Assembly (NCBI RefSeq): GCF_011758645.1
Contig: NZ_JAAMOZ010000001.1
Coordinates: forward strand, 310,001-374,000
Direction of reading: 5' to 3'
DNA length: 64,000 bases
Source of the DNA: Brooklawnia cerclae
GTDB lineage: Bacteria > Actinomycetota > Actinomycetes > Propionibacteriales > Propionibacteriaceae
Both the position numbers and the translations under genes were made by a program. Positions within the stretch are counted from its first letter, which is position 1. Each line of letters starts with the position of its first letter. The notes under the pieces were generated by a model that worked only from the letters and a program-made list of their open reading frames with translations, was not told the origin of the DNA and did no database searches. Shown here piece after piece: positions 1 through 64,000 of this stretch.

Positions 1-557
1 GTCCAACCCACGAGGCGAAGGCTGCCACTCACGTGTTCCCGTACGCGATCGGCGGGGCTCGTCGTCACCACGCCGTAGACCATGCGCAGCGTCAGCAGTA
101 CCTCGTCGACGGTCAGTGAAGCGGGGACGAGGCCCGCCTCGTGTGCCGCGCCCAGCGGTTCGGTGAGCAGTTCGCGCAGACGTTGCGTCCCGTCGTAGGC
201 GGCGAGTCTGCCACGTGCGTCCACGGCCATCTCGATGAAGGCCGACACCTCGATCGTCAGATCCACCAGGCGGCGCCACAGGTGCTCGAAGGTCGCGGAG
301 TCGCCGGACGCGGCGATCGCCTCGAGCTCGTTGAAGTTCTCGTCGAAGACGGTCAGGGCCAGATCGAGCCGTGTGGGGAAGTGCCGGTACAGCACCCCCT
401 GGCCCACCCCGGCCCTCCGGGCGATGGCGTTGAGGGGGACGTGATATCCGCGCTCGGCGAACAACGACCGGGCCGCCGCGAGGATCGCCCTGCGGTTGGC
501 GGCCGCGGCCGCAGGACCTCGGTTGATTCCGTTGCCTCGCTGCGTCGGGTCAGGCAT
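1..557 (-). CDS. TetR/AcrR-family transcriptional regulator, 3' end outside window
   Basis: An open frame starts with ATG at 557 and runs off the left edge without a stop, so about 185 N-terminal residues are visible. Residues 20-65 form a typical TetR helix-turn-helix, with the recognition-helix motif GQGVLYRHFPTR. The remainder is the variable helical ligand-binding domain. The gene is divergent from the flavin-dependent dehydrogenase at 612, with 54 bp between the two starts. That spacer contains a perfect palindrome suited to a TetR dimer. The likely role is autoregulation and control of the neighbouring oxidoreductase. The ligand cannot be read from the sequence; a steroid-like compound is an inference from the neighbour only. 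Confidence 0.85.
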   Translation of the reverse strand, partial: MPDPTQRGNGINRGPAAAAANRRAILAAARSLFAERGYHVPLNAIARRAGVGQGVLYRHFPTRLDLALTVFDENFNELEAIAASGDSATFEHLWRRLVDLTIEVSAFIEMAVDARGRLAAYDGTQRLRELLTEPLGAAHEAGLVPASLTVDEVLLTLRMVYGVVTTSPADRVREHVSGSLRLVGW

Positions 558-574
558 TCTGGGAGTGTATCAAT

Positions 575-592
575 CCGGACAGTGGTGTCCGG
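575..592. promoter_or_regulatory. Palindromic candidate TetR operator
   Basis: CCGGACA and TGTCCGG half-sites are separated by 4 bp in the 54-bp spacer between the divergent TetR and dehydrogenase starts. The perfect 7-bp arms and position fit an operator of the adjacent TetR protein. Binding is inferred. Confidence 0.55.
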
Positions 593-611
593 TACGAGCA
601 AAGGAGCAGCC

Positions 612-2252
612 ATGTCCGAGTCCTTCGACCACACCTTCGATGTCGTCGTCGTGGGGACCGGGGGTGCGGGGTTCGCGACCGCGCTCGGTGCGGTCGACTC
701 CGGCCTCAGCGTCCTCATGCTGGAGAGCACGGACAAATGGGGCGGCAGTACCGCGATGTCGGGCGGCGGACTGTGGCTGCCCAACAACCCACTGATGCAG
801 CGCGCGGGCGTGGCCGACTCCCGTGAGGAGGCGCTCGCCTACATGGAGGCCACCATCGGGGACGTCGGCCGAGCGACGTCGCGTGAGCGCAAGGAGGCCT
901 TCGTCGACGGTGTGGCCGATCTCGTCACGACCGCGCAGAAGCACGGCATGGTCTTCTCGCGCGCAGCGGACTACCCGGACTACTACCCGGAACTGCCGGG
1001 CGGGAAGATCGGCCGAGCCATCGAGACCCGTCCGATCAACACGAAGGTCATCGGGGAGTGGTGGGACACCCTGCGTGGCGCCATGCCGATGCCCGCCAAG
1101 ACCGACGACGTCTGGCTCATCCAGCGCGCCTGGTCGACCCCGGCCGGCTTCCGGCGGGGCGCACAACTGGTGTTCCGAACCCTGGGATCGGTGGTGCGCG
1201 GTCAGCGCCTGGCCGGCATCGGGGTCGCGCTGGCGTCCTCGTTCCTGCAGGCCGTGGTGCTGCGCAACCGGGTGCCGCTGTGGCTCGACAGCCCTCTGGA
1301 GTCGCTGGTCGTCGAAGACGATCGGGTCGTCGGCGTCCGCGTCCAACATGAGGGACGATCTGTGGCCATCAGGGCCAAGCGGGGCGTCATGCTCGCAGGT
1401 GGCGGCTTCGACCACAACGTCGCCTGGCGTGAGAAATACCAGGGGATCCACGGCGATCCCTCGGGTAACCCGGGCAACCTCGGGGGGCCCATCGCGGCCG
1501 CCCAGGACGTGGGCGCCGCCCTGGAACTGATGGACGATGCCTGGTGGGGCGCCTCGGTGGCCCCCGCGCCGGGCGGCCAGCCGTCGTTCATCGTCGGAGA
1601 GCGCGCGCTGCCGTACACGATCATCGTCGACGGCTCGGGCGAACGCTTCGCCAACGAGGCCGAGTCGTACGTCGATCTCGGGCACCACATGCTCGCCCAT
1701 GACAAGGACGGCGACTACTGGATGATCTGCGAGGTGCGGCACGCCATCCGCTACCTGCGCACGTTCGCCCTCGACCCGAGGAACAACAAGGCATCGGCGG
1801 ACGCCGGCCTGCGGTTCACGGCGCGCTCGATCCCCGAACTGGCCCGCAAGCTCGGCATCGACCCCGCACGGCTCGAATCGACGGTACGGCGGTTCAACGG
1901 GTTCGCCCGCGCCGGCGTCGACGGTGACTTCGGCCGGGGCAACTCCGCCTACGACCGCTACTACGGTGATCCCACCGTGCACCCGAACCCCTGCCTCGGC
2001 CCGCTCGAGAAAGGCCCGTTCACGGCGTTCAAGGTCGTCATCGGCGATCTCGGGACGAAGGGCGGGGTCGTCACGGACGCCGACGCCCGTGCGCTGCGGG
2101 AGGACGGCACGGTGATCGACGGCCTGTATGCCGCCGGGAACAACTCGGCGTCCGTGATGGGCCACACCTACCCCGGGCCGGGGTCGACCATCGGCCCGGC
2201 TGCCGTCTTCGGGATGCGCGGGGCGCGGCACATGGCCACGCGGTCCGCGTGA
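612..2252 (+). CDS. FAD-dependent oxidoreductase, 3-ketosteroid delta1-dehydrogenase-like
   Basis: A 546-residue flavoprotein of the FAD_binding_2 / succinate dehydrogenase-fumarate reductase superfamily. The N-terminal dinucleotide-binding motif VVVGTGGAGFA lies near residues 12-22, followed by a KWGGSTAMSGGGLWLPNN segment characteristic of KstD-type enzymes. The C-terminal GHTYPGPGSTIG (about 517-528) matches the KstD region that carries the catalytic Tyr and backbone Gly. Enzymes of this family dehydrogenate ring A of 3-ketosteroids. No other sterol genes are visible here, so the true substrate may be a different cyclic ketone. The start at 612 was chosen because AAGGAG sits 6 bp upstream; a longer in-frame opening to 141 is antisense to the TetR gene. 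Confidence 0.8.
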   Translation: MSESFDHTFDVVVVGTGGAGFATALGAVDSGLSVLMLESTDKWGGSTAMSGGGLWLPNNPLMQRAGVADSREEALAYMEATIGDVGRATSRERKEAFVDGVADLVTTAQKHGMVFSRAADYPDYYPELPGGKIGRAIETRPINTKVIGEWWDTLRGAMPMPAKTDDVWLIQRAWSTPAGFRRGAQLVFRTLGSVVRGQRLAGIGVALASSFLQAVVLRNRVPLWLDSPLESLVVEDDRVVGVRVQHEGRSVAIRAKRGVMLAGGGFDHNVAWREKYQGIHGDPSGNPGNLGGPIAAAQDVGAALELMDDAWWGASVAPAPGGQPSFIVGERALPYTIIVDGSGERFANEAESYVDLGHHMLAHDKDGDYWMICEVRHAIRYLRTFALDPRNNKASADAGLRFTARSIPELARKLGIDPARLESTVRRFNGFARAGVDGDFGRGNSAYDRYYGDPTVHPNPCLGPLEKGPFTAFKVVIGDLGTKGGVVTDADARALREDGTVIDGLYAAGNNSASVMGHTYPGPGSTIGPAAVFGMRGARHMATRSA

Positions 2253-2539
2253 CCACGCCCGGCGCCGACGCGTGTCGGGAGGCTGCTGGTGGTCCGGTGC
2301 CGACCCGGTCGCGTCTACGTGGCCCGTGTGATCGCAACCCGCCGGGCGCTCGGCCATGGTTCGTGCGTTCCCGCAGGCGGCGTGTCCGTCCCGCGGGTGT
2401 CGTGTGCTCCCGCGGGTGCTGTGAGGCCCGCGGAAAGTCCGGACGCCCGCGTGAGGTCAGGCGGGCCGCGTGAAAGCGCTCCTTTGCGAGCGGGGGCGAG
2501 CGGGGTGGCGGGATCAGCACGCCGGATGGATCGGCCGTC

Positions 2540-3577
2540 CTACCGGGCGACGGGCCTGCGTCCTGCCCTGCTGCGCAGCCCGCCGTCGACGAACCCCGCG
2601 ACCTCGGCGACCAGCTCGGACGGGGACCAGGTGACCTCGGCGCGGTCGGGGCCGTACCAGTCGAGCGCGATGTCGAGGGGGCGTCCCCAGTTGGCCGAAC
2701 GGTGCTGCTCGGTCTCGAATGCACGCGCCAGTTCCGCACCCGTGCCGAATCGCACGGCCCAGGGCAGATAGCGTCCGAACTCGGCCGAAGCGGCGCGGGT
2801 AGCGATGTCCTCCGGCCTCAGGTCGGCCAGGGCGGTACGAAAACGCGTGACGTGGGTGCGGGCGTCGTCCCCCGCATCGGTGTGCTGGGTCTGCCTGCGG
2901 CCTCGTGAGGCCAGCAGGATACCGGCGGCGCCCAGCAGGAACCCGCCGATGACACCACGGAAATCGCCGCTGGCCAGCCAGTCGATCAGCATGTAGGCGG
3001 TCGCGAGGAGCCCGATGACGAGCAGGATCGAACCTGTCCAGCCCCAGCGGGAATGCCGGTTGCGCTCGTCGTCGTGGAACCAGCCGCGTTCGCGGAGTTC
3101 GTCGACGAGCTGCCTTTGCGCCACTTCGAGGGGACGCTCGGGCAGGGTCGCCATGCTGCTGAGCGTGATCATCCGGACCGACGCGCCGTCGGAGACATCC
3201 CCGAAGGGGACGGTGAGCAGCGTCCGTTCGTAGTCGAGGAGGTCGTCGTCGGCCGGTCGGTCGGTGCGGCGGATCACCCAGTCGTGGCCGCGCCCGTGAT
3301 CGTCGGTGAGGGCGGTGATGCGAAGGAAGCCCCGCGAGGCCAGGTGAGCCAGGGTGACCCGTACGTCCTTGGTGCCGACGTCGCCGTCCACCAGGGGGCC
3401 CGCGAGGCCCGGGGTCACGCCGGTGGGAGGCTCGAACGGCCGATCGGGGACGATGAGCCCGGGCTGCGGCTCGGAAGCGGCGTCATGGCTTGTGTCGCGG
3501 ATGCAGAGCACGGCAAGGAGCGCGCCGAAGAGCGCTACGCACCCGACGATCAGCACAATCAGCTCAAGCTCGATCAC
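2540..3577 (-). CDS. DUF2207-related membrane protein
   Basis: About 345 residues. An N-terminal hydrophobic segment (residues 2-25) is followed by a cytosolic region with the PP-x-TP-GLAGPLVDG and VRVTLAHLASRGFLRI motifs that characterise the C-terminal half of DUF2207 proteins. Two further hydrophobic segments lie near residues 185-230. Full DUF2207 proteins are usually longer and start with a signal peptide and an extracellular domain; that part is missing here, so this is a short family version. GTG at 3577 is preferred over GTG at 3589 because GGAGG lies 5 nt upstream of it. The function is unknown. It is convergent with the dehydrogenase and divergent from purC. Confidence 0.6.
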   Translation of the reverse strand: MIELELIVLIVGCVALFGALLAVLCIRDTSHDAASEPQPGLIVPDRPFEPPTGVTPGLAGPLVDGDVGTKDVRVTLAHLASRGFLRITALTDDHGRGHDWVIRRTDRPADDDLLDYERTLLTVPFGDVSDGASVRMITLSSMATLPERPLEVAQRQLVDELRERGWFHDDERNRHSRWGWTGSILLVIGLLATAYMLIDWLASGDFRGVIGGFLLGAAGILLASRGRRQTQHTDAGDDARTHVTRFRTALADLRPEDIATRAASAEFGRYLPWAVRFGTGAELARAFETEQHRSANWGRPLDIALDWYGPDRAEVTWSPSELVAEVAGFVDGGLRSRAGRRPVAR

Positions 3578-3678
3578 CACGACCTCCACCGTCTACTCTA
3601 CGGCCCTGGTGCGACGCCGGGATCCGGCCACGCCGCTGGTGGGCGACTGCCCGCGAGCGGCGGGTTTAGGCTTACCTG

Positions 3679-4551
3679 GTGAGCCAATATGCGTCCTTGA
3701 ACCTGCCGCTCCTGCATGCGGGCAAAGTCCGCGAACTGTACGCGCTGCCCGACCCCGATCGCATGCTCATGGTAGCCACCGACAACGTGTCGGCCTTCGA
3801 CTTCGTCCTCGACTCCCTCATCCCCGACAAGGGCGTCGTCCTGACCCAGCTGTCACTGTGGTGGTTCGGCCAACTCGCCGGTCTGATTCCCAACCACATC
3901 GTCGAGGCCGACGTGCCCGCCGCTGTGACACGCCGGGCCGTCGTCGTCGAGAAGTTGCGCATGGTGCCGGTGGAGGCGGTCGCTCGCGGCTACCTGACCG
4001 GCTCGGGGTGGGCGGAGTACCAGCAGACCGGCACGGTGTGCGGAGTGACGCTGCCGGCGGGGTTGCACGACGGATCGCGACTTGCCAGGCCGATCTTCAC
4101 CCCCGCCCGCAAGGCGCCCCTCGGGGAACACGACGAGAACGTCACCTACGAACAGATGTGCGAGTTCGTCGGTGAGGAGACGGGCGAGAAGATCCGGGAC
4201 GCCACCATCGCGATCTACGAGCACGCCGAGCCCATCGCGCGGGAGCGCGGCATCGTCCTGGCGGACACGAAGTTCGAGTTCGGGCTGCGCGGCGACGGCA
4301 CCCTGGTGCTCGCCGACGAGGTGCTGACACCCGATTCGTCCCGCTTCTGGGACGCGGACGCCTACGCGTCCGGACGGCTCGTCAGCTTCGACAAGCAGTA
4401 CCTGCGTGACTGGCTCGTCCACGACTCGGGATGGGACCGATCAGGGGGGACACCCCCGCCGCCGCTGCCCGACGAGGTGGTCGCGGCGACCCGCCAGCGC
4501 TACCTCGACGCGTATCGCCGCTTGACGGGCCGTGAACTCGACTTGGGTTGA
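3679..4551 (+). CDS. purC: Phosphoribosylaminoimidazole-succinocarboxamide synthase
   Basis: A 290-residue SAICAR synthetase of de novo purine synthesis, ligating aspartate to CAIR using ATP. Family landmarks include the N-terminal GKVRELY loop, TDNVSAFDFVL, and VEAVARGYLTGSGWAEY. The ADTKFEFG motif and a DEVLTPDSSRFW segment follow near the C-terminus. The length is normal for the family. Translation begins at GTG 3679. purS starts 19 bp downstream and purQ overlaps purS, so the three genes form an operon. The next pathway gene, purL, is displaced to 48,984. Confidence 0.97.
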   Translation: MSQYASLNLPLLHAGKVRELYALPDPDRMLMVATDNVSAFDFVLDSLIPDKGVVLTQLSLWWFGQLAGLIPNHIVEADVPAAVTRRAVVVEKLRMVPVEAVARGYLTGSGWAEYQQTGTVCGVTLPAGLHDGSRLARPIFTPARKAPLGEHDENVTYEQMCEFVGEETGEKIRDATIAIYEHAEPIARERGIVLADTKFEFGLRGDGTLVLADEVLTPDSSRFWDADAYASGRLVSFDKQYLRDWLVHDSGWDRSGGTPPPPLPDEVVAATRQRYLDAYRRLTGRELDLG

Positions 4552-4570
4552 GACGCGATAGGCTGCCGTC

Positions 4571-4957
4571 ATGACCCGTGTCGTCGTCGATGTCATGCCC
4601 AAGCCCGAGATCCTGGATCCGCAGGGCAAGGCAGTCACCAACTCGTTGCAGCGCCTCGGCCATCGCGGCATCGAGGTGCGCCAGGGCAAGCGGTTCGAGA
4701 TCACCGTCGACGGTGAGATCACCGACGCCCGCCTGGCCGAGATCCGTGAGGCGGCCGAGAAGCTGCTCGCCAACACGGTGATCGAGACGTTCGACGTGCG
4801 GGTGGAGGACGATCCGCAGCCCGCCGCCGTCGAAGCTGCCCCGGACGCAGACGCACCGGACGACGTCGCCGTGCAGCCGGAGGACGAGGAGGTCGAGGAC
4901 ACCGTGCAGGTCGAGGCCGTGGAGGACGAGGCCGCGCAGCCGGAGGACGAGGCGTGA
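4571..4957 (+). CDS. purS: Phosphoribosylformylglycinamidine synthase, PurS subunit, with acidic tail
   Basis: PurS is the small bridging subunit of the three-part FGAM synthase (PurS-PurQ-PurL). Residues 1-80 match the family, including the [21 protein letters not shown] segment split around residue 15 and the C-terminal VIETFDVRV strand. Typical PurS is about 80 residues. This one has 128, because a further 48 residues rich in Glu, Asp, Val and Pro extend the C-terminus. The tail is low in complexity and probably disordered. Its stop overlaps the purQ start by 4 bp (GTGA). Confidence 0.93.
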
Positions 4958-5628
4958 GCAGCGTCGGCGTCGTCACCTTCCCGGGCTCACTCGACGATCA
5001 GGACGCATTGCGCGCCGTGCGGCTGTCGGGTGCCGAGCCCGTGCCGCTGTGGCATGCTTCCGATTCCCTCAGCGGGGTCGACGCGGTGATCCTCCCCGGT
5101 GGCTTCAGCTACGGTGACTACCTGCGATGCGGAGCCATCGCCCGGTTCGCCCCGATCATGGACGAGGTGATCCGCTCCGCCGACGCCGGGATGCCGGTGC
5201 TCGGCATCTGCAACGGATTCCAGGTGCTGTGCGAGTCGCACCTGCTCCCGGGGGCATTGATGCGCAATGCGGGACGCCGGTTCGTCTGCGGGCAACAGCC
5301 GCTGCGCGTCGAGTCGAACGACACCGTGTGGACGTGTGATTTCACCGCCGGCCAGGAAGTCACCATCGCCATCAAGCACGGCGAGGGCAACTACCAGGCC
5401 GACCCGGAGACCCTCCACCGGCTGGAGGACAACCACCAGGTGGTGTTCCGCTACCTGGGCAACCCCAACGGCAGCTGCAACGACATCGCGGGCATCACCA
5501 ACGAGCGAGGAAACGTCGTCGGCCTGATGCCGCATCCGGAACACAGCGTCGAGGTGCTGACGGGCGAGTCACGTGATGGGCTCACCTTCTTCTCCTCCGT
5601 CCAGCGGTTCCTGGCGCTGACCGCCTGA
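4954..5628 (+). CDS. purQ: Phosphoribosylformylglycinamidine synthase, glutaminase subunit
   Basis: A 224-residue class I glutamine amidotransferase that supplies ammonia to PurL. The nucleophile elbow GICNGFQVL carries the catalytic Cys, and the C-terminal HPEHSVE supplies the catalytic His and Glu. The oxyanion region [15 protein letters not shown] is intact. It starts with GTG inside the purS stop, indicating translational coupling. Downstream lies a repeat tract and then the convergent end of ureD. purL is not adjacent. Confidence 0.97.
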
Positions 5629-5639
5629 CCGCTTCCCCG

Positions 5640-5900
5640 GTTTGTGGGGTGGCTCGTTTCGACAGGCTCAACGAGCGGTCTGCTTGCGGGGAGGCTCGTT
5701 TCGACAGGCTCAACGAGCGGTCTGTTTGTCGGGTGGCTCGTTTCGACAGGCTCAACGAGCGGTCTGTTTGTCGGGTGGCTCGTTTCGACAGGCTCAACGA
5801 GCGGTCTGTTTGTGGGGTGGTTCGTTTCGACAGGCTCAACGAGCGGTTGGGGTCTCTGACGGGCGGTCCGGTCCCTGAGCTTGTCGAAGGGGAGCTTGTC
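5640..5900. repeat. Tandem 42-bp repeat tract (REP-like TTCGACAGGCTCA family)
   Basis: Five copies of a 42-bp unit start near 5655, 5697, 5739, 5781 and 5823. Each contains the conserved core TTTCGACAGGCTCAACGAGC. The tract ends with two copies of the opposite orientation (GAGCTTGTCGAA) near 5878-5901, which can pair with the core. It fills the space between the convergent purQ and ureD ends, so it may act as a transcription barrier. Open frames through it (VSTGSTSG-type repeats) are not genes. Related tracts lie at 30,478 and 44,969. Confidence 0.9.
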
Positions 5901-5925
5901 GAAAGGGCCCTCCGGAGCCACGAAC

Positions 5926-6618
5926 TCAGAGGTCGCCATGCCAGCGGAACCAGCAGACGTCCAGCGGACGGTGGTCGTGCTGGTGACCCACGTGGCGCAC
6001 GAGGCAGCCGGGCTCCGACAGCTCGAAGGCCGTGAGGTCCGCCGGCGTCCCGGGGCGCCAGCCGAGCGCGAGCAACGAATCCAGCACGCGGTTGTCCCCG
6101 AGGATCCCCACGCGTTCGCGTTGATCGGGCCGCAGGTCCAACTCCTCGACGAGCAGCGGGCCGTCGACGCCGGAGGCGTCGAGCCTGGTCACCAACGACC
6201 CACCGCGCTGGCCTGAGCGTCCGAACACCAGGGTCTCGCGTTGCAGCAGCCGCGCGTCCGCACCGAGCGAGATGCGGGTGGTCCGTGTGACGTCGGCGCC
6301 GTCCGAGACGACGAAGGGCTGGGACTCCCATTCGAGCACAGCTCCGGCACCCAACTCGATGCTGACGTCCCACTGCGAGGAGCCCGGGCCCCCGTAGGCC
6401 ACGGTGCCGACCGGCTCGACGATCCGGAGCCGGCCTCCGGGCGCGACCACGACGTCGATGCCGACGCTGTCACCGGCCAGCAGCACCATACGGGTGCCGA
6501 CGATCGCGACCTCCGCGCCGTCGGGTGTCGTGGCGAGAATCCGGGGCGCCAGCACGTCTCCCCGGAGTTCGACCTGCGGCCGATCGGGGCCGGGGGTCAC
6601 CTGTATGCGCGTGCGCAC
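5926..6618 (-). CDS. ureD: Urease accessory protein UreD
   Basis: 230 residues. UreD (UreH) is the scaffold that binds apo-urease and recruits UreF and UreG for nickel insertion. Family signs are the GDVLAPRIL start region, the LLAGDSVGIDVVVAPGGRL strand pair split around GD, and the glycine-rich GPGSSQWDVSIELGAGA segment. It is somewhat shorter than the usual 260-280 residues. It is the last gene of the urease operon, starting with GTG 9 bp after ureG, and ends against the repeat tract. Confidence 0.92.
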   Translation of the reverse strand: MRTRIQVTPGPDRPQVELRGDVLAPRILATTPDGAEVAIVGTRMVLLAGDSVGIDVVVAPGGRLRIVEPVGTVAYGGPGSSQWDVSIELGAGAVLEWESQPFVVSDGADVTRTTRISLGADARLLQRETLVFGRSGQRGGSLVTRLDASGVDGPLLVEELDLRPDQRERVGILGDNRVLDSLLALGWRPGTPADLTAFELSEPGCLVRHVGHQHDHRPLDVCWFRWHGDL

Positions 6619-6627
6619 GTCCGAGGC

Positions 6628-7377
6628 TCAGTGCTGATGGGCGTGCTCGTGCCCGTGGGCATGCACGGTGCCGTCCGCATGGGTGTGGACCGTGCCGTCG
6701 GAATGCGAGTGCGGGGCCATCGGGCCCGGGTCCACCGGCACGTGACGGCCACTGCGGAAGCTCGCCAGGCAGTCACGCACCCACTGCTCCAGCGCGGTGA
6801 TGGACGAAGGATCCTTCCGCGAGACACCGAGCACGGGACGATCCCCGCGCACCTGGCGTCCCTCGGCGATCATCCGGTCGACGTCCACGTCCACGAACGG
6901 CCCGAGATCGGTCTTGTTGATGACGAGCAGGTCGGCCCGGGCGATGCCCGGCCCACCCTTGCGGACGACGTCGCCGCCGCCCGCGACGTCGAGGACGAAG
7001 ATCTGCACGTCGACCAGGGCGGGGGAGAAGGTCGCGGTGAGGTTGTCGCCCCCCGACTCGATCAGGACGATGTCCACGGGGGCGAAGTCGGCCTCCAGGT
7101 CCTCGGCGGCGAGCAGGTTCACCGTCACGTCGTCGCGGATCGCGGTGTGCGGGCAGGCGCCGGTCTCCACGGGCCGGATGCGCTCGGGATCGAGTACGCC
7201 GGCCGCCTTCAGGAAACGGGCATCCTCGTCGGTGTAGATGTCGTTGGTCACCACGGCGAGCGAGAGGGAACCGGCCAGTTGGCGGCAGATCGTCGCGATG
7301 AGCGAACTCTTGCCGGTGCCGACGGGGCCGGCCACCCCGAGACGCATCGCGCGGGCGGGTGCTGTTGGGTCAGGCAC
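6628..7377 (-). CDS. ureG: Urease accessory GTPase UreG with His-rich C-terminal tail
   Basis: A 249-residue SIMIBI-class GTPase that drives nickel delivery to urease. The P-loop [10 protein letters not shown] is near residue 15. The CPHTAIRDD motif (Cys-Pro-His, nickel/zinc ligands) and ESGGDNL are also present, as is the NKTDLGP base-specificity motif. UreG usually ends near residue 205. Here the last 35 residues carry repeated His ([19 protein letters not shown] then HEHAHQH), a likely nickel-binding extension. It overlaps ureF by 8 bp. No ureE is present in the window, so the tail may substitute for UreE metal binding. Confidence 0.95.
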
Positions 7378-8014
7378 GGAACAACCTTTCTGTCGTGTGG
7401 GCGTGACGCTCGGCCCACATCTCGATGTGCGGCGCGGCGTGGGCGGGGATCTGCTCCGGCTCCGTGAGGCCGGCCACGCGATCGGCCATGGCGACCACGT
7501 CCGGGATCAGGTCCCTGGTCAGCGCCGCCACCTGCACGGGATCGGTGGGCTCGAGCTTGAGGAGGGCGGAGGTCGCCGACTGCACGTCGTCATACCCGAC
7601 CAGGCAGGCGACCTCGTGGCCGGACAGTCCGGCGCGCGCGGCGGTCATGCCGAGGGCGACGGCACGGCAGTGCCGGGCCGGGCGCCGGTCGTCCGACGGC
7701 CACAGGGCAGCCAGGAGGCGACCGTGCCCGCGTCCGAGCTGCAGGGCGTTGTCACGCAGGACGCGGCTCGGGGTGCGGGCCGCCCAGGCACGTTCCACCC
7801 GGGCAAGATCGTCGCCCGCCAGCTCGGTCGCGCGGGCCACCACCGCGGTGGCGGCCTCGACCTCGGTGACCGTGCCGAGCCGGGTGCGCACGTACGAGGC
7901 GAGGTCGCTGATCGGCATCCCGGCCTGGAGAGCGGCCTCGAGCCCCGCCGACTGGGTGTGCGTGCCCACGGGCAGGCGCACGTCGGCGAGGAACGCCAGG
8001 AGCAACCCCGACAT
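7370..8014 (-). CDS. ureF: Urease accessory protein UreF
   Basis: A 214-residue all-helical UreF, which acts with UreD and gates the UreG GTPase. The N-terminal [25 protein letters not shown] corresponds, in two parts, to the family's LADSRLPxGxxxxSxGLE signature. ATG 8014 was selected because AAAGGAG precedes it by 6 nt; the reading frame stays open further upstream into ureC but without family similarity. It lies 23 bp after ureC and overlaps ureG. Confidence 0.93.
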
Positions 8015-8037
8015 CGTGGCTCCTTTCCGCCGGAAGA

Positions 8038-9738
8038 TCAGTACAGCGTGTACAGCTGAGCGGCCGGCAGCACCTCGGCCGGGGCCGGTTCGATCCGGAC
8101 GCCGTCGATGTCGATGGCGAAGGTCTCCGGGTCGATGTCGATCTTCGGCGTCGTCGCGTTGTTCTTCAAGTCCGCCTTCGTCACATCCCGGGTGCTCGCC
8201 ACGGGTAGCAGCTCCCGGCGCAGGCCGAGCCGGTCTGCCAGGCCGGCGTCCAGCGCGAACGGCGAGACGAACGAGACGGACAGGTCCGGCGCGGCCGGGG
8301 CGGCCAGCGTGGGCCGTTCCAGCGTCGGCTGCGGGGTGGTGATGGACGCGTTCGGGTCGCCCAGGCTGCCCCAGACCACGGCCCCGCCCTTGATCACCAT
8401 CTCGGGCCGCACGGCGAAGAAGCGCGGATCCCACAGCACGAGGTCGGCCATCTTGCCCGCCTCGACCGAGCCGATGTACGCGTCGACGCCATGCGCGATG
8501 GCCGGGTTGATCGTGTACTTGGCCACATATCGGCGGGCCCGCTCGTTGTCGGCGGGCAGGGAGCCGCCGAGCGAGCCCCGCCGGGCCTTCATCACGTGGG
8601 CGACCTGCCAGGTGCGGGTGATGACCTCACCGATCCGGCCCATGGCCTGGGCGTCCGACGAGGTGATCGACAGTGCACCCATGTCGTGCAGCACGTCCTC
8701 GGCCGCGATCGTGGTCGCGCGGATGCGGGACTCAGCGAACGCCAGGTCCTCGGGCACCTTCGGATTGAGGTGATGGCACACGAGCAGCATGTCGAGATGC
8801 TCGTCCACGGTGTTCCTCGTGTGCGGCAGCGTCGGGTTCGTCGACGCCGGTAGCACATAGGGCTCGCCGGCGAGCTTGAGGATGTCGGGGGCATGCCCGC
8901 CGCCTGCGCCCTCGGTGTGGAACGCGTGGATCGATCGTCCCGCGATCGCCCGGATCGTCGACTCGACGAACCCGGCCTCGTTGAGCGAGTCGGAGTGCAG
9001 GGCCACCTGCAGACCCCACTCGTCGGCGGCGCGCAGGGCGGCGTCCAGCGCGGCGGGGGTCGAGCCCCAGTCCTCGTGCACCTTGTAGCCGCCGGCCCCG
9101 GCGAGCGCCTGCTCGGCGAGCCCCTCGGCGCTCACGGTGTTGCCCTTGCCCAGCAGCAGGACGTTCACCGGGTACGGATCCATGGCCCGATGGATGAGCC
9201 GCAGGTGCCAGGGTCCTGGGGTGACGGTGGTCGCCTTCGTCCCCTCGGCGGGCCCCGTGCCGCCCCCACCGAGCGTCGTGATGCCGGTCGACAGCGCCTC
9301 CAGCGTCTGCGACGGCGAGATCATGTGCACGTGCGAGTCGAACCCGCCGGCCGTCAGGATCTTGCCCTCGCCGCTGATGATCTCGGTGGACGGCCCGATC
9401 TGCAGGTCGGGATGCGTGCCGTCGCTGATGTCGTGGTTGCCAGCCCGCCCCAGGGCCACGATCTTGCCGTTGCGGATGCCGACGTCGGCCTTGACGATGC
9501 CCCACCAGTCGAGGACGATCGCGTTGGTGATGACCGTGTCGGGGGCGCCCTGCGCGCTGGTGGTGCCGCCCTGGAGCATCGACTCGCGGATCGACTTGCC
9601 GCCGCCGAAGACCGCCTCGTCCCCGCCGACGGTCAGGTCCTGCTCCACCTCGATCCACAGGTCGGTGTCGGCCAGGCGCACCTGGTCGCCGGCCGTGGGT
9701 CCGTAGAGCGATGCGTACTTCTCGCGGGAGATCTCCAT
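8038..9738 (-). CDS. ureC: Urease subunit alpha
   Basis: The 566-residue nickel catalytic subunit, which hydrolyses urea to ammonia and carbamate. All active-site residues are visible: HVH at 136-138, the carbamylatable Lys 219 in YKVHEDWG, His 248 (ALHSDS), His 274 (AFHTEG), the flap Cys-His-His at 321-323, and Asp in SSDAQAMGR. Spacing matches the classical urease numbering with a constant offset of 2. The ATG at 9738 has AGGAGG upstream and begins the family sequence [13 protein letters not shown]; a longer start 11 codons earlier is rejected. It follows ureAB by 1 bp. Confidence 0.98.
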
Positions 9739-9739
9739 G

Positions 9740-10411
9740 TCAGCCCTCCTGGGACTCGTTGTCGGACACACCGATCGGGCCGAGTTCGCCGCCGTCGGTC
9801 TTGCCGAGTTGCAGCCCGGGGACGCGCCGCAGGCCGCGGATGGTGACCGCCTGGACCGTGCGCGACACGCCCGGCTCGAACCGGTGCGAGGTGCCGGCCG
9901 GAATGTCGAGGCGGAACCCTAACGCCTTGTCGCGGTCGAAGTCCAGGGCGGAGTTCGCGTCGGGCAGGTGCAGATGCGACCCGATCTGCACCGGCCGGTC
10001 ACCGGTGTTCGTGATGGTCAGCTCGATGCGTTCCTCCGGGCCCCGGTCGGCGTTGAGTTCCACCGTCCCCGGCCGGACGCGGATCGCGCCGGGTCCCTCG
10101 GCGGAGGAAGCTCCGATCGGGTGATGCAGGGTGACGAGTTTGCGTCCGTCGGGGAACATGGCCTCCACCTGCACGTCGGTGATGAGGTCGGGCACGCCGG
10201 GCATGACGTCGTCCGCGGTGAGCACCTCGCGACCCGAGCGCATGAGCTCGGCCACAGTGGCGCCCTCACGAGCCCGTTCGATGACCCAGGAGGTCAACAG
10301 CGCCACGGATTCGGGGTGATTGAGCTTGATCCCGCGCGCCTGCCGGTCGCGGGCGACCATGCCGGCCAGCGCCAGCATGAGTCTTTCCTGGTCGCCTGGG
10401 GTGAGATGCAT
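9740..10411 (-). CDS. ureAB: Fused urease gamma-beta subunit
   Basis: A 223-residue fusion. Residues 1-100 are the gamma subunit ([40 protein letters not shown], ending LVTLHHPI). Residues 105-223 are the beta subunit ([45 protein letters not shown]). The order equals that of Helicobacter UreA, whereas most actinobacterial ureases encode the two parts separately. It is preceded 9 bp upstream by the Nik-type ATPase gene and followed at once by ureC, placing nickel uptake and urease in one transcription unit. Confidence 0.96.
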
Positions 10412-10420
10412 TCGGCTCTC

Positions 10421-11992
10421 CTAACTGGTCAGTCCGCAGATCGAAGCGGTTGTGGTGTCGTCGGCCGGGCGCAGCCGGGGCCCGTCGGCCGTCGCGTCCA
10501 TGCGCCATCGGATGTCGGCGTACTCCTCGAGTGCCGGCAGATCGTGAGAGATCATGAGGACGCCGATCCCGCGCTCGTCGACGTGCCGGCGGATGTGCTC
10601 CATCACATCATCGGCCGTCCGGGCGTCCAGCATGGCGGTGATCTCGTCCAGCACGAGGTAGTCGGGCTGCAGGGCGAGCGCCCGGACGATGCACGCGCGC
10701 TGAAGCTCACCCCCCGACACCTGGTTGGGGCGGCGTCCCAGCAATTCGGGAGCGAGCCCGCACCACTCGGCGGCCTCGGCCGCGTCCACCTCGACGCCGG
10801 CGAGCCGTGCGGGCAGCTCGATCGCCCGGGCGAGGGTGAAGCGAGGGTCCACGGCGGTGAACGGCTGCTGCGGCACCCAGGCGACACGGCGTCGGGTGGC
10901 CTGTGGGAGGCCGACCCCAGCGGAGTGCAGAGGCTGACCGTCCAACTCCACGACACCGTCGTCGGGCTTCACCAGGAGGGCCATCATCGACGCCAGTGTG
11001 GACTTGCCCACGCCCGACGGCCCGGACAACCCGACGAGGGCGCCGCGCGGCACCTCCAGATCGACGCCCCGGACGATCTCCTGCCCGCCGAGGACGCGGG
11101 TCACCCCGCGCGCGACCAGGGACTCGTCCGGTCGGGGCACGACGGGCGGTCGGAGGTTCTGGTTGCCGGTGCGGGGGGCGATCAGCGCCTTCGGATCGCC
11201 CTGGGCCGTGATCACCCCGTCGGCGATGATCGACACGACGTCGCCGTAGACGCGTGCCAACTCGTTCTCGTGGGTGATGAGCAGCACCGCGTGGCCGCTG
11301 TGGGCGAAATTGGCCAGGGCGGCGACGACCGTCGCGGCCGAGTCCTGGTCGAGCCCGGACGTCGGCTCGTCGGCCAGGAGGATCGGGGGGTGGTTGAGCA
11401 TGGCGGCCACCATGCCCAGGCGGCTCAGCTGGCCGCCGGACAGCTCGTGCGGATAGCGGTCGAGCCACTCGAGTTCGGCACCGGCGGCCCAGCACAGCTC
11501 GCGGATCCGTTGCCGGTCGTCGTCGGCGGTCAGATGGGGGTGGACGGGCAGCAGCCCGCTGCGCGGCGAGACCACCCGCATCGCCTCCCGCAACTGCGTG
11601 CGGATCCTACTCGTGGCGGTGAACGCGGTGGCCGACCCTTGCGTGGCGGTGCCGATCAGACGACCGAGGACGCGGGAGCGGAACATCCGGGACGACAGGT
11701 GCATCAGGTCCCAGCGGCGGCCCGAGGCACTCAGCGCGACCTCACCGGCGGTGCGAGCGGACGGCGGCAGCATCCCGGTCAACGCGTTGACCAGGGTCGA
11801 CTTGCCGGCCCCGGACCTCCCCAGCAGTACATGCAACTCGCCGGGCCGGATGTCGAGGTCGATCCCGGCCAACGCCACCTGGTCGCCGTAGGACACCTGG
11901 AGGTCACGCACCGCTATGCCGGCCTGAGCGTGACCGTGCAGTGGCCTGGCCGGCGACCGCGCCGGGTCGTGTGGCGTCACAGGCTCAGGCAT
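10421..11992 (-). CDS. Nik/Opp-type ABC transporter, two fused ATPase domains
   Basis: 523 residues with two nucleotide-binding domains. The first has Walker A GRSGAGKST (58-66), signature LSGGQLSRLG and Walker B ILLADEPTSGLD. The second has GPSGVGKST, VSGGELQRAC and YLVLDEITAMLD. Single-chain fusions of the NikD- and NikE-like ATPases are common in actinobacteria. It energises the two permeases encoded just upstream. Direct linkage to ureAB supports nickel as the substrate, though dipeptide transporters share the same family. It overlaps the upstream permease by 8 bp. Confidence 0.85.
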   Translation of the reverse strand: MPEPVTPHDPARSPARPLHGHAQAGIAVRDLQVSYGDQVALAGIDLDIRPGELHVLLGRSGAGKSTLVNALTGMLPPSARTAGEVALSASGRRWDLMHLSSRMFRSRVLGRLIGTATQGSATAFTATSRIRTQLREAMRVVSPRSGLLPVHPHLTADDDRQRIRELCWAAGAELEWLDRYPHELSGGQLSRLGMVAAMLNHPPILLADEPTSGLDQDSAATVVAALANFAHSGHAVLLITHENELARVYGDVVSIIADGVITAQGDPKALIAPRTGNQNLRPPVVPRPDESLVARGVTRVLGGQEIVRGVDLEVPRGALVGLSGPSGVGKSTLASMMALLVKPDDGVVELDGQPLHSAGVGLPQATRRRVAWVPQQPFTAVDPRFTLARAIELPARLAGVEVDAAEAAEWCGLAPELLGRRPNQVSGGELQRACIVRALALQPDYLVLDEITAMLDARTADDVMEHIRRHVDERGIGVLMISHDLPALEEYADIRWRMDATADGPRLRPADDTTTASICGLTS

Positions 11993-12830
11993 GGTGCTCC
12001 TTGGGATTGATCAGCGTGGTGATCGTGATGGTGGTGATGATCAGCAGCAGCGCGGGGGCGGCCAGCGTCCACCAGTTGCCGGTGAGCAGCGCCTGCTGAC
12101 CGAGGTTGAGCAACGAGCCGAGCGACGGCTGATGCGGTGGCAGGCCCAGGCCGAGGAAGGTGAGCGTCGACTCGTGCCAGATGGCGTGGGGAATCAGCAG
12201 CCCGAAGGCCACCGCCACCTGGTTGGCCAGCCGTGGCAGCGCGTGATACCGCAGCAACTGGACACGGGTGAACCCCTGGGTGATCGCGACGCGGTAGTGG
12301 TCGCGGACGCCCACGGCGAGCAGCTCGGCGCGCGTCAGCCGCGCGGTCTGCGGCCAGTGGGTGAGGCCGACCACCATGATGATCGCGAGCAGCGAGCCGC
12401 GGAAGGTGGCGGCGATGACGATGCCGACCAGCAGATGTGGCAGTGAGTTGAAGCCGTCGACCACCCGCATGATCCATCGGTCGAACCGGCCGCCGACCAG
12501 CGCGCAGGTCGAGCCGACCAACGTCCCGATGACGATCGCGCCCAGGGCCCCCGCCAGGGCGACCAGTATCGAGATCCGCAGGCCGTAGGCGCACCGCACG
12601 AACAGGTCGCGGCCGGCGAGGTCGGTGCCGAACAGGTGCCCGAGGGACGGGGGCTGGGCGCCCACGCGGTACTCGACGTCGGTCAGCGGAACCGCGTTGA
12701 CCAGGGGGACGACGACCGCGTACGCCACCAGCGCCGCGAGCACCACACCGGCGACAGCGCGGGCCAGGGCCCCGCTGGGCAGCAGGTGCGCCAGGGAACG
12801 GCGGCGGGGAAGGACGACTTCACAGCTCAC
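11985..12830 (-). CDS. Nik/Dpp-type ABC transporter permease (NikC-like)
   Basis: A 281-residue inner-membrane permease of the BPD_transp_1 family with about six hydrophobic helices. The FGTDLAGRDLFVRCAYGLR segment and the EAA-type loop near VAITQGFTRVQLLRYHALPRL are characteristic of DppC/NikC subunits. It overlaps the NikB-like gene by 11 bp and the ATPase by 8 bp. Tight coupling with the urease genes suggests the second importer serves nickel. Confidence 0.85.
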   Translation of the reverse strand: MSCEVVLPRRRSLAHLLPSGALARAVAGVVLAALVAYAVVVPLVNAVPLTDVEYRVGAQPPSLGHLFGTDLAGRDLFVRCAYGLRISILVALAGALGAIVIGTLVGSTCALVGGRFDRWIMRVVDGFNSLPHLLVGIVIAATFRGSLLAIIMVVGLTHWPQTARLTRAELLAVGVRDHYRVAITQGFTRVQLLRYHALPRLANQVAVAFGLLIPHAIWHESTLTFLGLGLPPHQPSLGSLLNLGQQALLTGNWWTLAAPALLLIITTITITTLINPKEHHA

Positions 12831-13851
12831 GGGGATCAGTCCTCGGATCGAGCAGGGCGAGGGCGACGTCCGACATGATGCCGCCCACCAGGGCGATGGC
12901 CGCCAGAAGCATGGAGACGACGCCCAGCAGGGGGAAGTCCTGGGCCAGAGCGGCGTTCACCAGCGACTGCCCCAGCCCGGGCCACGAGAAGATCTGTTCG
13001 ACCAGCACCGACCCCGCGATCACCTCCGTCAGCCGTGCGCCGGTGATGGCGAGCACGGGGATCATCGCCCCGGGCAGGATGTGCCGCCCGAGTACGCGCC
13101 ATTCGGGGACGCCGCGCAGGCGCGCCGCCCGCACCCCGGGGTCGCCGGAGGTCTCGATGAGCGCCTTGCGCAGGTGCAGCGTGATCCACGGCAACTGCCC
13201 GACGGCCACGGCACCGGCGGGCAGCACCATGTGGCGCACGAGCTCGGTTGCCGTGGCGGGCATGCCGGGGGTCGAGGTGCCGCCGGACGGCAGCAGGCGC
13301 AGGCCGAGGGCGAAGACGGCGACGAGCGTGAGGCCGACCAGGAACGGCGGGACGGCCGCGATCACCCACATCACCCGGTCGAGCACCTGCGAGACCAGCC
13401 CATGGGGTCGCCGCGCCGCCATCATGGCCAGCGGGATCGAGATCGCGAAGCCGAGCGCCAGGCCGGTGATCATGAGCAGCACCGTCCACGGCAGTCGCGC
13501 GGACACCACGTCGGCCACGGGCATGCGTGCCGACATCGAGTAGCCGGGGTCACCGGTGAGGATGCCCCCGATCCACTGGAGCCAGGCCTGCCACCAGGGA
13601 AGCTGGGTGACGGCCTGCTCCACGTTCGCCCGGCCGCCTGCACTGACGAACTCGTCCCGGGAGCCGAGGAAGGCTGCCGTCGCGTCCACCGGTGACAGCT
13701 CGGCCAGAGCGAAGACCAGCAGGCTGAGGGCCGCCAGCAGCGGGATCAGCCAACCGAGCCGCCGGACCACGAGCCAGCCGATCGCGGACGCCCGGCCGCG
13801 ACGGCCCGTTCGCCCGCTCCGGCCACCCACGACGATGGATGTCGCGCTCAT
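12820..13851 (-). CDS. Nik/Dpp-type ABC transporter permease (NikB-like)
   Basis: A 343-residue permease. An N-terminal helix (WLIPLLAALSLLVFALAEL) precedes a periplasmic loop and five further helices, with the DppB-type EAA loop around GVPEWRVLGRHILPGAM. The ATG at 13851 was chosen because it forms a 4-bp ATGA overlap with the end of the binding-protein gene; a start 11 codons earlier lies inside that gene. It pairs with the NikC-like permease. Confidence 0.85.
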   Translation of the reverse strand: MSATSIVVGGRSGRTGRRGRASAIGWLVVRRLGWLIPLLAALSLLVFALAELSPVDATAAFLGSRDEFVSAGGRANVEQAVTQLPWWQAWLQWIGGILTGDPGYSMSARMPVADVVSARLPWTVLLMITGLALGFAISIPLAMMAARRPHGLVSQVLDRVMWVIAAVPPFLVGLTLVAVFALGLRLLPSGGTSTPGMPATATELVRHMVLPAGAVAVGQLPWITLHLRKALIETSGDPGVRAARLRGVPEWRVLGRHILPGAMIPVLAITGARLTEVIAGSVLVEQIFSWPGLGQSLVNAALAQDFPLLGVVSMLLAAIALVGGIMSDVALALLDPRTDPREL

Positions 13852-15443
13852 CGCCAACTCGCCACGTTCCACCATGGGCCCCATGCCACGCCATGTTCGT
13901 GGGGTTCAACGACATGCTCGATGGGGGAGTACTGATCGAGGTTCCTGGCGACGTAGGTGTGCTCCAGGACGAAGACGGTCACCATCGGCGGATCGGCCAC
14001 GAGTTCGGTCTGCAACTCGCGATAGTCGGCGTCGCGGGTCTCGGTGTCGGCCTCACCACGTGCCTGGTCGAGCAACTCGTCGACCGTGGCGTTGGAGTAC
14101 TGGCTGGGGTTCGAGTACGGGTCGTCCGGATCGTAGGCCGCGAACGACGAGTGCAGGTCGCCGTACGCCTGGGTGTCGGGGTCGTAGGGCACGTCGCCCC
14201 CGCCCAGGACGAACGCGGTGTTCGCGATCTTCTCCTTGGCCTGAGGACGGTCGACGGCGAGCAGGTGCACCTCGATGCCGAGCTTGGCCATGTCGGACGC
14301 GAACGCCTGGGCGAGGTCGCGGCGGACCGTGTCCTCGGAGAAGTACATGAGGTCGAAGGAGAACCGGAGGTCGTCCTTCGCGCGGATACCGTCGTCGCCG
14401 ATCGTCCAGCCGGCCTCGTCGAGCAGGGAGGCGGCCTGCTCGGGGTCGTAGCCGAACGAGGCGTCGGCGTTGTAGGCATCGCCGAACGAGGGGGTGATCG
14501 GCGTGCTGATCGCGGTGCCGTGGCCGGCGAGGATCCCATCGACCATCGCCTGGCGGTCGGTGCCGAGATTCAGGGCGACGCGGACGTTCGTGTCGGTGAA
14601 GAACGGCAGGCTCTGCGGCAGGGTGATGCCGCGGTAGTCGCCGGCCGGGTTGGTGAACATCTCCAGGCCCTGCTGCCCGTCGAGTTCCTCGGCCACCAGC
14701 GGGGAGAGCTGGGCGCCGTCGAAATCACCGGACAGCAGCCGCTGCGCGCGGGCGTTCTCGTCGCTCACGAAGCCGATGTAGATCGTGTCGATCAGCGGTG
14801 CGCCCTGCCAGTAGTCGTCCCGGGCTGTCAGGGTGATCGACTCACCCTGTTTCCATTCCGTGAGGGTGTACGGGCCGGTGCCGACGGGCTCGCGGGCCAG
14901 CGAGGAGTCGAGGATCGACCCGCCGACCTTCTCGGACGCGGGGATGCCCAGCGTGAGGCGGCTCGGGAACGCGGCGTAGGGCGCCGACAGGGTGAACACC
15001 ACCGTGTGGGGATCAGTAGCGGTGATGCCGGTGAGCAACTCGTAGTCGCCGCGCAGGGGTGACTCGGTGGCAGGGTCGAGCACAGCCTCGTAGGCGGCGA
15101 CGACATCGTCGGCGTCGAACACCGAGCCGTCACTGAAGGTCACGTCGTCACGCAACGTCACCGTCCACTCGGTCAGATCGGCGTTGGACGTGGGCATCTC
15201 GGTGGCGAGCTGGGGCTCCAGGCCGTCGGTTCCCACTGCCACGAGCGAGTCGTAGAACTTCGACGTGATGCTGAAGGTGTACTCCAGCGGGTTCAGGGTC
15301 TCGTACTCGTTGGTCTCGGCCAGCCTCAGAGTCGTCGACCCGTCCTGGGACGGTGACGACGACGGGGACGCCTGGCACGCGGTGACGGTGAGCACCGCCA
15401 CCGCGGTGGCCAGGAGCTTGGAGATGCGCATGGTGTCCTTCAT
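13848..15443 (-). CDS. Nik/Dpp-type solute-binding lipoprotein (SBP family 5)
   Basis: A 531-residue extracytoplasmic binding protein. A signal sequence ends with lipobox LTVTAC (Cys 23), giving a membrane-anchored lipoprotein, and a Ser-rich linker follows. SBP_bac_5 landmarks include VTFSDGSVFDADDVVAAYE, GTGPYTLTEWKQGE and NVRVALNLGTDRQAMVDGIL. It is the receptor for the importer whose ATPase abuts ureAB. Nickel, a nickel-chelator complex, or a peptide-like ligand are all compatible with the family; context favours nickel. M5 (15,431) is a possible alternative start. Confidence 0.82.
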   Translation of the reverse strand: MKDTMRISKLLATAVAVLTVTACQASPSSSPSQDGSTTLRLAETNEYETLNPLEYTFSITSKFYDSLVAVGTDGLEPQLATEMPTSNADLTEWTVTLRDDVTFSDGSVFDADDVVAAYEAVLDPATESPLRGDYELLTGITATDPHTVVFTLSAPYAAFPSRLTLGIPASEKVGGSILDSSLAREPVGTGPYTLTEWKQGESITLTARDDYWQGAPLIDTIYIGFVSDENARAQRLLSGDFDGAQLSPLVAEELDGQQGLEMFTNPAGDYRGITLPQSLPFFTDTNVRVALNLGTDRQAMVDGILAGHGTAISTPITPSFGDAYNADASFGYDPEQAASLLDEAGWTIGDDGIRAKDDLRFSFDLMYFSEDTVRRDLAQAFASDMAKLGIEVHLLAVDRPQAKEKIANTAFVLGGGDVPYDPDTQAYGDLHSSFAAYDPDDPYSNPSQYSNATVDELLDQARGEADTETRDADYRELQTELVADPPMVTVFVLEHTYVARNLDQYSPIEHVVEPHEHGVAWGPWWNVASWR

Positions 15444-15479
15444 CTTTCCTGTTCTTGGCGAATGCGTGTGCGGCGCGTT

Positions 15480-16478
15480 CTATGCAACCGCAATTCTCGG
15501 GTCGGCGACACTCTGCAGCAGATCGGCGACGGTGTTGATGGTGATGTAGAGGCCACCGAGGATCAGCGTGACCGCGGCGACGGACGGGAAGTCCGACACC
15601 GGAAGGCTCGCCGACAGATATGATCCCATGCCTCCCCAGCTGAACACCGACTCGACCACCAGCACACCACCGAACATGAACCTCAGGTGCAGGGCGCTCA
15701 TCGACAGTGCCCCGTTGATGGAGTTGCGCAGCACATGGCGGAACAGCACCTTGCGCTCGGTGAGGCCCTTGGCCGTGGCGGTGCGGACGAAGTCGGTGGA
15801 CAGGGTCTCCAGCAGGCTCGAGCGCAGGACGCGTCCGATGGCCAGTGCGGGCCCCACCGCCAGGGCGATGCCCGGCATGATCAGGTGCTGGAGGGCATCG
15901 CCGATCAGGGCGGGATTGCCGCTCAGGATGCCGTCGAGCACCAGGAACCCGGTCGGCCCGGTGTCGGACAGGCTGGTTCTGCCCCGGCCGGGCAGCACGT
16001 CGAGGACGCGGTAGAACACGATCAGGCCGACGATGCCGATGAGGAAGGTCGGTGCGGTCGACCCGACGAACAGCAGGCCGCGGCCGAGCCCGGCCCCCGG
16101 CCACTTGAGCAGGGAAGAGATCGCGAACAGGGCGCCCAGCACGAGGGCCACGATGAACGCGAACATGACCAGTTCCATGGTGGCGGGGAAGGCGGACGCC
16201 AGGTCCTTGGTCACCGGGTTGTGGGTGCGGAAGGATGTGCCCAGGTCGCCGTGCAGGAGCCCACTCAGGTAGCTGAAGTAGCGGACGAGCACCGGCCGGT
16301 CGAGGCCGAGCCGTTCCCGGGCGGCGGCGATGGCCTCAGGGGAGGCGTTGTTGCCGATGGTGGCGGCGACCGGGTCGGCACCGGAGACCTCCTGCAGGGT
16401 GAAGACGACGATGGTCAGCACCCACAGCAGGCCGATGGTGGATGCGAGTCGGATGGCGAGGAATCGGAGATTTGCCAT
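15480..16478 (-). CDS. Dpp-type ABC transporter permease (DppB-like), first importer
   Basis: A 332-residue permease with an N-terminal helix (FLAIRLASTIGLLWVLTIVVF) and the loop GLDRPVLVRYFSYLSGLLHGDLG typical of DppB/OppB. The EAA loop lies near GLTERKVLFRHVLRNSI. It is separated from its DppC partner by 3 bp and from the downstream binding-protein gene by 36 bp. It belongs to the importer whose binding protein sits next to the two arginase-family hydrolases, so a guanidino compound or derived peptide is the inferred cargo. Confidence 0.85.
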   Translation of the reverse strand: MANLRFLAIRLASTIGLLWVLTIVVFTLQEVSGADPVAATIGNNASPEAIAAARERLGLDRPVLVRYFSYLSGLLHGDLGTSFRTHNPVTKDLASAFPATMELVMFAFIVALVLGALFAISSLLKWPGAGLGRGLLFVGSTAPTFLIGIVGLIVFYRVLDVLPGRGRTSLSDTGPTGFLVLDGILSGNPALIGDALQHLIMPGIALAVGPALAIGRVLRSSLLETLSTDFVRTATAKGLTERKVLFRHVLRNSINGALSMSALHLRFMFGGVLVVESVFSWGGMGSYLSASLPVSDFPSVAAVTLILGGLYITINTVADLLQSVADPRIAVA

Positions 16479-16481
16479 GGT

Positions 16482-17357
16482 TCACCTCGAGGCTGCGAAT
16501 CGATTGCGGATGGCGTCGCCGGCCAGGTTGGAGATCAGACTCAGGAGCATGACGACCATGCCGTAGGTGAGCGGGATCCACCAGGCGTTCAGGATCTCTG
16601 TGAGGCTGCTCGACGTGTCGGAGCCGAGTTCGGGCGCTGGGGCCGGCTGGCCGAGCCCGAGGAAGGACAGGCTCGACAGGACGAGCACCACGTTGCCGAT
16701 GTCGAGGCTCGCGCTGATGATCGCGGTCGGGACCGTGCCGGGCAGCAGGTGGCGCCACATGATGCGGAACCAGCCGACCCCCGCCAACCGGGCCGCCTCG
16801 ACGTGGGGCCGGGTCGCCAGGGCCCGGGTCTCGCCGCGGATGATGCGTGCGTAGTAGGGCCACCACACGATGCTCACGGCGATGAAGGTGTTGACCAGAC
16901 CGGGGCCGAGGGCGGCCGCCACCGCGACGGCGACGAGCATCGAGGGCAGGGCGAGGAAGACCTCGGTGAAACGCATCAGCACGGTGTCGACCCAACCGCC
17001 GAACATGCCGGCGATCAGCCCGATGATCGTGCCGATGACCAGGCCGGTGCCCGTGACGACGATGGACATCAGCCAGCTGGTGCGCAGGCCGAGGAGCACG
17101 CGCGAGGCCACGTCGCGTCCGATCGAGTCGGTGCCCAGCAGATGGCCGGGTGACAAGGGGGTGAGTTTCGGTGTGCCCGTGGGTTGCACGGGATCGTAGG
17201 GGACCAGGAGCGGGGCCAGCAGGCCGATCAGCGTGACGGCGAGCAGGATGCCGATGAAGACGTAGTCGACGGCGGCGCTGCGGCTGGTGCGGGTGGGACG
17301 ACGGCGGGCCAGAAGCCGCCAACGGGGCTGGACGCTGGTCGCTGTGAGGGCGGTCAT
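16482..17357 (-). CDS. Dpp-type ABC transporter permease (DppC-like), first importer
   Basis: A 291-residue permease. A basic cytosolic N-terminus (RRRPTRTSR) precedes the first helix, then HLLGTDSIGRDVASRVLLG and the EAA loop AARLAGVGWFRIMWRHLLPG mark the DppC class. The ATG at 17,357 overlaps the stop of the upstream ATPase gene by one base (TGATG), indicating coupling. An in-frame extension to 17,462 is antisense-like sequence inside the ATPase and is rejected. Confidence 0.85.
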   Translation of the reverse strand: MTALTATSVQPRWRLLARRRPTRTSRSAAVDYVFIGILLAVTLIGLLAPLLVPYDPVQPTGTPKLTPLSPGHLLGTDSIGRDVASRVLLGLRTSWLMSIVVTGTGLVIGTIIGLIAGMFGGWVDTVLMRFTEVFLALPSMLVAVAVAAALGPGLVNTFIAVSIVWWPYYARIIRGETRALATRPHVEAARLAGVGWFRIMWRHLLPGTVPTAIISASLDIGNVVLVLSSLSFLGLGQPAPAPELGSDTSSSLTEILNAWWIPLTYGMVVMLLSLISNLAGDAIRNRFAASR

Positions 17358-19378
17358 CACCGTTCTCCTTCCCGGATGCAGGCGACCTCGTGGCGCAGGG
17401 GATCGGACGACGACCGCTGGTTGACCGCGGTGAGCTGGGGGCTGATGGACAATGCGGAACACTCGGAGGTGGCGATGGGGCAGCGCGGGTGGAAGGCGCA
17501 GCCCGCGGGTGGTTCGAGCGGACTGGCGGGCTCGCCCTGCAGCGGGGTCACCTCGACTCCCGGTTGGGGGACGGCGTCCACCAGGCTGCGTGTGTAGGGG
17601 TGGCGTGGGTTGGCGATGACGTCGGTGGCCTGCCCCATCTCGACGATCTGGCCGAGGTACATCACGGCGATCCGGTCGGAGATGATGCGTGCGACCGCGA
17701 GATCGTGGGTGACGAAGAGCACGGCGAGCCCGAGATCCCGCCGCAACTGGTTGATCAGGTTGAGCACGTTGGCCGCGACCGAGACGTCCAGTGCGCTGGT
17801 GGGTTCGTCACACAGCAGGATCTTCGGCGGGACGATGGTGGCGCGGGCCAGCGCGACACGCTGACGCTGGCCGCCCGACATCTCGGAGGGACGCGCCCCG
17901 AGGATCTCGTCGGGCAGTCCGACCCTGTCCATGATCTCGTGGGCCCGGGCTTCCTTCTCGTCCTTGGTGAGCTTGTCCTTCAGGCGTTCATAGAGCATCT
18001 CGCGCGCGGTGAGCCACGGGGTGAGGGACGAACCCGCGTCCTGGAACACCATCTGGATGGCCGTGCCACCGGGATCGTGCACGTTGCCGGTGTACTGCTT
18101 CTCCAGCCCGCCGGCGATTCGCAGCAACGTCGACTTGCCCGAGCCACTCTCGCCCACGATGGCGATCGACTCGCCCGGTTGCAGGTTGAGGCCCACGCCG
18201 CGCAGGGCGGCGAGGTGTGCTCGGCGGCCCCTGTGGTCGCGCACCTTGAAGGTGCAGTGCACGTCGCTCGCGGTGAGCAGCGGCATGCCCGCGGTGACGG
18301 GCGGCAGCGATTCGAGCAGCGGCTGTTCCTCGCTGGCCAGTTCGGCGATGTCGAGGGTGCTCGCCTTGAAGCAGGCGACCCGGTGGTCCACGGCGCCGGT
18401 CTGGCCGGCGCCGAACGACTCCAGCGAGGGAATTCCCGCCTGGCAGTCGTCGGTCACCGCGACGCAGCGCGAGGCGAAGGGACAGCCCCCGTTCTCGGCG
18501 GGGTGGGTGGACTCGATGGGAAGCGCCCACAGTTTCCGGTTGCGGTCGGAGGTCAGCGACAGCCGCGACCCCAGCAGGCCGAGGGTGTAGGGGTGGCGGG
18601 GCTGGTTGAGCACCTGCTCGGTGGAGCCGATCTCGACGATGCGTCCGCGGTACATGACGGCGATGCGATTGGCCACCTGCGCGGCGACGCCGAGATCGTG
18701 GGTGATCATGACGACGCTGCAGCCCAGTTCGTCGCGCATGGAGTTGATGAGCTTCAGCACCTGGGCCTGCACGGTGACGTCGAGGGCGGTGGTCGGCTCG
18801 TCCGCGATCACGAGCTCCGGCCTGCCCGCCAGTGCCATCGCGATCATGATGCGCTGCCGCAGGCCGCCGGACAGCTGGTGGGGGAAGGCCGTGAACCGGC
18901 GCTCGGGCTGCGGGATGCCGACCGACCGCATGAGCTCGATCGCCGTCTTCTGATCGCCGGCCTTCTCCACGATCTGCTTGCCGACCAGCATCGTGGGGTT
19001 GAGAGAGGTCATCGGATCCTGGAACACGACCCCGAGGCGTTCCTGCCGCGCCGCCCGAATCTGATCGGCCGGGGCACGGAGCATGTCGAGGCCGACGACG
19101 TTCAGCCGCCCCGTGATCCGGGGATGGGACGAGGCCGGCAGCAGGCCCAGCATCGACATCGCCATGACACTCTTGCCGGAACCCGATTCGCCGACGATCC
19201 CGAGGATCTCGCCGCGGCCGACATCCAGGTCGATGCCGTGGAGGATCTCGGACTGCTGCCCCCGGCGGGACAGGCAGACCTTCAGATCCCGTAGCGACGC
19301 GACCGCGTCTGGAGGGATGTCCGGCTGCGCCGGGTCGCTGGCCAGCGGTGGATCACTGATGAGTGACGTCATGGTCAT
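17357..19378 (-). CDS. Dpp/Opp-type ABC transporter, two fused ATPase domains, first importer
   Basis: 673 residues. The first ATPase has GESGSGKSV, LSGGLRQRIMIAMAL and LVIADEPTTALD, ending in the oligopeptide-transporter C-terminal region with Cys residues (GGCPFASRC). The second has GESGSGKST, MSGGQRQRVALARA and ILLCDEPTSALD, ending with a similar CAFHPRCPIATSEC motif. ATG 19,378 is preceded by AAGGAG and overlaps the MFS stop by 4 bp. It energises the permeases at 15,480-17,357. Confidence 0.88.
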   Translation of the reverse strand: MTMTSLISDPPLASDPAQPDIPPDAVASLRDLKVCLSRRGQQSEILHGIDLDVGRGEILGIVGESGSGKSVMAMSMLGLLPASSHPRITGRLNVVGLDMLRAPADQIRAARQERLGVVFQDPMTSLNPTMLVGKQIVEKAGDQKTAIELMRSVGIPQPERRFTAFPHQLSGGLRQRIMIAMALAGRPELVIADEPTTALDVTVQAQVLKLINSMRDELGCSVVMITHDLGVAAQVANRIAVMYRGRIVEIGSTEQVLNQPRHPYTLGLLGSRLSLTSDRNRKLWALPIESTHPAENGGCPFASRCVAVTDDCQAGIPSLESFGAGQTGAVDHRVACFKASTLDIAELASEEQPLLESLPPVTAGMPLLTASDVHCTFKVRDHRGRRAHLAALRGVGLNLQPGESIAIVGESGSGKSTLLRIAGGLEKQYTGNVHDPGGTAIQMVFQDAGSSLTPWLTAREMLYERLKDKLTKDEKEARAHEIMDRVGLPDEILGARPSEMSGGQRQRVALARATIVPPKILLCDEPTSALDVSVAANVLNLINQLRRDLGLAVLFVTHDLAVARIISDRIAVMYLGQIVEMGQATDVIANPRHPYTRSLVDAVPQPGVEVTPLQGEPASPLEPPAGCAFHPRCPIATSECSALSISPQLTAVNQRSSSDPLRHEVACIREGER

Positions 19379-20820
19379 CGTGATGCTCCTTGCTCTCGTG
19401 CGGTTCTGGTCCAGTCCGGTTGGGGTTCGGGGTCGGTGAGGCCTGCGACCTCGCAGGCCAGTGGGGTGACGATCGGCTCGTCGTCCTCCGCGGAATCCTC
19501 GACGGGCATGACGTCGTCCTCGGCGGGGTCGCCGTCCTGGGGGAGGGGCGTGGGCTCGTCGTCCTCCGCGAGGCTCGCGACCCGCTGGTTGCGGGCGCCG
19601 GAGGTCAGGGTGAGGATCACCGCGACGACCAGGCAGACCCCGGCCGCGATGATCCACAGCCCGCGGGCACCCAGGTGGTCGAGGGCGAAGCCGCCCACCA
19701 CCGGGCCGACGACGGTGGCCAGGTTGAAGTTCAGGGAGTACACGCCCTGGTACCGGCCGCGTAGCTCGCGTCGTGCCAGGTCAGCCGAGATCGACTGCGC
19801 CTGGGCGTGGGAACCGAGCTCGCCCAGCGTCCAGATGGCGACGGTCAGGAAGTAGACGGTCATCGACCCCGCGACCGACTGCAGACCGACCCCGACGGCG
19901 GTCAGGGCGATGGCGGCGGCGGTCACGCGTTCCCGCGACCAGCGCCCCAGGATCCGGGCGCTGGGAATCTGCAGCAGACACAGCAGCAGCCCGTTGAGGG
20001 TGAGCAGATGGCCGTAGCTGGAGCTGGCGAAGCCCTGCGCGGTCATGATCAGGGGCAGCGACGTGGTCGACTGGTTGTAGACGACGGAGTAGAGGAACAT
20101 CACGAGCGTGAACGTCACGAAGACGCGGTCGCGGAGCACTGCGGTGATCCCCTTGCCCGCGCGAAGCGGGGGAGCGGACACGTCCTCCAACGAGGAGGAC
20201 AGCGGCCCCACGTCCGAGGATCCTTCGGTGATCGAGGTCCGGGTCTCCGGCACGCGGAGCAGGACGATGACCAGGGAGGCCACCAACAGCAGCGCCTGGC
20301 CGTAGAACAGGAGCGAGAAGTTGCTGTCGGCGAGGTACCCGGCCAGCATCGGGCCGACCGCCCATCCCAGGTTGATCGCCCAGTAGTTGTAGTTGTACGC
20401 GGTGCGCCGGTGGGCTGCGGGCACGATGTCGCCGATCATCGTGATGATGACCGGCCCCGCCGCACCGTTGAAAAGGCCGTAGACGAACAGGAACGCGGCC
20501 GTCACCAGGGAGCCCTGCACCGAGGGGATCGCCACGAGCACGGCCACCGACAGGATGAGGCTCCATGCCAGGACCGTCTTGCGTCCGAGCCGATCGGCCA
20601 GGATGCCGCCGACGAGTGACGAGAGCACCACCCCGATGCCGTAGGTGGAGACGACCACGCCGGCCTCGCCCGCGGTCAGCCCGACGTGTTTGGTCAGGAA
20701 GATCGTCATGAACGGCACGACGAAGCGGCCGATCCAGGTGACGAGTTCGGCGGCCCAGAGCCACCAGAACGAGGCTGGCAGATCGGACATCCGGGTGTGG
20801 CGTGCGGGTGTGGCGGTCAT
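19375..20820 (-). CDS. Major facilitator superfamily transporter
   Basis: 481 residues with about 12 hydrophobic helices. The MFS motif A appears as GGILADRLGRKTVL after helix 2, and again in weaker form in the second half. The C-terminal 60 residues are cytosolic and very acidic (EDDEPTPLPQDGDPAEDD). The drug/efflux-type subfamily is the closest by eye. The gene sits between the binding-protein gene and the ATPase gene of an ABC importer, with a 4-bp overlap to the latter. It could export an inhibitory amine by-product or import a substrate; direction cannot be read. ATG 20,820 follows AAGGGAG. Confidence 0.8.
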   Translation of the reverse strand: MTATPARHTRMSDLPASFWWLWAAELVTWIGRFVVPFMTIFLTKHVGLTAGEAGVVVSTYGIGVVLSSLVGGILADRLGRKTVLAWSLILSVAVLVAIPSVQGSLVTAAFLFVYGLFNGAAGPVIITMIGDIVPAAHRRTAYNYNYWAINLGWAVGPMLAGYLADSNFSLLFYGQALLLVASLVIVLLRVPETRTSITEGSSDVGPLSSSLEDVSAPPLRAGKGITAVLRDRVFVTFTLVMFLYSVVYNQSTTSLPLIMTAQGFASSSYGHLLTLNGLLLCLLQIPSARILGRWSRERVTAAAIALTAVGVGLQSVAGSMTVYFLTVAIWTLGELGSHAQAQSISADLARRELRGRYQGVYSLNFNLATVVGPVVGGFALDHLGARGLWIIAAGVCLVVAVILTLTSGARNQRVASLAEDDEPTPLPQDGDPAEDDVMPVEDSAEDDEPIVTPLACEVAGLTDPEPQPDWTRTAREQGASR

Positions 20821-20884
20821 GTATCTCCCTTGCGGGTGACGGGCACCAGGCCCGCCACCCGCGGTCGCGGTTCGTGCGTCTTTG

Positions 20885-22495
20885 TCAGGCGATGGACAAC
20901 TTGTTGAAGTCGAGGGTGTACGGCGCCGCGATGTTGTGCGCATCCTCGACCCCGGCCAGCCAGGGCTGAGCGACCATGAAGTCGCTGATCCAGGCGAAGG
21001 TCGGGTTGCACATGTGCTCGTAGGCGGCGTCACCGGCCTGCGCGTAGGTCTCGGCGTCGCCGGTGCGCAGGGCCTCGGTCAGCAGCGAGGTGACGTCCTC
21101 GGAGGAGCACTGCAGGTAGTTCAGGCCGCCGTCGGCGTCCCAGAACACGTGCCCGTGCATGTAGGCGTTGTTCGAGTCGGGCCAGGTGCCCGGCGAGACG
21201 AAGACGTCGGGCGCGTTGGCCGGGTCGCTGGCGAAGCTGCCGTAGATCTCGGAGGTCTGGTGTGAGGCCGCGGTCGCGTTCATGCCGAGGGCCTGGAGCT
21301 GTGCCGCGATGAGGTTGCTCATCTGCTCCGCGTCGGACGAACCGGCCGTGTAGCCGATGTCGATCGCGGTGCCGGCCGGCAGCGAGGAGACCCACTCCTG
21401 CAGGGCGTCCGGGTCATAGACCAGTTCCCGGCTGTCCACGTCGGCCGGGAGCGCGCCCTCGGGGTAGTTGCCCTCGGACGGCTTGCCGCTGTACATCACC
21501 GTCTGGTCGATGAGAGTCGCCCAGTCGATGCCCTCGAACAGCGCCTTGCGGGCCGACTCGTCGGCCAGCAACTCACGGTTGGGGTTCATGTAGAACACGC
21601 CGACCTGGAAGGAGGGCAGGGTGTAGGCGCTCAGCGCGTCGCTGTTGACGTAGCCCTCACGGGACGCGTTGGGGATCTGGCCCAGCATGGCGTGCAGGTC
21701 GCCCTTCTCGAGCGCCAACTGCATGGCCGACACCTCGGTGTAGACCGGCATGTCGATCGTGGTGAACGTCGGCTCCTCGTCGCCCCAGTAGCCGTCGTAC
21801 GCCTGGAGTTCGTAGCCGGAGTCGACCTCGGCCTTGGTCAGGGTGTAGGGGCCGGTGCCGCCGTCGTGTGTGGACAGGTAGGTCTGGGCGTAGTCGTCGC
21901 CTGCCTGCTCGGAAAGGATGGTGGGGCTGATCATGCGCAGGCCGTAGGGGGAGGCGAGGTAGTCGAGGAAGGCGGAATTCGGGGCAGACAGCGTGATCGT
22001 CACGGTGTAGTCGTCGATCGTGTCGACCTGGGCGACGTCGGAGACCATGTAGGCGGGGCCGCCGTCGACGTCGAGGCGCCGCTGGATGGAGGCCTCGACG
22101 GCGTCGGCGGTGAACGGCGTGCCGTCGTGGAAGGTCACTCCTTCGCGCAGGTGGAAGGTGTACTGGCTGTTGTCGTCCGACACCTCCCACGACTCGGCGA
22201 GCAGCGGGACGATCTCCGCCTCGGTGGAGTTGCCCGCCTCGTAGCGCACCAGGCCCTCGTAGACGTTGGTGGTGATGGCCAGGCCGGCACCGGCGTAGTA
22301 GATGTCGGGGTCCGGCGGCTGACCGGGGTCGTTGAGGAAGCCGAGCCTCAGCACGCCGTCGGTCGGTGCCTGTGAGGTCGAGGCGTCGTCGCCCCCGCCG
22401 CTGCAGCCGGTGACGGCCACCGCGAGTGCGGCGAGGAGTGCCGCGGCGCGCATGCGGAACCTGCGACGCGGCCTGGATGGGTTGTCGGGTGTCAT
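20885..22495 (-). CDS. Dpp-type solute-binding lipoprotein (SBP family 5), first importer
   Basis: 536 residues with an Arg-rich n-region and a lipobox AVTGC (Cys 31), so it is lipid-anchored outside the membrane. SBP_bac_5 landmarks include VTFHDGTPFTADAVEASIQ, GGTGPYTLTKAEVDSGYE and ESARKALFEGIDW. It lies 34 bp downstream of the first arginase-family gene and starts the transporter part of the cluster. Position next to the hydrolases suggests that it captures the guanidino substrate, but the family mostly binds peptides, nickel complexes or opines. Confidence 0.82.
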   Translation of the reverse strand: MTPDNPSRPRRRFRMRAAALLAALAVAVTGCSGGGDDASTSQAPTDGVLRLGFLNDPGQPPDPDIYYAGAGLAITTNVYEGLVRYEAGNSTEAEIVPLLAESWEVSDDNSQYTFHLREGVTFHDGTPFTADAVEASIQRRLDVDGGPAYMVSDVAQVDTIDDYTVTITLSAPNSAFLDYLASPYGLRMISPTILSEQAGDDYAQTYLSTHDGGTGPYTLTKAEVDSGYELQAYDGYWGDEEPTFTTIDMPVYTEVSAMQLALEKGDLHAMLGQIPNASREGYVNSDALSAYTLPSFQVGVFYMNPNRELLADESARKALFEGIDWATLIDQTVMYSGKPSEGNYPEGALPADVDSRELVYDPDALQEWVSSLPAGTAIDIGYTAGSSDAEQMSNLIAAQLQALGMNATAASHQTSEIYGSFASDPANAPDVFVSPGTWPDSNNAYMHGHVFWDADGGLNYLQCSSEDVTSLLTEALRTGDAETYAQAGDAAYEHMCNPTFAWISDFMVAQPWLAGVEDAHNIAAPYTLDFNKLSIA

Positions 22496-22529
22496 ATCTG
22501 TTCAGCCCCTTCGGGTCGTGTTTTCTGAG

Positions 22530-23750
22530 CTACTTCTCGTCGCGGAAGATCTGGTTGCGGGGGTTGCCCTGGCTGTCGAGCCCCTGGCCCAGGGCGTAGG
22601 GATGCGCGTAGTGGGGGTCGGTGAGCCCCTGGCGGCGCATGGCGATCCCGGTGAGGGTCTCGCGGATGGCGCGGTTGGCCAGCAGCGAGGTGATCTGCCC
22701 GCGGTCGTCGTAGGGGGGTGAGACCTCGACGACGTCCATGGCGACGATGCCGACCTCGGCCGCCAGTCGCCTCACTGCGGTGAGGACGTTGATGCTGGTC
22801 AGGCCGCCGGGCTCCGGGGTGCCGGTGCCGGGAGCGAACGCGGGATCGGTGACGTCGACGTCGAGCGAGACGTAGAGGTGATCGGCCTGGTCGAGGGCCT
22901 GATCGACGGCGCGTTGGAGCACCTTGTCGAACCCGTCGTGGATGATCTCGGCCATGAAGTGGGTGCGCATCTGCTGCTCATCCATCCAGTCCAGGGTCTC
23001 CTGCTCCGGCCAGTAGCCGCGCAGGCCGACCTGGACGAAGTTCTTGCCGGGGACCGCGCCGGATTCGATGAGCTTGCGCATCGGGGTGCCGTGGGACGCC
23101 AGCGACCCCGGCATGTCCGCACCGGTGTCGGCGTGGGCGTCGAAGTGGACGATGCCGACCTTGCCGTAGCCGTAGTGGTCGGCGACGGCGGTGGCGCAGG
23201 GCCAGGTGATGGCGTGGTCGCCACCCATGATGATCGGGATCGTGTCCGACTCGACGATGGTGCCGATGAACTTGCGGATGCCCTCGAAGGTGGCCGGGGT
23301 GTTGCCGACCTTGATCGGCGCGTCCCCGTAGTCGCAGACGTTGAGCTCTTCCAACGCGTCGACGTGGGTCTCCAGCTCGAAGTGCGGTCGTCCGTATCCG
23401 CCCTTGTAGTCGCACATGCGGATCGCGAGCGGGCCGTGGTTGGTGCCGGTGCGGCCCGTGGCGGTGGAGTCCCAGGGGACGCCGCAGATGGCGACGTCCA
23501 TCTCGCCGGCGACGAGGTCCTCGGGGGTCAGGCAGACCGGCAGTTTCGCGAAGGTCTGGATGCCGGAGAAGCCTCCCTCAGCGCGGCGGTTGACGAAGAT
23601 CGGCCCGGGTTTGCGTCCCTGATTGAAGTCGTCGACCGCGCCGTGGCCTTCCAGGCCGGTGCCCAGCCGCGGCGGCTGCTCCCAGAATCCGTCGGGCCAG
23701 AGTTCGTGGGTGTGGTGGTCGTGATCGTGATCGTGTGTGTGTTCCGACAT
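22530..23750 (-). CDS. Arginase-family hydrolase, guanidine hydrolase-like, His-rich N-terminus (paralogue 1)
   Basis: A 406-residue ureohydrolase. The binuclear metal ligands are intact: GGDH (His 179), DAHAD (204, 206, 208) and SLDVDVTDP (Asp 297, Asp 299), plus VVEVSPPYD. Agmatinases are about 300 residues. This protein has roughly 80 extra N-terminal residues, opening with HTHDHDHDHHTH and then ELWPDGFWEQPPRLG. Length and extension resemble the nickel-dependent guanidine hydrolase GdmH of cyanobacteria, which makes urea and ammonia. A tandem pair also recalls two-subunit metformin hydrolase. Linkage to nickel uptake and urease supports nickel use. Substrate assignment is inference. Confidence 0.8.
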   Translation of the reverse strand: MSEHTHDHDHDHHTHELWPDGFWEQPPRLGTGLEGHGAVDDFNQGRKPGPIFVNRRAEGGFSGIQTFAKLPVCLTPEDLVAGEMDVAICGVPWDSTATGRTGTNHGPLAIRMCDYKGGYGRPHFELETHVDALEELNVCDYGDAPIKVGNTPATFEGIRKFIGTIVESDTIPIIMGGDHAITWPCATAVADHYGYGKVGIVHFDAHADTGADMPGSLASHGTPMRKLIESGAVPGKNFVQVGLRGYWPEQETLDWMDEQQMRTHFMAEIIHDGFDKVLQRAVDQALDQADHLYVSLDVDVTDPAFAPGTGTPEPGGLTSINVLTAVRRLAAEVGIVAMDVVEVSPPYDDRGQITSLLANRAIRETLTGIAMRRQGLTDPHYAHPYALGQGLDSQGNPRNQIFRDEK

Positions 23751-23793
23751 CGTGGTGTGCAGACCTTTCGAATGCGTGAGTGTGCAGAAGTCG

Positions 23794-25014
23794 TCAGTTG
23801 GCCGGGGGTTCGGTGCCCGGTTCGGTCCACAGCGAGCGGGGATCGGCGTACCTGGGGGTGATCAGGCCGCGCCGGCGCATCGCGATTCCGGTGAGCGCCT
23901 CGCGGATGGCGCGGTTGGCCAGCAGGACGGTGATCTGACCCTGGTTGTCGTAAGGGGGCGAGACCTCGACGACGTCCATGGCGACGATGCCGACCTCGGC
24001 CGCCAGTCGCCTCACCGCGGTGAGGACGTCGATGCTGGTCAGGCCACCTGCCACCGGGGTGCCGGTGCCGGGAGCGTAACCGGGGTCGGTGACGTCGATG
24101 TCGAGTGAGAGGTAGAGGCGGTCGGCCCCGTCGAGGGCCTCGTCGATCGCCCGGTCGAGCACTTTGTCGAACCCGTCGTGGATGATCTCGGCCATGAAGT
24201 GGGTGCGCATCTGCTGGGTGTCCATCCAGTTGAGCAACTCCTGGTCGGGCCAGTAGCCGCGCAGGCCGACCTGGACGAAGTTCTTGCCGGGCACCGCACC
24301 GGATTCGATGAGCTTGCGCATCGGGGTGCCGTGGGAGGCCAGCGAGCCGTGCATGTCGTCACCGGTGTCGGCGTGGGCGTCGAAGTGGACGATGCCGACC
24401 TTGCCGTAGCCGTAGTGGTCGGCGACGGCGGTGGCGCAGGGCCAGGTGATGGCGTGGTCGCCGCCCATGATGATCGGGATGGCATCGGATTCGACGATGG
24501 TGCCGACGAACTTGCGGATGCCCTCGAAGGTGGCCGGGGTGTTGCCGACCTTGATCGGGGAATCGCCGTAGTCGCAGACGTTCAGATCGGCCAGCGCGTC
24601 GACGCGCACGTCGAGGTGCGAGTGGGGGAACCCGTACCCGCCGACGTAGTCGCACATGCGGATCGCGAGCGGGCCGTGGTTGGTGCCGCTTCGTCCACCA
24701 GCTGTGGAGTCCCACGGGACGCCGCAGATGGCGACGTCCATCTCGCCGGCGACGAGGTCCTCGGGGGTCAGGCAGACCGGGAGCTTGGCGAAGGTCTGGA
24801 TGCCGGAGAAGCCTCCCTCAGCGCGGCGGTTGACATAGATCGGGCCGGGTTTGCGGTCCTTGTTGAAGTCGTCGACCGCGCCGTGGCCCTCGAGGCCTTT
24901 GCCCAACCGGGGAGGCTGCACCCAGAAGCCCTCCGGCCACAGCTCGTGGTGGTGACCGTGATCGTGCTCGTGGTCATGTTCGTGCTCGTGCGGCTCGGGA
25001 GTGTTTTCGGCCAT
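23794..25014 (-). CDS. Arginase-family hydrolase, guanidine hydrolase-like, His-rich N-terminus (paralogue 2)
   Basis: 406 residues, closely similar to the downstream paralogue over most of its length, so the pair arose by recent duplication. The N-terminus is even richer in His (HEHEHDHEHDHGHHHEL). Metal ligands are intact (GGDH near 184-187, DAHAD near 212-216, SLDIDVTDP near 303-311), so both copies should be catalytic. It differs in substrate-loop positions, for example FPHSHLDVRV against RPHFELETHV. It is the first structural gene of the cluster, about 60 nt downstream of a predicted promoter. An AAGGA ribosome site precedes the ATG. The copies may form a hetero-oligomer or differ in substrate. 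Confidence 0.8.
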   Translation of the reverse strand: MAENTPEPHEHEHDHEHDHGHHHELWPEGFWVQPPRLGKGLEGHGAVDDFNKDRKPGPIYVNRRAEGGFSGIQTFAKLPVCLTPEDLVAGEMDVAICGVPWDSTAGGRSGTNHGPLAIRMCDYVGGYGFPHSHLDVRVDALADLNVCDYGDSPIKVGNTPATFEGIRKFVGTIVESDAIPIIMGGDHAITWPCATAVADHYGYGKVGIVHFDAHADTGDDMHGSLASHGTPMRKLIESGAVPGKNFVQVGLRGYWPDQELLNWMDTQQMRTHFMAEIIHDGFDKVLDRAIDEALDGADRLYLSLDIDVTDPGYAPGTGTPVAGGLTSIDVLTAVRRLAAEVGIVAMDVVEVSPPYDNQGQITVLLANRAIREALTGIAMRRRGLITPRYADPRSLWTEPGTEPPAN

Positions 25015-25081
25015 GTACGTCCTTGCTCTAGATGTGCCATCGAGGTGTCTCGGTCGGTGGCGATGTCACAACGTCGAAGCG

Positions 25082-25132
25082 AACGTAGGTTCTGCCGAAT
25101 CGTTTCGTCAATATAGTTTCAACGTTAGAAAC
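25082..25132 (-). promoter_or_regulatory. Candidate promoter with LacI-type operators for the hydrolase-urease cluster
   Basis: Reading the minus strand, TTGACG (25,111-25,106) and TACGTT (25,087-25,082) form a -35/-10 pair with an 18-bp spacer, about 70 bp before the first hydrolase start. Within the spacer lies CGAAACGATTCG (25,107-25,096), an imperfect palindrome with the central CG typical of LacI-family operators. A second near-palindrome, GTTTC-N7-GAAAC (25,116-25,132), sits just upstream. The LacI gene lies 253 bp upstream of the first hydrolase start. Binding is inferred. Confidence 0.5.
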
Positions 25133-25267
25133 AAGGTCTTTACACAGCGGTTACATGGGGGGTCGATTTGCCCGCCAGTGGCGGACGACAGGTCGGCCGT
25201 CTGTGCCGTTCCTGTGAACGCCCACGTCAGACGGGTGTTGCTGCCTCAGGACGGGGACACTCGGCGC

Positions 25268-26323
25268 CTACGGCCGGACGATCGCGGAGCCCGCCGTGGT
25301 CCTTCCGCTAGTCGAAGCCCGGAAACTGACGTGTGCCGGCACCGTGCGCAGTGCCCCGGGTGCGTTCGCGGCCTCGGCGGGGTCGTCCAGCATCTCGAAC
25401 AGCCACCTGGCGCAGGCCGCGCCCAGCGAGCGTGCCGGCAGATCCACCGCGGTCACCGCCGGCTCCGCCTGGAGCAGGGAGGGATCGTCCGAACAACAGG
25501 CGACGAGCACGTCGCGCCCGGGGACGCGTCCCTGATCGGCGACGGCGCGCAACGCGCCACGTGCGGCCGCGGTCGAGGCTGTCAGGATGAAGTCGATCCC
25601 GGGACGCGCCCTCAGTTCGGTGGTGACCCACGACCGGAAGGCCTCGGGGTCGCGGTCGGCGAAGCGCACCTCCCGGAGGCTGCCCACCAGGCCGTTGTGC
25701 GCGCACCAGTCGTCGAAGACACGCCGCAGCTCGTCGCCCCAGCCACTGTTGCGGTCGGGGCTGATGATGAGCGGCTCGTGCACCCCCTGCTCGATCACCG
25801 TGGCGAGGATCGTCTCCACCGCCCCGCGATGGTCGGCGGCGACCACGGCGCATTTCGGCATCCCCTCGGGCAGATGCTCGCCGGCCACCACGGGCAGGTC
25901 GTACGTCATGAGTTCGCGGGCCCGGGTGTCGTCCCCGATGGGGTCGATGATGATGATCCCGTCGACGCGGGGTGCGGTGCGCCTGGGCTCGACCCAGTTG
26001 CTGGACAGCACTGTCAGGTCGTAGTCGTGATGCTGCGCGATGGCGATCGCGCCGGCGAGGAAGTCGCGGAAGTACGGGGTCGACAAGGCCGTCACCGCAT
26101 TCTGATGATGGACGCCGATGGCGTTGGTGCGCCCTGTCCGCAGCCCCTTTCCCAGCGCGCTGGCGACATAGCCCAACTCCGTGGCCGTCTCGGCCACCCG
26201 GTCGCGGGTCTGCTTGGTCATGCGCCCGCGCCCGGCGAGGGCGTCCGACGCGGTGCCGATGGAGACGCCTGCCGCTTTGGCGACGTCCTTCAAGGTGACC
26301 CTGCCGGGCCGCTTGTCGGCCAT
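25268..26323 (-). CDS. LacI-family transcriptional regulator
   Basis: 351 residues. The N-terminal helix-turn-helix reads VTLKDVAKAAGVSIGTASDAL, followed by the hinge region ATELGYVASALGKGLRTGR. A periplasmic-binding-protein-like sensor domain follows (FRDFLAGAIAIAQHHDYDL onward). ATG 26,323 begins the conserved N-terminus; the frame is open further upstream without similarity. The gene is transcribed in the same direction as the hydrolase-urease cluster and lies 253 bp before it, so it is the obvious local regulator. The effector may be the guanidino substrate or a product; this is inference. Confidence 0.9.
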   Translation of the reverse strand: MADKRPGRVTLKDVAKAAGVSIGTASDALAGRGRMTKQTRDRVAETATELGYVASALGKGLRTGRTNAIGVHHQNAVTALSTPYFRDFLAGAIAIAQHHDYDLTVLSSNWVEPRRTAPRVDGIIIIDPIGDDTRARELMTYDLPVVAGEHLPEGMPKCAVVAADHRGAVETILATVIEQGVHEPLIISPDRNSGWGDELRRVFDDWCAHNGLVGSLREVRFADRDPEAFRSWVTTELRARPGIDFILTASTAAARGALRAVADQGRVPGRDVLVACCSDDPSLLQAEPAVTAVDLPARSLGAACARWLFEMLDDPAEAANAPGALRTVPAHVSFRASTSGRTTAGSAIVRP

Positions 26324-26330
26324 GACTGTG

Positions 26331-26336
26331 ACTATA
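26331..26336 (-). promoter_or_regulatory. Candidate -10 element of a leaderless lacI transcript
   Basis: TATAGT on the minus strand ends 7 nt before the lacI ATG, and no Shine-Dalgarno sequence precedes that ATG. The spacing places the transcript start at or next to the start codon. No convincing -35 is seen. Confidence 0.35.
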
Positions 26337-26382
26337 GATGGCCCCGGGCACGGCGAGGGTGCCACCAGTTCGGTGGTGTCGC

Positions 26383-26465
26383 CGAGAATCGGGATGTCGT
26401 CTTGTCCGCTACCGGCGTGTCGGTAGGACGCGCCGAGGACGCCGCGGACGAGATCCCGACTCTCG
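26383..26465. repeat. Inverted-repeat element, copy 1, flanking the DUF559 gene
   Basis: Arms CGAGAATCGGGATGTCGTC (26,383-26,401) and its near-complement (26,447-26,465) match at 17 of 19 positions around a GC-rich 45-bp centre with internal dyad symmetry. It lies in the spacer between the divergent lacI and DUF559 genes. A related element with nearly the same arm sequence lies beyond the other end of the DUF559 gene. Confidence 0.6.
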
Positions 26466-26527
26466 CCGGTTATCCACAGGCTGCCGGAATCTGGGCACCG
26501 ACGGGTGCGCTCACCCACCATCCAGGC

Positions 26528-27412
26528 ATGGATCCACTCATCGTCGATGCCCTCGAACGCGGTCGAGGGGTGCTGATGCGCGCCTGCGAACCCGGGCTGG
26601 CCGGACGCATCGACGCCGCACGCAAGCGGGGCGAACTGGTCTCCGTCCTCCCGGGTGTCTATGCGCCCTCCGACGCCGCGGCAAGGCTCGATGTCAGGGC
26701 GCGAGCGGCCTGCGTCCGCGACCCCGATGCGATCGTCGTCGGGGCGGCCGCGGCCTGGCTGCATGGCTGGGAGGCACTCGGGCAGCCGGACGAGGTGGCC
26801 GTCGCGACCCACGTGCTGCGCCGGCGTCCGGGTTTCCGATTCGAACGCCGGGACGTGCCCCCGGAGCTGCTCGGCCGGGTTCACGGCATTCCGGTGACCT
26901 CGGCGCCGTTGACCGCAGTGGAGTTGATTCCGGAGCGCGGGCCTGATGCCGTCAACGTGGCACTACGCAGCGGCGTGCGCCTGAGCGAACTATGGACGGC
27001 CTTCGAGCGGATGCCGGGCCGACGCGGCAACGCCGTCCGGCGTGAGGTGCTGCTCGACTCGCGCGACAGCCCCTGGTCGGCGGCCGAGCGTCGCGCCCAT
27101 CGCGCGCTGCGGGACCGGGGAATCGACGGCTGGGCGACGAACCATCCCGTCAGGGCGGCATCGTCGTCCCGGATCGTCGCCTACGCGGACGTCGCCTTCC
27201 CGCTGCTGTGGCTCGACATCGAGATCGACGGTCGCGGATACCACGACAGCGACAACGCCTTCGTCTCCGATCGTGCCCGCGACGAGCGGTTGGCCCTGCT
27301 GGGGTGGCAGGTCGTCCGGTTCGCGGCTTCCCGGGTGTTCGCCGACCCTGACGGGTTCGCGGACGCCGTGGCCGCGCTCGTCGAGGTGAGGGCGCGTCAG
27401 CTGGGACGATGA
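26528..27412 (+). CDS. DUF559-type (Vsr/restriction-nuclease-like) protein
   Basis: 294 residues. The N-terminal 60 residues look like a short winged-helix region ending in VLPGVYAPSD, a form shared with the AbiEi-like predicted antitoxin/regulator family. The C-terminal 100 residues carry the DUF559 nuclease-like core: VAYADVAFPLLWLDIEIDG followed by RARDERLALLGWQVVRFAAS. Such proteins are common and usually unassigned in actinobacteria; some are thought to be endonucleases. ATG 26,528 is the first start that begins the conserved part. The gene is isolated and flanked on both sides by related inverted repeats. Confidence 0.65.
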   Translation: MDPLIVDALERGRGVLMRACEPGLAGRIDAARKRGELVSVLPGVYAPSDAAARLDVRARAACVRDPDAIVVGAAAAWLHGWEALGQPDEVAVATHVLRRRPGFRFERRDVPPELLGRVHGIPVTSAPLTAVELIPERGPDAVNVALRSGVRLSELWTAFERMPGRRGNAVRREVLLDSRDSPWSAAERRAHRALRDRGIDGWATNHPVRAASSSRIVAYADVAFPLLWLDIEIDGRGYHDSDNAFVSDRARDERLALLGWQVVRFAASRVFADPDGFADAVAALVEVRARQLGR

Positions 27413-27422
27413 CCGCCAACGG

Positions 27423-27499
27423 GAATCGGGATCTCGTTTTGTCGCGCCCCGGCGCGTCGGCGGGGCGCGCCGGGGAAGGCTCGGACGAGATCCCGATCC
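27423..27499. repeat. Inverted-repeat element, copy 2, flanking the DUF559 gene
   Basis: Arms GAATCGGGATCTCGT (27,423-27,437) and its near-complement (27,485-27,499) match at 14 of 15 positions. The centre holds an internal GC-rich dyad (CGCCCCGGCGCG and CGGGGCGCGCC). It fills the space between the convergent DUF559 and pdxT ends and may also act as a terminator. It is related in arm sequence and layout to the element at 26,383. Confidence 0.6.
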
Positions 27500-27502
27500 T
27501 CG

Positions 27503-28108
27503 TCAGGCAGCCTGGACGCGTCCCTCGACGTCGTCGAGCAGCCTGCGGTGGAACAGAGGTTCCCCGGTGAGCTCGGGGTGGAAGGCGATCCCCGTGATCG
27601 CTCCCTGCCGCACCGCCACCACCGCGTCCCCCCGGCGTGCCAGCACCTGCACCCCCGTCCCCTGGGCGGCGACCATCGGCGCACGGATGAACGCGACCCG
27701 GGCAGACCCGTATGCGGTTGCCAGATCGGTCTCGGCGGAGTCGACCTGGGGCCCGAAGGCGTTGCGGCGCACGGTCACGTCCAGCACGGCGAGCGACTGC
27801 TGCCCCGGGGCGGGGTCGAGGACACGCCGGGCGAGCAGGACGAGGCCGGCGCAGGTGCCGAGCGTCGGCAGGCCGCCGGCGATCGCCGCCCGCAGGGGCT
27901 CGAAGAGCCCGAAGGTGCGCAGCAGCCTGTCGATCGTGGACGACTCCCCGCCGGGCAGCACCACCCCGTCCACCCGCAGCCCGTCGGGCCCGGTGAGGTC
28001 GGACGGTGTCCGCAGCGGCGCGACGCCCACGCCGAGCGACTCCAGGAGGCGTTCGTGCTCGCGCACCCCGCCCTGGAGCGCCAGGACGCCGACGGTGGTC
28101 ATGCTCAC
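27503..28108 (-). CDS. pdxT: Pyridoxal 5'-phosphate synthase, glutaminase subunit
   Basis: A 201-residue class I amidotransferase that feeds ammonia to PdxS for vitamin B6 synthesis. [17 protein letters not shown] is the family N-terminus, [16 protein letters not shown] forms the oxyanion region, [11 protein letters not shown] carries the catalytic Cys, and AFHPELTGE the catalytic His and Glu. GTG 28,108 overlaps the pdxS stop by 4 bp; ATG two codons later is an alternative start. Confidence 0.96.
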
Positions 28109-29010
28109 CAGCCCCGTTCGGCCAGCCGGTGGGGTGCGGGGAGGTCGGCGACGTTGATGCCGACCATGGCCTCGCCGAGCCCTCGGGAGGCCTCCGCGAT
28201 CGCCGCGGGATCGTTGAACAGGGCGGTCGCCTTCACGATCGCCGCGGCCCGGGCCGCCGGGTTGCCCGACTTGAAGATGCCGGATCCGACGAACACACCG
28301 TCGGAGCCCAGCTGCATCATCAGCGCGGCGTCCGCGGGGGTCGCCACCCCACCCGCGGTGAACAGCACCACGGGCAGCGCCCCGGCCTGGGCGACCTCGC
28401 GCACCAGGTCGTACGGGGCGTGGAGTTCCTTGGCTGCGACGTACAACTCGTCCGGTTGCGACTCCCAGGTGGCCTTGAGGACGGCGATCTCGTGCCGGAT
28501 CGTGCGGATGTGCTTCGTGGCCTCGGAGACGTCGCCGGTGCCGGCCTCGCCCTTCGAGCGGATCATCGCGGCGCCCTCGGCGATGCGGCGCAGGGCCTCG
28601 CCGAGGTTCGTGGCTCCGCAGACGAAGGGAACGGTGAACGCATGCTTGTCGATGTGATGTGCGTAGTCGGCGGGGGAGAGCACCTCGGACTCGTCGATGT
28701 AGTCGACCTTGAGGTGCTCCAGTACCTGGGCCTCGACGAAGTGCCCGATGCGCGCCTTGGCCATCACCGGGATCGACACCGCGTCGATGATCGCGCTGAT
28801 CAGGTCGGGATCGCTCATCCTGGCCACGCCCCCCTGCGCGCGGATGTCGGCGGGGACGCGCTCGAGCGCCATCACCGCGACCGCGCCCGCGTCCTCCGCG
28901 ATCCGGGCCTGTTCGGGGGTGACCACGTCCATGATCACACCGCCCTTGAGCATGTCTGCCAGTCCCCGCTTGACCAGGGGGGAGCCCGTCACTGTCGTCA
29001 TGGGCTCCAT
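28105..29010 (-). CDS. pdxS: Pyridoxal 5'-phosphate synthase, PdxS subunit
   Basis: A 301-residue TIM-barrel synthase that makes PLP from ribose 5-phosphate, glyceraldehyde 3-phosphate and ammonia. Motifs include [42 protein letters not shown] (read in two parts), the catalytic Lys in VMAKARIGH, and the phosphate loop [20 protein letters not shown]. Length and sequence are canonical. The gene is divergent from pdxR with only about 70 bp between the favoured starts. pdxH for the salvage branch lies at 57,435. Confidence 0.97.
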
Positions 29011-29023
29011 CGTGTGCGCCTTA

Positions 29024-29079
29024 CTGGTACATCACCAGATCCAGAAACAGACGGATATAGATGGACCACTATTCTGGTC
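29024..29079. promoter_or_regulatory. Candidate PdxR operator region between pdxS and pdxR
   Basis: Two inverted repeats share a CTGGT/ACCAG core: CTGGT-N5-ACCAG (29,024-29,038) and GACCA-N6-TGGTC (29,064-29,079). The second contains ATAGTGGTCCAT on the minus strand, resembling the AGTGG-type sites reported for PdxR of Corynebacterium. TATTCT (29,070-29,075) could serve as the pdxR -10. Binding is inferred. Confidence 0.45.
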
Positions 29080-29081
29080 TG

Positions 29082-30707
29082 ATGCGCAGCGTTCCCGAGA
29101 TCACCGTCCCGCTCCATGTGGACGCGGCCCTCCGCGACCCGCTCCCCGTCCAACTCGTCGGCCAGTTCCGTACGCTGATCGCCGATGCGGTGCTCGCGCC
29201 GGGGGACGCGGTGCCGTCGAGCCGGGCTCTGGCGACCTACCTCGGCGTCTCCCGGGGTTCGGTGGTCGCGGCCTACGATCAGCTCCTCGCCGAGGGATAC
29301 CTGAGCGCCGCGGCGGGGCGCTCCACCGTGGTCAACCCGCAACTGCTCCGCGTGCATCCGCGTCCGGCCCGCCACTCCCGGCCCGCACCGCGTGACCCGC
29401 TCCCCGAACTCGACCTGCGTCCCGGGCAGCCGTGGACAGGTGACGTGACCGGACCCGCATGGCGGGCGGCCTGGCGCCGGGCCTCCGCGCTCCCGGTGGT
29501 TCCCAGTGTCCCGCCGCTGGGCCTCCCGGAGCTGAGAGACTCCTGGTCGGAGCACCTTCGGCGAATGCGGGCGGTGGTATGCGACCCCGGCCGGATAGCG
29601 GTGACCTCCGGTGGCCGCGAAGGCCTTTCCCTGCTGCTGCTCGCCCTGGGCAGGCAAGTAGGGCGTCCGCTCCGGGTGGGGGTGGAGGACCCCGGCTACC
29701 CCTCCCTGCGAAGGGTGCCTCCCCGATACGGGGCGACGATCGTCCCGGTGGCCGTCGACGATCACGGGCTGCGCGTGGACGATCTGCCCTCGGGCCCGGA
29801 CGTCCCCGACCTGCTGCTGGTCACCCCGAGCCATCAGTACCCGCTCGGGGGCTCGCTCCCGGCCGACCGGCGGCAGATCCTGCTCGAATGGGCCCGGCAG
29901 AACCAGGTCGTGATCGTCGAGGACGACTACGACTCCGAACTGCGCTACACCTCCCAGCCCCTGCCGGCGCTGGCGGCACTCGACGACCCCGCCGACGGGC
30001 GTGTGGTGCTTCTGGGGACCCTGTCGAAGATCCTCACCCCGGCCCTTGCGGTGGGTTTCCTCGCGCTCCCCGACTGGCTGGTCCCGGCTGTCGCGGACAC
30101 TCGTCGGGAGCTGGGGCAGCCGGTCGGCCTGGTCGCCCAACGGGCGGTGGCCGACTACCTCGGCAGCGGTGCGCTGCGGTTGCACACCCAGCGCATGCGC
30201 AATCGCTACCGGCGGCTGCGGGCGCGCGTCGTCGCGGAGCTGTCCGGCGTCCCCGGTCTGCACGTTCACCCCATGGACGGCGGTCTGCACGCCGTCGTCG
30301 AGTCGTCGCGTCCCACCGGCGAGGTCGTGGCCGAACTCGCCGCTGCCGGGGTGTGGGTGAGCCCGCTGTCGGAGTACTGGGCGGGCACCGGCACCCGGCA
30401 GGGCATCGTCTTCGGTTTCGGCGCGGTCAGCGAGGAGGACCTGGTGAGGGGGCTGAGGCTGATCGCGGCCGCGATGGCTTCGACAGGCTCAACCATCGTT
30501 TCGACGGGCTCAACGGGCGTTGCGACGGGCTCAGCTACCGTTTCGACGGGCTCAACGGGCGTTGCGACGGGCTCAGCTACCGTTTCGACGGGCTCAACGG
30601 GCGTTGCGACGGGCTCAGCTACCGTTTCGACGGGCTCAACGGGCGTTTCGACAGGCTCAACGGGCGTTGCGACGGACTCAACCGTCGCGCCGATCAGCGG
30701 TCCCTGA
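29082..30707 (+). CDS. pdxR: MocR/PdxR-family regulator (GntR helix-turn-helix plus aminotransferase fold)
   Basis: 541 residues. Residues 20-85 form a GntR winged helix (PSSRALATYLGVSRGSVVAAYDQLL in two parts). Residues about 115-465 form a class I aminotransferase-like PLP-sensing domain, with the PLP lysine in LLGTLSKILTPALAVGF. It should activate or repress the divergent pdxST in response to PLP. ATG 29,082 is preferred because the earlier ATG at 29,061 lies within the predicted operator and promoter. The last 75 residues (STGSTGVATGSAT-type repeats) are encoded by an intruding 42-bp DNA repeat and are absent from normal family members. Confidence 0.9.
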   Translation: MRSVPEITVPLHVDAALRDPLPVQLVGQFRTLIADAVLAPGDAVPSSRALATYLGVSRGSVVAAYDQLLAEGYLSAAAGRSTVVNPQLLRVHPRPARHSRPAPRDPLPELDLRPGQPWTGDVTGPAWRAAWRRASALPVVPSVPPLGLPELRDSWSEHLRRMRAVVCDPGRIAVTSGGREGLSLLLLALGRQVGRPLRVGVEDPGYPSLRRVPPRYGATIVPVAVDDHGLRVDDLPSGPDVPDLLLVTPSHQYPLGGSLPADRRQILLEWARQNQVVIVEDDYDSELRYTSQPLPALAALDDPADGRVVLLGTLSKILTPALAVGFLALPDWLVPAVADTRRELGQPVGLVAQRAVADYLGSGALRLHTQRMRNRYRRLRARVVAELSGVPGLHVHPMDGGLHAVVESSRPTGEVVAELAAAGVWVSPLSEYWAGTGTRQGIVFGFGAVSEEDLVRGLRLIAAAMASTGSTIVSTGSTGVATGSATVSTGSTGVATGSATVSTGSTGVATGSATVSTGSTGVSTGSTGVATDSTVAPISGP

Positions 30708-30720
30708 GCTTGTCGAAGGG
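30478..30720. repeat. Repeat tract of the TTCGACAGGCTCA family, inside pdxR 3' end and bad-family gene 3' end
   Basis: A 42-bp unit, itself two 21-bp halves based on TTTCGACGGGCTCAACGGGC, is repeated about three times with degenerate flanking copies. An opposite-orientation copy (GAGCTTGTCGAAGGG) ends the tract near 30,708-30,722. Because 21 and 42 are multiples of three, the tract stays open in the pdxR frame and forms its C-terminal tail. It also supplies the last residues of the convergent ATPase gene. Confidence 0.88.
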
Positions 30721-31658
30721 CCCGCCATCTGCACGAACCCCGCCAATGCCGAGCTCCCACCGAGGCCGGAAAGACGCGCGACGCCCGTGAGACTCCCGGC
30801 GTCGCGTCGCGTGAACCGGGCGGTCGGCAGCCCGGCCGACACGAGCCGGACGAACTCGTCGGCGATCACCTTCGACCGGAAGATGTTGCCTGACATGCCC
30901 ACAACAGCATCGGGCGCGGACGTCAGCCCGACCCGGGTGGCCCCCGTGAGCGCCGAGTGGGCGAGTTCGGCCGCAGCGGACGCACAGATCCGGTGACACA
31001 CGTCGTCCCGGTCGGCCAGGTCGGTAATCACTTTGGCGTAGGACGCGATGCGGGCGACTTTGGCGTCGTCGGCCTGCAACTCCAGGTAGGCGCCGGGAAG
31101 GCTGTCGAAGTCGCCTCGGACGAGGGGAGTCAGCGCGGTGGCGGGCCCGCGGCCGTCCTCGGCGCGCATGACGGCGTCCAGGCCTGCCCGGCCGATCCAG
31201 TAGCCCGATCCGGCGTCACCGATGAGATATCCCCAGCCGTCGACTCGCGCCACGCCTCCGGGCCCGGAGGCGAGTGTGACCACTCCGGTGCCCGCGGCGA
31301 CCGCGACACCCGGGCGGTCCCCGACGGTCGCGAGGTAGTTGGTGACCGAGTCGTGGGCGAGCCACAGACGTGTGATGCCGTCGGGGGTGAGCAGCCCGAG
31401 CAACTCGTCGGCGCCGCCGTCGGCGGGCAGGGCGGACGAGCCGATGGCGACCGCCTGCGCCCGCAATCCGTGTTCGCGGGCTGCGCGGACGCGCTCGGCG
31501 AGCTGTGGGACGACGGGCTGGTCGGTGATCAGCCCTGGAAGGTCGAGAGCCGGGTGGATGGCGTCGGCCATCGCGGCGCGCGCACCGCTCTGCCCGGCGT
31601 CCAGACAGAGCAGATCGGTGTCGCGTGAGCCCCGCGGTGGGCGTCGCGTGCCATCCAC
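30678..31658 (-). CDS. BadF/BadG/BcrA/BcrD-type ATPase, N-acetylglucosamine kinase-like
   Basis: 326 residues of the ASKHA fold. The phosphate-1 motif is LCLDAGQSGARAAM near residue 18, and the central VAVAAGTGVVTLASG and GWGYLIGDAGSGYWIG motifs are typical of GlcNAc-kinase-like BadF proteins. VVGMSGNIFRSKVI corresponds to the adenosine region. It follows pduP by 25 bp on the same strand and could be co-transcribed with the pdu operon. No role in propanediol use is established. The last 20 residues derive from the repeat tract, so the natural end may have been replaced. Confidence 0.75.
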   Translation of the reverse strand: MDGTRRPPRGSRDTDLLCLDAGQSGARAAMADAIHPALDLPGLITDQPVVPQLAERVRAAREHGLRAQAVAIGSSALPADGGADELLGLLTPDGITRLWLAHDSVTNYLATVGDRPGVAVAAGTGVVTLASGPGGVARVDGWGYLIGDAGSGYWIGRAGLDAVMRAEDGRGPATALTPLVRGDFDSLPGAYLELQADDAKVARIASYAKVITDLADRDDVCHRICASAAAELAHSALTGATRVGLTSAPDAVVGMSGNIFRSKVIADEFVRLVSAGLPTARFTRRDAGSLTGVARLSGLGGSSALAGFVQMAGPSTSSGTADRRDG

Positions 31659-31683
31659 CCGGACAACGTTAGCGCCCGGACTC

Positions 31684-33090
31684 TCAGCGCACGTTCATGC
31701 CGCCGACGAGCACGCAGCGGCGGCGGCGCGCGAAGCTGCGTGCGGACGTCAGCCCCTCACCGGTCGGGCCCGCGATCGTGAACGTCGTGTAGCCCTCGCC
31801 GCCCAGGCCGATGCCCGCGTACGAGGGGCCGTTCTTGACGAAGATGGTCGTCTGGATGCGCTTGGCCATCCTGGTCAGGGCGTTCACATCGGACGAGTGC
31901 ATGATCGCGGTGTGGCGGTTGCCGTGCTCGGCCTTGACCGCCAGGTCGATCGCCTCGTCCACGTTCTTCACCCGCACGATCGGCAGGATCGGCATCATCA
32001 GCTCGACCTGGACGAAGGGATGCTCGAACGGCACCTCGGCGATGATCAACCGCGTACCGGACGGTGCCTCGACGCCCACCGCGGTCAGAAGCGCGGTGGC
32101 GTTCTTGCCGACCCAGTCGGTCACCGGACGTGAGCCGTTCACCACGAGCGCTTCCAGTTGTGCCAGCTTCGCGGGATCCTTCAACTCGTAGACACCGTGC
32201 TTGAGCATCTCGAACTTCAGCAGGTCGGCGACGCACTCGACGGCCAGCACCTCCTTCTCGGCGGTGCAGAGCAGGTTGTTGTCGAAGCTCGCACCGTCGA
32301 CGATGTCCTTGGCGGCCCGGACGATGTCCGCGGTCTGGTCGACCACGGCGGGCGGGTTGCCGGCGCCCGCGCCGATCGCCTTCTTACCGCTGGACAGCAC
32401 GGTCTTCACGATCCCGGGTCCACCCGTGGCGACCAGCAGGCGGACGAGCTTGTGGGACATCATCGCGTTGGTGTTCTCGATCGAGGGCTTCTCGACCGTC
32501 ACCACCAGGTTGGCGGGTGCCCCGGCCTCGGCGAGCGCGGCGTTGATCTTCCTGATCAGCCAGTGGGAGATCTTCGTGGCGCGCGGATGGGGGCTGAACA
32601 CGACCGCGTTGCCGGCAGCGAGCATGCCGATGGTGTTGTTGATGATGGTCTCGGTGGGGTTGGTCGTGGGGGTGATCGCACCGATCACACCGAACGGCGA
32701 GATCTCGACCGTGGTCAGTCCGTCGTCGCCCGACCATGCCTCGGTGATCAGGTCCTCGATGCCGGGGGTGTACAGCGCGGCGGCCCTGTTCTTCGTGATC
32801 TTGTCGTCCACCCGGCCCATCCCGGTCTCCTCGACGGTGGCCCGGGCCATGTACTCCACGTTCTCCGGGAGTGAGGTGACGTCGCGGATGGCCTGGATGA
32901 ACCGGGCCCTGTCCTTCATCGAGCATTCCAGGTACGTGCGCCAGGCCGTGTCGGCTGCGGTGACGGCCGAGTCCATGTCGGCGAAGATGCCGTCGCCGAC
33001 CGGGGTCGGCGCCGCCTGGCTGCGGCCGACGACCTCTTTGACGACTTCCTGGACAACCTGGCGGACGACCTCCGGGCTGATGGTGGACAT
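31684..33090 (-). CDS. pduP: CoA-acylating propionaldehyde dehydrogenase
   Basis: 468 residues of the EutE/PduP aldehyde dehydrogenase family, converting propionaldehyde to propionyl-CoA inside the microcompartment. The N-terminal amphipathic helix VVRQVVQEVVKEVVG is a typical encapsulation peptide. The catalytic Cys sits in NNLLCTAEKEVLAV, and ITPTTNPTETIINNTIGML and GGEGYTTFTIAGPTGEG are family hallmarks. It starts 2 bp after pduO. Confidence 0.95.
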   Translation of the reverse strand: MSTISPEVVRQVVQEVVKEVVGRSQAAPTPVGDGIFADMDSAVTAADTAWRTYLECSMKDRARFIQAIRDVTSLPENVEYMARATVEETGMGRVDDKITKNRAAALYTPGIEDLITEAWSGDDGLTTVEISPFGVIGAITPTTNPTETIINNTIGMLAAGNAVVFSPHPRATKISHWLIRKINAALAEAGAPANLVVTVEKPSIENTNAMMSHKLVRLLVATGGPGIVKTVLSSGKKAIGAGAGNPPAVVDQTADIVRAAKDIVDGASFDNNLLCTAEKEVLAVECVADLLKFEMLKHGVYELKDPAKLAQLEALVVNGSRPVTDWVGKNATALLTAVGVEAPSGTRLIIAEVPFEHPFVQVELMMPILPIVRVKNVDEAIDLAVKAEHGNRHTAIMHSSDVNALTRMAKRIQTTIFVKNGPSYAGIGLGGEGYTTFTIAGPTGEGLTSARSFARRRRCVLVGGMNVR

Positions 33091-33092
33091 AA

Positions 33093-34109
33093 CTACCTCG
33101 CCTTCCGAACTGTGGAGAATGCGTGCGTGACTATGCGGACGTCTTGTTCGACGGTTCCTCCGGAGACGCCGATCCCACCGGCGATCCGACCGTCCACGAA
33201 GACCGGCAACCCGCCCCCGAACACGACCACACGGCCGTTGTTGGAGTTCTGGATGCCGTGGAGCTCACCCGACGGCGTCGACGGGTCCTTGAGGTCGGCG
33301 GTCGGCTGCTTGAAGGCGGCCGCCGTGTAGGCCTTGTTCATGGCGAGATCGAGGCTGCCCAGCAGCGAGTCGGCCATCCGGTGCAGCAGCACCAGGTGAC
33401 CTCCGGCGTCCACGCCCGCGAAGACGACCGGGACGGCGAGTTCGGCGGCCTTGGCTTCAGCAGCCTCGGCCATCTGCTTGAGCACGCTGAGGTCGTATCG
33501 GGCGATGTCGTAGCCGGGGGCCGGGCCGTCGTCCTGCGCGCCCAGCGCCCGCGTGACCGCCTCGCGCACGAGTTGTTCGAGTCCGGCCAGGTCATGGCGG
33601 TGTTCGGCCAGCCGCGCGAGCGCGTACAGGGCGTCCGACAGCCGGTTGAGATACCGGACGACCTCGGGACGCACCGGCCGCGTCTCGGCCATGGTCAGCA
33701 CCCGACGCTCCGCTCGCCGCGTCACGGTGCGGGCCCGGTGGAGTGCCGCCGAGGGCACGTCCCGGCCGGGGATGACGAACGCCCGTTGGGGGCCTGTCTC
33801 GGCCAGGCAGCGGTCGATCAGGGTCTCCAGGCTCGAGATGTCGGCCCCGGTGATGGTGCCGGTGAGCTGCTCGCGTCCCTTTTCGTCGCTCGCCAGTTCG
33901 GCGGCGAGCATGAACAGGCGCTGCTGGATGCCGTGCAGTGCCTCACGGGTCGCCTCGTCGGGCGACAGCGCCTTGGCCTCCCCGATGGACGAGTTGGCCT
34001 CGTCCACGGTGCCGTAGGCTTCCACCGCCACATCCTGCTTCGAGACGCGCGAACCGCCGAACAGGCCTGTCGTGCCCTTGTCGCCGGTGCGCGTGTAGAC
34101 GTTCGGCAT
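33093..34109 (-). CDS. pduO: PduO-type cob(I)alamin adenosyltransferase with HbpS/GlcG-like C-terminal domain
   Basis: 338 residues. Residues 1-190 are the adenosyltransferase: YTRTGDKGTTGLFGG, VEAYGTVDEANSSIGEA, and RRAERRVL plus RYLNRLSDALYALAR for ATP and cobalamin binding. Residues about 205-338 form the HbpS-like domain (GVDAGGHLVLLHRMADSL, GGLPVFVDGRIAGGIGVSGG). It supplies adenosylcobalamin to the diol dehydratase. The electron donor that normally makes cob(I)alamin in this organelle, PduS, is not encoded here. Confidence 0.95.
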   Translation of the reverse strand: MPNVYTRTGDKGTTGLFGGSRVSKQDVAVEAYGTVDEANSSIGEAKALSPDEATREALHGIQQRLFMLAAELASDEKGREQLTGTITGADISSLETLIDRCLAETGPQRAFVIPGRDVPSAALHRARTVTRRAERRVLTMAETRPVRPEVVRYLNRLSDALYALARLAEHRHDLAGLEQLVREAVTRALGAQDDGPAPGYDIARYDLSVLKQMAEAAEAKAAELAVPVVFAGVDAGGHLVLLHRMADSLLGSLDLAMNKAYTAAAFKQPTADLKDPSTPSGELHGIQNSNNGRVVVFGGGLPVFVDGRIAGGIGVSGGTVEQDVRIVTHAFSTVRKAR

Positions 34110-34111
34110 GG

Positions 34112-34381
34112 CTATCGCCCGATCTCCACGGTGTCGACGATGCCGACGATGGTCGAGTCGATGGGGGAGTCCGACCTGGAGGCGGCGAACCGCGCGGAAC
34201 TGCCCTTGGTGATGATCACGGTCGCACCGATGCCGGCGCCGACCGTGTCGACGGCCACCTCGGGCATGCCGATGAACTCGTCGTCGACCCCGATCCGCTG
34301 GACGACCATGAGCTTGAAGCCGACCAGCCGCTCGTCCTTGCTCGTCGAGACGACTGTCCCGCGCACCTTCGCCAAGAACAT
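34112..34381 (-). CDS. pduN: Microcompartment vertex protein (EutN/CcmL/PduN, BMV)
   Basis: An 89-residue pentamer-forming protein that caps shell vertices. FLAKVRGTVVSTSKDERLVG, the GAGIGATVIITKGSSAR core and a C-terminal DSTIVGIVDTVE strand are typical of the BMV family. It lies 1-2 bp from its neighbours on each side within the pdu operon. Confidence 0.95.
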   Translation of the reverse strand: MFLAKVRGTVVSTSKDERLVGFKLMVVQRIGVDDEFIGMPEVAVDTVGAGIGATVIITKGSSARFAASRSDSPIDSTIVGIVDTVEIGR

Positions 34382-34382
34382 G

Positions 34383-35270
34383 TCAGGCCTCCCGTGAGAT
34401 TCGAATCGAGCGCTGGGACGCGAGGTCGCGCGCCAGCGGGGTCACTTTGGCCGATGCCGGGACGCGCAGTTCCACCCCGGGTTCCAGCTGCCGGATCTCC
34501 TGCTGGCTGATCAGGCCGAGGTCGCAGACCACCACGCCGGCCGGCACCGCGGTCACGGGGCTCGGGCTCCGGGGTGCGGCGGGCGCCGACGTGGGGGAAG
34601 CGGCCACAGGTTCATGCGCGGTGTGCGGATCCCCCTGCGAGAGGGCCCTGGCTGCACTGAGCCCTTCGGCCGAGGTCCCGAGGGCGGCGAGCAAGGGCCC
34701 GCGATCGGCGCGGTCGCGGGCCTCCCAGGCCGCGATGGCGGTGCGGCACAGCGTGCCGGCGTTGCACAGGTGCACGCCGAAGGACGCGAGCGCCGTCAGG
34801 TTGCCGCGCAGGAGGTCGGCGTAGGCCGGTGGCATCTGCGGGAACAGCGCGCGCTTGGCCGCGCCGTCCGGGCAGACCGGGGTGCGCGAGGCCACCACCA
34901 GCCTGTTGTTCATGATGAAGTCGCTGATCAGGTTGCTGGCCAGGCAGTCCGCGACACCGTGGGCGACCTTGGCGGCGATGTTGGAGGTCAGCGTGGGGGC
35001 GATGAGCATCGTGTTGCGCCCGTAGGCGTGGGGGGCGGCTTCGGCCAGGCCGAGCCCCTTGATGGCGTCCTGATCGAGGACGTGGCGTGCGCTGGGTGTC
35101 TGTACGTACTCCAGCGTGACGCCGGTGGACGCCAGCCGGCGCAGGCTGTCGAGAGCGTCCTCGAAGCCGAGCAGGCCGCCGGTGAACACGACGAGCGCCC
35201 GGCGTGGCCGGGGCGCCAGCAGGTCGGCGATCGCTTGGCGGATCAGGGTCTTCAGTTCAGTTTCGGTCAT
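34383..35270 (-). CDS. Microcompartment-associated flavoprotein (PF02441-type)
   Basis: 295 residues. Residues 25-190 show the flavoprotein fold of the PPC decarboxylase/DpaB group: VVFTGGLLGFEDALDSL, LIAPTLTSNIAAKVAHGVAD, and the conserved SNLISDFIMNNRLVVAS. The N-terminal TELKTLIRQAIADLLAP is an amphipathic helix resembling encapsulation peptides, so the protein is probably inside the shell. A C-terminal extension after residue 200 contains a Pro/Ala-rich linker and a small beta domain. It may supply reducing power for cobalamin in the absence of PduS; that is inference. It overlaps eutJ by 14 bp. Confidence 0.7.
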   Translation of the reverse strand: MTETELKTLIRQAIADLLAPRPRRALVVFTGGLLGFEDALDSLRRLASTGVTLEYVQTPSARHVLDQDAIKGLGLAEAAPHAYGRNTMLIAPTLTSNIAAKVAHGVADCLASNLISDFIMNNRLVVASRTPVCPDGAAKRALFPQMPPAYADLLRGNLTALASFGVHLCNAGTLCRTAIAAWEARDRADRGPLLAALGTSAEGLSAARALSQGDPHTAHEPVAASPTSAPAAPRSPSPVTAVPAGVVVCDLGLISQQEIRQLEPGVELRVPASAKVTPLARDLASQRSIRISREA

Positions 35271-36117
35271 TGGCGAACTCCGTCATTGGAATGCCCAGGG
35301 GAGTGACGAAAAGGGGTTCGGCCGGACGCACCACAGGGCGTCCGAGCCGGTCGGCGAAGACCTCCGGTGCGTTGGAGAAGGAACTCGACCCCCCGACCAG
35401 GTAGACGACCGGTACTTCGCGATCGCCCAGCGCGTTGACGGCGATGGTGGCCATGCGCTCGAGCGTCGGCCGGATCGTCCCGATCACCTCGCGTTGCCGG
35501 TCGGGATCCTTCTTCAGGGTCTCGGCCTCGTCGTAGCCGATCCGGTTGGCACCGGCCAGAACGAGCGTCATGTGGTGGCCGCCGGTGGCCTCGTCCACCG
35601 AGAGCACCGTGCGTCCCCCGACGAGCACGGAGACCCCGGTGGTGCCGTGGCCTATGTCGATCACGCAGCCGTCGGTTATGCCCAGGGCTCGGGCGGCTGC
35701 CACCGGCTCGTCGACGACCTCGTCCACATCGAGGCCGACCGCGCCGACGACGTTGCGGAAGACCTGGATGTCGCCCGCGCTGATGCCCGGCGGGATCGAG
35801 ACCGAGGCCGACGTGAAGTGATGTCCCAGGCGCGACTCGACGTCGTCGGTGAGGCTCCGCACCGCGGACGTGGCGCCTGCCCAGTCGACCACCACGCCGT
35901 CCCTCACCACGGTGGAGTGCACCCACCCGCCGGCGACCGGGCGGTTGCCGGCGTCCACCACCGAGACGACGATGTTCGCCGTGCCCAGGTCGACGCCCAG
36001 TCGTGGCTCGCCGCTGGGCTCGTCGACCTCGCCGGTGCGCACGAGGTCCGCGAAGCGGCGGATTCCCGCCTCCGCGGCCGCGGAGCTCCGGATCGTCGGT
36101 GGCATGGTCAGGCTCAC
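35257..36117 (-). CDS. eutJ: EutJ-family Hsp70-like chaperone
   Basis: A 286-residue actin/Hsp70-fold protein. RLGVDLGTANIVVSVVDAG is the phosphate-1 loop, CVIDIGHGTTGVSVLVGG the phosphate-2 loop, and VYLVGGSSSFSNAPEVF the adenosine motif. DEPVAAARALG is a further family signature. EutJ is typical of ethanolamine loci but is also found in some pdu loci. It may help enzyme folding or assembly in the organelle. It overlaps pduL by 4 bp. Confidence 0.9.
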   Translation of the reverse strand: MSLTMPPTIRSSAAAEAGIRRFADLVRTGEVDEPSGEPRLGVDLGTANIVVSVVDAGNRPVAGGWVHSTVVRDGVVVDWAGATSAVRSLTDDVESRLGHHFTSASVSIPPGISAGDIQVFRNVVGAVGLDVDEVVDEPVAAARALGITDGCVIDIGHGTTGVSVLVGGRTVLSVDEATGGHHMTLVLAGANRIGYDEAETLKKDPDRQREVIGTIRPTLERMATIAVNALGDREVPVVYLVGGSSSFSNAPEVFADRLGRPVVRPAEPLFVTPLGIPMTEFANDRN

Positions 36118-36761
36118 TCCTTGATCAGCCTCCCGAAATCTCCTTGCAGGGCACCGATGCCGTTGGCCTCGTCGGTGTCGAGGTGGATCTCGGGGATGAA
36201 GTCGTCCTTCACACGGATGATGAAGTTGTCCAGCCGCCCGCCGCGCAGGCCGCCGAACTCCACCGAGACCGTGTCCTGGTCGGCGAGCCCGAGCTCCCTA
36301 GCGCCGCTGGGCGACATGTGGACGTGCCTGGCCGCGACCAGCGCACCGTGCTCGAGATGAATCCGGCCGAGGGGACCCTCGATGTCGATCGGAGCGGCCT
36401 CGTCGAGGTGCCCGGACTGGAGGACCGGCGCCTTCACCCCGAGGGTGTAGCAGTCGGTGCGGCTCAGTTCCACCTGGCTCTTCGCGCGGCACGGCCCCAT
36501 CACGCGTACCTTTTGGAAGCTCTTCTTGGGGCCGTGCACGGTCACGAACTGTTCGGCGGCGAACTCACCGGGCTGGCGGACCTTGCGGTAGAGGGCCAGC
36601 TCGTCGAGCCCGAAGAGTGTCTTGAGGTCGTCGTGGCTGAGGTGGACGTGCCGATTCGAGACCCCCAGCACGATCTGCGCGGGATCCTGCAGGATCTGCA
36701 GGCGCGCGATGACCTTGCTGGTTATCTCCTCGACGAGCGCGCCCGCGTCCAACTGCGACAC
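36114..36761 (-). CDS. pduL: Phosphate propanoyltransferase
   Basis: A 215-residue PduL-type phosphotransacylase that turns propionyl-CoA into propionyl-phosphate and recycles CoA in the lumen. Two metal-binding His motifs are present, GVSNRHVHLSHDDL and AARHVHMSPSGA, with VKAPVLQSGHLDEAAP between. The N-terminal helix (LVEEITSKVIARLQ) looks like an encapsulation peptide. It lies 1 bp after the PduA/J-type shell gene. Confidence 0.95.
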   Translation of the reverse strand: MSQLDAGALVEEITSKVIARLQILQDPAQIVLGVSNRHVHLSHDDLKTLFGLDELALYRKVRQPGEFAAEQFVTVHGPKKSFQKVRVMGPCRAKSQVELSRTDCYTLGVKAPVLQSGHLDEAAPIDIEGPLGRIHLEHGALVAARHVHMSPSGARELGLADQDTVSVEFGGLRGGRLDNFIIRVKDDFIPEIHLDTDEANGIGALQGDFGRLIKE

Positions 36762-36762
36762 C

Positions 36763-37041
36763 TCAGGCCTGCTTCGGCAGCAGCTGCTCGACGTCGTTGT
36801 GCGGCCTCGGGATCACGTGCTTGCTGACGAGTTCCTCGCCGACATTGGCCGCAGCGGCAGCACCGGCGTCGACAGCGGCCTTGACCGCGCCGACATCGCC
36901 CCGGACCATGACGGTCACCAGACCGGCGCCCACCTTCTGGTAGCCGATCAGCACGACGTTGGCGGCCTTGACCATCGCATCGGCCGCCTCCACGGCCCCG
37001 ATGTAGCCCTTCGTCTCGATGAGACCGAGTGCTTCGCTCAT
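36763..37041 (-). CDS. pduJ: Microcompartment hexameric shell protein (PduA/PduJ type)
   Basis: A 92-residue single BMC-domain protein, [19 protein letters not shown] onward, with the [15 protein letters not shown] end. It is very similar to pduA at 43,630, as expected for the PduA/PduJ pair that forms the facets and the substrate pore. The pore-loop region is not separable by eye between the two. The symbol follows position; the assignments of A and J could be swapped. Confidence 0.9.
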
Positions 37042-37070
37042 GGCTGTCTTCCTCTTCTAGTTGTTGCGGA

Positions 37071-37697
37071 TTACTTCTTGGCGGTGTGCGGTGGATTGGT
37101 GTGCCTGCCCCGGCGAGTGGGCTTGGCGGGCTCGGCCGGAGCGGCCGGTTCAGCCACATCGGCGGCGGAGACCGGCTCGGCCGGAGCCGCCTGCTCGATC
37201 AACTCGACCTGGGCGACCGGCTCGGCGGACTCCCCGTCGGCCGGAGTCTGCGCGGCGCTGGTGGCGGCCGCCTCCACCAGCGGTTCCGGGGTGGTCGGCG
37301 GCTGATCGACGGTCGCGGGCTCGGTCGCCGCCTCCGGCTCGGGAGCGGCGGTCCGGGCCGGACGAGGCGCGGGCTTGGACTGCAGCGGGGTGGCCGAGGG
37401 AGAGGCCCCCCGTCCGACGGTCACGTCGGTGTCCACCACGGGGGTGAGTTGGTCGCTGGGGCGGGGGATGACCGAGGTCGCGAAGACCCTGGTCACCTGG
37501 CCTGCGGCGGCCCTCGCGGCGGCGATGGCCGACTGGACCGCGGACACCTGGCCCTCGATCTTGACGCACACCATCCCGAGGCCGTCGGTGGCCTCATAAC
37601 CGATCAGCGTCACGTCGGCGCTCTTGCAGGCCGCGTCAGCAGCCTCCAGTGCTGCTGGAAGGCCGTACACCTCGATGGTGCCGAGGCTCAGATTCAT
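37071..37697 (-). CDS. BMC-domain shell protein with long disordered C-terminal extension (PduK-like)
   Basis: 208 residues. Residues 1-90 are a BMC domain (LGTIEVYGLPAALEAADAACKSAD in parts, ending TSVIPRPSDQL). The remaining ~115 residues are Ala/Pro/Glu-rich with no Cys, ending in basic PTRRGRHTNPPHTAKK. PduK of enterobacteria also has a C-terminal extension, but with an Fe-S motif that is absent here. The tail is predicted to be disordered and could position cargo or the organelle. ATG 37,697 is chosen over an in-frame ATG six bases upstream because AAGGAG is then 6 nt away. Confidence 0.82.
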   Translation of the reverse strand: MNLSLGTIEVYGLPAALEAADAACKSADVTLIGYEATDGLGMVCVKIEGQVSAVQSAIAAARAAAGQVTRVFATSVIPRPSDQLTPVVDTDVTVGRGASPSATPLQSKPAPRPARTAAPEPEAATEPATVDQPPTTPEPLVEAAATSAAQTPADGESAEPVAQVELIEQAAPAEPVSAADVAEPAAPAEPAKPTRRGRHTNPPHTAKK

Positions 37698-37723
37698 CGA
37701 CATCTCCTTCAGTCCGCCCGTCG

Positions 37724-38071
37724 TCAATTCGCCAGGTCGAGCAGGGGCATTCGTTTGACCAGTCGAGCCGCGTTGGCACCCGCGGCCCGATCGGAGTCCG
37801 CGGAGCGGTTCAGCGTGAGGGCGAGGTAGGGCTGTTCGACCGGTAGCTTCTCGGTGGTGATCACCAGGTAGTCGAGGCTGGCCCCGATCCCGACGCCCAG
37901 CCTCGACTGACGGCTCGCATCGTGCGCGAGCGTCAGGGGGCTGAGTTCGGTGTGCCGACTGACCTCGGCGGGCACACCCTCCTCCTCGAGGCCGTGGAGC
38001 ACCTCGGCGATCTGCGCGTCCGACACGGCGTCGTGCACCCGGACGCAGACGGTCGGTCGTTGTTCACTCAT
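37724..38071 (-). CDS. pduH: Diol dehydratase reactivase, small subunit
   Basis: A 115-residue protein of the PduH/DdrB family, which swaps damaged cobalamin out of the dehydratase together with PduG. The VHDAVSDAQIAEVLHGLEEEGVP start and SRLGVGIGASLDYLVITTEKLP segment match, in parts, the family. It overlaps pduG by 8 bp. Confidence 0.92.
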   Translation of the reverse strand: MSEQRPTVCVRVHDAVSDAQIAEVLHGLEEEGVPAEVSRHTELSPLTLAHDASRQSRLGVGIGASLDYLVITTEKLPVEQPYLALTLNRSADSDRAAGANAARLVKRMPLLDLAN

Positions 38072-39881
38072 GGCTGTTCCCCCATGCCAGGACGAGGCCG
38101 GTCGCCACGGCGTTGCGGGGACCCTCCGAACCTCGGATGTTCGCGCGCCCGGCCACCACCCGGTACTCGGCGAGCGCCTTGGTGACCAGCTGCGGGATCT
38201 CGAAGTCGAGTGCCGACCCGCCGACCAGCACGACGTGGGCGATGTCGCGCACGTTGCTGGTGGGACTCACCGCGGCCAGGGCACGGATCGCGTTCGTGAC
38301 GAAGACGCGCTCCTTGGCATGGATCCGTACCTGCCGGATCACCTCCAGCGGTTGCCGCAGCGGCAGGGGAATCATGCCGTCGGGGTGGAGCACGACGGTG
38401 CGGGCGAAGACGTGGGGCGGCAGGGGTGTGTCGAAGAACTCCACGGTGCCGTCCTCGTGGCGGATGTTGAACAAGGTCTCGACGCGGGCCAGCGGGTAAC
38501 GCTTGATGTTCTCGGCGTCCTCCTCGCTTTCGAGGCCCAACTCGGACTTGATCAGCAGAGTGACCATGTTCCCGGCTCCCGCCAGGTGGATCGAGTGCGC
38601 GACGCCGTCGGAGCGCAGGACCGACGCGTCCGTGGAGCCGGCCCCCATGTCGAGGATCGCGATGGGCACCGAGGTGCCCGGTGTGGTGAGCGCGCCGCGC
38701 ACGGCCATGTCGGCCTCCACCCCACCGACCTCGACCGGGATGCCGAACTGGGCGGCCATGTCGTCGGCGATGCGTTTCATCTGCAGGTGGTCGGCCCTGA
38801 CCATCGCCGCGATCCCTACCGCGGCTTCCAGCGAGAACTCGCCTGCCAGACCACCGGTGACCTGCTGAGGCACCTGGGTGTCGACGGCGAGCAGGTCGGT
38901 GACCTCGATCCCGGCCGGGTCGCGGTCGGTGAGCCGGCCCATGACCACGCGCACCTTCTCGAGCATCCCGCCGATGTTGGTGCCGGGTTCGCCCTGGATG
39001 TTGCGGATCGTCCCGACCGATCCGGCCACACGCATGATCTCGTCGGCGCCGCGGTCGACATCGATCTCCGCGGTGCGTTCGCCGATGAACTGCAGGCTGC
39101 CTGCGGGGATGCGCCGCTCGGTGACATCGCCCTTCGGGGTCTTGATGACCACCGCGGAGCGGTTGCCGACCAGCGCGCGGGCCATCGGCACCACCGAGGC
39201 GGTCTCGTCGGGGCTGAGACCGAACAGCGTGGCGATGCCGTAGGGATTGGACAAGGTGTCGACGATGCGGCCGACGCCGGCCACCTCGATGGCGGCGAGC
39301 ATACCGATCGGCACCTTGTCGATCAGGGCCACCTCGTCGACGATCGGTATCTTGTGCTTCAGACGGTTGTGGACGAGCACCCCGTCGTCGCGCTGCAGGA
39401 TCGCGCCGGTGATCCGGAGGCGATCGTCCGAGGCGTTGATGCGCGCCGCGACGTCCTCGAAGCCGTGCGATCGGTCGGCCACCACGATGTGGGGCTCACC
39501 CGGCCGCGCGGCGTCCAGGTCGTCGATCAGGATCGTGGTGCCCACCCCGATCCCGAGGCCGCCCGGGGTGCCGGGGTTGTGGCCGATCATGGTCGACTCG
39601 GTGATGATGGTCTCCGAGATCGTCTCCATGGCCACGTCCCCGATGACCGGAGCGGCCTCGTTGATCCGGATGAGGTCGAGATCGGCCACAGCGCGCCCGG
39701 CGGAGTCCAGGGCCACAGTCAGCGCCTGGAAGATCCCCTGGGTGTTCTGCGGGGTGCCCTTGATGCCGGTCGTGGGCACGATGGACGACGCCAGGAACAC
39801 CGGAGTGGTGCCCGCGGAGAACTCCGCGAGCGCCACTTCGGTGGTGGCGTTACCGATGTCGATACCAGCTATCAAGGTCAT
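38064..39881 (-). CDS. pduG: Diol dehydratase reactivase, large subunit
   Basis: A 605-residue ATPase subunit of the reactivating factor, normal in length. AGIDIGNATTEVALAEF is the actin-fold phosphate-1 motif, and the middle region carries ILDMGAGSTDASVL as phosphate-2. GNMVTLLIKSELGL and VVLVGGSALDFEIPQLVT are conserved. It releases inactivated cobalamin from PduCDE so that PduO-made adenosylcobalamin can bind. Confidence 0.96.
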   Translation of the reverse strand: MTLIAGIDIGNATTEVALAEFSAGTTPVFLASSIVPTTGIKGTPQNTQGIFQALTVALDSAGRAVADLDLIRINEAAPVIGDVAMETISETIITESTMIGHNPGTPGGLGIGVGTTILIDDLDAARPGEPHIVVADRSHGFEDVAARINASDDRLRITGAILQRDDGVLVHNRLKHKIPIVDEVALIDKVPIGMLAAIEVAGVGRIVDTLSNPYGIATLFGLSPDETASVVPMARALVGNRSAVVIKTPKGDVTERRIPAGSLQFIGERTAEIDVDRGADEIMRVAGSVGTIRNIQGEPGTNIGGMLEKVRVVMGRLTDRDPAGIEVTDLLAVDTQVPQQVTGGLAGEFSLEAAVGIAAMVRADHLQMKRIADDMAAQFGIPVEVGGVEADMAVRGALTTPGTSVPIAILDMGAGSTDASVLRSDGVAHSIHLAGAGNMVTLLIKSELGLESEEDAENIKRYPLARVETLFNIRHEDGTVEFFDTPLPPHVFARTVVLHPDGMIPLPLRQPLEVIRQVRIHAKERVFVTNAIRALAAVSPTSNVRDIAHVVLVGGSALDFEIPQLVTKALAEYRVVAGRANIRGSEGPRNAVATGLVLAWGNSHE

Positions 39882-39906
39882 GGTGCTTGTTCTCCGGAAG
39901 AGCTGA

Positions 39907-40440
39907 TCACTCGCTCTTCAGGCGTCCCCGCTTCTCGTAGACGTCAGCCGCCTCGCGGATGAACGCGGCGTTGACAGTGCAGCCGTAGTCCGACTCCAGC
40001 TTGTCGGCGATCTTGTACAGCTCCGCCTTGGTGGAGCGGTACGGACGCAGGGAGTTGTAGACGTCCAGCAACTCGTCGTCGGGTACCTTGATCAACTCGG
40101 CGGCACGGCGCATGTTGCGTCCCAGCGACTCGCGTCCCACCGAGTCGGCCACTTCGGCCTGCAGCTTCAGCGTCTCCGGCGCGATCCGGAAGTCGGCCGC
40201 CGTCAACTCGCCGCTCTTCAGCTTGTCGAAGGAGAAGTCGGAGAGTTTCTTGCCGGACGCCGACGAGATCCGGTCGGGGATCTTCTCGGACAGCGGGTAG
40301 CTGGAAGCGTCCACGGTGCCGCCAGCCGGTGTGCTGTTCGAGTTCGTTGTGTTGCCGCTGGTGGTGGGGGTCGCCTGGTTGGTACCAAGCTTGGCCATCA
40401 CTTCGGCCATGACATGGCGGATCAGTTCCTCTGATTCCAT
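39907..40440 (-). CDS. pduE: Propanediol dehydratase, small subunit
   Basis: 177 residues. The core DYPLSEK-like SSYPLSEKIPDRISSASGKK and LTAADFRIAPETLKLQAEVA match PduE. The N-terminal ESEELIRHVMAEVMAKLG helix, followed by a Thr/Asn/Ser linker, resembles an encapsulation peptide. It is separated by 10 bp from pduD and 25 bp from pduG. Confidence 0.95.
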   Translation of the reverse strand: MESEELIRHVMAEVMAKLGTNQATPTTSGNTTNSNSTPAGGTVDASSYPLSEKIPDRISSASGKKLSDFSFDKLKSGELTAADFRIAPETLKLQAEVADSVGRESLGRNMRRAAELIKVPDDELLDVYNSLRPYRSTKAELYKIADKLESDYGCTVNAAFIREAADVYEKRGRLKSE

Positions 40441-40450
40441 GATCGACCTC

Positions 40451-41119
40451 CTATCGGTACTCGACCCGCAGGGCCTGGATGGGCTTCTTGGGATCGGTCA
40501 ACTGGACCTCTTTGATGTGCATCAGCGCGGCGATCGCCTGGTACGTGGGCCGGGCCATCTGGTCGTTGCGCACCGGAACGGGCTCGGGCGATTCTCCCTT
40601 GGCGTACTTGGCGGCATTGCGGCCGATCGCACGGAAGGTCTCCAGATCGATCAACGGAGCCTGGGGGAACAGTTCGAGGTTCGACAGCGGCGGAAGGTCA
40701 GCCTGGTGGATGACCGTGGTGCCGCGCGACTGGATACCGATCCCGATTCCCGAGCCGGAGTACTCGGCGGCGTCGTGGGCGATGAAACCGACGTCGGCGG
40801 TGCGGAAGGCGCGGATGAACCGGTAGCTCAGTCCCTCTTCCTCGATGCCGGCGCAGATCTCGCGAAGCACGTCGGCATGCGGGATACCGGTGATCGTCTT
40901 GGTCATCTTGCCGCCGAAGGCGGGAGCCAACGCGATGACGACCTCACGGGGAGTGGTGCCCTTCTTGGCCGGGCCCTCCTCGGTGATCACCAGTTCGGAA
41001 CCCTGCTGCGGCACCGGGGCGGTGGCCACAGCGGTGGCCGTCGCGGACGGGGCCGCCGAACTGCCGACGAACTCCTCGATGACCTCTTCAATGATGCGGC
41101 GGAGTGTGTTCTCGTCCAT
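40451..41119 (-). CDS. pduD: Propanediol dehydratase, medium subunit
   Basis: 222 residues. PduD carries the best studied encapsulation peptide of the dehydratase; here [19 protein letters not shown] fills that role before an Ala/Thr/Val linker. The cobalamin-side core is recognised by [19 protein letters not shown] and [19 protein letters not shown] 41,119 is preferred over two upstream in-frame starts because GAGGTG is then 6 nt away. Confidence 0.95.
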
Positions 41120-41129
41120 TGTCATCACC

Positions 41130-42791
41130 TCAGATGCTCTCAGGGCTGATCGCTTGGCGGATGGTCTTCAACTTGGTCCACCGCTCCTCGCTGATCTGGT
41201 AGCCGGTCTTCGGCCCCTGGTAGTCGTTGGGGTAGTTGACCGAGCTCATCACGTGGAAGTTCTCGTCGAAGATGGCCGCGGTGTGCAGGTAGTCACCGGC
41301 GACGCGCTGGCGCAGCAGGTTGTACACCGAGTGCGCGACATCGTCGAATCCCGCACGGCTGAGGGCCTTGACGACATCGACCCCGGTCAGGCCGCGCTTC
41401 ATGAGTTCGTCGGTGGCCTTGAGGTCCTCCACGACGTTGCGCTTGGGCATGTCCTCCGAACCGCGCGCGTAGGTGGCGGCCTCGACCTCGGCATCGGTGA
41501 CCTCGGGGAACCCGAGTTCACGGAAGATCGCCTGGATCGCCTTGGCCGCCTTGTTCCTGACGCGCACGACATCGTCCTCGAGCACCGGCACCAGGCCGCC
41601 GTCGACCTTGAGGTCGCGCTGGATGATCAGCCAGTCGTCGTAGTCGTCGGCGTCCCAGTTGGAACCGGCGAACATGTTGTCGTAGTTCGGTGTGGACGAG
41701 TACCCGGAGCAGATGAAGTCCGTGCCGGGCACGAACTGCATCAGCGTGCGGGCGACGCGGCGCAGGTCGGAGTGGGTGAACGTCTGGTCGTTGGACGATG
41801 CGCACTCGAGGTCGAGGCTCACCGCGATCAGGTTCTCGGCCAGGATCGCGCGGATCCCACCGGGAACGGCCGCCGGAACCCCGACGCAGGAGACCGAGCC
41901 GTTCTGGATGCCCTGCGAGCCGGCGCCCTTGGCGACGTACAAGCAGCGAGCCTCCAGGTAGAGCATCGACTTGCCCTCGGCGAAGCCCATCTGGACCTCG
42001 GATCCGGTGCCCGAGGTGAACCGCATCTTCAGGCCACGGGACGCGTAGCAGGAAGCCAGGAAGGCCTTCGACCACGGCGTGTCGTCGCCGTCCATGAACA
42101 CCTGCTCGGTGCCGTAGACCGACACCGTCTCGGCGTACGCGGTGAAGCCGCGCATGCCGAGCGCGAGTTCGGTCGCCTCTTCGACCGAACACTGGGTGAG
42201 GATGCCGGGGCGCCCCACCTGCGAGCCGACCAGGATGGAGATGGCGTTGAACGGCGCGTACCGGACGATGCCGACGGTGGTCTCTTCCTCGGCGAAGCCT
42301 CGCAGGGAGCCTTCGGCCGCGTCCGCCGCGATCTGCACCGGGTTGTCGCGCACGTTGGTGACGTGCGCCTGGTTGGCCGGGAACAGACGAGAGCGCATCT
42401 TGGTGACGGCCATCATCATCTCCAGCACGGTCATGCTGTTGACGACCTCGGTGATCTTCGCCGGCGTCATGGCCGTGGTGAGCTTGACCACCTCGGACCG
42501 TGGCACCCGGAAGTCGACCATCTTCTGGGCCAGCTCGACCGAGTCGGTCGCGTTGACCTGTTCGGCGCCGTCCAGGCGAATGCCGTAGTCGGCGATGAAG
42601 GTGTCGAGCATGTCGAAGTCGGCACGCTTCTTGCCGTCCAGTTCGACGATCTTGCCGTTCTCGATCTTGATCGACGGCTTGGGATCGCTCGGTGCGTCGA
42701 CCGCGATCAGTCCGACCTCAGGCCATTCCGTGACATACCCGTCCTGATTGACCGGGCGGGCGTCGAGTGCTTCGAAACGCTTGCTTCTCAC
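41130..42791 (-). CDS. pduC: Propanediol dehydratase, large subunit
   Basis: The 553-residue catalytic subunit of the adenosylcobalamin-dependent diol dehydratase, converting 1,2-propanediol to propionaldehyde (or glycerol to 3-hydroxypropionaldehyde). The N-terminus [16 protein letters not shown] and the catalytic barrel segments [21 protein letters not shown] (in parts) and [17 protein letters not shown] are canonical. GTG 42,791 follows a CGGGG ribosome site. Whether diol or glycerol is preferred cannot be told; the surrounding organelle genes favour propanediol. Confidence 0.96.
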
Positions 42792-42805
42792 GAAAATGCC
42801 CCGAT

Positions 42806-43615
42806 TCAGATGTACGGAGTGGTGGTCGAGGTCGGGGTGGCCCCCATGGCCCCGAGCAGTTTCAGGCCGACCTCACGGGCGGCCACGATGGCCTGCCGGA
42901 CGGCACCGGAATCGCCGGTGAAGGTGGAGATCACCTCGTTGGAGTAGCTCGTGCCGTGGGCCGGGCTGGAGTAGCCGATGACGTCGATGGTCGACGCCTT
43001 CACGGCCGTATCGGCCAGGACGACGCCGATCGCGGCAGGGGCGCCGACGGTGATGCCGAAGGCCTTGCCGATCGGGGCGCCGAACGCCTTGTTGAGCGCG
43101 TGGCTGGCGCGGGCGGTGTACTGGAACTCCAGGTGTCCGGCCTCGTTCCCGTAGACGTCGCCCATCGTCCGCTCGACCTCGCCGAGGGTGACCTCGACGG
43201 CCCGGCGGGCGTCCGAGACGTCCTCGGCACCGAAGATGATCAGCGAGCCGTGGCCGGCGCCGCCCTTGGTGTCACGGGCGAGCTCGATCGAGAGGATCTC
43301 GGTGTTGGTCGCCTTGACACCTTCGTCGGCGGCGAAGATCTGCGGGCCCGCGCCGGTGCGGTCGCCGATGATGCCGATCGACTTGTACTTGGGATCGAAC
43401 TTCATCAGTTCGTGGATCTGGGGATCGACGTTCGCGATCACCAGTCCGATGGTGTCACCCAGTGCCGTGGTGCCGACGAACTCGGTCGCCGCGGGCGCGG
43501 CGCCGGAGAGGACCCTCGCAGGGGCGGGGGCCGGCGGGGCCGCGGGCGCGGGAGCGCCGTCGACCTTCTTCATGACGGCCGCCAGAATCTGGTTGACCAG
43601 TTCTTCATTTGCCAT
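42806..43615 (-). CDS. pduB: Microcompartment trimeric shell protein (tandem BMC domains)
   Basis: 269 residues. Two BMC domains in tandem (about 45-150 and 155-265) form a trimer with a gated pore. The family sequence EFVGTTALGDTIGLVIANVD and DRTGAGPQIFAADEGVKAT are conserved. An N-terminal helix (EELVNQILAAVMKKVDG) before an Ala/Pro linker is the segment that links shell and cargo in enteric PduB. It lies 14 bp after pduA. Confidence 0.95.
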   Translation of the reverse strand: MANEELVNQILAAVMKKVDGAPAPAAPPAPAPARVLSGAAPAATEFVGTTALGDTIGLVIANVDPQIHELMKFDPKYKSIGIIGDRTGAGPQIFAADEGVKATNTEILSIELARDTKGGAGHGSLIIFGAEDVSDARRAVEVTLGEVERTMGDVYGNEAGHLEFQYTARASHALNKAFGAPIGKAFGITVGAPAAIGVVLADTAVKASTIDVIGYSSPAHGTSYSNEVISTFTGDSGAVRQAIVAAREVGLKLLGAMGATPTSTTTPYI

Positions 43616-43629
43616 GTGGATTCACTGCC

Positions 43630-43908
43630 TCACTTCTCGGCCGACGGGAGAATCTTCTCGACGTCGGTGTGGGGACGCGGGATCACGTGAACCGAGACCA
43701 GTTCGCCGACGCGTTGTGCGGCTACGGCTCCGGCATCGGTGGCGGCCTTGACCGCGCCGACGTCGCCGCGGACCAGGACGGTCACCAAGCCGGATCCGAC
43801 ACGCTGGCTACCGATGAGGACGACGTTCGCCGCCTTGACCATTGCATCAGCGGCTTCAACGGCGGGGACGAAACCCTTCGTCTCCACCATTCCGAGGGCT
43901 TCTTGCAT
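43630..43908 (-). CDS. pduA: Microcompartment hexameric shell protein
   Basis: A 92-residue BMC-H protein beginning [19 protein letters not shown] and ending [16 protein letters not shown]. It is the first gene of the main pdu operon and is nearly the twin of the protein at 36,763. ATG 43,908 follows GGAGGAG at good spacing; a longer open frame upstream is intergenic. Confidence 0.93.
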
Positions 43909-44048
43909 TCCAGACTCCTCCGTTGGATCGGTGGGTCCCGGGGACGGGAAGATCGGCCACCCGGGAACTCCGTTGAGGCTACGTCTGTTCAGCAGGCAAT
44001 AATCGAGCCTGCTGTGACCACTTTCGCGCCTTATCCGGTCAATGATCC

Positions 44049-44085
44049 GGACCAGAAAATGCAGAGGAGTGGACAAGAAAATGCA
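44049..44085. promoter_or_regulatory. Direct repeats, candidate PocR (AraC-family) operator
   Basis: GGACCAGAAAATGCA (44,049-44,063) and GGACAAGAAAATGCA (44,071-44,085) match at 14 of 15 positions and start 22 bp apart, two helical turns. Such paired direct half-sites are typical of AraC-family activators. They lie between the divergent pduA and pduU starts (140 and 120 bp away), and pocR is nearby. Confidence 0.6.
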
Positions 44086-44204
44086 ACCTTGTACAGAACC
44101 GTCGCAACCCTTGACTGGCCCGGCCTGCCTTCGCACGATGAGACGAGTCGGCATGACAGGCAGCGCGGACACGAGCGCGCCCACGGGGCGGTTGAGAGGC
44201 AGGG

Positions 44205-44546
44205 ATGGCCGAGAAGCAGCGCATCATCCAGGAGTTCGTCCCGGGCAAGCAGGTGACGCTCGCCCACGTGGTCGCCAACCCCGATGAGCGCCTCTACGGG
44301 AAGGTCGGGCTACCGTCCGGCGGTGGCGCGATCGGTGTGCTGACGATCACCCCCAGCGAGGCGGCGATCATCGCGGCCGACATCGCCACCAAGGCCTCCG
44401 ACGTCGAACTGGGGTTCGTCGACCGGTTCTCCGGCTCCCTCATCGTCCTCGGACGTCTGGCCGACGTCGAGACGGCCGTGAAGAGCGTGGTGGACGGGCT
44501 GTGCGACGGGCTGGGGTTCGCTCGTCCGCCGGTGACAAAGTCGTGA
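44205..44546 (+). CDS. pduU: Circularly permuted BMC shell protein
   Basis: A 113-residue EutS/PduU protein. The N-terminal [20 protein letters not shown] strand-barrel segment and the later [21 protein letters not shown], with [17 protein letters not shown], mark the permuted BMC fold. It is transcribed divergently from pduA and overlaps pduV by 4 bp (GTGA). Confidence 0.94.
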
Positions 44547-44968
44547 AGCGGATCCTGCTGGTCGGCAGCGTCGGGTGTGGGAAGACCACGCTCCTGCAAC
44601 GTCTGCGAGGCGCTGACCTGGACTACGCCAAGACCGAGACCATCTACACCGACGGCACCGTCATCGACACCCCGGGCGAATATCTCGAGTTGCCCTGGTT
44701 CAAGCACTCGTTGCGGATGGCCTCGTTCGACGCCGACCTCGTGGTGCTGCTGGCTTCGGCGAATGTCGCCGACACGAGGTTCCCGCCGGGATTCACGACG
44801 TTCTTCACCCCGCCGTCGATCGGCGTGGTGACCAAGATCGACGTCGCGTCACCCGACCAGGTGCGGACGGCGTCTGCTCACCTCGTGCTTGCCGGGGTCA
44901 CCGAGGTTCTCGAGGTGTCCGCGGTCACCGGCGAGGGCATCGAGGCCCTCACCGAGAGGATCGCCTGA
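44543..44968 (+). CDS. pduV: PduV/EutP-family small GTPase-like protein
   Basis: 141 residues. P-loop GSVGCGKTTLLQRL lies near residue 8, IDTPGEYLELPWF corresponds to the switch II region, and TKIDVASPDQV to the NKxD-like motif. EutP/PduV proteins associate with the organelle surface and, in enterics, with PduU, which it directly follows. GTG 44,543 is chosen for coupling to pduU; an earlier start adds residues with no family match. Confidence 0.92.
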   Translation: MKRILLVGSVGCGKTTLLQRLRGADLDYAKTETIYTDGTVIDTPGEYLELPWFKHSLRMASFDADLVVLLASANVADTRFPPGFTTFFTPPSIGVVTKIDVASPDQVRTASAHLVLAGVTEVLEVSAVTGEGIEALTERIA

Positions 44969-45235
44969 CCCTTCGACAGGCTCAGGGAACGACCCTTCGA
45001 CAGGCTCAGGGAACGACCCTTCGACAGGCTCAGGGAACACTCGTTGAGGGCTCGGGGAACGGTCGTTGAGCTTGTCGAAACGACCACTCTCAGGACACGC
45101 TCGTTGAGCTTGTCGAAACGACCCTTCGACAAGCTCAGGGAACGTTCATTGGGCCCGCCCTTCGACAGGCTCAGAGAGCGCTCTGGCAGGGTTCCAGCCA
45201 GGGCGAAACGCTCGTCGAGCCTGTCGAGACGACTT
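44969..45235. repeat. Tandem 24-bp repeats and inverted copies (TTCGACAGGCTCA family)
   Basis: Three near-perfect 24-bp copies of CCCTTCGACAGGCTCAGGGA plus four bases lie at about 44,969-45,040. Degenerate and opposite-orientation copies (GAGCTTGTCGAAACGA) follow up to 45,235, giving many possible hairpins. The tract separates pduV from the IS element. Short frames encoding [15 protein letters not shown] repeats are not genes. Confidence 0.88.
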
Positions 45236-45243
45236 GGCCTAGA

Positions 45244-46347
45244 TGTACTGATCGGACAGGTTGGTCGGGTCGGTGTGACGACGCGGTCTGATTGATTGTC
45301 TGGGAAGGACCTCCCGCGGTTGAGTGGAATTGCTCATGGTATCCACTCAGAACAGGAGGTCCTTCGTGGCCCACGCTAACGCAGCCCTGACCCCGAGACA
45401 TCGATTGAAGGTCGCCCAGCTCGTTGTCGACCAAGGCTGGCCGATCAGTGAGGTCGCTGCCCGATTCCAGGTGTCGTGGCCGACCGTGAAACGGTGGGCC
45501 GATCGGTACGCCGCCGGGGAATCGATGGACGACCGGTCGAGTCGGCCGCACCACCAGCCGGCCCGGACACCAGCACCGACCGTGCGCAGGGTCCTCGAGC
45601 TCAGGTGGCGCAAACGTCTCGGCCCGGTGCAGCTGGCCTCCCGCACGGGTGTCGCGGCGTCGACGGTCCACAAGATCCTGGTCCGTAACCGGCTGAACCG
45701 GCTCACCTATGTGGACCGGGCCACCGGGGAACCCGTCCGCCGCTACGAGCACGACCATCCCGGGTCGTTGATCCATGTGGATGTGAAGAAGCTCGGCAAC
45801 ATCCCCGACGGTGGCGGGTGGCGGTTCGTCGGCCGCCAGCAAGGCGACTGGAACCAGCAGGCGACCCCTGGCAAGCCGAAGAGCAAGTATCACAACCCGC
45901 TCATGGGCCACGCGTTCGTGCACACCGTGATCGACGACCACAGCCGGGTCGCGTACGCCGAGGTCCACGACGACGAAACCGCGGCCACCGCGACCGCTGT
46001 CCTGGCCCGCGCGGTCGCCTGGTACGCCGCCCGCGGCATCACCATCGAACGCGTGCTGTCCGACAACGGGTCGGCCTACAAGTCGCACTTGTGGCGCGAC
46101 ACCTGCGCCGCGCTCGGCATCACCATGAAGAAGACCCGACCCCGCCGACCCCAAACGAACGGCAAGATCGAACGCTTCCACCGCACCCTCGCCGACGGCT
46201 GGGCCTACGCCCGCCACTACTACTCAGAAACCGAACGACGCCAAGCCCTGCCCGGCTGGCTCCACGAATACAATCACCACCGACCCCACTCAGCCATCGG
46301 AGGCAAACCCCCAATCAGCCGATTGACCAACGTCCCCGATCAGTACA
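45244..46347 (+). mobile_element. Intact IS481-family insertion sequence with target duplication
   Basis: The element is 1104 bp. Its ends are inverted repeats beginning TGTACTGATCGG, with GTTGGTC conserved slightly further in. A 6-bp direct repeat CCTAGA flanks it at 45,238-45,243 and 46,348-46,353. The duplication fits the NCTAGN target reported for Bordetella IS481. One transposase gene fills the element. It lies between pduV and pduQ and ends exactly at the pduQ stop codon. Confidence 0.92.
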
Positions 46348-46352
46348 CCTAG
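45366..46352 (+). CDS. IS481-family transposase
   Basis: About 328 residues. The N-terminal AHANAALTPRHRLKVAQLVV, then ISEVAARFQVSWPTVKRWADR, forms the helix-turn-helix typical of IS481. The DDE integrase core follows: HVDVKKLGNI (first Asp), LSDNGSAYKS (second Asp), and PQTNGKIERFHRTLADGWAY (Glu). The C-terminal YNHHRPHSAIGGKPP is a family hallmark. GTG 45,366 follows AGGAGG; an in-frame ATG at 45,324 is possible. The last sense codon is completed, and the TAG stop wholly supplied, by the duplicated target, so the stop depends on the insertion site. Confidence 0.95.
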   Translation: MAHANAALTPRHRLKVAQLVVDQGWPISEVAARFQVSWPTVKRWADRYAAGESMDDRSSRPHHQPARTPAPTVRRVLELRWRKRLGPVQLASRTGVAASTVHKILVRNRLNRLTYVDRATGEPVRRYEHDHPGSLIHVDVKKLGNIPDGGGWRFVGRQQGDWNQQATPGKPKSKYHNPLMGHAFVHTVIDDHSRVAYAEVHDDETAATATAVLARAVAWYAARGITIERVLSDNGSAYKSHLWRDTCAALGITMKKTRPRRPQTNGKIERFHRTLADGWAYARHYYSETERRQALPGWLHEYNHHRPHSAIGGKPPISRLTNVPDQYT

Positions 46353-47479
46353 ACCACCCGCCTGAGGATGCCCGCGAGGTCGGCCTCGGTCACGGGTGTC
46401 GGGTTGCCGGTGGTGCAGTAGTCGTTGACCGCGGTCCGCGCCAGATCGGGGATGGCGGCCTTGAACGCGACGCGGTCCACCCCGGCCTCGGTCAGGGTGG
46501 TGGGCATCTCCAGGTCGCGGCGTATCCGTTCCACCCAGCCGACCAGGGCCAGCACGAGGTTGCGCTCACTGGCGGCCGAGAGCCCCAGTGCGTTCGCGAG
46601 CCCGGCGTAGCGGCACGCCACCGGGCCGAGTTCGCCCGGCCGGAACCCCAACTCACCGGCGTTGAACGAGATCACCGAGGGCAATAGGATGCCGTTGAGC
46701 CGCCCGTGCGGCACACGGAACGAACCGCCGATGGAGTGCGAGAGCCCGTGCACGATGCCGAGCCCCGAGTTCTCGAACGCGATTCCCGCCATCGTGGCCG
46801 CCGTGTGCTGGTGCTCCCGGGCCTCGGTGTCGTCCCCGTTACGGAAGCAGCGTACGAGGTACCCGTCGGCCAGCCGGAGGGCCTTCTCGGCCAGCGCGTC
46901 GGAGAAGTCGTTGTTGCCCTTCGCCACGTAGGCCTCGATGGCGTGGCTGATCGAGTCCATGCCGGAGTCGGCGGTGAGCCTGGGCGGGGCGGTGCGTACC
47001 GCCTCCGGGTCGAGGATGGCCATGTCGGCGACCATGTCGGGCGATTCGAGCGGCAGCTTGGCATGAGTCGCCGGGTCGGTCACGACCGCGAAGGACGACA
47101 CCTCCGAGCCCGTGCCGCTGGTGGTCGGGATCACGACGAAACCCGCCTCGGTCGGGTGCCCCTGCTCCAGGGCCATCTTGCGCACGGCCTTGGCCGTGTC
47201 GATGGCGGAGCCGCCGCCCATGGCGACGATGGCCTGGGGCCTGAACGCGAGATACGCGCGCAGGCCCTCGGTCACCGCGTCGATGTCCGGATTCGGCTGC
47301 ACATGGTCGAACACTTCGACGGTCGCGCCCCCCAGCGCGGCCCTCACCTGGGTCATGAGGGGCGAATCGGCCAGGAATCCATCGGTGACGATGAGTACCC
47401 GGCATTCGGACAGTTCGGACAGCGCCCCCAGGGAATCAGGCCCGTAGCAGAGGGTGGTTGTGAGCTGGAAGCGATACAC
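46349..47479 (-). CDS. pduQ: Iron-dependent propanol dehydrogenase
   Basis: About 376 residues of the iron-containing alcohol dehydrogenase family, which regenerates NAD+ by reducing propionaldehyde to 1-propanol. VLIVTDGFLADSPLM is a PduQ-like start, GGGSAIDTAKAV is the NAD motif, and iron ligands are visible in DSGMDSISHAIEAYV and GLGIVHGLSHSIGG. GTG 47,479 is favoured because GGAGG lies 8 nt upstream; an ATG at 47,494 has no ribosome site. Its start overlaps the pocR end. The TAG stop lies in the IS481 target duplication, so the insertion left this gene intact. Confidence 0.92.
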   Translation of the reverse strand: MYRFQLTTTLCYGPDSLGALSELSECRVLIVTDGFLADSPLMTQVRAALGGATVEVFDHVQPNPDIDAVTEGLRAYLAFRPQAIVAMGGGSAIDTAKAVRKMALEQGHPTEAGFVVIPTTSGTGSEVSSFAVVTDPATHAKLPLESPDMVADMAILDPEAVRTAPPRLTADSGMDSISHAIEAYVAKGNNDFSDALAEKALRLADGYLVRCFRNGDDTEAREHQHTAATMAGIAFENSGLGIVHGLSHSIGGSFRVPHGRLNGILLPSVISFNAGELGFRPGELGPVACRYAGLANALGLSAASERNLVLALVGWVERIRRDLEMPTTLTEAGVDRVAFKAAIPDLARTAVNDYCTTGNPTPVTEADLAGILRRVV

Positions 47480-48779
47480 CGGCAGGACCTCCATCGCGTG
47501 CAGAATACTGACGCCGGTATTCGCTCGGGGAAACCCCGGTATGCGCGCGAAAGACCCTGGAGAAATAGTTGACCTGATTGAATCCCAGGTCGACAGCGAT
47601 CTTTCTCACCGGCATCTGTGTGCAAGCTAGCATCAGCCGTGCGCGCGAGATCCTCTGTGCCGTGATATACGACACGAATGTGCATCCGGTGACGGATTTG
47701 AACAACTTCGACAGGTGTCCGGGTGACCAGTGCAACGCGGTCGATGCCTCGGTCAGCGACAGGGCCCGGTTGGGGTGCCGGGCGATCTCGTTGAGCAGGT
47801 CGCGCAGGTCGGGGCGTCGTTGCGGCCGCGAACGCAGGATGTCGTCCAGCACCATGGTGAGCAGCCGTTCCATGTAGAGCTGGCTCTGATAACGGTTGCC
47901 GGACGAGGTGCGGCGGCCTCGCTGCGATTGCACGAGATGGGTCAGGTGCGGTGCCGCTCGCGGTGCGCAGTCCTGTGCCACCGCCACCACCAGGTCCTCG
48001 ATGCTCGCCAGGTGGTCGCGCAGGTCGCCCTCTGCGGCGAAGGCCTCGTCGAGGAGGGCCCCGATCTCGCTGAACGCGGTCGCCAGGTCCTCGGCGTCCA
48101 GGGCGTCGCGGAGCGCGGCGTGGCTCTCGGACGGTTGCTCGTGGTCGGCGGCCTCGTCGGCATCCTCGCCCTCGGCCCGGGGCGCGAGCCTCAGCAGTCG
48201 GACGCGTTGCTGAGCGGTCGGCGAGGTGCCGGCCGAAGGGACGACCACGTGACTGGGCAGGTTGACCAACGGGCAGTCGCGGATGATGCTCGGCGATCTG
48301 CTCAGCCCGAACAGCGTCTCGGCCGCCGCGGCGATGCGGCGCCGGGAGTACACCGGAACTTTGTTGTAGAGATCCTGCAGATGAGGATCGCCCTGCCACG
48401 ACGTCCCGGTGGTGAGGAAGTCGGGCTGTTCGGTGTCGGCCACCCTCACCTGGCCGGACGCGATCGCACCCACGTAGGTGTCGCCCATGATGATGGGTAC
48501 GGAGAAATCGACCAGACCCGCATGACATCGGTAGATGCGCGGCGTCTGCTCGATCAGCGACTGCAGCCCGCCATGCGCGTCGCAGCCTTCACACAACTTG
48601 CTACGGATCGGATCCGAACGCATGGCACGACAGAACTCTGTGAACGCACAGGGAACCGTCACCGGTGCCCCGCGGGCTTCCACAGTCACCGAGGCGAGTC
48701 CCGTCGCCTCGGAAAAGTCTGCGGTCATTTGCTGGATCTGATCTAGATTCAATGCTCCCTGAAGATCCAGATCAGCCAT
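47436..48779 (-). CDS. pocR: PocR-type AraC-family regulator of the pdu locus
   Basis: 447 residues. Residues about 10-165 form the PocR sensory domain, with CEGCDAHGGLQSLIEQTP and RIYRCHAGLVDFSVPIIMGD carrying the conserved Cys and His residues. Residues about 335-435 form the AraC DNA-binding domain (LSLTEASTALHWSPGHLSKLF and KIAVDLGFNQVNYFSRVFRAH, each in part). In enterics PocR activates pdu and cob genes with propanediol as effector. The direct repeats at 44,049 are the likely local target. No pduF facilitator lies next to it here. Confidence 0.93.
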   Translation of the reverse strand: MADLDLQGALNLDQIQQMTADFSEATGLASVTVEARGAPVTVPCAFTEFCRAMRSDPIRSKLCEGCDAHGGLQSLIEQTPRIYRCHAGLVDFSVPIIMGDTYVGAIASGQVRVADTEQPDFLTTGTSWQGDPHLQDLYNKVPVYSRRRIAAAAETLFGLSRSPSIIRDCPLVNLPSHVVVPSAGTSPTAQQRVRLLRLAPRAEGEDADEAADHEQPSESHAALRDALDAEDLATAFSEIGALLDEAFAAEGDLRDHLASIEDLVVAVAQDCAPRAAPHLTHLVQSQRGRRTSSGNRYQSQLYMERLLTMVLDDILRSRPQRRPDLRDLLNEIARHPNRALSLTEASTALHWSPGHLSKLFKSVTGCTFVSYITAQRISRARLMLACTQMPVRKIAVDLGFNQVNYFSRVFRAHTGVSPSEYRRQYSARDGGPAGVSLPAHNHPLLRA

Positions 48780-48983
48780 CTATGCCTCCCACTGGCTTGC
48801 CTTGAGCGTAGTTCAGGGAGGCGGCCTTGAGAAGATGTGCGGCGAATCCGGGCTGCCCCGGTAGTGGCCGGCCGGGTCGGCGGGCGACGTACTGGCCTGC
48901 AGCCGGGCCGTCGCGTCCCCGCTCTCCGCCCAGGTTGCGAGTGCCGGTCACCCTGGCAAGGGTGGTGGCGGTAACCTTGGCCC

Positions 48984-51245
48984 GTGGTAGACACCGTGCA
49001 GCAGGCCGTGCAGACCCCCGATGTCGAGCAGCCATGGGCGGCTCTCGGACTGAAGGAGGACGAGTACCAGCGCATCCGCGAGTTGTTGGGGCGGCGTCCC
49101 ACGGGCGCCGAGTTGGCGATGTACTCGGTGATGTGGTCGGAGCATTGCAGCTACAAGTCGTCGAAGATCCACCTGAAGCGGTTCGGGGAACTGGAGCAGA
49201 CGACTCCGCGCGGGCCGCTGCTCGCGGGCATCGGTGACAATGCGGGTGCGGTCGACATCGGCCAGGGCTACGCGATCACCTTCAAGTCGGAGTCGCACAA
49301 CCATCCGTCCTATGTGGAGCCCTACCAGGGTGCCGCCACGGGCGTCGGCGGCATCGTGCGCGACATCCTCGCCATGGGCGCGCGGCCGATCGCCGTGATG
49401 GACGGGCTGCGGTTCGGTGCCCTCGACGCGCCCGACACCGCCCGCGTGCTGCCCGGGATCGTCGCCGGCGTCGGCGGCTACGGCAACTGTCTGGGACTGC
49501 CCAACATCGGCGGCGAGGTCGCCTTCGACGCGTCCTACTACGGGAACCCGCTCGTCAACGCCCTGTGCGTGGGCGTCATGCGGCACGAGGACCTCAAGTT
49601 CGCCAAGGCCACCGGGATCGGCAACAAGGTCATCCTCTACGGCGCCTCGACCGGTGCCGACGGCATCGGCGGGGCGTCCATCCTCGCGTCGGAGACGTTC
49701 GACGACAGCAAGCCGTCGAAGCGTCCGGCGGTGCAGGTGGGCGACCCGTTCATGGAGAAGCTGCTCATCGAGTGCACGCTCGACCTGTTCGCTGGGGGCG
49801 TCGTCACGGCGATCCAGGATCTGGGTGCTGCGGGCGTCTCGTGCGCGACCAGCGAGCTGGCGTCCGCGGGTGACGGTGGCATGCGCTGTGAACTCGACCT
49901 CATCCCGCTGCGCGACTCGACGATGACTCCCGAGGAGATCCTCATGAGCGAGTCGCAGGAGCGCATGATGGCGATCTGCCAGCCGGCCGACGTGGCGCGG
50001 TTCATGGCTATCTGCGCCAAGTGGGACGTGCAGGCGACGGTGATCGGCGAGCTCATCGAGGGCGATCGTCTTCTCATCGACTGGCACGGTGAGCGGATCG
50101 TCGACGTCGATCCCCGCACGGTCGCCCACGAGGGCCCGACCTACGATCGCCCGCAGGCCCGGCCGGTCTGGCTGGACGATGTGCAGGCCGATCACGCCAA
50201 CAACCTGCCGCGGCCTGTCGCCGGCGACGAGTTGGCCGATGCGCTGCTACGGGTGGTCGGCTCCCCGAACCAGTGCGACAAGACCTGGGTCACCAAGCAG
50301 TACGACCGGTTCGTCCGGGGCAACTCGGTGCTCACCACCCCGGAGGACTCCGGCATGGTGCGCATCGACGAGCGCAGCAATCTGGGCATCGCACTGGCCA
50401 CCGACGCGAACGGGCGCTACTGCCTGCTGAATCCCTACCTGGGTGCGCAACTGGCTTTGTCGGAGGCCTACCGCAATGTCGCGGTGACCGGAGCCCAGCC
50501 CGTTGCGGTGACCGACTGCCTCAACTTCGGTTCACCGGAGGATCCCGAGGTCATGTGGCAGTTCGTCGAGGCGATCAAGGGGTTGGTGGACGGCTGCCGC
50601 GCGCTCGGCACGCCGGTCACGGGCGGCAACGTCAGCTTCTACAACCAGACCGACGGCCACAACATCCTTCCCACGCCGCAGATCGGCATGCTCGGGGTCA
50701 TCGACGACGTCCGCAATCGCATCCGGACCGGCTTCACCGCACCGGGGGAGATCGTCCTGCTGCTCGGCACCACCAAGGAGGAGCTGGGCGGCTCGATGTG
50801 GGAGGACGTCTTGTTCGACCATCATCTGGGCGGGCTGCCGCCGTTCCCCGACTTCGAGGCCGAGATGGCCCTGGGGCGGGTCATGGCGGAGGCGTCGTCC
50901 CTGGGCTTGCTCACCGGAGCCCACGACCTGTCGGACGGCGGCCTGGCCGTCGCCTTGTCGGAGTCGTGCCTGCGGCACGGGCTCGGCGTCCGCGTCGATC
51001 TGCCGACGGGCCTCGACGCGTGCGTGACGCTGTTCAGCGAGACCCCGGGGCGGGCGTTGGTGTCGGTGTCGGAGCCGCGGGCGGACGAGTTCGTCGACCT
51101 GTGCGAGCAGCAGAAGGTGCCGGTCGTTCAGCTCGGCGAGGTCACCCGCGAGCCGCAGCTCGAGGTCTCGGGCCTGTTCACGCTGGCACTCGATCTCATC
51201 CGGGCCACCTGGCAGGCTCCCATCCCGGCCGCGATGGAGGCCTGA
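48984..51245 (+). CDS. purL: Phosphoribosylformylglycinamidine synthase, large subunit
   Basis: A 753-residue short-form PurL that amidates FGAR using ammonia from Pur[16 protein letters not shown] and [21 protein letters not shown] (in parts) are the ATP-side motifs, [16 protein letters not shown] and the second-half GGNVSFYNQ and [14 protein letters not shown] are conserved. It starts with GTG 48,984. In many actinobacteria it follows purQ directly; here the two are about 43 kb apart. Confidence 0.97.
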
Positions 51246-51293
51246 GCGCCGGGGCTTGGGCGTCCGCCGGGCAGGACTAGTAGGGTCGGACGC

Positions 51294-52634
51294 ATGGTCG
51301 ATGTTGCCGCTGTGCGTGAGAAGGTCGAAGCCGTCATCCCCGATGCCCTGGACGATCTGGTGCATCTGGTCTCCATCCCGTCTGTGAGCTCGCAGCCCGA
51401 GCATGCGGCCGACGTGGCCGCGATCGCCGAGGAACTCGTCGGCAGGCTCAAGTTGCTGGGCTGCGACGATGCCCGCATCGTCCAGGCGGGCGGAGGAATG
51501 CCCGCCGTGATCGGGCACTTCGTCGTCGATCCCGAGGCTCCCACGGTGTGCCTGTACGCGCACATGGACGTCCAGCCGACCGGCGACCTCGCGAAATGGA
51601 CTAGTGAGCCCTTCGCGGCCACGGTGCGCGGAGACCGCCTGTGGGGACGCGGATGCGCGGACGACAAGGGCGGGCTCGGCGTCCATCTGGCCGTCCTGCG
51701 GGCCTTCGAGGGTAAGCCGCCGGTGAACGTCACCGTCTTGTTCGAGGGCGAGGAGGAACTCGGCTCGCCGACCCTGGCCCAGCTCATGGCCGAGCACCAG
51801 GGCGACCTTGAGGCCGACCTGTACGTCATCGCGGACAGCAACAACTGGGGGGCGGGCAAGCCCGCGTTCACCACGACCCTGCGAGGCGTGCTCGACTGCG
51901 TGGTGGAGGTACGCACGCTCGACCATGCGGTGCACTCGGGGCAGTTCGGGGGCATCGTCCCCGATGCGCTCACGACCCTGAGCCGGCTGTTGGCCACCCT
52001 GCACGACGCGGACGGCAACGTCGCCGTCGAGGGGCTGGTCGGGCGGGAAGGCGCAGACCTCGACTACAGCGAGGAGACGCTGCGTACCGAGTCGGGCCTG
52101 CTCGACGGCGTCCGGCCGATCGGCACCGGGCCGCTGGGGTCACGCACGTGGGCGAAGCCGGCGATCTCGGTGATCGGGCTCGACACCACGAGCATCGCGG
52201 CCTCGTCCAACACTCTCATCCCGTCGGCGCGGGCTCGGGTGAGCGTCCGGATCGCTCCGGGCGACACGTCGGAGAACGTCTGGCAGTGCTTGAAGGCGCA
52301 TCTGGAATCGCACGTCGAGTGGGGTGCCCAGCTCATCGTCGAGAACCACGAGAAGGCCGAGCCCGGGATCATCGACTTCAGCGGCGAGTTCGCCGAGAAG
52401 GCCACCTACGCCTGGACGCAGGCCTACGGCGTCGCGCCGGTGCAGATCGGCATGGGCGGGTCGATCGGGCTGGTCGCCGAGTTCCACGACCTGTACCCGG
52501 ACGCCGAACTGCTGTGCACCGCGGTCGGTGACCCTGATTCGCGCATGCACGGCATCGACGAGTCGCTCTACCTGCCCGACTGGCGCGCGGGTTGCCTGGC
52601 CGAGGCGTTGCTGCTGGCTGAGTTGGCCGAGTGA
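51294..52634 (+). CDS. M20-family dipeptidase
   Basis: A 446-residue zinc peptidase. Metal ligands and catalytic residues are visible: YAHMDVQP (His, Asp), GRGCADDKGG (bridging Asp), FEGEEELGSP (catalytic Glu and ligand Glu), IADSNNW (Asp) and RMHGIDES (His). A lid domain lies near residues 200-320. The family includes carnosinase-like dipeptidases and succinyl-diaminopimelate desuccinylases; the sequence fits the general dipeptidase type. It follows purL by 48 bp. Confidence 0.92.
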   Translation: MVDVAAVREKVEAVIPDALDDLVHLVSIPSVSSQPEHAADVAAIAEELVGRLKLLGCDDARIVQAGGGMPAVIGHFVVDPEAPTVCLYAHMDVQPTGDLAKWTSEPFAATVRGDRLWGRGCADDKGGLGVHLAVLRAFEGKPPVNVTVLFEGEEELGSPTLAQLMAEHQGDLEADLYVIADSNNWGAGKPAFTTTLRGVLDCVVEVRTLDHAVHSGQFGGIVPDALTTLSRLLATLHDADGNVAVEGLVGREGADLDYSEETLRTESGLLDGVRPIGTGPLGSRTWAKPAISVIGLDTTSIAASSNTLIPSARARVSVRIAPGDTSENVWQCLKAHLESHVEWGAQLIVENHEKAEPGIIDFSGEFAEKATYAWTQAYGVAPVQIGMGGSIGLVAEFHDLYPDAELLCTAVGDPDSRMHGIDESLYLPDWRAGCLAEALLLAELAE

Positions 52635-52935
52635 ACTGAGGTCGGACGCCCGGCGACGGCCTTCCCCCGCCCCGGATCGAACGCCGGAGCCGTATCCTCG
52701 GCAGCACTGCGGGACGGATGCGTCGTCCACCCTGCTCGTTGCACATGGACACGCCAGAGCAAGCGCTTTCCAATTCGCTTGGGGCGCACTGGTGTGCAGA
52801 GATCAGGGTCGGACGCCGCGCCAGGCGGGCCTGCGGCAGGTCCGGTCCGGGCAGGGCGGTGGTAGCGTGGGTATCTGAGAGCGGCTCGCCCGCCTGCGTG
52901 CATCAATGTGGATGTGGCTAGGGGAGGGGTACCTG
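52635..52935. other. Intergenic region, no gene seen
   Basis: About 300 bp between the dipeptidase and a small membrane-protein gene. It contains GC-rich sequence, a weak TAGCGT-like -10 near 52,862, and the GGGGAGG ribosome site of the next gene. No conserved reading frame, hairpin with a T-run, or repeat family was found. Confidence 0.5.
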
Positions 52936-53319
52936 ATGATGACGCGGATAGCGATGACCGGAATTGCCGGTGTGGCTGACTCGTCGCTGGCTCGGCGCAC
53001 ACATGTCGAAAGCCTGGTGATGGGCGCCGTCGCGGCCGTCGCGCTGCTGATGGTGCCGCAGTGGCTCGGCGCGGTGGCACTGGTTGCCGCCGCATGCCTA
53101 CTCGTCGTCCACTGGATCGGGGGCATCCCGGCGCCCAGCGAGGTGATCGACCGGTGGGAGACCGTGGCCGACCTCGTCACCTTGGTGGCGATCTTCGTGT
53201 GGACGACCGTCTACTTCTTCCTCGGGATCGGCCGATCGCCGTGGCTCGTGGGCATCGCCTCGCTGTTCGTGGTGCCCTGGATCGCGGTGGTGATCCGGGA
53301 CGCGAGGGCGTCCGGGTGA
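52936..53319 (+). CDS. Small integral membrane protein, unknown function
   Basis: About 127 residues with four hydrophobic segments: LVMGAVAAVALLMVP, AVALVAAACLLVVHWIGG, VTLVAIFVWTTVYFFLGIG and LVGIASLFVVPWIAVVI. The charged ends suggest both termini face the cytosol. ATG 52,936 follows GGGGAGG; an in-frame ATG at 52,906 lacks one. I do not recognise the family. It is a single gene, convergent with the HNH endonuclease gene. Confidence 0.55.
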   Translation: MMTRIAMTGIAGVADSSLARRTHVESLVMGAVAAVALLMVPQWLGAVALVAAACLLVVHWIGGIPAPSEVIDRWETVADLVTLVAIFVWTTVYFFLGIGRSPWLVGIASLFVVPWIAVVIRDARASG

Positions 53320-53350
53320 AGGCGTTCCATGAGAGGGCGGCAGGGCGAGG

Positions 53351-54244
53351 TCAGTGACCCGTCGACGCGAACTGCGTCCAGCGCCAGGCCAGACGGTCGC
53401 GATCGGGAGCGTCGGCCTTGCGGCGCGGGATCGTGAGTTTCCGGCCGTGCATCTCCTGAAGACCATGGGTGAGCATCGGGCCGTCTCGCTCGGCCAGGAG
53501 GTCGGCGTTGATGCGAACCTCGTAGTCGGGTGTGATCCCCAGGAGGTCTTGGTCGTAGGACGCGTGGTGGATCTTGCACAGTGCCAGGCCGTTGGAAACC
53601 GTCGGGGCTCCACCGGGCGCCGAATCGGGGACGATGTGCGCGGCATCGAGCAGCGAACCATGAGCGAGGTGGCAGATCGCGCAGTGTGTTTCGTAGGCGA
53701 GCATGACTCGCGTGCGGAAGGCCGGCTGGTGCAACCGCTGCGTCGCCAGACGGCGGGCATACTGCCGTTGCGGTTCGGTCAGGTCGTTTCCACTACCGAG
53801 TAGGCGGAACGACTCGTCCAGGGCGATGGTGACGTACCCGGAAGCCGGATCGTCGGCGATCACGAAGACCGGCGCGACAGGGGTGTAGATGTTCTTCTCC
53901 TCCTTGCGGAAGAGGATCAGTGGCTGCCCGGTGACCGCGGCTTCACGCAGTTTGGCGTTGTCGCCCTTGTCGATGTCACCGGCGCGGTACCGGTAGTGGA
54001 TCAGCCCGTCGTCGGATTCGATGTCGTCGTAGGGCCCGCCGACCGTCTGGACGACCGACAGGGTCGACCTGAATCCTGTGGGATTGCGGATCCCACGTCC
54101 CCTGTCGATGAGCGGCAGACGGTCACCGTCGAGGTGGAAGTCGGCGAGTTCGGACCGCTCGATGAAGCCGCCGTTGGCCTCGGCCCGCTGGAGCACCCAG
54201 GCGATGATGCGATCGCGTAGCTCGCGTTCGATCCTCGACTCCAT
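53351..54244 (-). CDS. HNH endonuclease, predicted restriction endonuclease type
   Basis: 297 residues. The C-terminal HNH module reads YETHCAICHLAHGSLLDAAHIVPDS, split here as CAICHLAHGSLLDAAHIV, then NGLALCKIHHASYD with the conserved Asn and His. The N-terminal half is a beta-rich region with IRNPTGFRSTLSVVQTVGG and FVIADDPASGYVTIALDES, resembling the N-terminal part of COG3440 predicted restriction endonucleases, some of which bind modified DNA. There is no adjacent methyltransferase. It could be a solitary modification-dependent nuclease; that is inference. Confidence 0.8.
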   Translation of the reverse strand: MESRIERELRDRIIAWVLQRAEANGGFIERSELADFHLDGDRLPLIDRGRGIRNPTGFRSTLSVVQTVGGPYDDIESDDGLIHYRYRAGDIDKGDNAKLREAAVTGQPLILFRKEEKNIYTPVAPVFVIADDPASGYVTIALDESFRLLGSGNDLTEPQRQYARRLATQRLHQPAFRTRVMLAYETHCAICHLAHGSLLDAAHIVPDSAPGGAPTVSNGLALCKIHHASYDQDLLGITPDYEVRINADLLAERDGPMLTHGLQEMHGRKLTIPRRKADAPDRDRLAWRWTQFASTGH

Positions 54245-54389
54245 GGCAGAAGCCCATCACCGGGACGCCGGGAGCGCAAGCTCGCCTCGCCCAAGCGCTC
54301 CCGCGACCGAAATCACTTCCCGCGCGCATGAATTCGCTCGCGGTAGGTGATTTCGCTCGCGGGAGGGAGCTCCCCGGCGCCGCGTCGGA

Positions 54390-54857
54390 TCAGGCGAGGG
54401 CGAGTTCCTCGTCCTCGATGGCGGCGATCTTGTTGAAACGGCTCTGGAACTCGGGGTCGGTCAGGCCCTTGAACTCGGCACCGAGGAACGCGTCCACGAT
54501 GGCCTTGGCCACCTCGGGGCCGACGACGAACGCGCCGAACGCGATGATCTGGCTGCCGTTGTTCTCGCGGGTGTGCCGAGCGGTGAACGGCTCGGAGCAC
54601 ACCGCGGCGCGGATGCCCCGCACCTTGTTGGCCGAGATCGAGATGCCGATGCCGGTACCGCAGATCAGGACGCCGCGCTCGACCTCGCCGTCACGGATCG
54701 CGTGCGCGACCTTGCGTGCGTAGGTGGCGGAGTACTCGGGTGTCTCGCCCTCGAGCGGGCCGTAGTCCACGACCTCATGACCTTGCTGGGACAGGTGTTC
54801 GACGATGATGCCCTTCAGGTCATACCCTGAGGCGTCGCTGCCAATGCCAATCTTCAT
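54390..54857 (-). CDS. rpiB: RpiB/LacAB-family sugar-phosphate isomerase
   Basis: 155 residues. Catalytic Cys 66 sits in GVLICGTGIGISISANKV, and SEPFTARHTRENNGSQII is the conserved phosphate-binding and catalytic region. The usual Asp-His dipeptide of the N-terminal loop (G-x-DHAG) appears here as GSDASGYDLK, so the His is replaced. Ribose 5-phosphate isomerase is the default reading, but the change may mark a paralogue acting on another aldose or ketose phosphate. ATG 54,857 opens the conserved sequence. Confidence 0.88.
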   Translation of the reverse strand: MKIGIGSDASGYDLKGIIVEHLSQQGHEVVDYGPLEGETPEYSATYARKVAHAIRDGEVERGVLICGTGIGISISANKVRGIRAAVCSEPFTARHTRENNGSQIIAFGAFVVGPEVAKAIVDAFLGAEFKGLTDPEFQSRFNKIAAIEDEELALA

Positions 54858-55045
54858 GCACGCGAGTCTACGGGGTGCGCGTCCGGCCCCGGGCTCGTCC
54901 GGCCAGCGGGCTGTTGCCCGGCACGTGACCGGGACCGGGTGCATCGTGTGCGCCGCGGGCCATGGAGCGGTGAGGACGCCGCGGACGTCGAGGAGAGGCA
55001 GGGCCAGAGGTACATGGACGACGAGGACTTCTCCGGGGTGCCGCG

Positions 55046-55807
55046 ATGATGGGGCGTACCCATGCCGCGAGCGGTGCGCTGCTCGCGATGGTGGCGGTGC
55101 CGCTGTTGTCGCGGGTGGGCGCTGATCCGGCCGATCCTCTCACGGTCTGCGTCTTCGCGGTCGCGGGCGCGGGCGCGGCGATGTTGCCGGATGCAGACCA
55201 TCCGTCGGGCTCTGTCGCCTGGACGATCCCCCCGGTCACCAAGCCCCTCACGCGACTGGTGGCAGCGCTGTCGGGTGGGCACCGTAACGGCACGCACTCG
55301 TTGCTCGGCGTGGCCGGGTTCGTCGCGTTCGCGGTGCTCGTCAACAGCCTTCCGTCGCTGCTCAGACGCGTCGGTGTCGTGCAGGACGAGCTGGTCGGCG
55401 GGGTGGTGCTCGGCGTGTGGGTCGGGTTCCTGCTCGCCATCGGCCTGAACTCGTGGTCGGTCGTGCCCGAGCACAGCAGCAGGTTGGGGGTGCTCGCGGG
55501 TGTGGCCGGCGGGGCGGGACTGGCGGTCACGACGTCGATCGTCGACCTCGCGTCAGGGATCGTCCCGTTGGCGGTAGGTGTGGGTTGCCTGGCTCACATC
55601 GCCGGCGACATGCTCACGAAAGAGGGCTGCCCGTTGTTGTGGCCGGTGTGTCGTGTCCGCTTCCGGCTGGCCGCGATCACGACGGGGAAGTTCGTCGAGA
55701 GATCCCTCGTCGCTCCGCTGACCGGCCTGGCCGCGGTCGTCCTTCTCGTGGTCAGGACAGGCGCGCTCGATCGGGTCCCGAATCTGGTGGCGTTGCTCGG
55801 CGGCTGA
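55046..55807 (+). CDS. YdjM-like membrane-bound metal-dependent hydrolase (DUF457)
   Basis: 253 residues. The His/Asp motifs of this family are present: GRTHAASG at the start, MLPDADHPSG near residue 45, HRNGTHSLLG near 80 and AHIAGDMLTKEGCPLLWP near 190. About six hydrophobic segments place it in the inner membrane. E. coli YdjM is LexA-regulated, but no SOS box was recognised here. The exact substrate is unknown. Confidence 0.85.
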   Translation: MMGRTHAASGALLAMVAVPLLSRVGADPADPLTVCVFAVAGAGAAMLPDADHPSGSVAWTIPPVTKPLTRLVAALSGGHRNGTHSLLGVAGFVAFAVLVNSLPSLLRRVGVVQDELVGGVVLGVWVGFLLAIGLNSWSVVPEHSSRLGVLAGVAGGAGLAVTTSIVDLASGIVPLAVGVGCLAHIAGDMLTKEGCPLLWPVCRVRFRLAAITTGKFVERSLVAPLTGLAAVVLLVVRTGALDRVPNLVALLGG

Positions 55808-55865
55808 GGTGGTCGTCCGGCCGGCGCATTAGCGCGTCTGCCTGCGATGTGCAAACTTTTGGCAA

Positions 55866-55894
55866 CTTTGGTAGCACCAAAGCAACAAATTGCT
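55866..55894. promoter_or_regulatory. Two adjacent palindromes upstream of the Nramp-like gene
   Basis: CTTTGGT-AGC-ACCAAAG (55,866-55,882) is a perfect 7-bp-arm palindrome. It overlaps AGCAA-CAAA-TTGCT (55,881-55,894). They sit in an AT-rich patch about 80-110 bp before the transporter start and may be an operator for a dimeric regulator. No matching regulator gene is adjacent. Confidence 0.4.
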
Positions 55895-55975
55895 TACAGT
55901 GTTCGAGTTGCGCCACTGCCGGCGTGATGGTGCGTCGGCAGCGGCGCAACCGGACTGTTGTTGTAAGGAGAGGAC

Positions 55976-57388
55976 ATGGCCATAGCGGCATCTGCCCCCG
56001 AGGAGGCGGCGGAGTCCGAGGAGTTGAGGGACCCGTACGTCCTCGACCCTGCCAAGATCATGGAACCGCCGAAGGGCTGGGGGCCGAGCCTGCGCTTCCT
56101 GGGCCCCGGCATGGTCACCAGCGCCGCCGTGGTCGGTTCCGGCGAGCTGCTGACGGCGACGACGCTCGGCGCGAGGACTGGCTTCATGCTGCTGTGGCTC
56201 GTCTTCGTCTCGACGTTCGTCAAGGTGGCCGTGCAGATCGAACTCGCCAGGTGGTCCATCTCCACCGGCAAGGCGGCGATGACCGGGTACAACCAGGTTC
56301 CGCCGAAGCTCGCGGGACGCAGCTGGATCTCCTACCTGGGCCTGCTGATGTTCCTGCAGATCGTCATCGGCCAGGGCGGTGTGCTCGGCGCCGGTGCGCT
56401 TGCGCTCTCCATGGTGATGCCGATCGGTGGAGACCCGTATTCGACGTTGTCGATCGGCTTCTGGGTGTTGATCCTCGTGGTGGTCGCCATCGCGATCCAC
56501 CTCGCGAACAAGTACGAGATCGTCGAGAACGTCTCCACCGCACTCGTCGTGCTGGTGACGGTGCTCGTCGTCGTCATGGTCTTCGGCATCCAGGCCACGC
56601 CGTTCGCCTGGAGCGGTGGCGACCTCGCGTCCGGCCTGCAGTTCCGTATCGCCGCAGGTGCGATGGGTGTGGCGCTGTCGATGTTCGGCATGACCGGTGT
56701 CGGCGGCGGCGAGATCACGGCCTACACCTACTGGTGCGTCGAGAAGGGCTACGCCGCCTGGACCGGCCCGAACGACGGCTCGGACGAGTGGAAGAGCCGC
56801 GCCCGCGGCTGGATCTCGGTCATGAAGAAGGACGCCTGGTTGTCGTGGGTGATCTACACGATCTCGACGGCCTCGTTCTACATCCTGGGCGCCGCGGTGC
56901 TGAACCCTCAGGGCCTGGAGCCCTCGGGCAACGAGGTGCTCGAGGTGATCTCGCGCATGTTCACCGACACGATCGGCCCGTGGAGCAAGGTCGTCTTCCT
57001 GATCGGTGCGGCCATCGCGCTGTTCAAGACGATCGTCGCCAACGTCCCGGGCTTCGCACGCCAGATCTCCAACACCCTGGCGATCTTCAACGTGTTCAAC
57101 TGGACCGACCTCAAGGCCCGCAACAAGTGGATGAAGGGCCTGATGGTCGCCCTGCCGATCATCTGGGGCCTGTTCGCCATCGCACTCAAGTCGCCGCTGG
57201 CCATGGTGATCGTCGCCGGTATCGGCAATGCGATCTTCCTGATGGCGATCGTGGTCGCGACGCTCTACCTCTCGTACACCGAGACCGACAAGGCCGTGAA
57301 GGACGGCACGGGGTTCACCATCTACCTGATGATCTCCGCGGTGGCAGTGTTCGCGGTCGGCGTCCTGTCGCTGATCAGCACGTTGTGA
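55976..57388 (+). CDS. Nramp-family transporter with atypical metal-site motifs
   Basis: 470 residues with about 11 hydrophobic helices. The family frame is clear: FLGPGMVTSAAVVGSGELL in helix 1 and MFGMTGVGGGEITAYTYW in helix 6. Canonical Nramp proteins have DPGN in helix 1 and MPHN-like in helix 6, which bind Mn or Fe. Here these are GSGE and TGVGGGE, so the classical site is lost and acidic residues lie elsewhere. This matches a divergent actinobacterial subgroup, and substrate is uncertain. AAGGAGAGG lies just upstream of ATG 55,976. Confidence 0.85.
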   Translation: MAIAASAPEEAAESEELRDPYVLDPAKIMEPPKGWGPSLRFLGPGMVTSAAVVGSGELLTATTLGARTGFMLLWLVFVSTFVKVAVQIELARWSISTGKAAMTGYNQVPPKLAGRSWISYLGLLMFLQIVIGQGGVLGAGALALSMVMPIGGDPYSTLSIGFWVLILVVVAIAIHLANKYEIVENVSTALVVLVTVLVVVMVFGIQATPFAWSGGDLASGLQFRIAAGAMGVALSMFGMTGVGGGEITAYTYWCVEKGYAAWTGPNDGSDEWKSRARGWISVMKKDAWLSWVIYTISTASFYILGAAVLNPQGLEPSGNEVLEVISRMFTDTIGPWSKVVFLIGAAIALFKTIVANVPGFARQISNTLAIFNVFNWTDLKARNKWMKGLMVALPIIWGLFAIALKSPLAMVIVAGIGNAIFLMAIVVATLYLSYTETDKAVKDGTGFTIYLMISAVAVFAVGVLSLISTL

Positions 57389-57418
57389 CGGTGTCTGGAT
57401 CCGTCACGGACGAACAGT

Positions 57419-57453
57419 CGAACGCCTGGTGCCTCTACGGTGCCAGGCGTTCG
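57419..57453. terminator. Bidirectional terminator-like hairpin between Nramp-like gene and pdxH
   Basis: CGAACGCCTGG (57,419-57,429) pairs perfectly with CCAGGCGTTCG (57,443-57,453) around a 13-nt loop. It lies 30 bp after the transporter stop and covers the last codons of convergent pdxH. No strong T-run is present. Confidence 0.5.
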
Positions 57454-58070
57454 GCCGTCCAGCGGCCTTCGTCCAACCGGTAGCGGATGCGGTCGTGGAG
57501 GCGTGACTTGCGTCCCTGCCAGAACTCCCAGTAGTCCGGCACCAATCGGTATCCGCCCCAGTGGTCGGGACGAGGAGGGTTGAGCCCGAACCTGGTGGTG
57601 AGCTGCGCGACGTTGCGCACCAGCACCGCGCGGGAGCTGATCACCTCCGACTGGGGGGACGCCCAGGCCCCGATGCGCGAATCGAGTGGGCGGACCGCGA
57701 AGTACTCGTCCGACTCGGCGGACGACACCTTCTCGACACGCCCCTCGACGCGGACGACGCGCTCCAGGTCGACCCAGTGGAACTGGAGCGCGGCGTACGG
57801 GTTGCCGTCGAGGTCGTGAGCCTTGCGCGAGTTGTAGTTCGTGTACCAGACCAGTCCGTGGTCGTCGGCGCCCTTGAGCAGCACCACGCGCGTGGACGGG
57901 CGGCCTTGCGGGCCGACCGTCGCCAGGGTCATCGCGTTCGGCTCGGAGACTCCCGCCTTGCGTGCCTGATCGAACCACTTCTCGAACTGTGCCAAGGGAC
58001 GCGAGGCCGCGTCGGCCTCGTCCAGTTGCCCTCGCTCGTAGCTCCTGCGCATGCCTGCAATGGACTTCAC
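57435..58070 (-). CDS. pdxH: Pyridoxamine 5'-phosphate oxidase
   Basis: A 211-residue FMN enzyme that oxidises pyridoxine or pyridoxamine 5'-phosphate to [26 protein letters not shown], read in parts, [15 protein letters not shown], and the C-terminal [15 protein letters not shown] are family signatures. GTG 58,070 (after GGGGG) or ATG 58,052 could be the start; both open the family sequence RRSYERGQL. It complements the de novo route encoded by pdxST. Confidence 0.93.
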
Positions 58071-58164
58071 GCCCCCAACACTAGGGCTTGTGGCCACGGG
58101 TCTCGGACATGGCGGCGGGCGCCCGGCACGAAGCCGAGCGCCCGCCGCCACCGAGCCAGCCGCG

Positions 58165-59127
58165 TCACTTCTTGGGCGGCACCACCGTGAACCTGCACTC
58201 GCGGCCCTTCAGCACGTCGACGGTGTTGCGGATGACGCGCTGCTTGAGCAGCACGTACGACTCCTCCGAGTAGTACGCGGCGTGCGGGCTCAGCAGCACG
58301 CGGTCGAGCTTGGTGATGGGTGCGTCCGCGGGGACGGGCTCGACCTCCAGCACGTCGATCCCGGCGCCCAGCAGCTTGCCCGACTCCACGGCCCGGACGA
58401 GGGCTTCGGTGTCGATGACGCCGCCGCGGGCGGTGTTGACGATGATCGCGCCGTCCTTCATCTTGGCGAAGGTCTCGTCACTGAACAGGTGCTTGGTGGA
58501 GTCCAGCAGCGGGATGTGGACGCTGACGACGTCGCTCGTGGCCAGGACCTCGTCGAAGGACGCCACGGTGAAGCCGTCGACCTCGGTGGTGCCCTCGGGG
58601 ATCAGGGGATCGGTCACCACCGTGGTGAATCCGAGCCCGCGTGCCTTCTCGGCGCAGGCGCGGCCGATTGCGCCGAAGCCCACCACGCCGAACGTGAGGT
58701 CGACGAACTGATGGATCGGTGCTGCCGGGGCGAGGTCCATGGTCGACTTGCGAGCCAGGGTGTCCAGCTCCTTGATGTTGCGGATGACGCCCAGTGCCAG
58801 CGTGATGGCGTGGTCGGCCACCGACTGAGTGCCGTAGTCGGGGACGTTCACCACGGCGATGCCACGCTCCCTGGCCGCGTCCAGGTCGATGGTGTCGACG
58901 CCGACACCGTAGCGGCCGATGACCTTCAGCTCGGGCAGCAGGTAGTCCATGGCCGCAGCGTCGACCTTGGCGTACTGGACGACCAGACCGTCGGTACCCT
59001 TGACGCGAGGATCGGTGGCGGAGTCGGCGTCACCGTTGATGAAGAGGAGCTCGACACCCTCCGCGTCCGCTGCCGCCTGTTCGATGGCGTAGCTGTCATG
59101 GTCGAGGTCTGTGATGGTTACCCGCAT
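58165..59127 (-). CDS. D-isomer-specific 2-hydroxyacid dehydrogenase (CtBP/SerA-like)
   Basis: 320 residues. The NAD-binding motif is [20 protein letters not shown], and the catalytic Arg, Glu and His are visible in [16 protein letters not shown] and [11 protein letters not shown]. The closing AAYYSEES form is typical of the C-terminal-binding-protein-like subgroup of phosphoglycerate dehydrogenase homologues. There is no regulatory ACT domain, so a serine-pathway role is unlikely. The substrate is not determined. It is divergent from purF. Confidence 0.9.
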
Positions 59128-59321
59128 GATTGTCCCTTCCTTGGGCTGTAAAGTCGCGCCGGGTTAACATGTGTACGGCTTTCAAGACTCGATCATTATC
59201 CCATATCCTCCATGGCTGTAGGCCCGGCCCCGGCTCTCGATCCGGACCGAGAGCAGCGGTGCTCGTGCCCACCGGACGCGTGTGCCCGGCCTTGTCTCAT
59301 CTCGTCGGATAAACTCGTGCG

Positions 59322-60773
59322 GTGATGACTTGCCACGAGGCCGAGGATGTTCCACACGAGGAATGCGGCGTCTTCGGGGTGTACGCCCCCGGAGAGGTGG
59401 CATCGAAGCTCACCTACTACGGAATGTTCGCCCTGCAGCATCGGGGGCAGGAGTCCGCGGGCATGGCGGTGAGTGACGGCAACCGGATCATGGTCTTCAA
59501 GGACATGGGTCTGGTCAGCCAGGTCTTCAACGAACCGACGCTGAACTCGCTGCCGGGCAGCCTTGCCATCGGCCACACCAGGTATTCGACCACCGGCGCC
59601 TCGGTCTGGCAGAACGCCCAGCCGCTCTTCCGCTCGATCGGTGGACGCGGCTTCGCGATCGCACACAACGGCAACCTCACCAACACCGATGACCTCGAGG
59701 CGCTCCTGATCGCGCGCGTCGGTGCGCAGGGTGAGGTGCCCCGCAAGCAGTCCATGGACTCGACCAACGACACCGCCCTGGTCGCCGCGATGATGGCCAG
59801 CTGGGACGAGGGCCAGGGCGTCGAGCAGATCGCCATGGAGGTGCTTCCGCAACTCGTCGGTGCGTTCAGCCTCGTCTTCATGAGCGAGAACTCCCTGTAC
59901 GCCGCCCGCGATCCGCAGGGCGTCCGTCCGCTCGTCCTCGGGCGGCTGGAACGCGGCTGGGTGGTGGCCTCCGAGACCGCCGCCCTGGACATCGTCGGCG
60001 CCACGTTCGTCCGCGAGGTCGAGCCGGGGGAGTTCATCGCGATCGACGCGGGCGGGCTGCGCAGCCGGTTCTTCGCCGAGGCGAGGCCGAAGGGCTGCCT
60101 GTTCGAGTACGTCTATCTCGCCCGTCCCGATACCCGCATCGCCGGACGCGCGGTGCAGCCCACCCGGTTCCAGATCGGGCGTCGGCTCGCGATCGAGTCG
60201 CCCGCCGACGGCGACCTCGTCATCCCCGTGCCCGACTCCGGCACCCCGGCGGCGCTCGGTTACGCGCGCGAATCTGGCATCCCCTACGCGATGGGCCTGG
60301 TCAAGAACGCATATGTGGGACGAACCTTCATCCAGCCGACGCAGACGATCCGCCAGTTGGGCATCCGGCTCAAGCTGAACCCGCTGCGCGAGGTGATCGA
60401 GGGGCAACGCCTGGTCGTGGTGGACGACTCCATCGTCCGGGGCAACACCCAGCGTGCGCTCATCCGCATGTTGCGCGAGGCGGGCGCGGCCGAGGTACAC
60501 GTGCGAATCAGCAGCCCGCCCGTCGAGTGGCCCTGTTTCTACGGCATCGATTTCGCGACGCGAGCGGAGCTCATCGCTCCCGGTCTCACGACCGACGAGA
60601 TCGCCAAGGCGATCGGTGCGGACTCCCTGGGGTACGTCAGCCTCGACGGTCTGATCGACTCGGTGGGGCTCCCCGCGGACGCGCTGTGCTCGGCATGCTT
60701 CGATGGTCGTTATCCGATTCGAATTCCCTGCTCGGCGGCAGCCAGGCTGGGTGTGCCCCAGGAGGCCTCATGA
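59322..60773 (+). CDS. purF: Amidophosphoribosyltransferase
   Basis: 483 residues; first step of purine synthesis. A short propeptide precedes the catalytic Cys 15 in ECGVFGVYAPG. The glutaminase domain includes LQHRGQESAGMAV and GHTRYSTTG. The PRPP motif is VVVDDSIVRGNTQRAL. The Cys residues in GCLFEYVY, WPCFYGIDF and LCSACFDGRYP fit the 4Fe-4S type found in Bacillus. GTG 59,322 and ATG 59,325 are equally possible starts. It overlaps purM by 4 bp. Confidence 0.97.
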   Translation: MMTCHEAEDVPHEECGVFGVYAPGEVASKLTYYGMFALQHRGQESAGMAVSDGNRIMVFKDMGLVSQVFNEPTLNSLPGSLAIGHTRYSTTGASVWQNAQPLFRSIGGRGFAIAHNGNLTNTDDLEALLIARVGAQGEVPRKQSMDSTNDTALVAAMMASWDEGQGVEQIAMEVLPQLVGAFSLVFMSENSLYAARDPQGVRPLVLGRLERGWVVASETAALDIVGATFVREVEPGEFIAIDAGGLRSRFFAEARPKGCLFEYVYLARPDTRIAGRAVQPTRFQIGRRLAIESPADGDLVIPVPDSGTPAALGYARESGIPYAMGLVKNAYVGRTFIQPTQTIRQLGIRLKLNPLREVIEGQRLVVVDDSIVRGNTQRALIRMLREAGAAEVHVRISSPPVEWPCFYGIDFATRAELIAPGLTTDEIAKAIGADSLGYVSLDGLIDSVGLPADALCSACFDGRYPIRIPCSAAARLGVPQEAS

Positions 60774-61858
60774 CCGACATCCAGCAGCCGTCCGCCTACG
60801 CACGGGCCGGTGTCGACATCGAGGCCGGCGACCAGGCTGTGGAGTTGATGAAGACGCATGTGCGCGCGGCCACGCGTCCTGAGGTGCTGGGAGGACTGGG
60901 GGGCTTCGCGGGGCTGTTCGACGCCTCCGCCCTCAAGGGATACGACCATCCGGTACTCGCCACCAGCACCGACGGTGTCGGCACCAAGGTGGCGATCGCC
61001 CAGGCCATGGGTGTGCACCACACCATCGGCTGGGACCTGGTCGGCATGCTCGTGGACGACCTGGTGGTCTGCGGGGCCGAGCCCCTGTTCCTCACCGACT
61101 ACATCGCATGCGGGCACGTGGTGCCCGATCGCATCGCGGACATCGTCCGTGGGATCGCCGAGGGTTGCGCGGCGGCGGGCTGCGCGCTCATCGGAGGTGA
61201 GACCGCAGAGCACCCGGGGCTGATGGATCCGGACGAGTTCGACGTGGCCGGGGCGACGGTCGGGGTCGTCGAGGCCGACCGCCTCCTCGGGCCTGATCGT
61301 GTTCGCCCGGGGGACGCGCTGGTCGCGCTGGCGTCGAGCGGGCTGCACTCCAACGGCTACTCGCTCGTGCGTCGCGTGCTGCTCGACGATGCGGGGCTCG
61401 CGCTCGACGACGTCGTGGACGAACTGGGGCGTTCGCTGGGAGCCGAACTGCTCGAGCCCACGCGGGTGTATGCGTCCGATGCCCTGGCGCTGATCGATGG
61501 CGTCGACGTCCACGCCATGAGCCACATCACCGGTGGCGGGCTGGCGAACAACCTTGCCAGGGTGATTCCGGCCGGATCGACCGCCGTCGTGTCGCGGGCG
61601 AGCTGGCAGCCCGCTCCCATCTTCGGCCTCGTCCAGCGCCTCGGGAGGGTGTCGCAACTCGATCTTGAGGCCACGCTGAACATGGGTGTCGGCATGGTTG
61701 CGGTGGTCGCGGCCGACGACGCCGATGCGGCTGTATCGCTGCTTGCCGGACGCGGTCTACCGGCCTGGATCTGCGGCGAGGTGGTGGCGGCCGGCGGCGG
61801 GGCGCCCGGTGCCAGGCTCGACGGTGATCATCGGCCTGGCGGTGGCGCGGTCGTCTAG
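60770..61858 (+). CDS. purM: Phosphoribosylformylglycinamidine cyclo-ligase
   Basis: A 362-residue AIR synthetase. TSTDGVGTKVAIAQ, DLVVCGAEPLFLTDYIACG and LIGGETAEHPG are the family's ATP and substrate motifs, followed by HITGGGLANNLAR. The start ATG overlaps the purF stop (ATGA), so the two are co-expressed. The length is normal. Confidence 0.97.
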   Translation: MTDIQQPSAYARAGVDIEAGDQAVELMKTHVRAATRPEVLGGLGGFAGLFDASALKGYDHPVLATSTDGVGTKVAIAQAMGVHHTIGWDLVGMLVDDLVVCGAEPLFLTDYIACGHVVPDRIADIVRGIAEGCAAAGCALIGGETAEHPGLMDPDEFDVAGATVGVVEADRLLGPDRVRPGDALVALASSGLHSNGYSLVRRVLLDDAGLALDDVVDELGRSLGAELLEPTRVYASDALALIDGVDVHAMSHITGGGLANNLARVIPAGSTAVVSRASWQPAPIFGLVQRLGRVSQLDLEATLNMGVGMVAVVAADDADAAVSLLAGRGLPAWICGEVVAAGGGAPGARLDGDHRPGGGAVV

Positions 61859-62005
61859 CAGCGGTTCGAGTGGGGGCACAGCGGCTTCCAGTGGGTGTCG
61901 TCTTTGGTGCCCGGGCTCACCATTGGGTAGCCTAGGGGGCACGACAGTCATTATTCACATGCCGCGGCTTGGCCGCGAGGGACAAAGCGAGGGGGTCGAC
62001 CCGAT

Positions 62006-62230
62006 ATGGGGCGCGGCCGTGCAAAGGCGAAGCAGACAAAGGTAGCTCGCGATCTGAAGTATCGCTCAGTTGACACAGACTTCGCCTCACTGGAGCGAGA
62101 GCTCCGAGGTGAGACTGCTGACGGTGAGGACATCTACGAAGAGGTCCCCGACAAGTACGCTGACCTGGCCTCGCGCTATGACGAGGATGACGAAGTCGCG
62201 TACGAGCAGGACGACGACGAGCGCCGCTGA
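62006..62230 (+). CDS. DUF3073 protein
   Basis: 74 residues. MGRGRAKAKQTKVARDLKY is the invariant basic start of this actinobacterial family, and the acidic C-terminus (YDEDDEVAYEQDDDERR) is typical. It is small, charged and without a known function. Conservation next to purM is common in actinobacteria and supports the phylum call. Confidence 0.92.
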   Translation: MGRGRAKAKQTKVARDLKYRSVDTDFASLERELRGETADGEDIYEEVPDKYADLASRYDEDDEVAYEQDDDERR

Positions 62231-62262
62231 TTCCTGACGGGTCGTGGCGCTAGCGTTGTGCC

Positions 62263-63228
62263 ATGAACCACGCTTGGGTTGACGACCGCCTCCTGCGGGG
62301 GTACCAGGCCACCACGTGGCCGCTCGAAGGAGCACAGATCGCTGACGGTGAGCCCGACAGCACCCTGACCGCCACCCTCGTGCGGCGCAACGCACCCCGT
62401 CACGCACGGGCGGTGCTCTATGTCCACGGGTGGAACGACTACTTCTTCCAGACCCATCTGGCTGATTTCTGGGACCGCGAGGGCTTCGACTTCTACGCGA
62501 TCGACCTGCACCGCTACGGACGCAATCTGCGCCCGGGGCTGTTCGCCGGCTACACCACCGATCTGGACGAATACGTCGCCGAACTGGACGAGGCGTACGA
62601 CATCGTCCGCGCCGAGGGACATGACCTCATCACGGTGAACGCCCATTCGACGGGAGGCCTCGTGGCCAGCCTGTGGGTTGCGGGATCGGAGCACCAGTTC
62701 AATGGGGTCGTCCTCAACTCGCCGTGGCTCGACATGTCTGCCCCCGAGTTGTTGAGGCGTGCCGCCATGCCGCTCATCACCTCTGTGGCGGCACTGAAGC
62801 CGACCTCCGTGATGCAGACGAGCGATACCGGCTTCTATGCGCGTACGATCTTCGCCGACCAGGACGGGGAGTGGACGCCTGACCACGATTACAAGTCGAA
62901 CCCCGCGTTCCTGGCCCGGTTCGGGTGGGGGAAGGCGATCCTGCGCGGGCAGGAGCGGGTGGCCGAGAGCCTGGGCATCCAGACCCCGGTGCTGTCGATG
63001 ATGAGCGCCCGCAGCAACCTCAGTGCGACGAAATGGGACGAGTCCCTGAACACGGTCGACCTCGTCCTCGACGTCGATCGGCTGGCAGCGATCTCATGGC
63101 GGCTGGGTGCCCTGGTCACCATCGTCCGTATCGAGAACGGCATGCACGATCTGGTGTTGTCCCCGCATCCGGTCAGGGACGAGGTATTCGCGGAGATCTC
63201 GCGTTGGTTGAAGGTGTACGTGCGCTGA
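62263..63228 (+). CDS. Alpha/beta-fold hydrolase
   Basis: 321 residues. VLYVHGWNDYFFQTHLADFW is the oxyanion-side strand and helix, and VNAHSTGGLVASLW is the nucleophile elbow (Ser in HSTGG). The acid Asp (VDLVLDVDRL region) and His (GMHDLVLSPHPV) are plausibly placed. It looks like a monoacylglycerol-lipase-like or Hydrolase_4 protein. The natural ester substrate is unknown. Confidence 0.82.
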   Translation: MNHAWVDDRLLRGYQATTWPLEGAQIADGEPDSTLTATLVRRNAPRHARAVLYVHGWNDYFFQTHLADFWDREGFDFYAIDLHRYGRNLRPGLFAGYTTDLDEYVAELDEAYDIVRAEGHDLITVNAHSTGGLVASLWVAGSEHQFNGVVLNSPWLDMSAPELLRRAAMPLITSVAALKPTSVMQTSDTGFYARTIFADQDGEWTPDHDYKSNPAFLARFGWGKAILRGQERVAESLGIQTPVLSMMSARSNLSATKWDESLNTVDLVLDVDRLAAISWRLGALVTIVRIENGMHDLVLSPHPVRDEVFAEISRWLKVYVR

Positions 63229-63284
63229 GGCCGTGGCCCGTTGGGTCGGCCGACTTCGTGCGTCAGAAGAACAGGCGCGGACGG

Positions 63285-63326
63285 AATCCGTTGTTGCGGA
63301 CAAGATCTCATCCGCAACAACGGATT
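63285..63326. terminator. Strong stem-loop between the hydrolase gene and tRNA genes
   Basis: A perfect 16-bp stem, AATCCGTTGTTGCGGA (63,285-63,300) with its complement at 63,311-63,326, encloses a 10-nt loop. It lies between the convergent hydrolase and tRNA units and can stop transcription from both sides. T-runs are weak. Confidence 0.65.
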
Positions 63327-63403
63327 TCATCCGCAGGTCTGTCAGCCGAGGACGCCCGTTGCCGGGGAACGTCCGATGCGGGCATATCGAAGAATCGGTG
63401 GGG

Positions 63404-63477
63404 TGGCCAGGGGCGGGGTCGAACCGCCGACCTTTCACTTTTCAGGCGAACGCTGCTACCTACTGAGCTACCTGGCC
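63404..63477 (-). tRNA. tRNA-Phe (GAA)
   Basis: The cloverleaf reads GGCCAGG for the acceptor, paired to CCTGGCC, and an anticodon loop CTGAAAA with anticodon GAA. The T-arm is GGCGG-TTCGACC-CCGCC. The D-stem is short (three pairs). It lies 4 bp after tRNA-Asp in a co-transcribed pair. Confidence 0.95.
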
Positions 63478-63481
63478 GTGG

Positions 63482-63555
63482 CGACCCCGACGGGACTCGA
63501 ACCCGCGACCTCCGCCGTGACAGGGCGGCGCGCTAACCAACTGCGCTACGGGGCC
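63482..63555 (-). tRNA. tRNA-Asp (GTC)
   Basis: Acceptor GGCCCCG pairs with CGGGGTC, the discriminator is G, and the anticodon loop CTGTCAC carries GTC. T-arm GCGGG-TTCGAGT-CCCGT is canonical. It is the first of the Asp-Phe tRNA pair. Confidence 0.96.
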
Positions 63556-63623
63556 AGGTGCGTCCGCAACCGGACAGCTTGGAAAGCATAACCCGAACCC
63601 GGTGTGGGACGCAAAGCGGCGGG

Positions 63624-64000
63624 CTACTGGGCCATGTGCCGCTCTTCGGGGCTGAACGCGGCGGCGGCGCGTATCTCGTCGGGGGTGACGTCAGGCCCTG
63701 CCAGAAGGAGCTCCCGCGTGCGACCGACGGCCCCGGATGCGGCTTCGTAGGCGCCGCGAGAGTTCCCGCGGCTGTACGTCAGTGAGCGTTCGCGCGAGAT
63801 TCCCATGCGCATGCCCTCCTCGATGGCGTCCTGCCCCGATCCCATGTAGAGGAAGGTCCAGCTGTACTGCCTCTCCTGTTGTGCGATGAGGTCTGCGACC
63901 GCTTGGTAGCTGAACTCCTTGGACGAGTTCTCGAGCCCGTCGGTGACGATGCACACGATGACGGCACCAGGGCGATCCTGCTCCGGAAGCGTCGCCAGCC
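63624..64000 (-). CDS. VWA-domain protein, 5' end outside window
   Basis: The frame is open to the right edge, so only the C-terminal ~125 residues are visible. LPEQDRPGAVIVCIVTDGLENSSKE, read in parts, is the beta-strand and TDGxEN loop of a von Willebrand factor A domain. WTFLYMGSGQDAIEEGMRMG is the next strand and helix. The final 40 residues are an uncharacterised tail ending in ERHMAQ. Such cytosolic VWA proteins are often linked to tellurite-resistance-like or stress modules, but nothing here shows it. Confidence 0.75.
   Translation of the reverse strand, partial: LATLPEQDRPGAVIVCIVTDGLENSSKEFSYQAVADLIAQQERQYSWTFLYMGSGQDAIEEGMRMGISRERSLTYSRGNSRGAYEAASGAVGRTRELLLAGPDVTPDEIRAAAAFSPEERHMAQ

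Follow-up and report, generated by a model that had tools for sequence, protein, structure and literature searches.

Tandem ureohydrolase genes have been reported from Aminobacter together with hypAB, hupE, urea-transport genes, and urease (PMC11399263). The DmgH and MefH/MetCaCb clusters, which the locus described here resembles, hold an adjacent arginase-family pair, nickel genes, urea-transport genes, and urease downstream, and DmgH yields urea and an amine, as we propose for the present hydrolases, gzhA and gzhB (PMC11399263, PMC11271267). DmgH and MefH are described as alpha2-beta4 hexamers for which both subunits are required, with a beta subunit whose metal site has lost ligands and alpha and beta subunits ~33% identical, whereas in six A/B pairs aligned here, the copies are 78–85% identical and both active sites are intact, with no degenerate subunit. 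The same sources describe an NCS1-type importer, AcrR/MerR regulators, hypAB, and hupE; our locus has a Dpp-type ABC importer, an MFS transporter, and a LacI regulator, and neither hypAB nor hupE is among its 17 genes.

The GdmH operons of Synechocystis and Nitrospira inopinata also join an arginase-family hydrolase to an importer, with urea passing to urease, and the Synechocystis operon includes nickel chaperones; they differ in having a single guanidinase gene with a Trp marker, a guanidine-I riboswitch, and urease elsewhere in the genome (PMC11410670, PMC12186494). NikZYXWV (PMC5140060, PMC12086673) shares with our second importer an Opp-type layout, a NikZ-like binding protein, and two His near the C-terminus, but the ATPases of our importer are fused and an HxH replaces the HH of the two alignments inspected. 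GbuA, GpuA, and PAH (PDB 3nio, 3nip, 1gq6) have the fold family, the metal ligands, and a Thr at the guanidinase Trp position in common with the gzh proteins but are 34–38% identical to them over the core.

Gene content and order

A row of 17 genes was found on the minus strand of the window (the whole 64,000-nucleotide stretch analysed, from a Propionibacteriaceae genome), between the lacI ATG at 26323 and the ureD stop at 5926 (Table 1). Pfam identified a LacI helix-turn-helix directly after that ATG, two Arginase, two SBP_bac_5, four BPD_transp_1, and one MFS protein, and, in the urease part, fused Urease_gamma and Urease_beta followed by UreC, UreF, UreG, and UreD. The ATPase pairs are fused in both importers, giving two proteins with two ABC_tran stretches in each. 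Every gene named in an earlier note on this DNA is present on that strand and within those ends, including the Dpp-type importer with an MFS gene inside. Its description of few-base gaps and 1–11 bp overlaps holds for 10 of the 16 junctions computed from gene coordinates (11-nt overlap to 9-nt gap) but not for the other six, of which lacI–gzhA is the widest (253 nt) and the rest measure 43, 34, 64, 36, and 23 nt, the 36-nt gap separating the B-type permease of importer 1 from sbp2. UreE, hypA/hypB, and hupE are absent from the 17 genes, and the lack of hypA/hypB counts against the reading preferred below.

On comparison with other genomes, the cluster is composed of two modules. Module 1 comprises lacI, gzhA, gzhB, sbp1, mfs, a fused ATPase, and two permeases; module 2 comprises the NikZ-like importer and the urease genes.

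Table 1. Features of the cluster and its predicted control region (window positions)
Feature	Description	Coordinates	Strand	Evidence
lacI	LacI-family repressor	25268..26323	-	PF00356 + Peripla_BP_3
operator	predicted LacI-type operator, 18 bp, TGACGAAACGATTCGGCA	25093..25110	.	upstream of gzhA
promoter-like	TTGACG-18-TACGTT, overlaps operator	25082..25111	-	read by eye, weak consensus match
gzhA	arginase-family hydrolase, A-type, His-rich N-terminus	23794..25014	-	PF00491 8.8e-81
gzhB	arginase-family hydrolase, B-type, His-rich N-terminus	22530..23750	-	PF00491 6.4e-84
sbp1	Dpp-like solute-binding protein, importer 1	20885..22495	-	PF00496; lipoprotein signal apparent by eye
mfs	MFS transporter	19375..20820	-	PF07690
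ATPase 1	importer 1 fused ATPase, DppD-DppF-type	17357..19378	-	two ABC_tran + two oligo_HPY stretches
permease 1C	importer 1 permease, C-type	16482..17357	-	BPD_transp_1
permease 1B	importer 1 permease, B-type	15480..16478	-	BPD_transp_1 + BPD_transp_1_N
sbp2	NikZ-like solute-binding protein, importer 2	13848..15443	-	8efz 2.3e-61, 4oet 1.4e-46
permease 2B	importer 2 permease, B-type	12820..13851	-	BPD_transp_1
permease 2C	importer 2 permease, C-type	11985..12830	-	BPD_transp_1
ATPase 2	importer 2 fused ATPase pair	10421..11992	-	two ABC_tran stretches
ureAB	fused urease gamma + beta subunits	9740..10411	-	PF00547 + PF00699
ureC	urease alpha subunit	8038..9738	-	NF009685 above cut-off
ureF		7370..8014	-	PF01730
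ureG	His-rich C-terminus	6628..7377	-	TIGR00101 above cut-off
ureD		5926..6618	-	PF01774

Distribution in other genomes

A search of other genomes, which the earlier note had proposed as a check on conservation, found that the joint arrangement recurs and that the modules are separable elsewhere. Nine other actinobacterial genomes carry module 1, whole or to contig limits. Module 2 without hydrolases occurs in three of seven same-genus relatives (three of the four urease-positive genus mates), and a gzhB search at E 1e-40 gave no match in any of the seven. The window, Cellulomonas timonensis, and G616, a genome of the C. timonensis family with lacI and ureD just partly inside the stretch compared, have the two modules joined in an identical order; in the latter two, the ureA and ureB matches are distinct pieces. 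Because this gene order recurs in C. timonensis and G616, the arrangement does not appear to be chance.

Urease is present in all 10 carrier genomes. For comparison, it was found in 28 of 147 genomes of the window's family (two carriers counted in) and, within the C. timonensis family (121 genomes), in 4/4 carriers versus 29/117 others, all as raw genome counts uncorrected for relatedness. Urease adjoins the module in just 4 of the 10 carriers, which speaks against the preferred reading. Among the carriers, K. flava, C. composti, and the MAG have it on a separate contig, and importer 2 follows module 1 in the first two of these; for C. avistercoris and S. soli, where the contig of the module breaks off, urease is likewise on a different contig, and in N. 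pannonica it is ~19 kb away on the opposite strand.

Importer 2 precedes urease in three same-genus genomes without a gzh-like hydrolase, adjoining it in two and lying 2.4 kb away in G258. Urease regions fetched from eight Propionibacteriaceae contained importer 2 in three, none in four, and, in G110, just a distant relative (31–37%) on the opposite strand. Distant sbp2 homologues (39–48%) in 16 other genomes had no urease or hydrolase match within the fetched 4.7–19 kb, a further point against the preferred reading; together with the eight-region survey, they rule out a tie of importer 2 to urease everywhere.

No recurring families were seen among nine flanking proteins scanned in relatives; a tenth is a third arginase gene, in C. 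aerilata. We considered and rejected a urea transporter next to the MAG module: the neighbours have their best scores, under the cut-off, with branched-chain amino-acid (Liv) parts, and they adjoin a hydroxyproline dehydratase. A plasmid search with gzhB returned no record at an identity of at least 60%.

The hydrolase pair

The PF00491 matches and six Asp/His metal ligands (H187, D212, H214, D216, D305, D307, gzhA numbering), all kept in gzhA and gzhB, place both in the ureohydrolase (arginase) family. Catalytic His228 is also kept in both, and all seven residues are kept in 14 aligned clade rows, one of them partial. The gzhA N-terminus has nine His within its first 28 residues, and a His-rich N-terminus was read in 14/14 clade members (one a partial gene) versus 0/3 sister-clade proteins.

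The best-scoring PDB matches are the guanidinases 7esr and 9fek (34–38% identity over the core). Guanidinase markers are Thr105, His222, Trp313, and Glu344 in N. inopinata numbering (PMC11410670). The corresponding residues are Gly/His/Thr/Glu in gzhA and Thr/His/Thr/Glu in gzhB, so that His and Glu agree in both copies and Thr in gzhB, but Thr fails in gzhA and Trp in both; the Trp marker is Thr in all 14 aligned clade rows. Phylogenetic analysis placed the pair in a separate clade outside the GdmH branch, in a tree that took in only two GdmH sequences and whose long branches leave deep placement unsure. Closest to the pair is an agmatinase-like clade from actinobacteria (46–52% identical). 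On these alignments and this tree, the hydrolases belong to a small clade set apart from canonical guanidinases, a class ruled out for them by the Thr at the Trp marker and by tree position, and the label "guanidine-hydrolase-like" in the earlier note fails in its strict sense. Given the Trp-to-Thr change, we do not predict simple guanidine as the substrate, nor can the use of nickel be transferred from GdmH. In the preferred reading, both copies are probably nickel enzymes.

The identity of gzhA and gzhB (87% across 372 residues) suggests a recent duplication, but their diagnostic residues and patchy nucleotide identity (77 to 100%) fit this worse. At 15 diagnostic positions, gzhA has eight A-type, four B-type, and three other residues, and gzhB has 12 B-type, two A-type, and one other. 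Partial gene conversion between older paralogues would be the better fit. The tree groups A with B both in the window (87/97, not starred) and in the MAG (100/100), which speaks against a single old duplication, and conversion is therefore what we infer rather than observe.

Importers and urease

The closest solved structure to sbp1 is the dipeptide-binding protein 1dpe, and mfs is kept in all eight other carriers with contigs reaching that far. The closest solved relatives of sbp2, 8efz and 4oet, are NikZ proteins that bind nickel. The C-terminal HxH of sbp2 is conserved, with His495, 515, and 517 kept in 20/20 other rows reaching those columns (two rows being one protein). Together with the position of importer 2 before urease in three genus mates, this supports the earlier proposal of nickel uptake, and importer 2 is a probable nickel importer. 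Against this stand the NCBIfam models: NikA, NikB, and NikC are below cut-off for both importers, NikD and NikE are below it for importer 2, and the sole nickel-named model to reach its cut-off is NikD, on the ATPase of importer 1 (354 versus 318.7).

UreC carries six motifs (at 145, 228, 257, 284, 331, and 371 of the longer frame), presumably the urease metal ligands and flap Cys/His. UreABC, these motifs, and UreDFG identify the enzyme as a urease.

Regulation

lacI adjoins the hydrolase genes in seven of nine other carriers (C. timonensis, K. flava, C. avistercoris, C. composti, S. soli, G616, and, divergently, C. aerilata); it is upstream of an extra mfs gene in N. pannonica. Neither lacI nor an operator was found in the MAG stretch in view, counter to the preferred reading. 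Beside lacI, as in LacI-controlled operons, a CG-centred palindrome was predicted at the putative promoter using a matrix built from seven relatives, with the window excluded. It scored 25.9 bits, compared with 6.8 for the second-best site in the window and a maximum of 16.5 in 20 random 64-kb sequences, and is the only pattern match genome-wide; the window scan gave no strong operator before importer 2 or urease. G616, outside the matrix set, carries two operators. TACGTTC or a one-base variant lies 5–6 bases past the operator in seven relatives, N. pannonica being the exception. The weak consensus match of the promoter hexamers, missed by a stricter promoter scan, also weighs against the preferred reading.

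A scan of both strands between 5500 and 25400 gave no sigma70-like site. Terminator-like matches numbered four on the plus strand and none on the minus strand (shuffle mean for both strands, 3.9). No guanidine or nickel-cobalt riboswitch family reached gathering score in the window, ruling out such control, and at E up to 1, the 24900–26500 region gave merely a sub-threshold porB match. With a single strong operator, unique in the genome, the cluster looks like one regulated unit.

Discussion

We read the cluster as a nitrogen-scavenging unit of two modules under one LacI-repressed promoter, with a probability of about two in three. Importer 1 would take up a guanidino compound, which gzhA and gzhB, singly or as a mixed hexamer, would cleave to urea and an amine. 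Importer 2 would take up nickel, UreDFG would insert it into urease, and urease would convert urea to ammonia and CO2; the His-rich hydrolase N-termini may hold nickel. Repression would be lifted when LacI binds the guanidino compound or a product. The sequence itself shows which genes are present and in what order, their conservation, the operator-like site, the intact active sites, and the NikZ-like binding protein; that the genes are co-transcribed, what the substrate and the inducer are, that the hydrolases contain nickel, what becomes of the amine, and what the MFS protein does are things we infer. The route from guanidino compound through urea to ammonia, proposed in the earlier note, is supported as a reading.

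A possible but less probable account gives the hydrolases a longer substrate, a guanidino acid or amine of the 4-guanidinobutyrate or agmatine type, and Mn or Zn as their metal, leaving nickel to urease alone. It agrees with the agmatinase-like nearest clade, with an aminotransferase, aldehyde dehydrogenases, and a PLP-dependent decarboxylase as sister-clade neighbours (three loci together), with Met221, which aligns with a Met of guanidinobutyrase, and with Thr319, the same in GbuA, GpuA, and PAH. Yet none of the 17 genes encodes an aldehyde dehydrogenase, aminotransferase, or amine oxidase, the three sister-clade proteins lack His-rich N-termini, and Met221 is not constant, with Ser in its place in C. 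composti B and MAG B and Glu in the sister clade. The reading toward which the earlier note leaned, true guanidine hydrolases of the GdmH type, is unlikely: the top PDB scores and the His, Glu, and (in B) Thr markers are outweighed by the Trp-to-Thr change throughout a separate clade and by the absence of a guanidine riboswitch at the thresholds given above.

Chance adjacency of two separately expressed modules seems equally improbable. Either module occurs without the other and a 36-nt gap lies between them, but the junction is shared by three genomes, K. flava and C. composti keep importer 2 after module 1 though urease is elsewhere, there is a single operator, and the minus strand has no internal terminator-like site. 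SBP_bac_5 importers can carry metal chelates, and the staphylopine system places an MFS exporter beside such an importer. Importer 1 with mfs resembles that layout and its ATPase passes the NikD cut-off, so it might be a metallophore system or the nickel importer instead of a guanidino importer. This is the least likely account: no metallophore synthesis gene is among the 17, sbp1 is nearest a dipeptide-binding protein, importer 1 is found alongside the hydrolases wherever a carrier's contig reaches far enough, and in genus mates it is importer 2 that is associated with urease.

The earlier note knew of no such combination, which was too strong: the theme is known from Aminobacter, where tandem ureohydrolases including a dimethylguanidine hydrolase are reported to be clustered with nickel genes and urease (PMC11399263). 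What appears new on sequence grounds is an enzyme clade with both active sites intact (six pairs), the importers, putative LacI control, and the two-module assembly. Rather doubtfully, the genes might represent a third kind of ureohydrolase pair, in which old intact paralogues form a nickel-holding mixed hexamer for a natural guanidino compound that still lacks an assigned enzyme, His-rich N-termini replace HypAB, and the whole route from uptake to ammonia lies in one LacI regulon.

Arginase-gene pairs with both active sites intact are reported as an open question in PMC11271267. The cluster gives such a pair a context, with a guanidino compound and nickel as probable inputs and urea, then ammonia, as outputs; the LacI ligand should be a substrate or product of the hydrolases. 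It illustrates the joining of a substrate module and a nickel-urease module into what looks like one unit.

RESULTS

Organization of the cluster

The cluster reads from a lacI gene to ureD in a host genome of 3.79 Mb. Module 1 consists of lacI, a pair of arginase-family (PF00491) hydrolase genes named gzhA and gzhB, and a Dpp-like importer (importer 1), with an mfs gene located between sbp1 and the importer ATPase gene. Module 2 consists of a NikZ-like importer (importer 2) and a urease set of fused ureAB, ureC, ureF, ureG, and ureD, without ureE; the C-terminal end of UreG is a His-rich tail. Each importer is complete, with a binding protein, two permeases, and a fused ATPase pair. Genome-wide searches (E 0.001) placed both of the genome's PF00491 matches and its single ureC inside this cluster. 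The cluster is bordered by housekeeping genes, with purC, purS, and a glutamine amidotransferase gene at one end and pdxT and pdxS at the other.

Coordinates of the cluster and of neighboring or related features, as positions in the window (G000:C1:310001-374000) unless a locus of another genome is named
Feature	Position	Strand	Content
Hydrolase, importer, and urease cluster	5926-26323	minus	17 genes, lacI (26323) to ureD (5926)
Rfam RF02514 (5' ureB sRNA) match	9298-9591	opposite ureC	54.8 bits; may just mirror conservation of the urease coding sequence
Long frame opposite lacI	25001-27412	plus	Residues 738-792, at its end, weakly match REase_MTES_1575/DUF559; possibly an actual gene at about 27.2-27.4 kb, lengthened by chance
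pdxT and pdxS adjoining a divergent GntR-aminotransferase gene	27503-30707		Presumably the arrangement typical of a regulator of pyridoxal phosphate synthesis
Microcompartment-type diol dehydratase cluster	30678-42791		Dehydratase large subunit, reactivase, phosphate propanoyltransferase, two BMC shell proteins, aldehyde dehydrogenase, cobalamin adenosyltransferase fused to an HbpS-like domain
Transposase-like protein	45324-46352		Integrase core (rve), weak IS481 leucine-zipper match
Third arginase-family gene of C. aerilata	L042:18555-19430		~35% identical
Three operator-like sites of N. pannonica	L045:7450-9988		Upstream of lacI, an extra mfs gene, and the hydrolase; across the N. pannonica record, the hydrolase gene, the urease genes, and several of the transporter genes are matched with their frames broken

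Distribution of the hydrolase clade

Two peptide patterns were searched against one genome per species (84,980 species), yielding eight loci: Cellulomonas timonensis, Krasilnikoviella flava, C. avistercoris, C. aerilata, Cellulosimicrobium composti, the Propionibacteriaceae MAG Md513_bin89, Saccharopolyspora soli, and Nesterenkonia pannonica. This count is a lower bound because a further carrier, G616, was missed by the scan. The clade formed by these hydrolases was found in one of eight genomes of the genus and one of 396 of the phylum (the window's own in both), in two of 245 of the order (the window's own and the MAG), and in four of 121 of the C. timonensis family, G616 being newly found there. 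Another 32 genomes of the order have only a 46%–51% identical group. Known carriers total 10, including the window.

Module 1 without lacI is present in every carrier as far as contigs extend (that of C. avistercoris stops after sbp1), and the window and five named carriers, the MAG not among them, are 52%–86% identical over these genes. In C. aerilata, a single hydrolase of the clade is accompanied by a further arginase-family gene, which separates perm1B from sbp2; in the MAG, sbp1 interrupts the hydrolase pair. Hydrolase fragments lie at two contig ends in S. soli, and N. pannonica has one hydrolase with broken frames.

The paired hydrolases

GzhA and GzhB are 87% identical across 372 residues, and both keep all six metal ligands and the catalytic His in alignment. 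The nearest solved structures by score are guanidinases (7esr and 9fek), followed by GbuA and GpuA and then by agmatinases and PAH; core identity is 34%–38% to each of five solved relatives compared. Four residues are set out as guanidinase (GdmH) markers in PMC11410670. Mapped with a two-residue offset derived from printed alignments, these positions are Gly, His, Thr, and Glu in GzhA and Thr, His, Thr, and Glu in GzhB, and the marker Trp is absent from all 14 aligned rows of the clade. Phylogenetic analysis joined the clade to an actinobacterial agmatinase-like group (~50% identical), apart from GdmH, in a tree whose deep joins involve long branches and are uncertain. All 14 clade members read (one from a partial gene) have His-rich N-termini, with 6–10 His within the 16–51 residues ahead of the first conserved motif; three of three sister-clade proteins read have no His in the first 30 residues.

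Urease and importer 2

All 10 carriers have ureC. The background is 28 of 147 genomes in the window's family (two carriers among the 28) and 33 of 121 in the C. timonensis family, where ureC is present in 4/4 carriers versus 29/117 others (Fisher 0.005; carriers and ureases counted in the same draw of 121 genomes by listed handles, with relatedness ignored in all these counts).

Importer 2 lies downstream of module 1 in the window, C. timonensis, G616, K. flava, C. composti, and C. aerilata; it was not found after module 1 in the stretches fetched for the MAG, S. soli (1.7 kb to the contig end), and N. pannonica. In the window, C. timonensis, and G616, urease is immediately downstream of these genes. 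It lies upstream in C. aerilata, next to a lacI of divergent orientation, about 19 kb away on the opposite strand in N. pannonica, and on a separate contig from the module in the remaining carriers.

The solved relatives nearest to sbp2 are 8efz and 4oet, which we take to be C. carboxidivorans NikZ-II and C. jejuni NikZ; one study, cited in PMC12086673, reportedly describes an "HH-prong" in the former. Window sbp2 has HEHG at 515–518, and His495, 515, and 517 are retained in all 20 other rows reaching those columns. Against a nickel-importer reading, the NCBIfam NikA, NikB, and NikC models fall below cut-off on both importers, and NikD reaches it solely on the importer 1 ATPase.

Three genus mates of the window (G227, G258, and G275) carry importer 2 and urease arranged as in the window, at 61%–93% identity, with 2.4 kb separating the two in G258. 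No hydrolase of the clade was found in these three genomes, and a fourth urease-positive genus mate (G264) has a more distant urease without importer 2. Window sbp2, perm2B, and perm2C are 67%–81% identical to the three genus mates versus 56%–64% to C. timonensis, and UreC is 89%–93% versus 79% identical. Module 2 is nearer to these three genus mates than to C. timonensis. From these comparisons, module 2 looks to have been inherited within the genus, and module 1 looks to have been acquired, or retained where genus mates lost it.

A putative LacI-type operator

A LacI-type site, TGACGAAACGATTCGGCA, lies between lacI and gzhA in the window. With a symmetric matrix built from sites of seven relatives, the window's own excluded, it scores 25.9; no other site in the window exceeds 6.8, and the maximum over 20 random 64-kb sequences is 16.5. 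A looser pattern has its single genome-wide match at this site, and G616, outside the matrix set, has sites of 27.5 and 22.9. Paired sites 103–104 bp apart occur in C. timonensis, K. flava, C. avistercoris, C. composti, and G616 (second sites 17.5–24.4), a distance that would be compatible with DNA looping. A single strong site is present in each of the window, C. aerilata, and S. soli; the MAG has neither such a site (best 7.4) nor a lacI in view. Matrix scans found no such site ahead of importer 2 or urease in the window and C. timonensis, or in the three genus-mate nickel-urease regions (best 8.3–10.1).

DISCUSSION

According to PMC11399263, urease is encoded downstream of the Aminobacter DmgH cluster, and this clustering is taken as support for dimethylguanidine as the DmgH substrate. 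PMC11271267 surveys 56 arginase pairs, 10 from Actinomycetota; some of the pairs have two intact members and are left unexplained, and gzhA and gzhB may themselves be among these. No paper on the present cluster was identified, by title or abstract start, among the matches listed from open-licence PMC papers. The cluster is a real unit, conserved yet rare, and a fresh variation on the known ureohydrolase-nickel-urease theme, with its substrate, hydrolase metal, and co-transcription as predictions.
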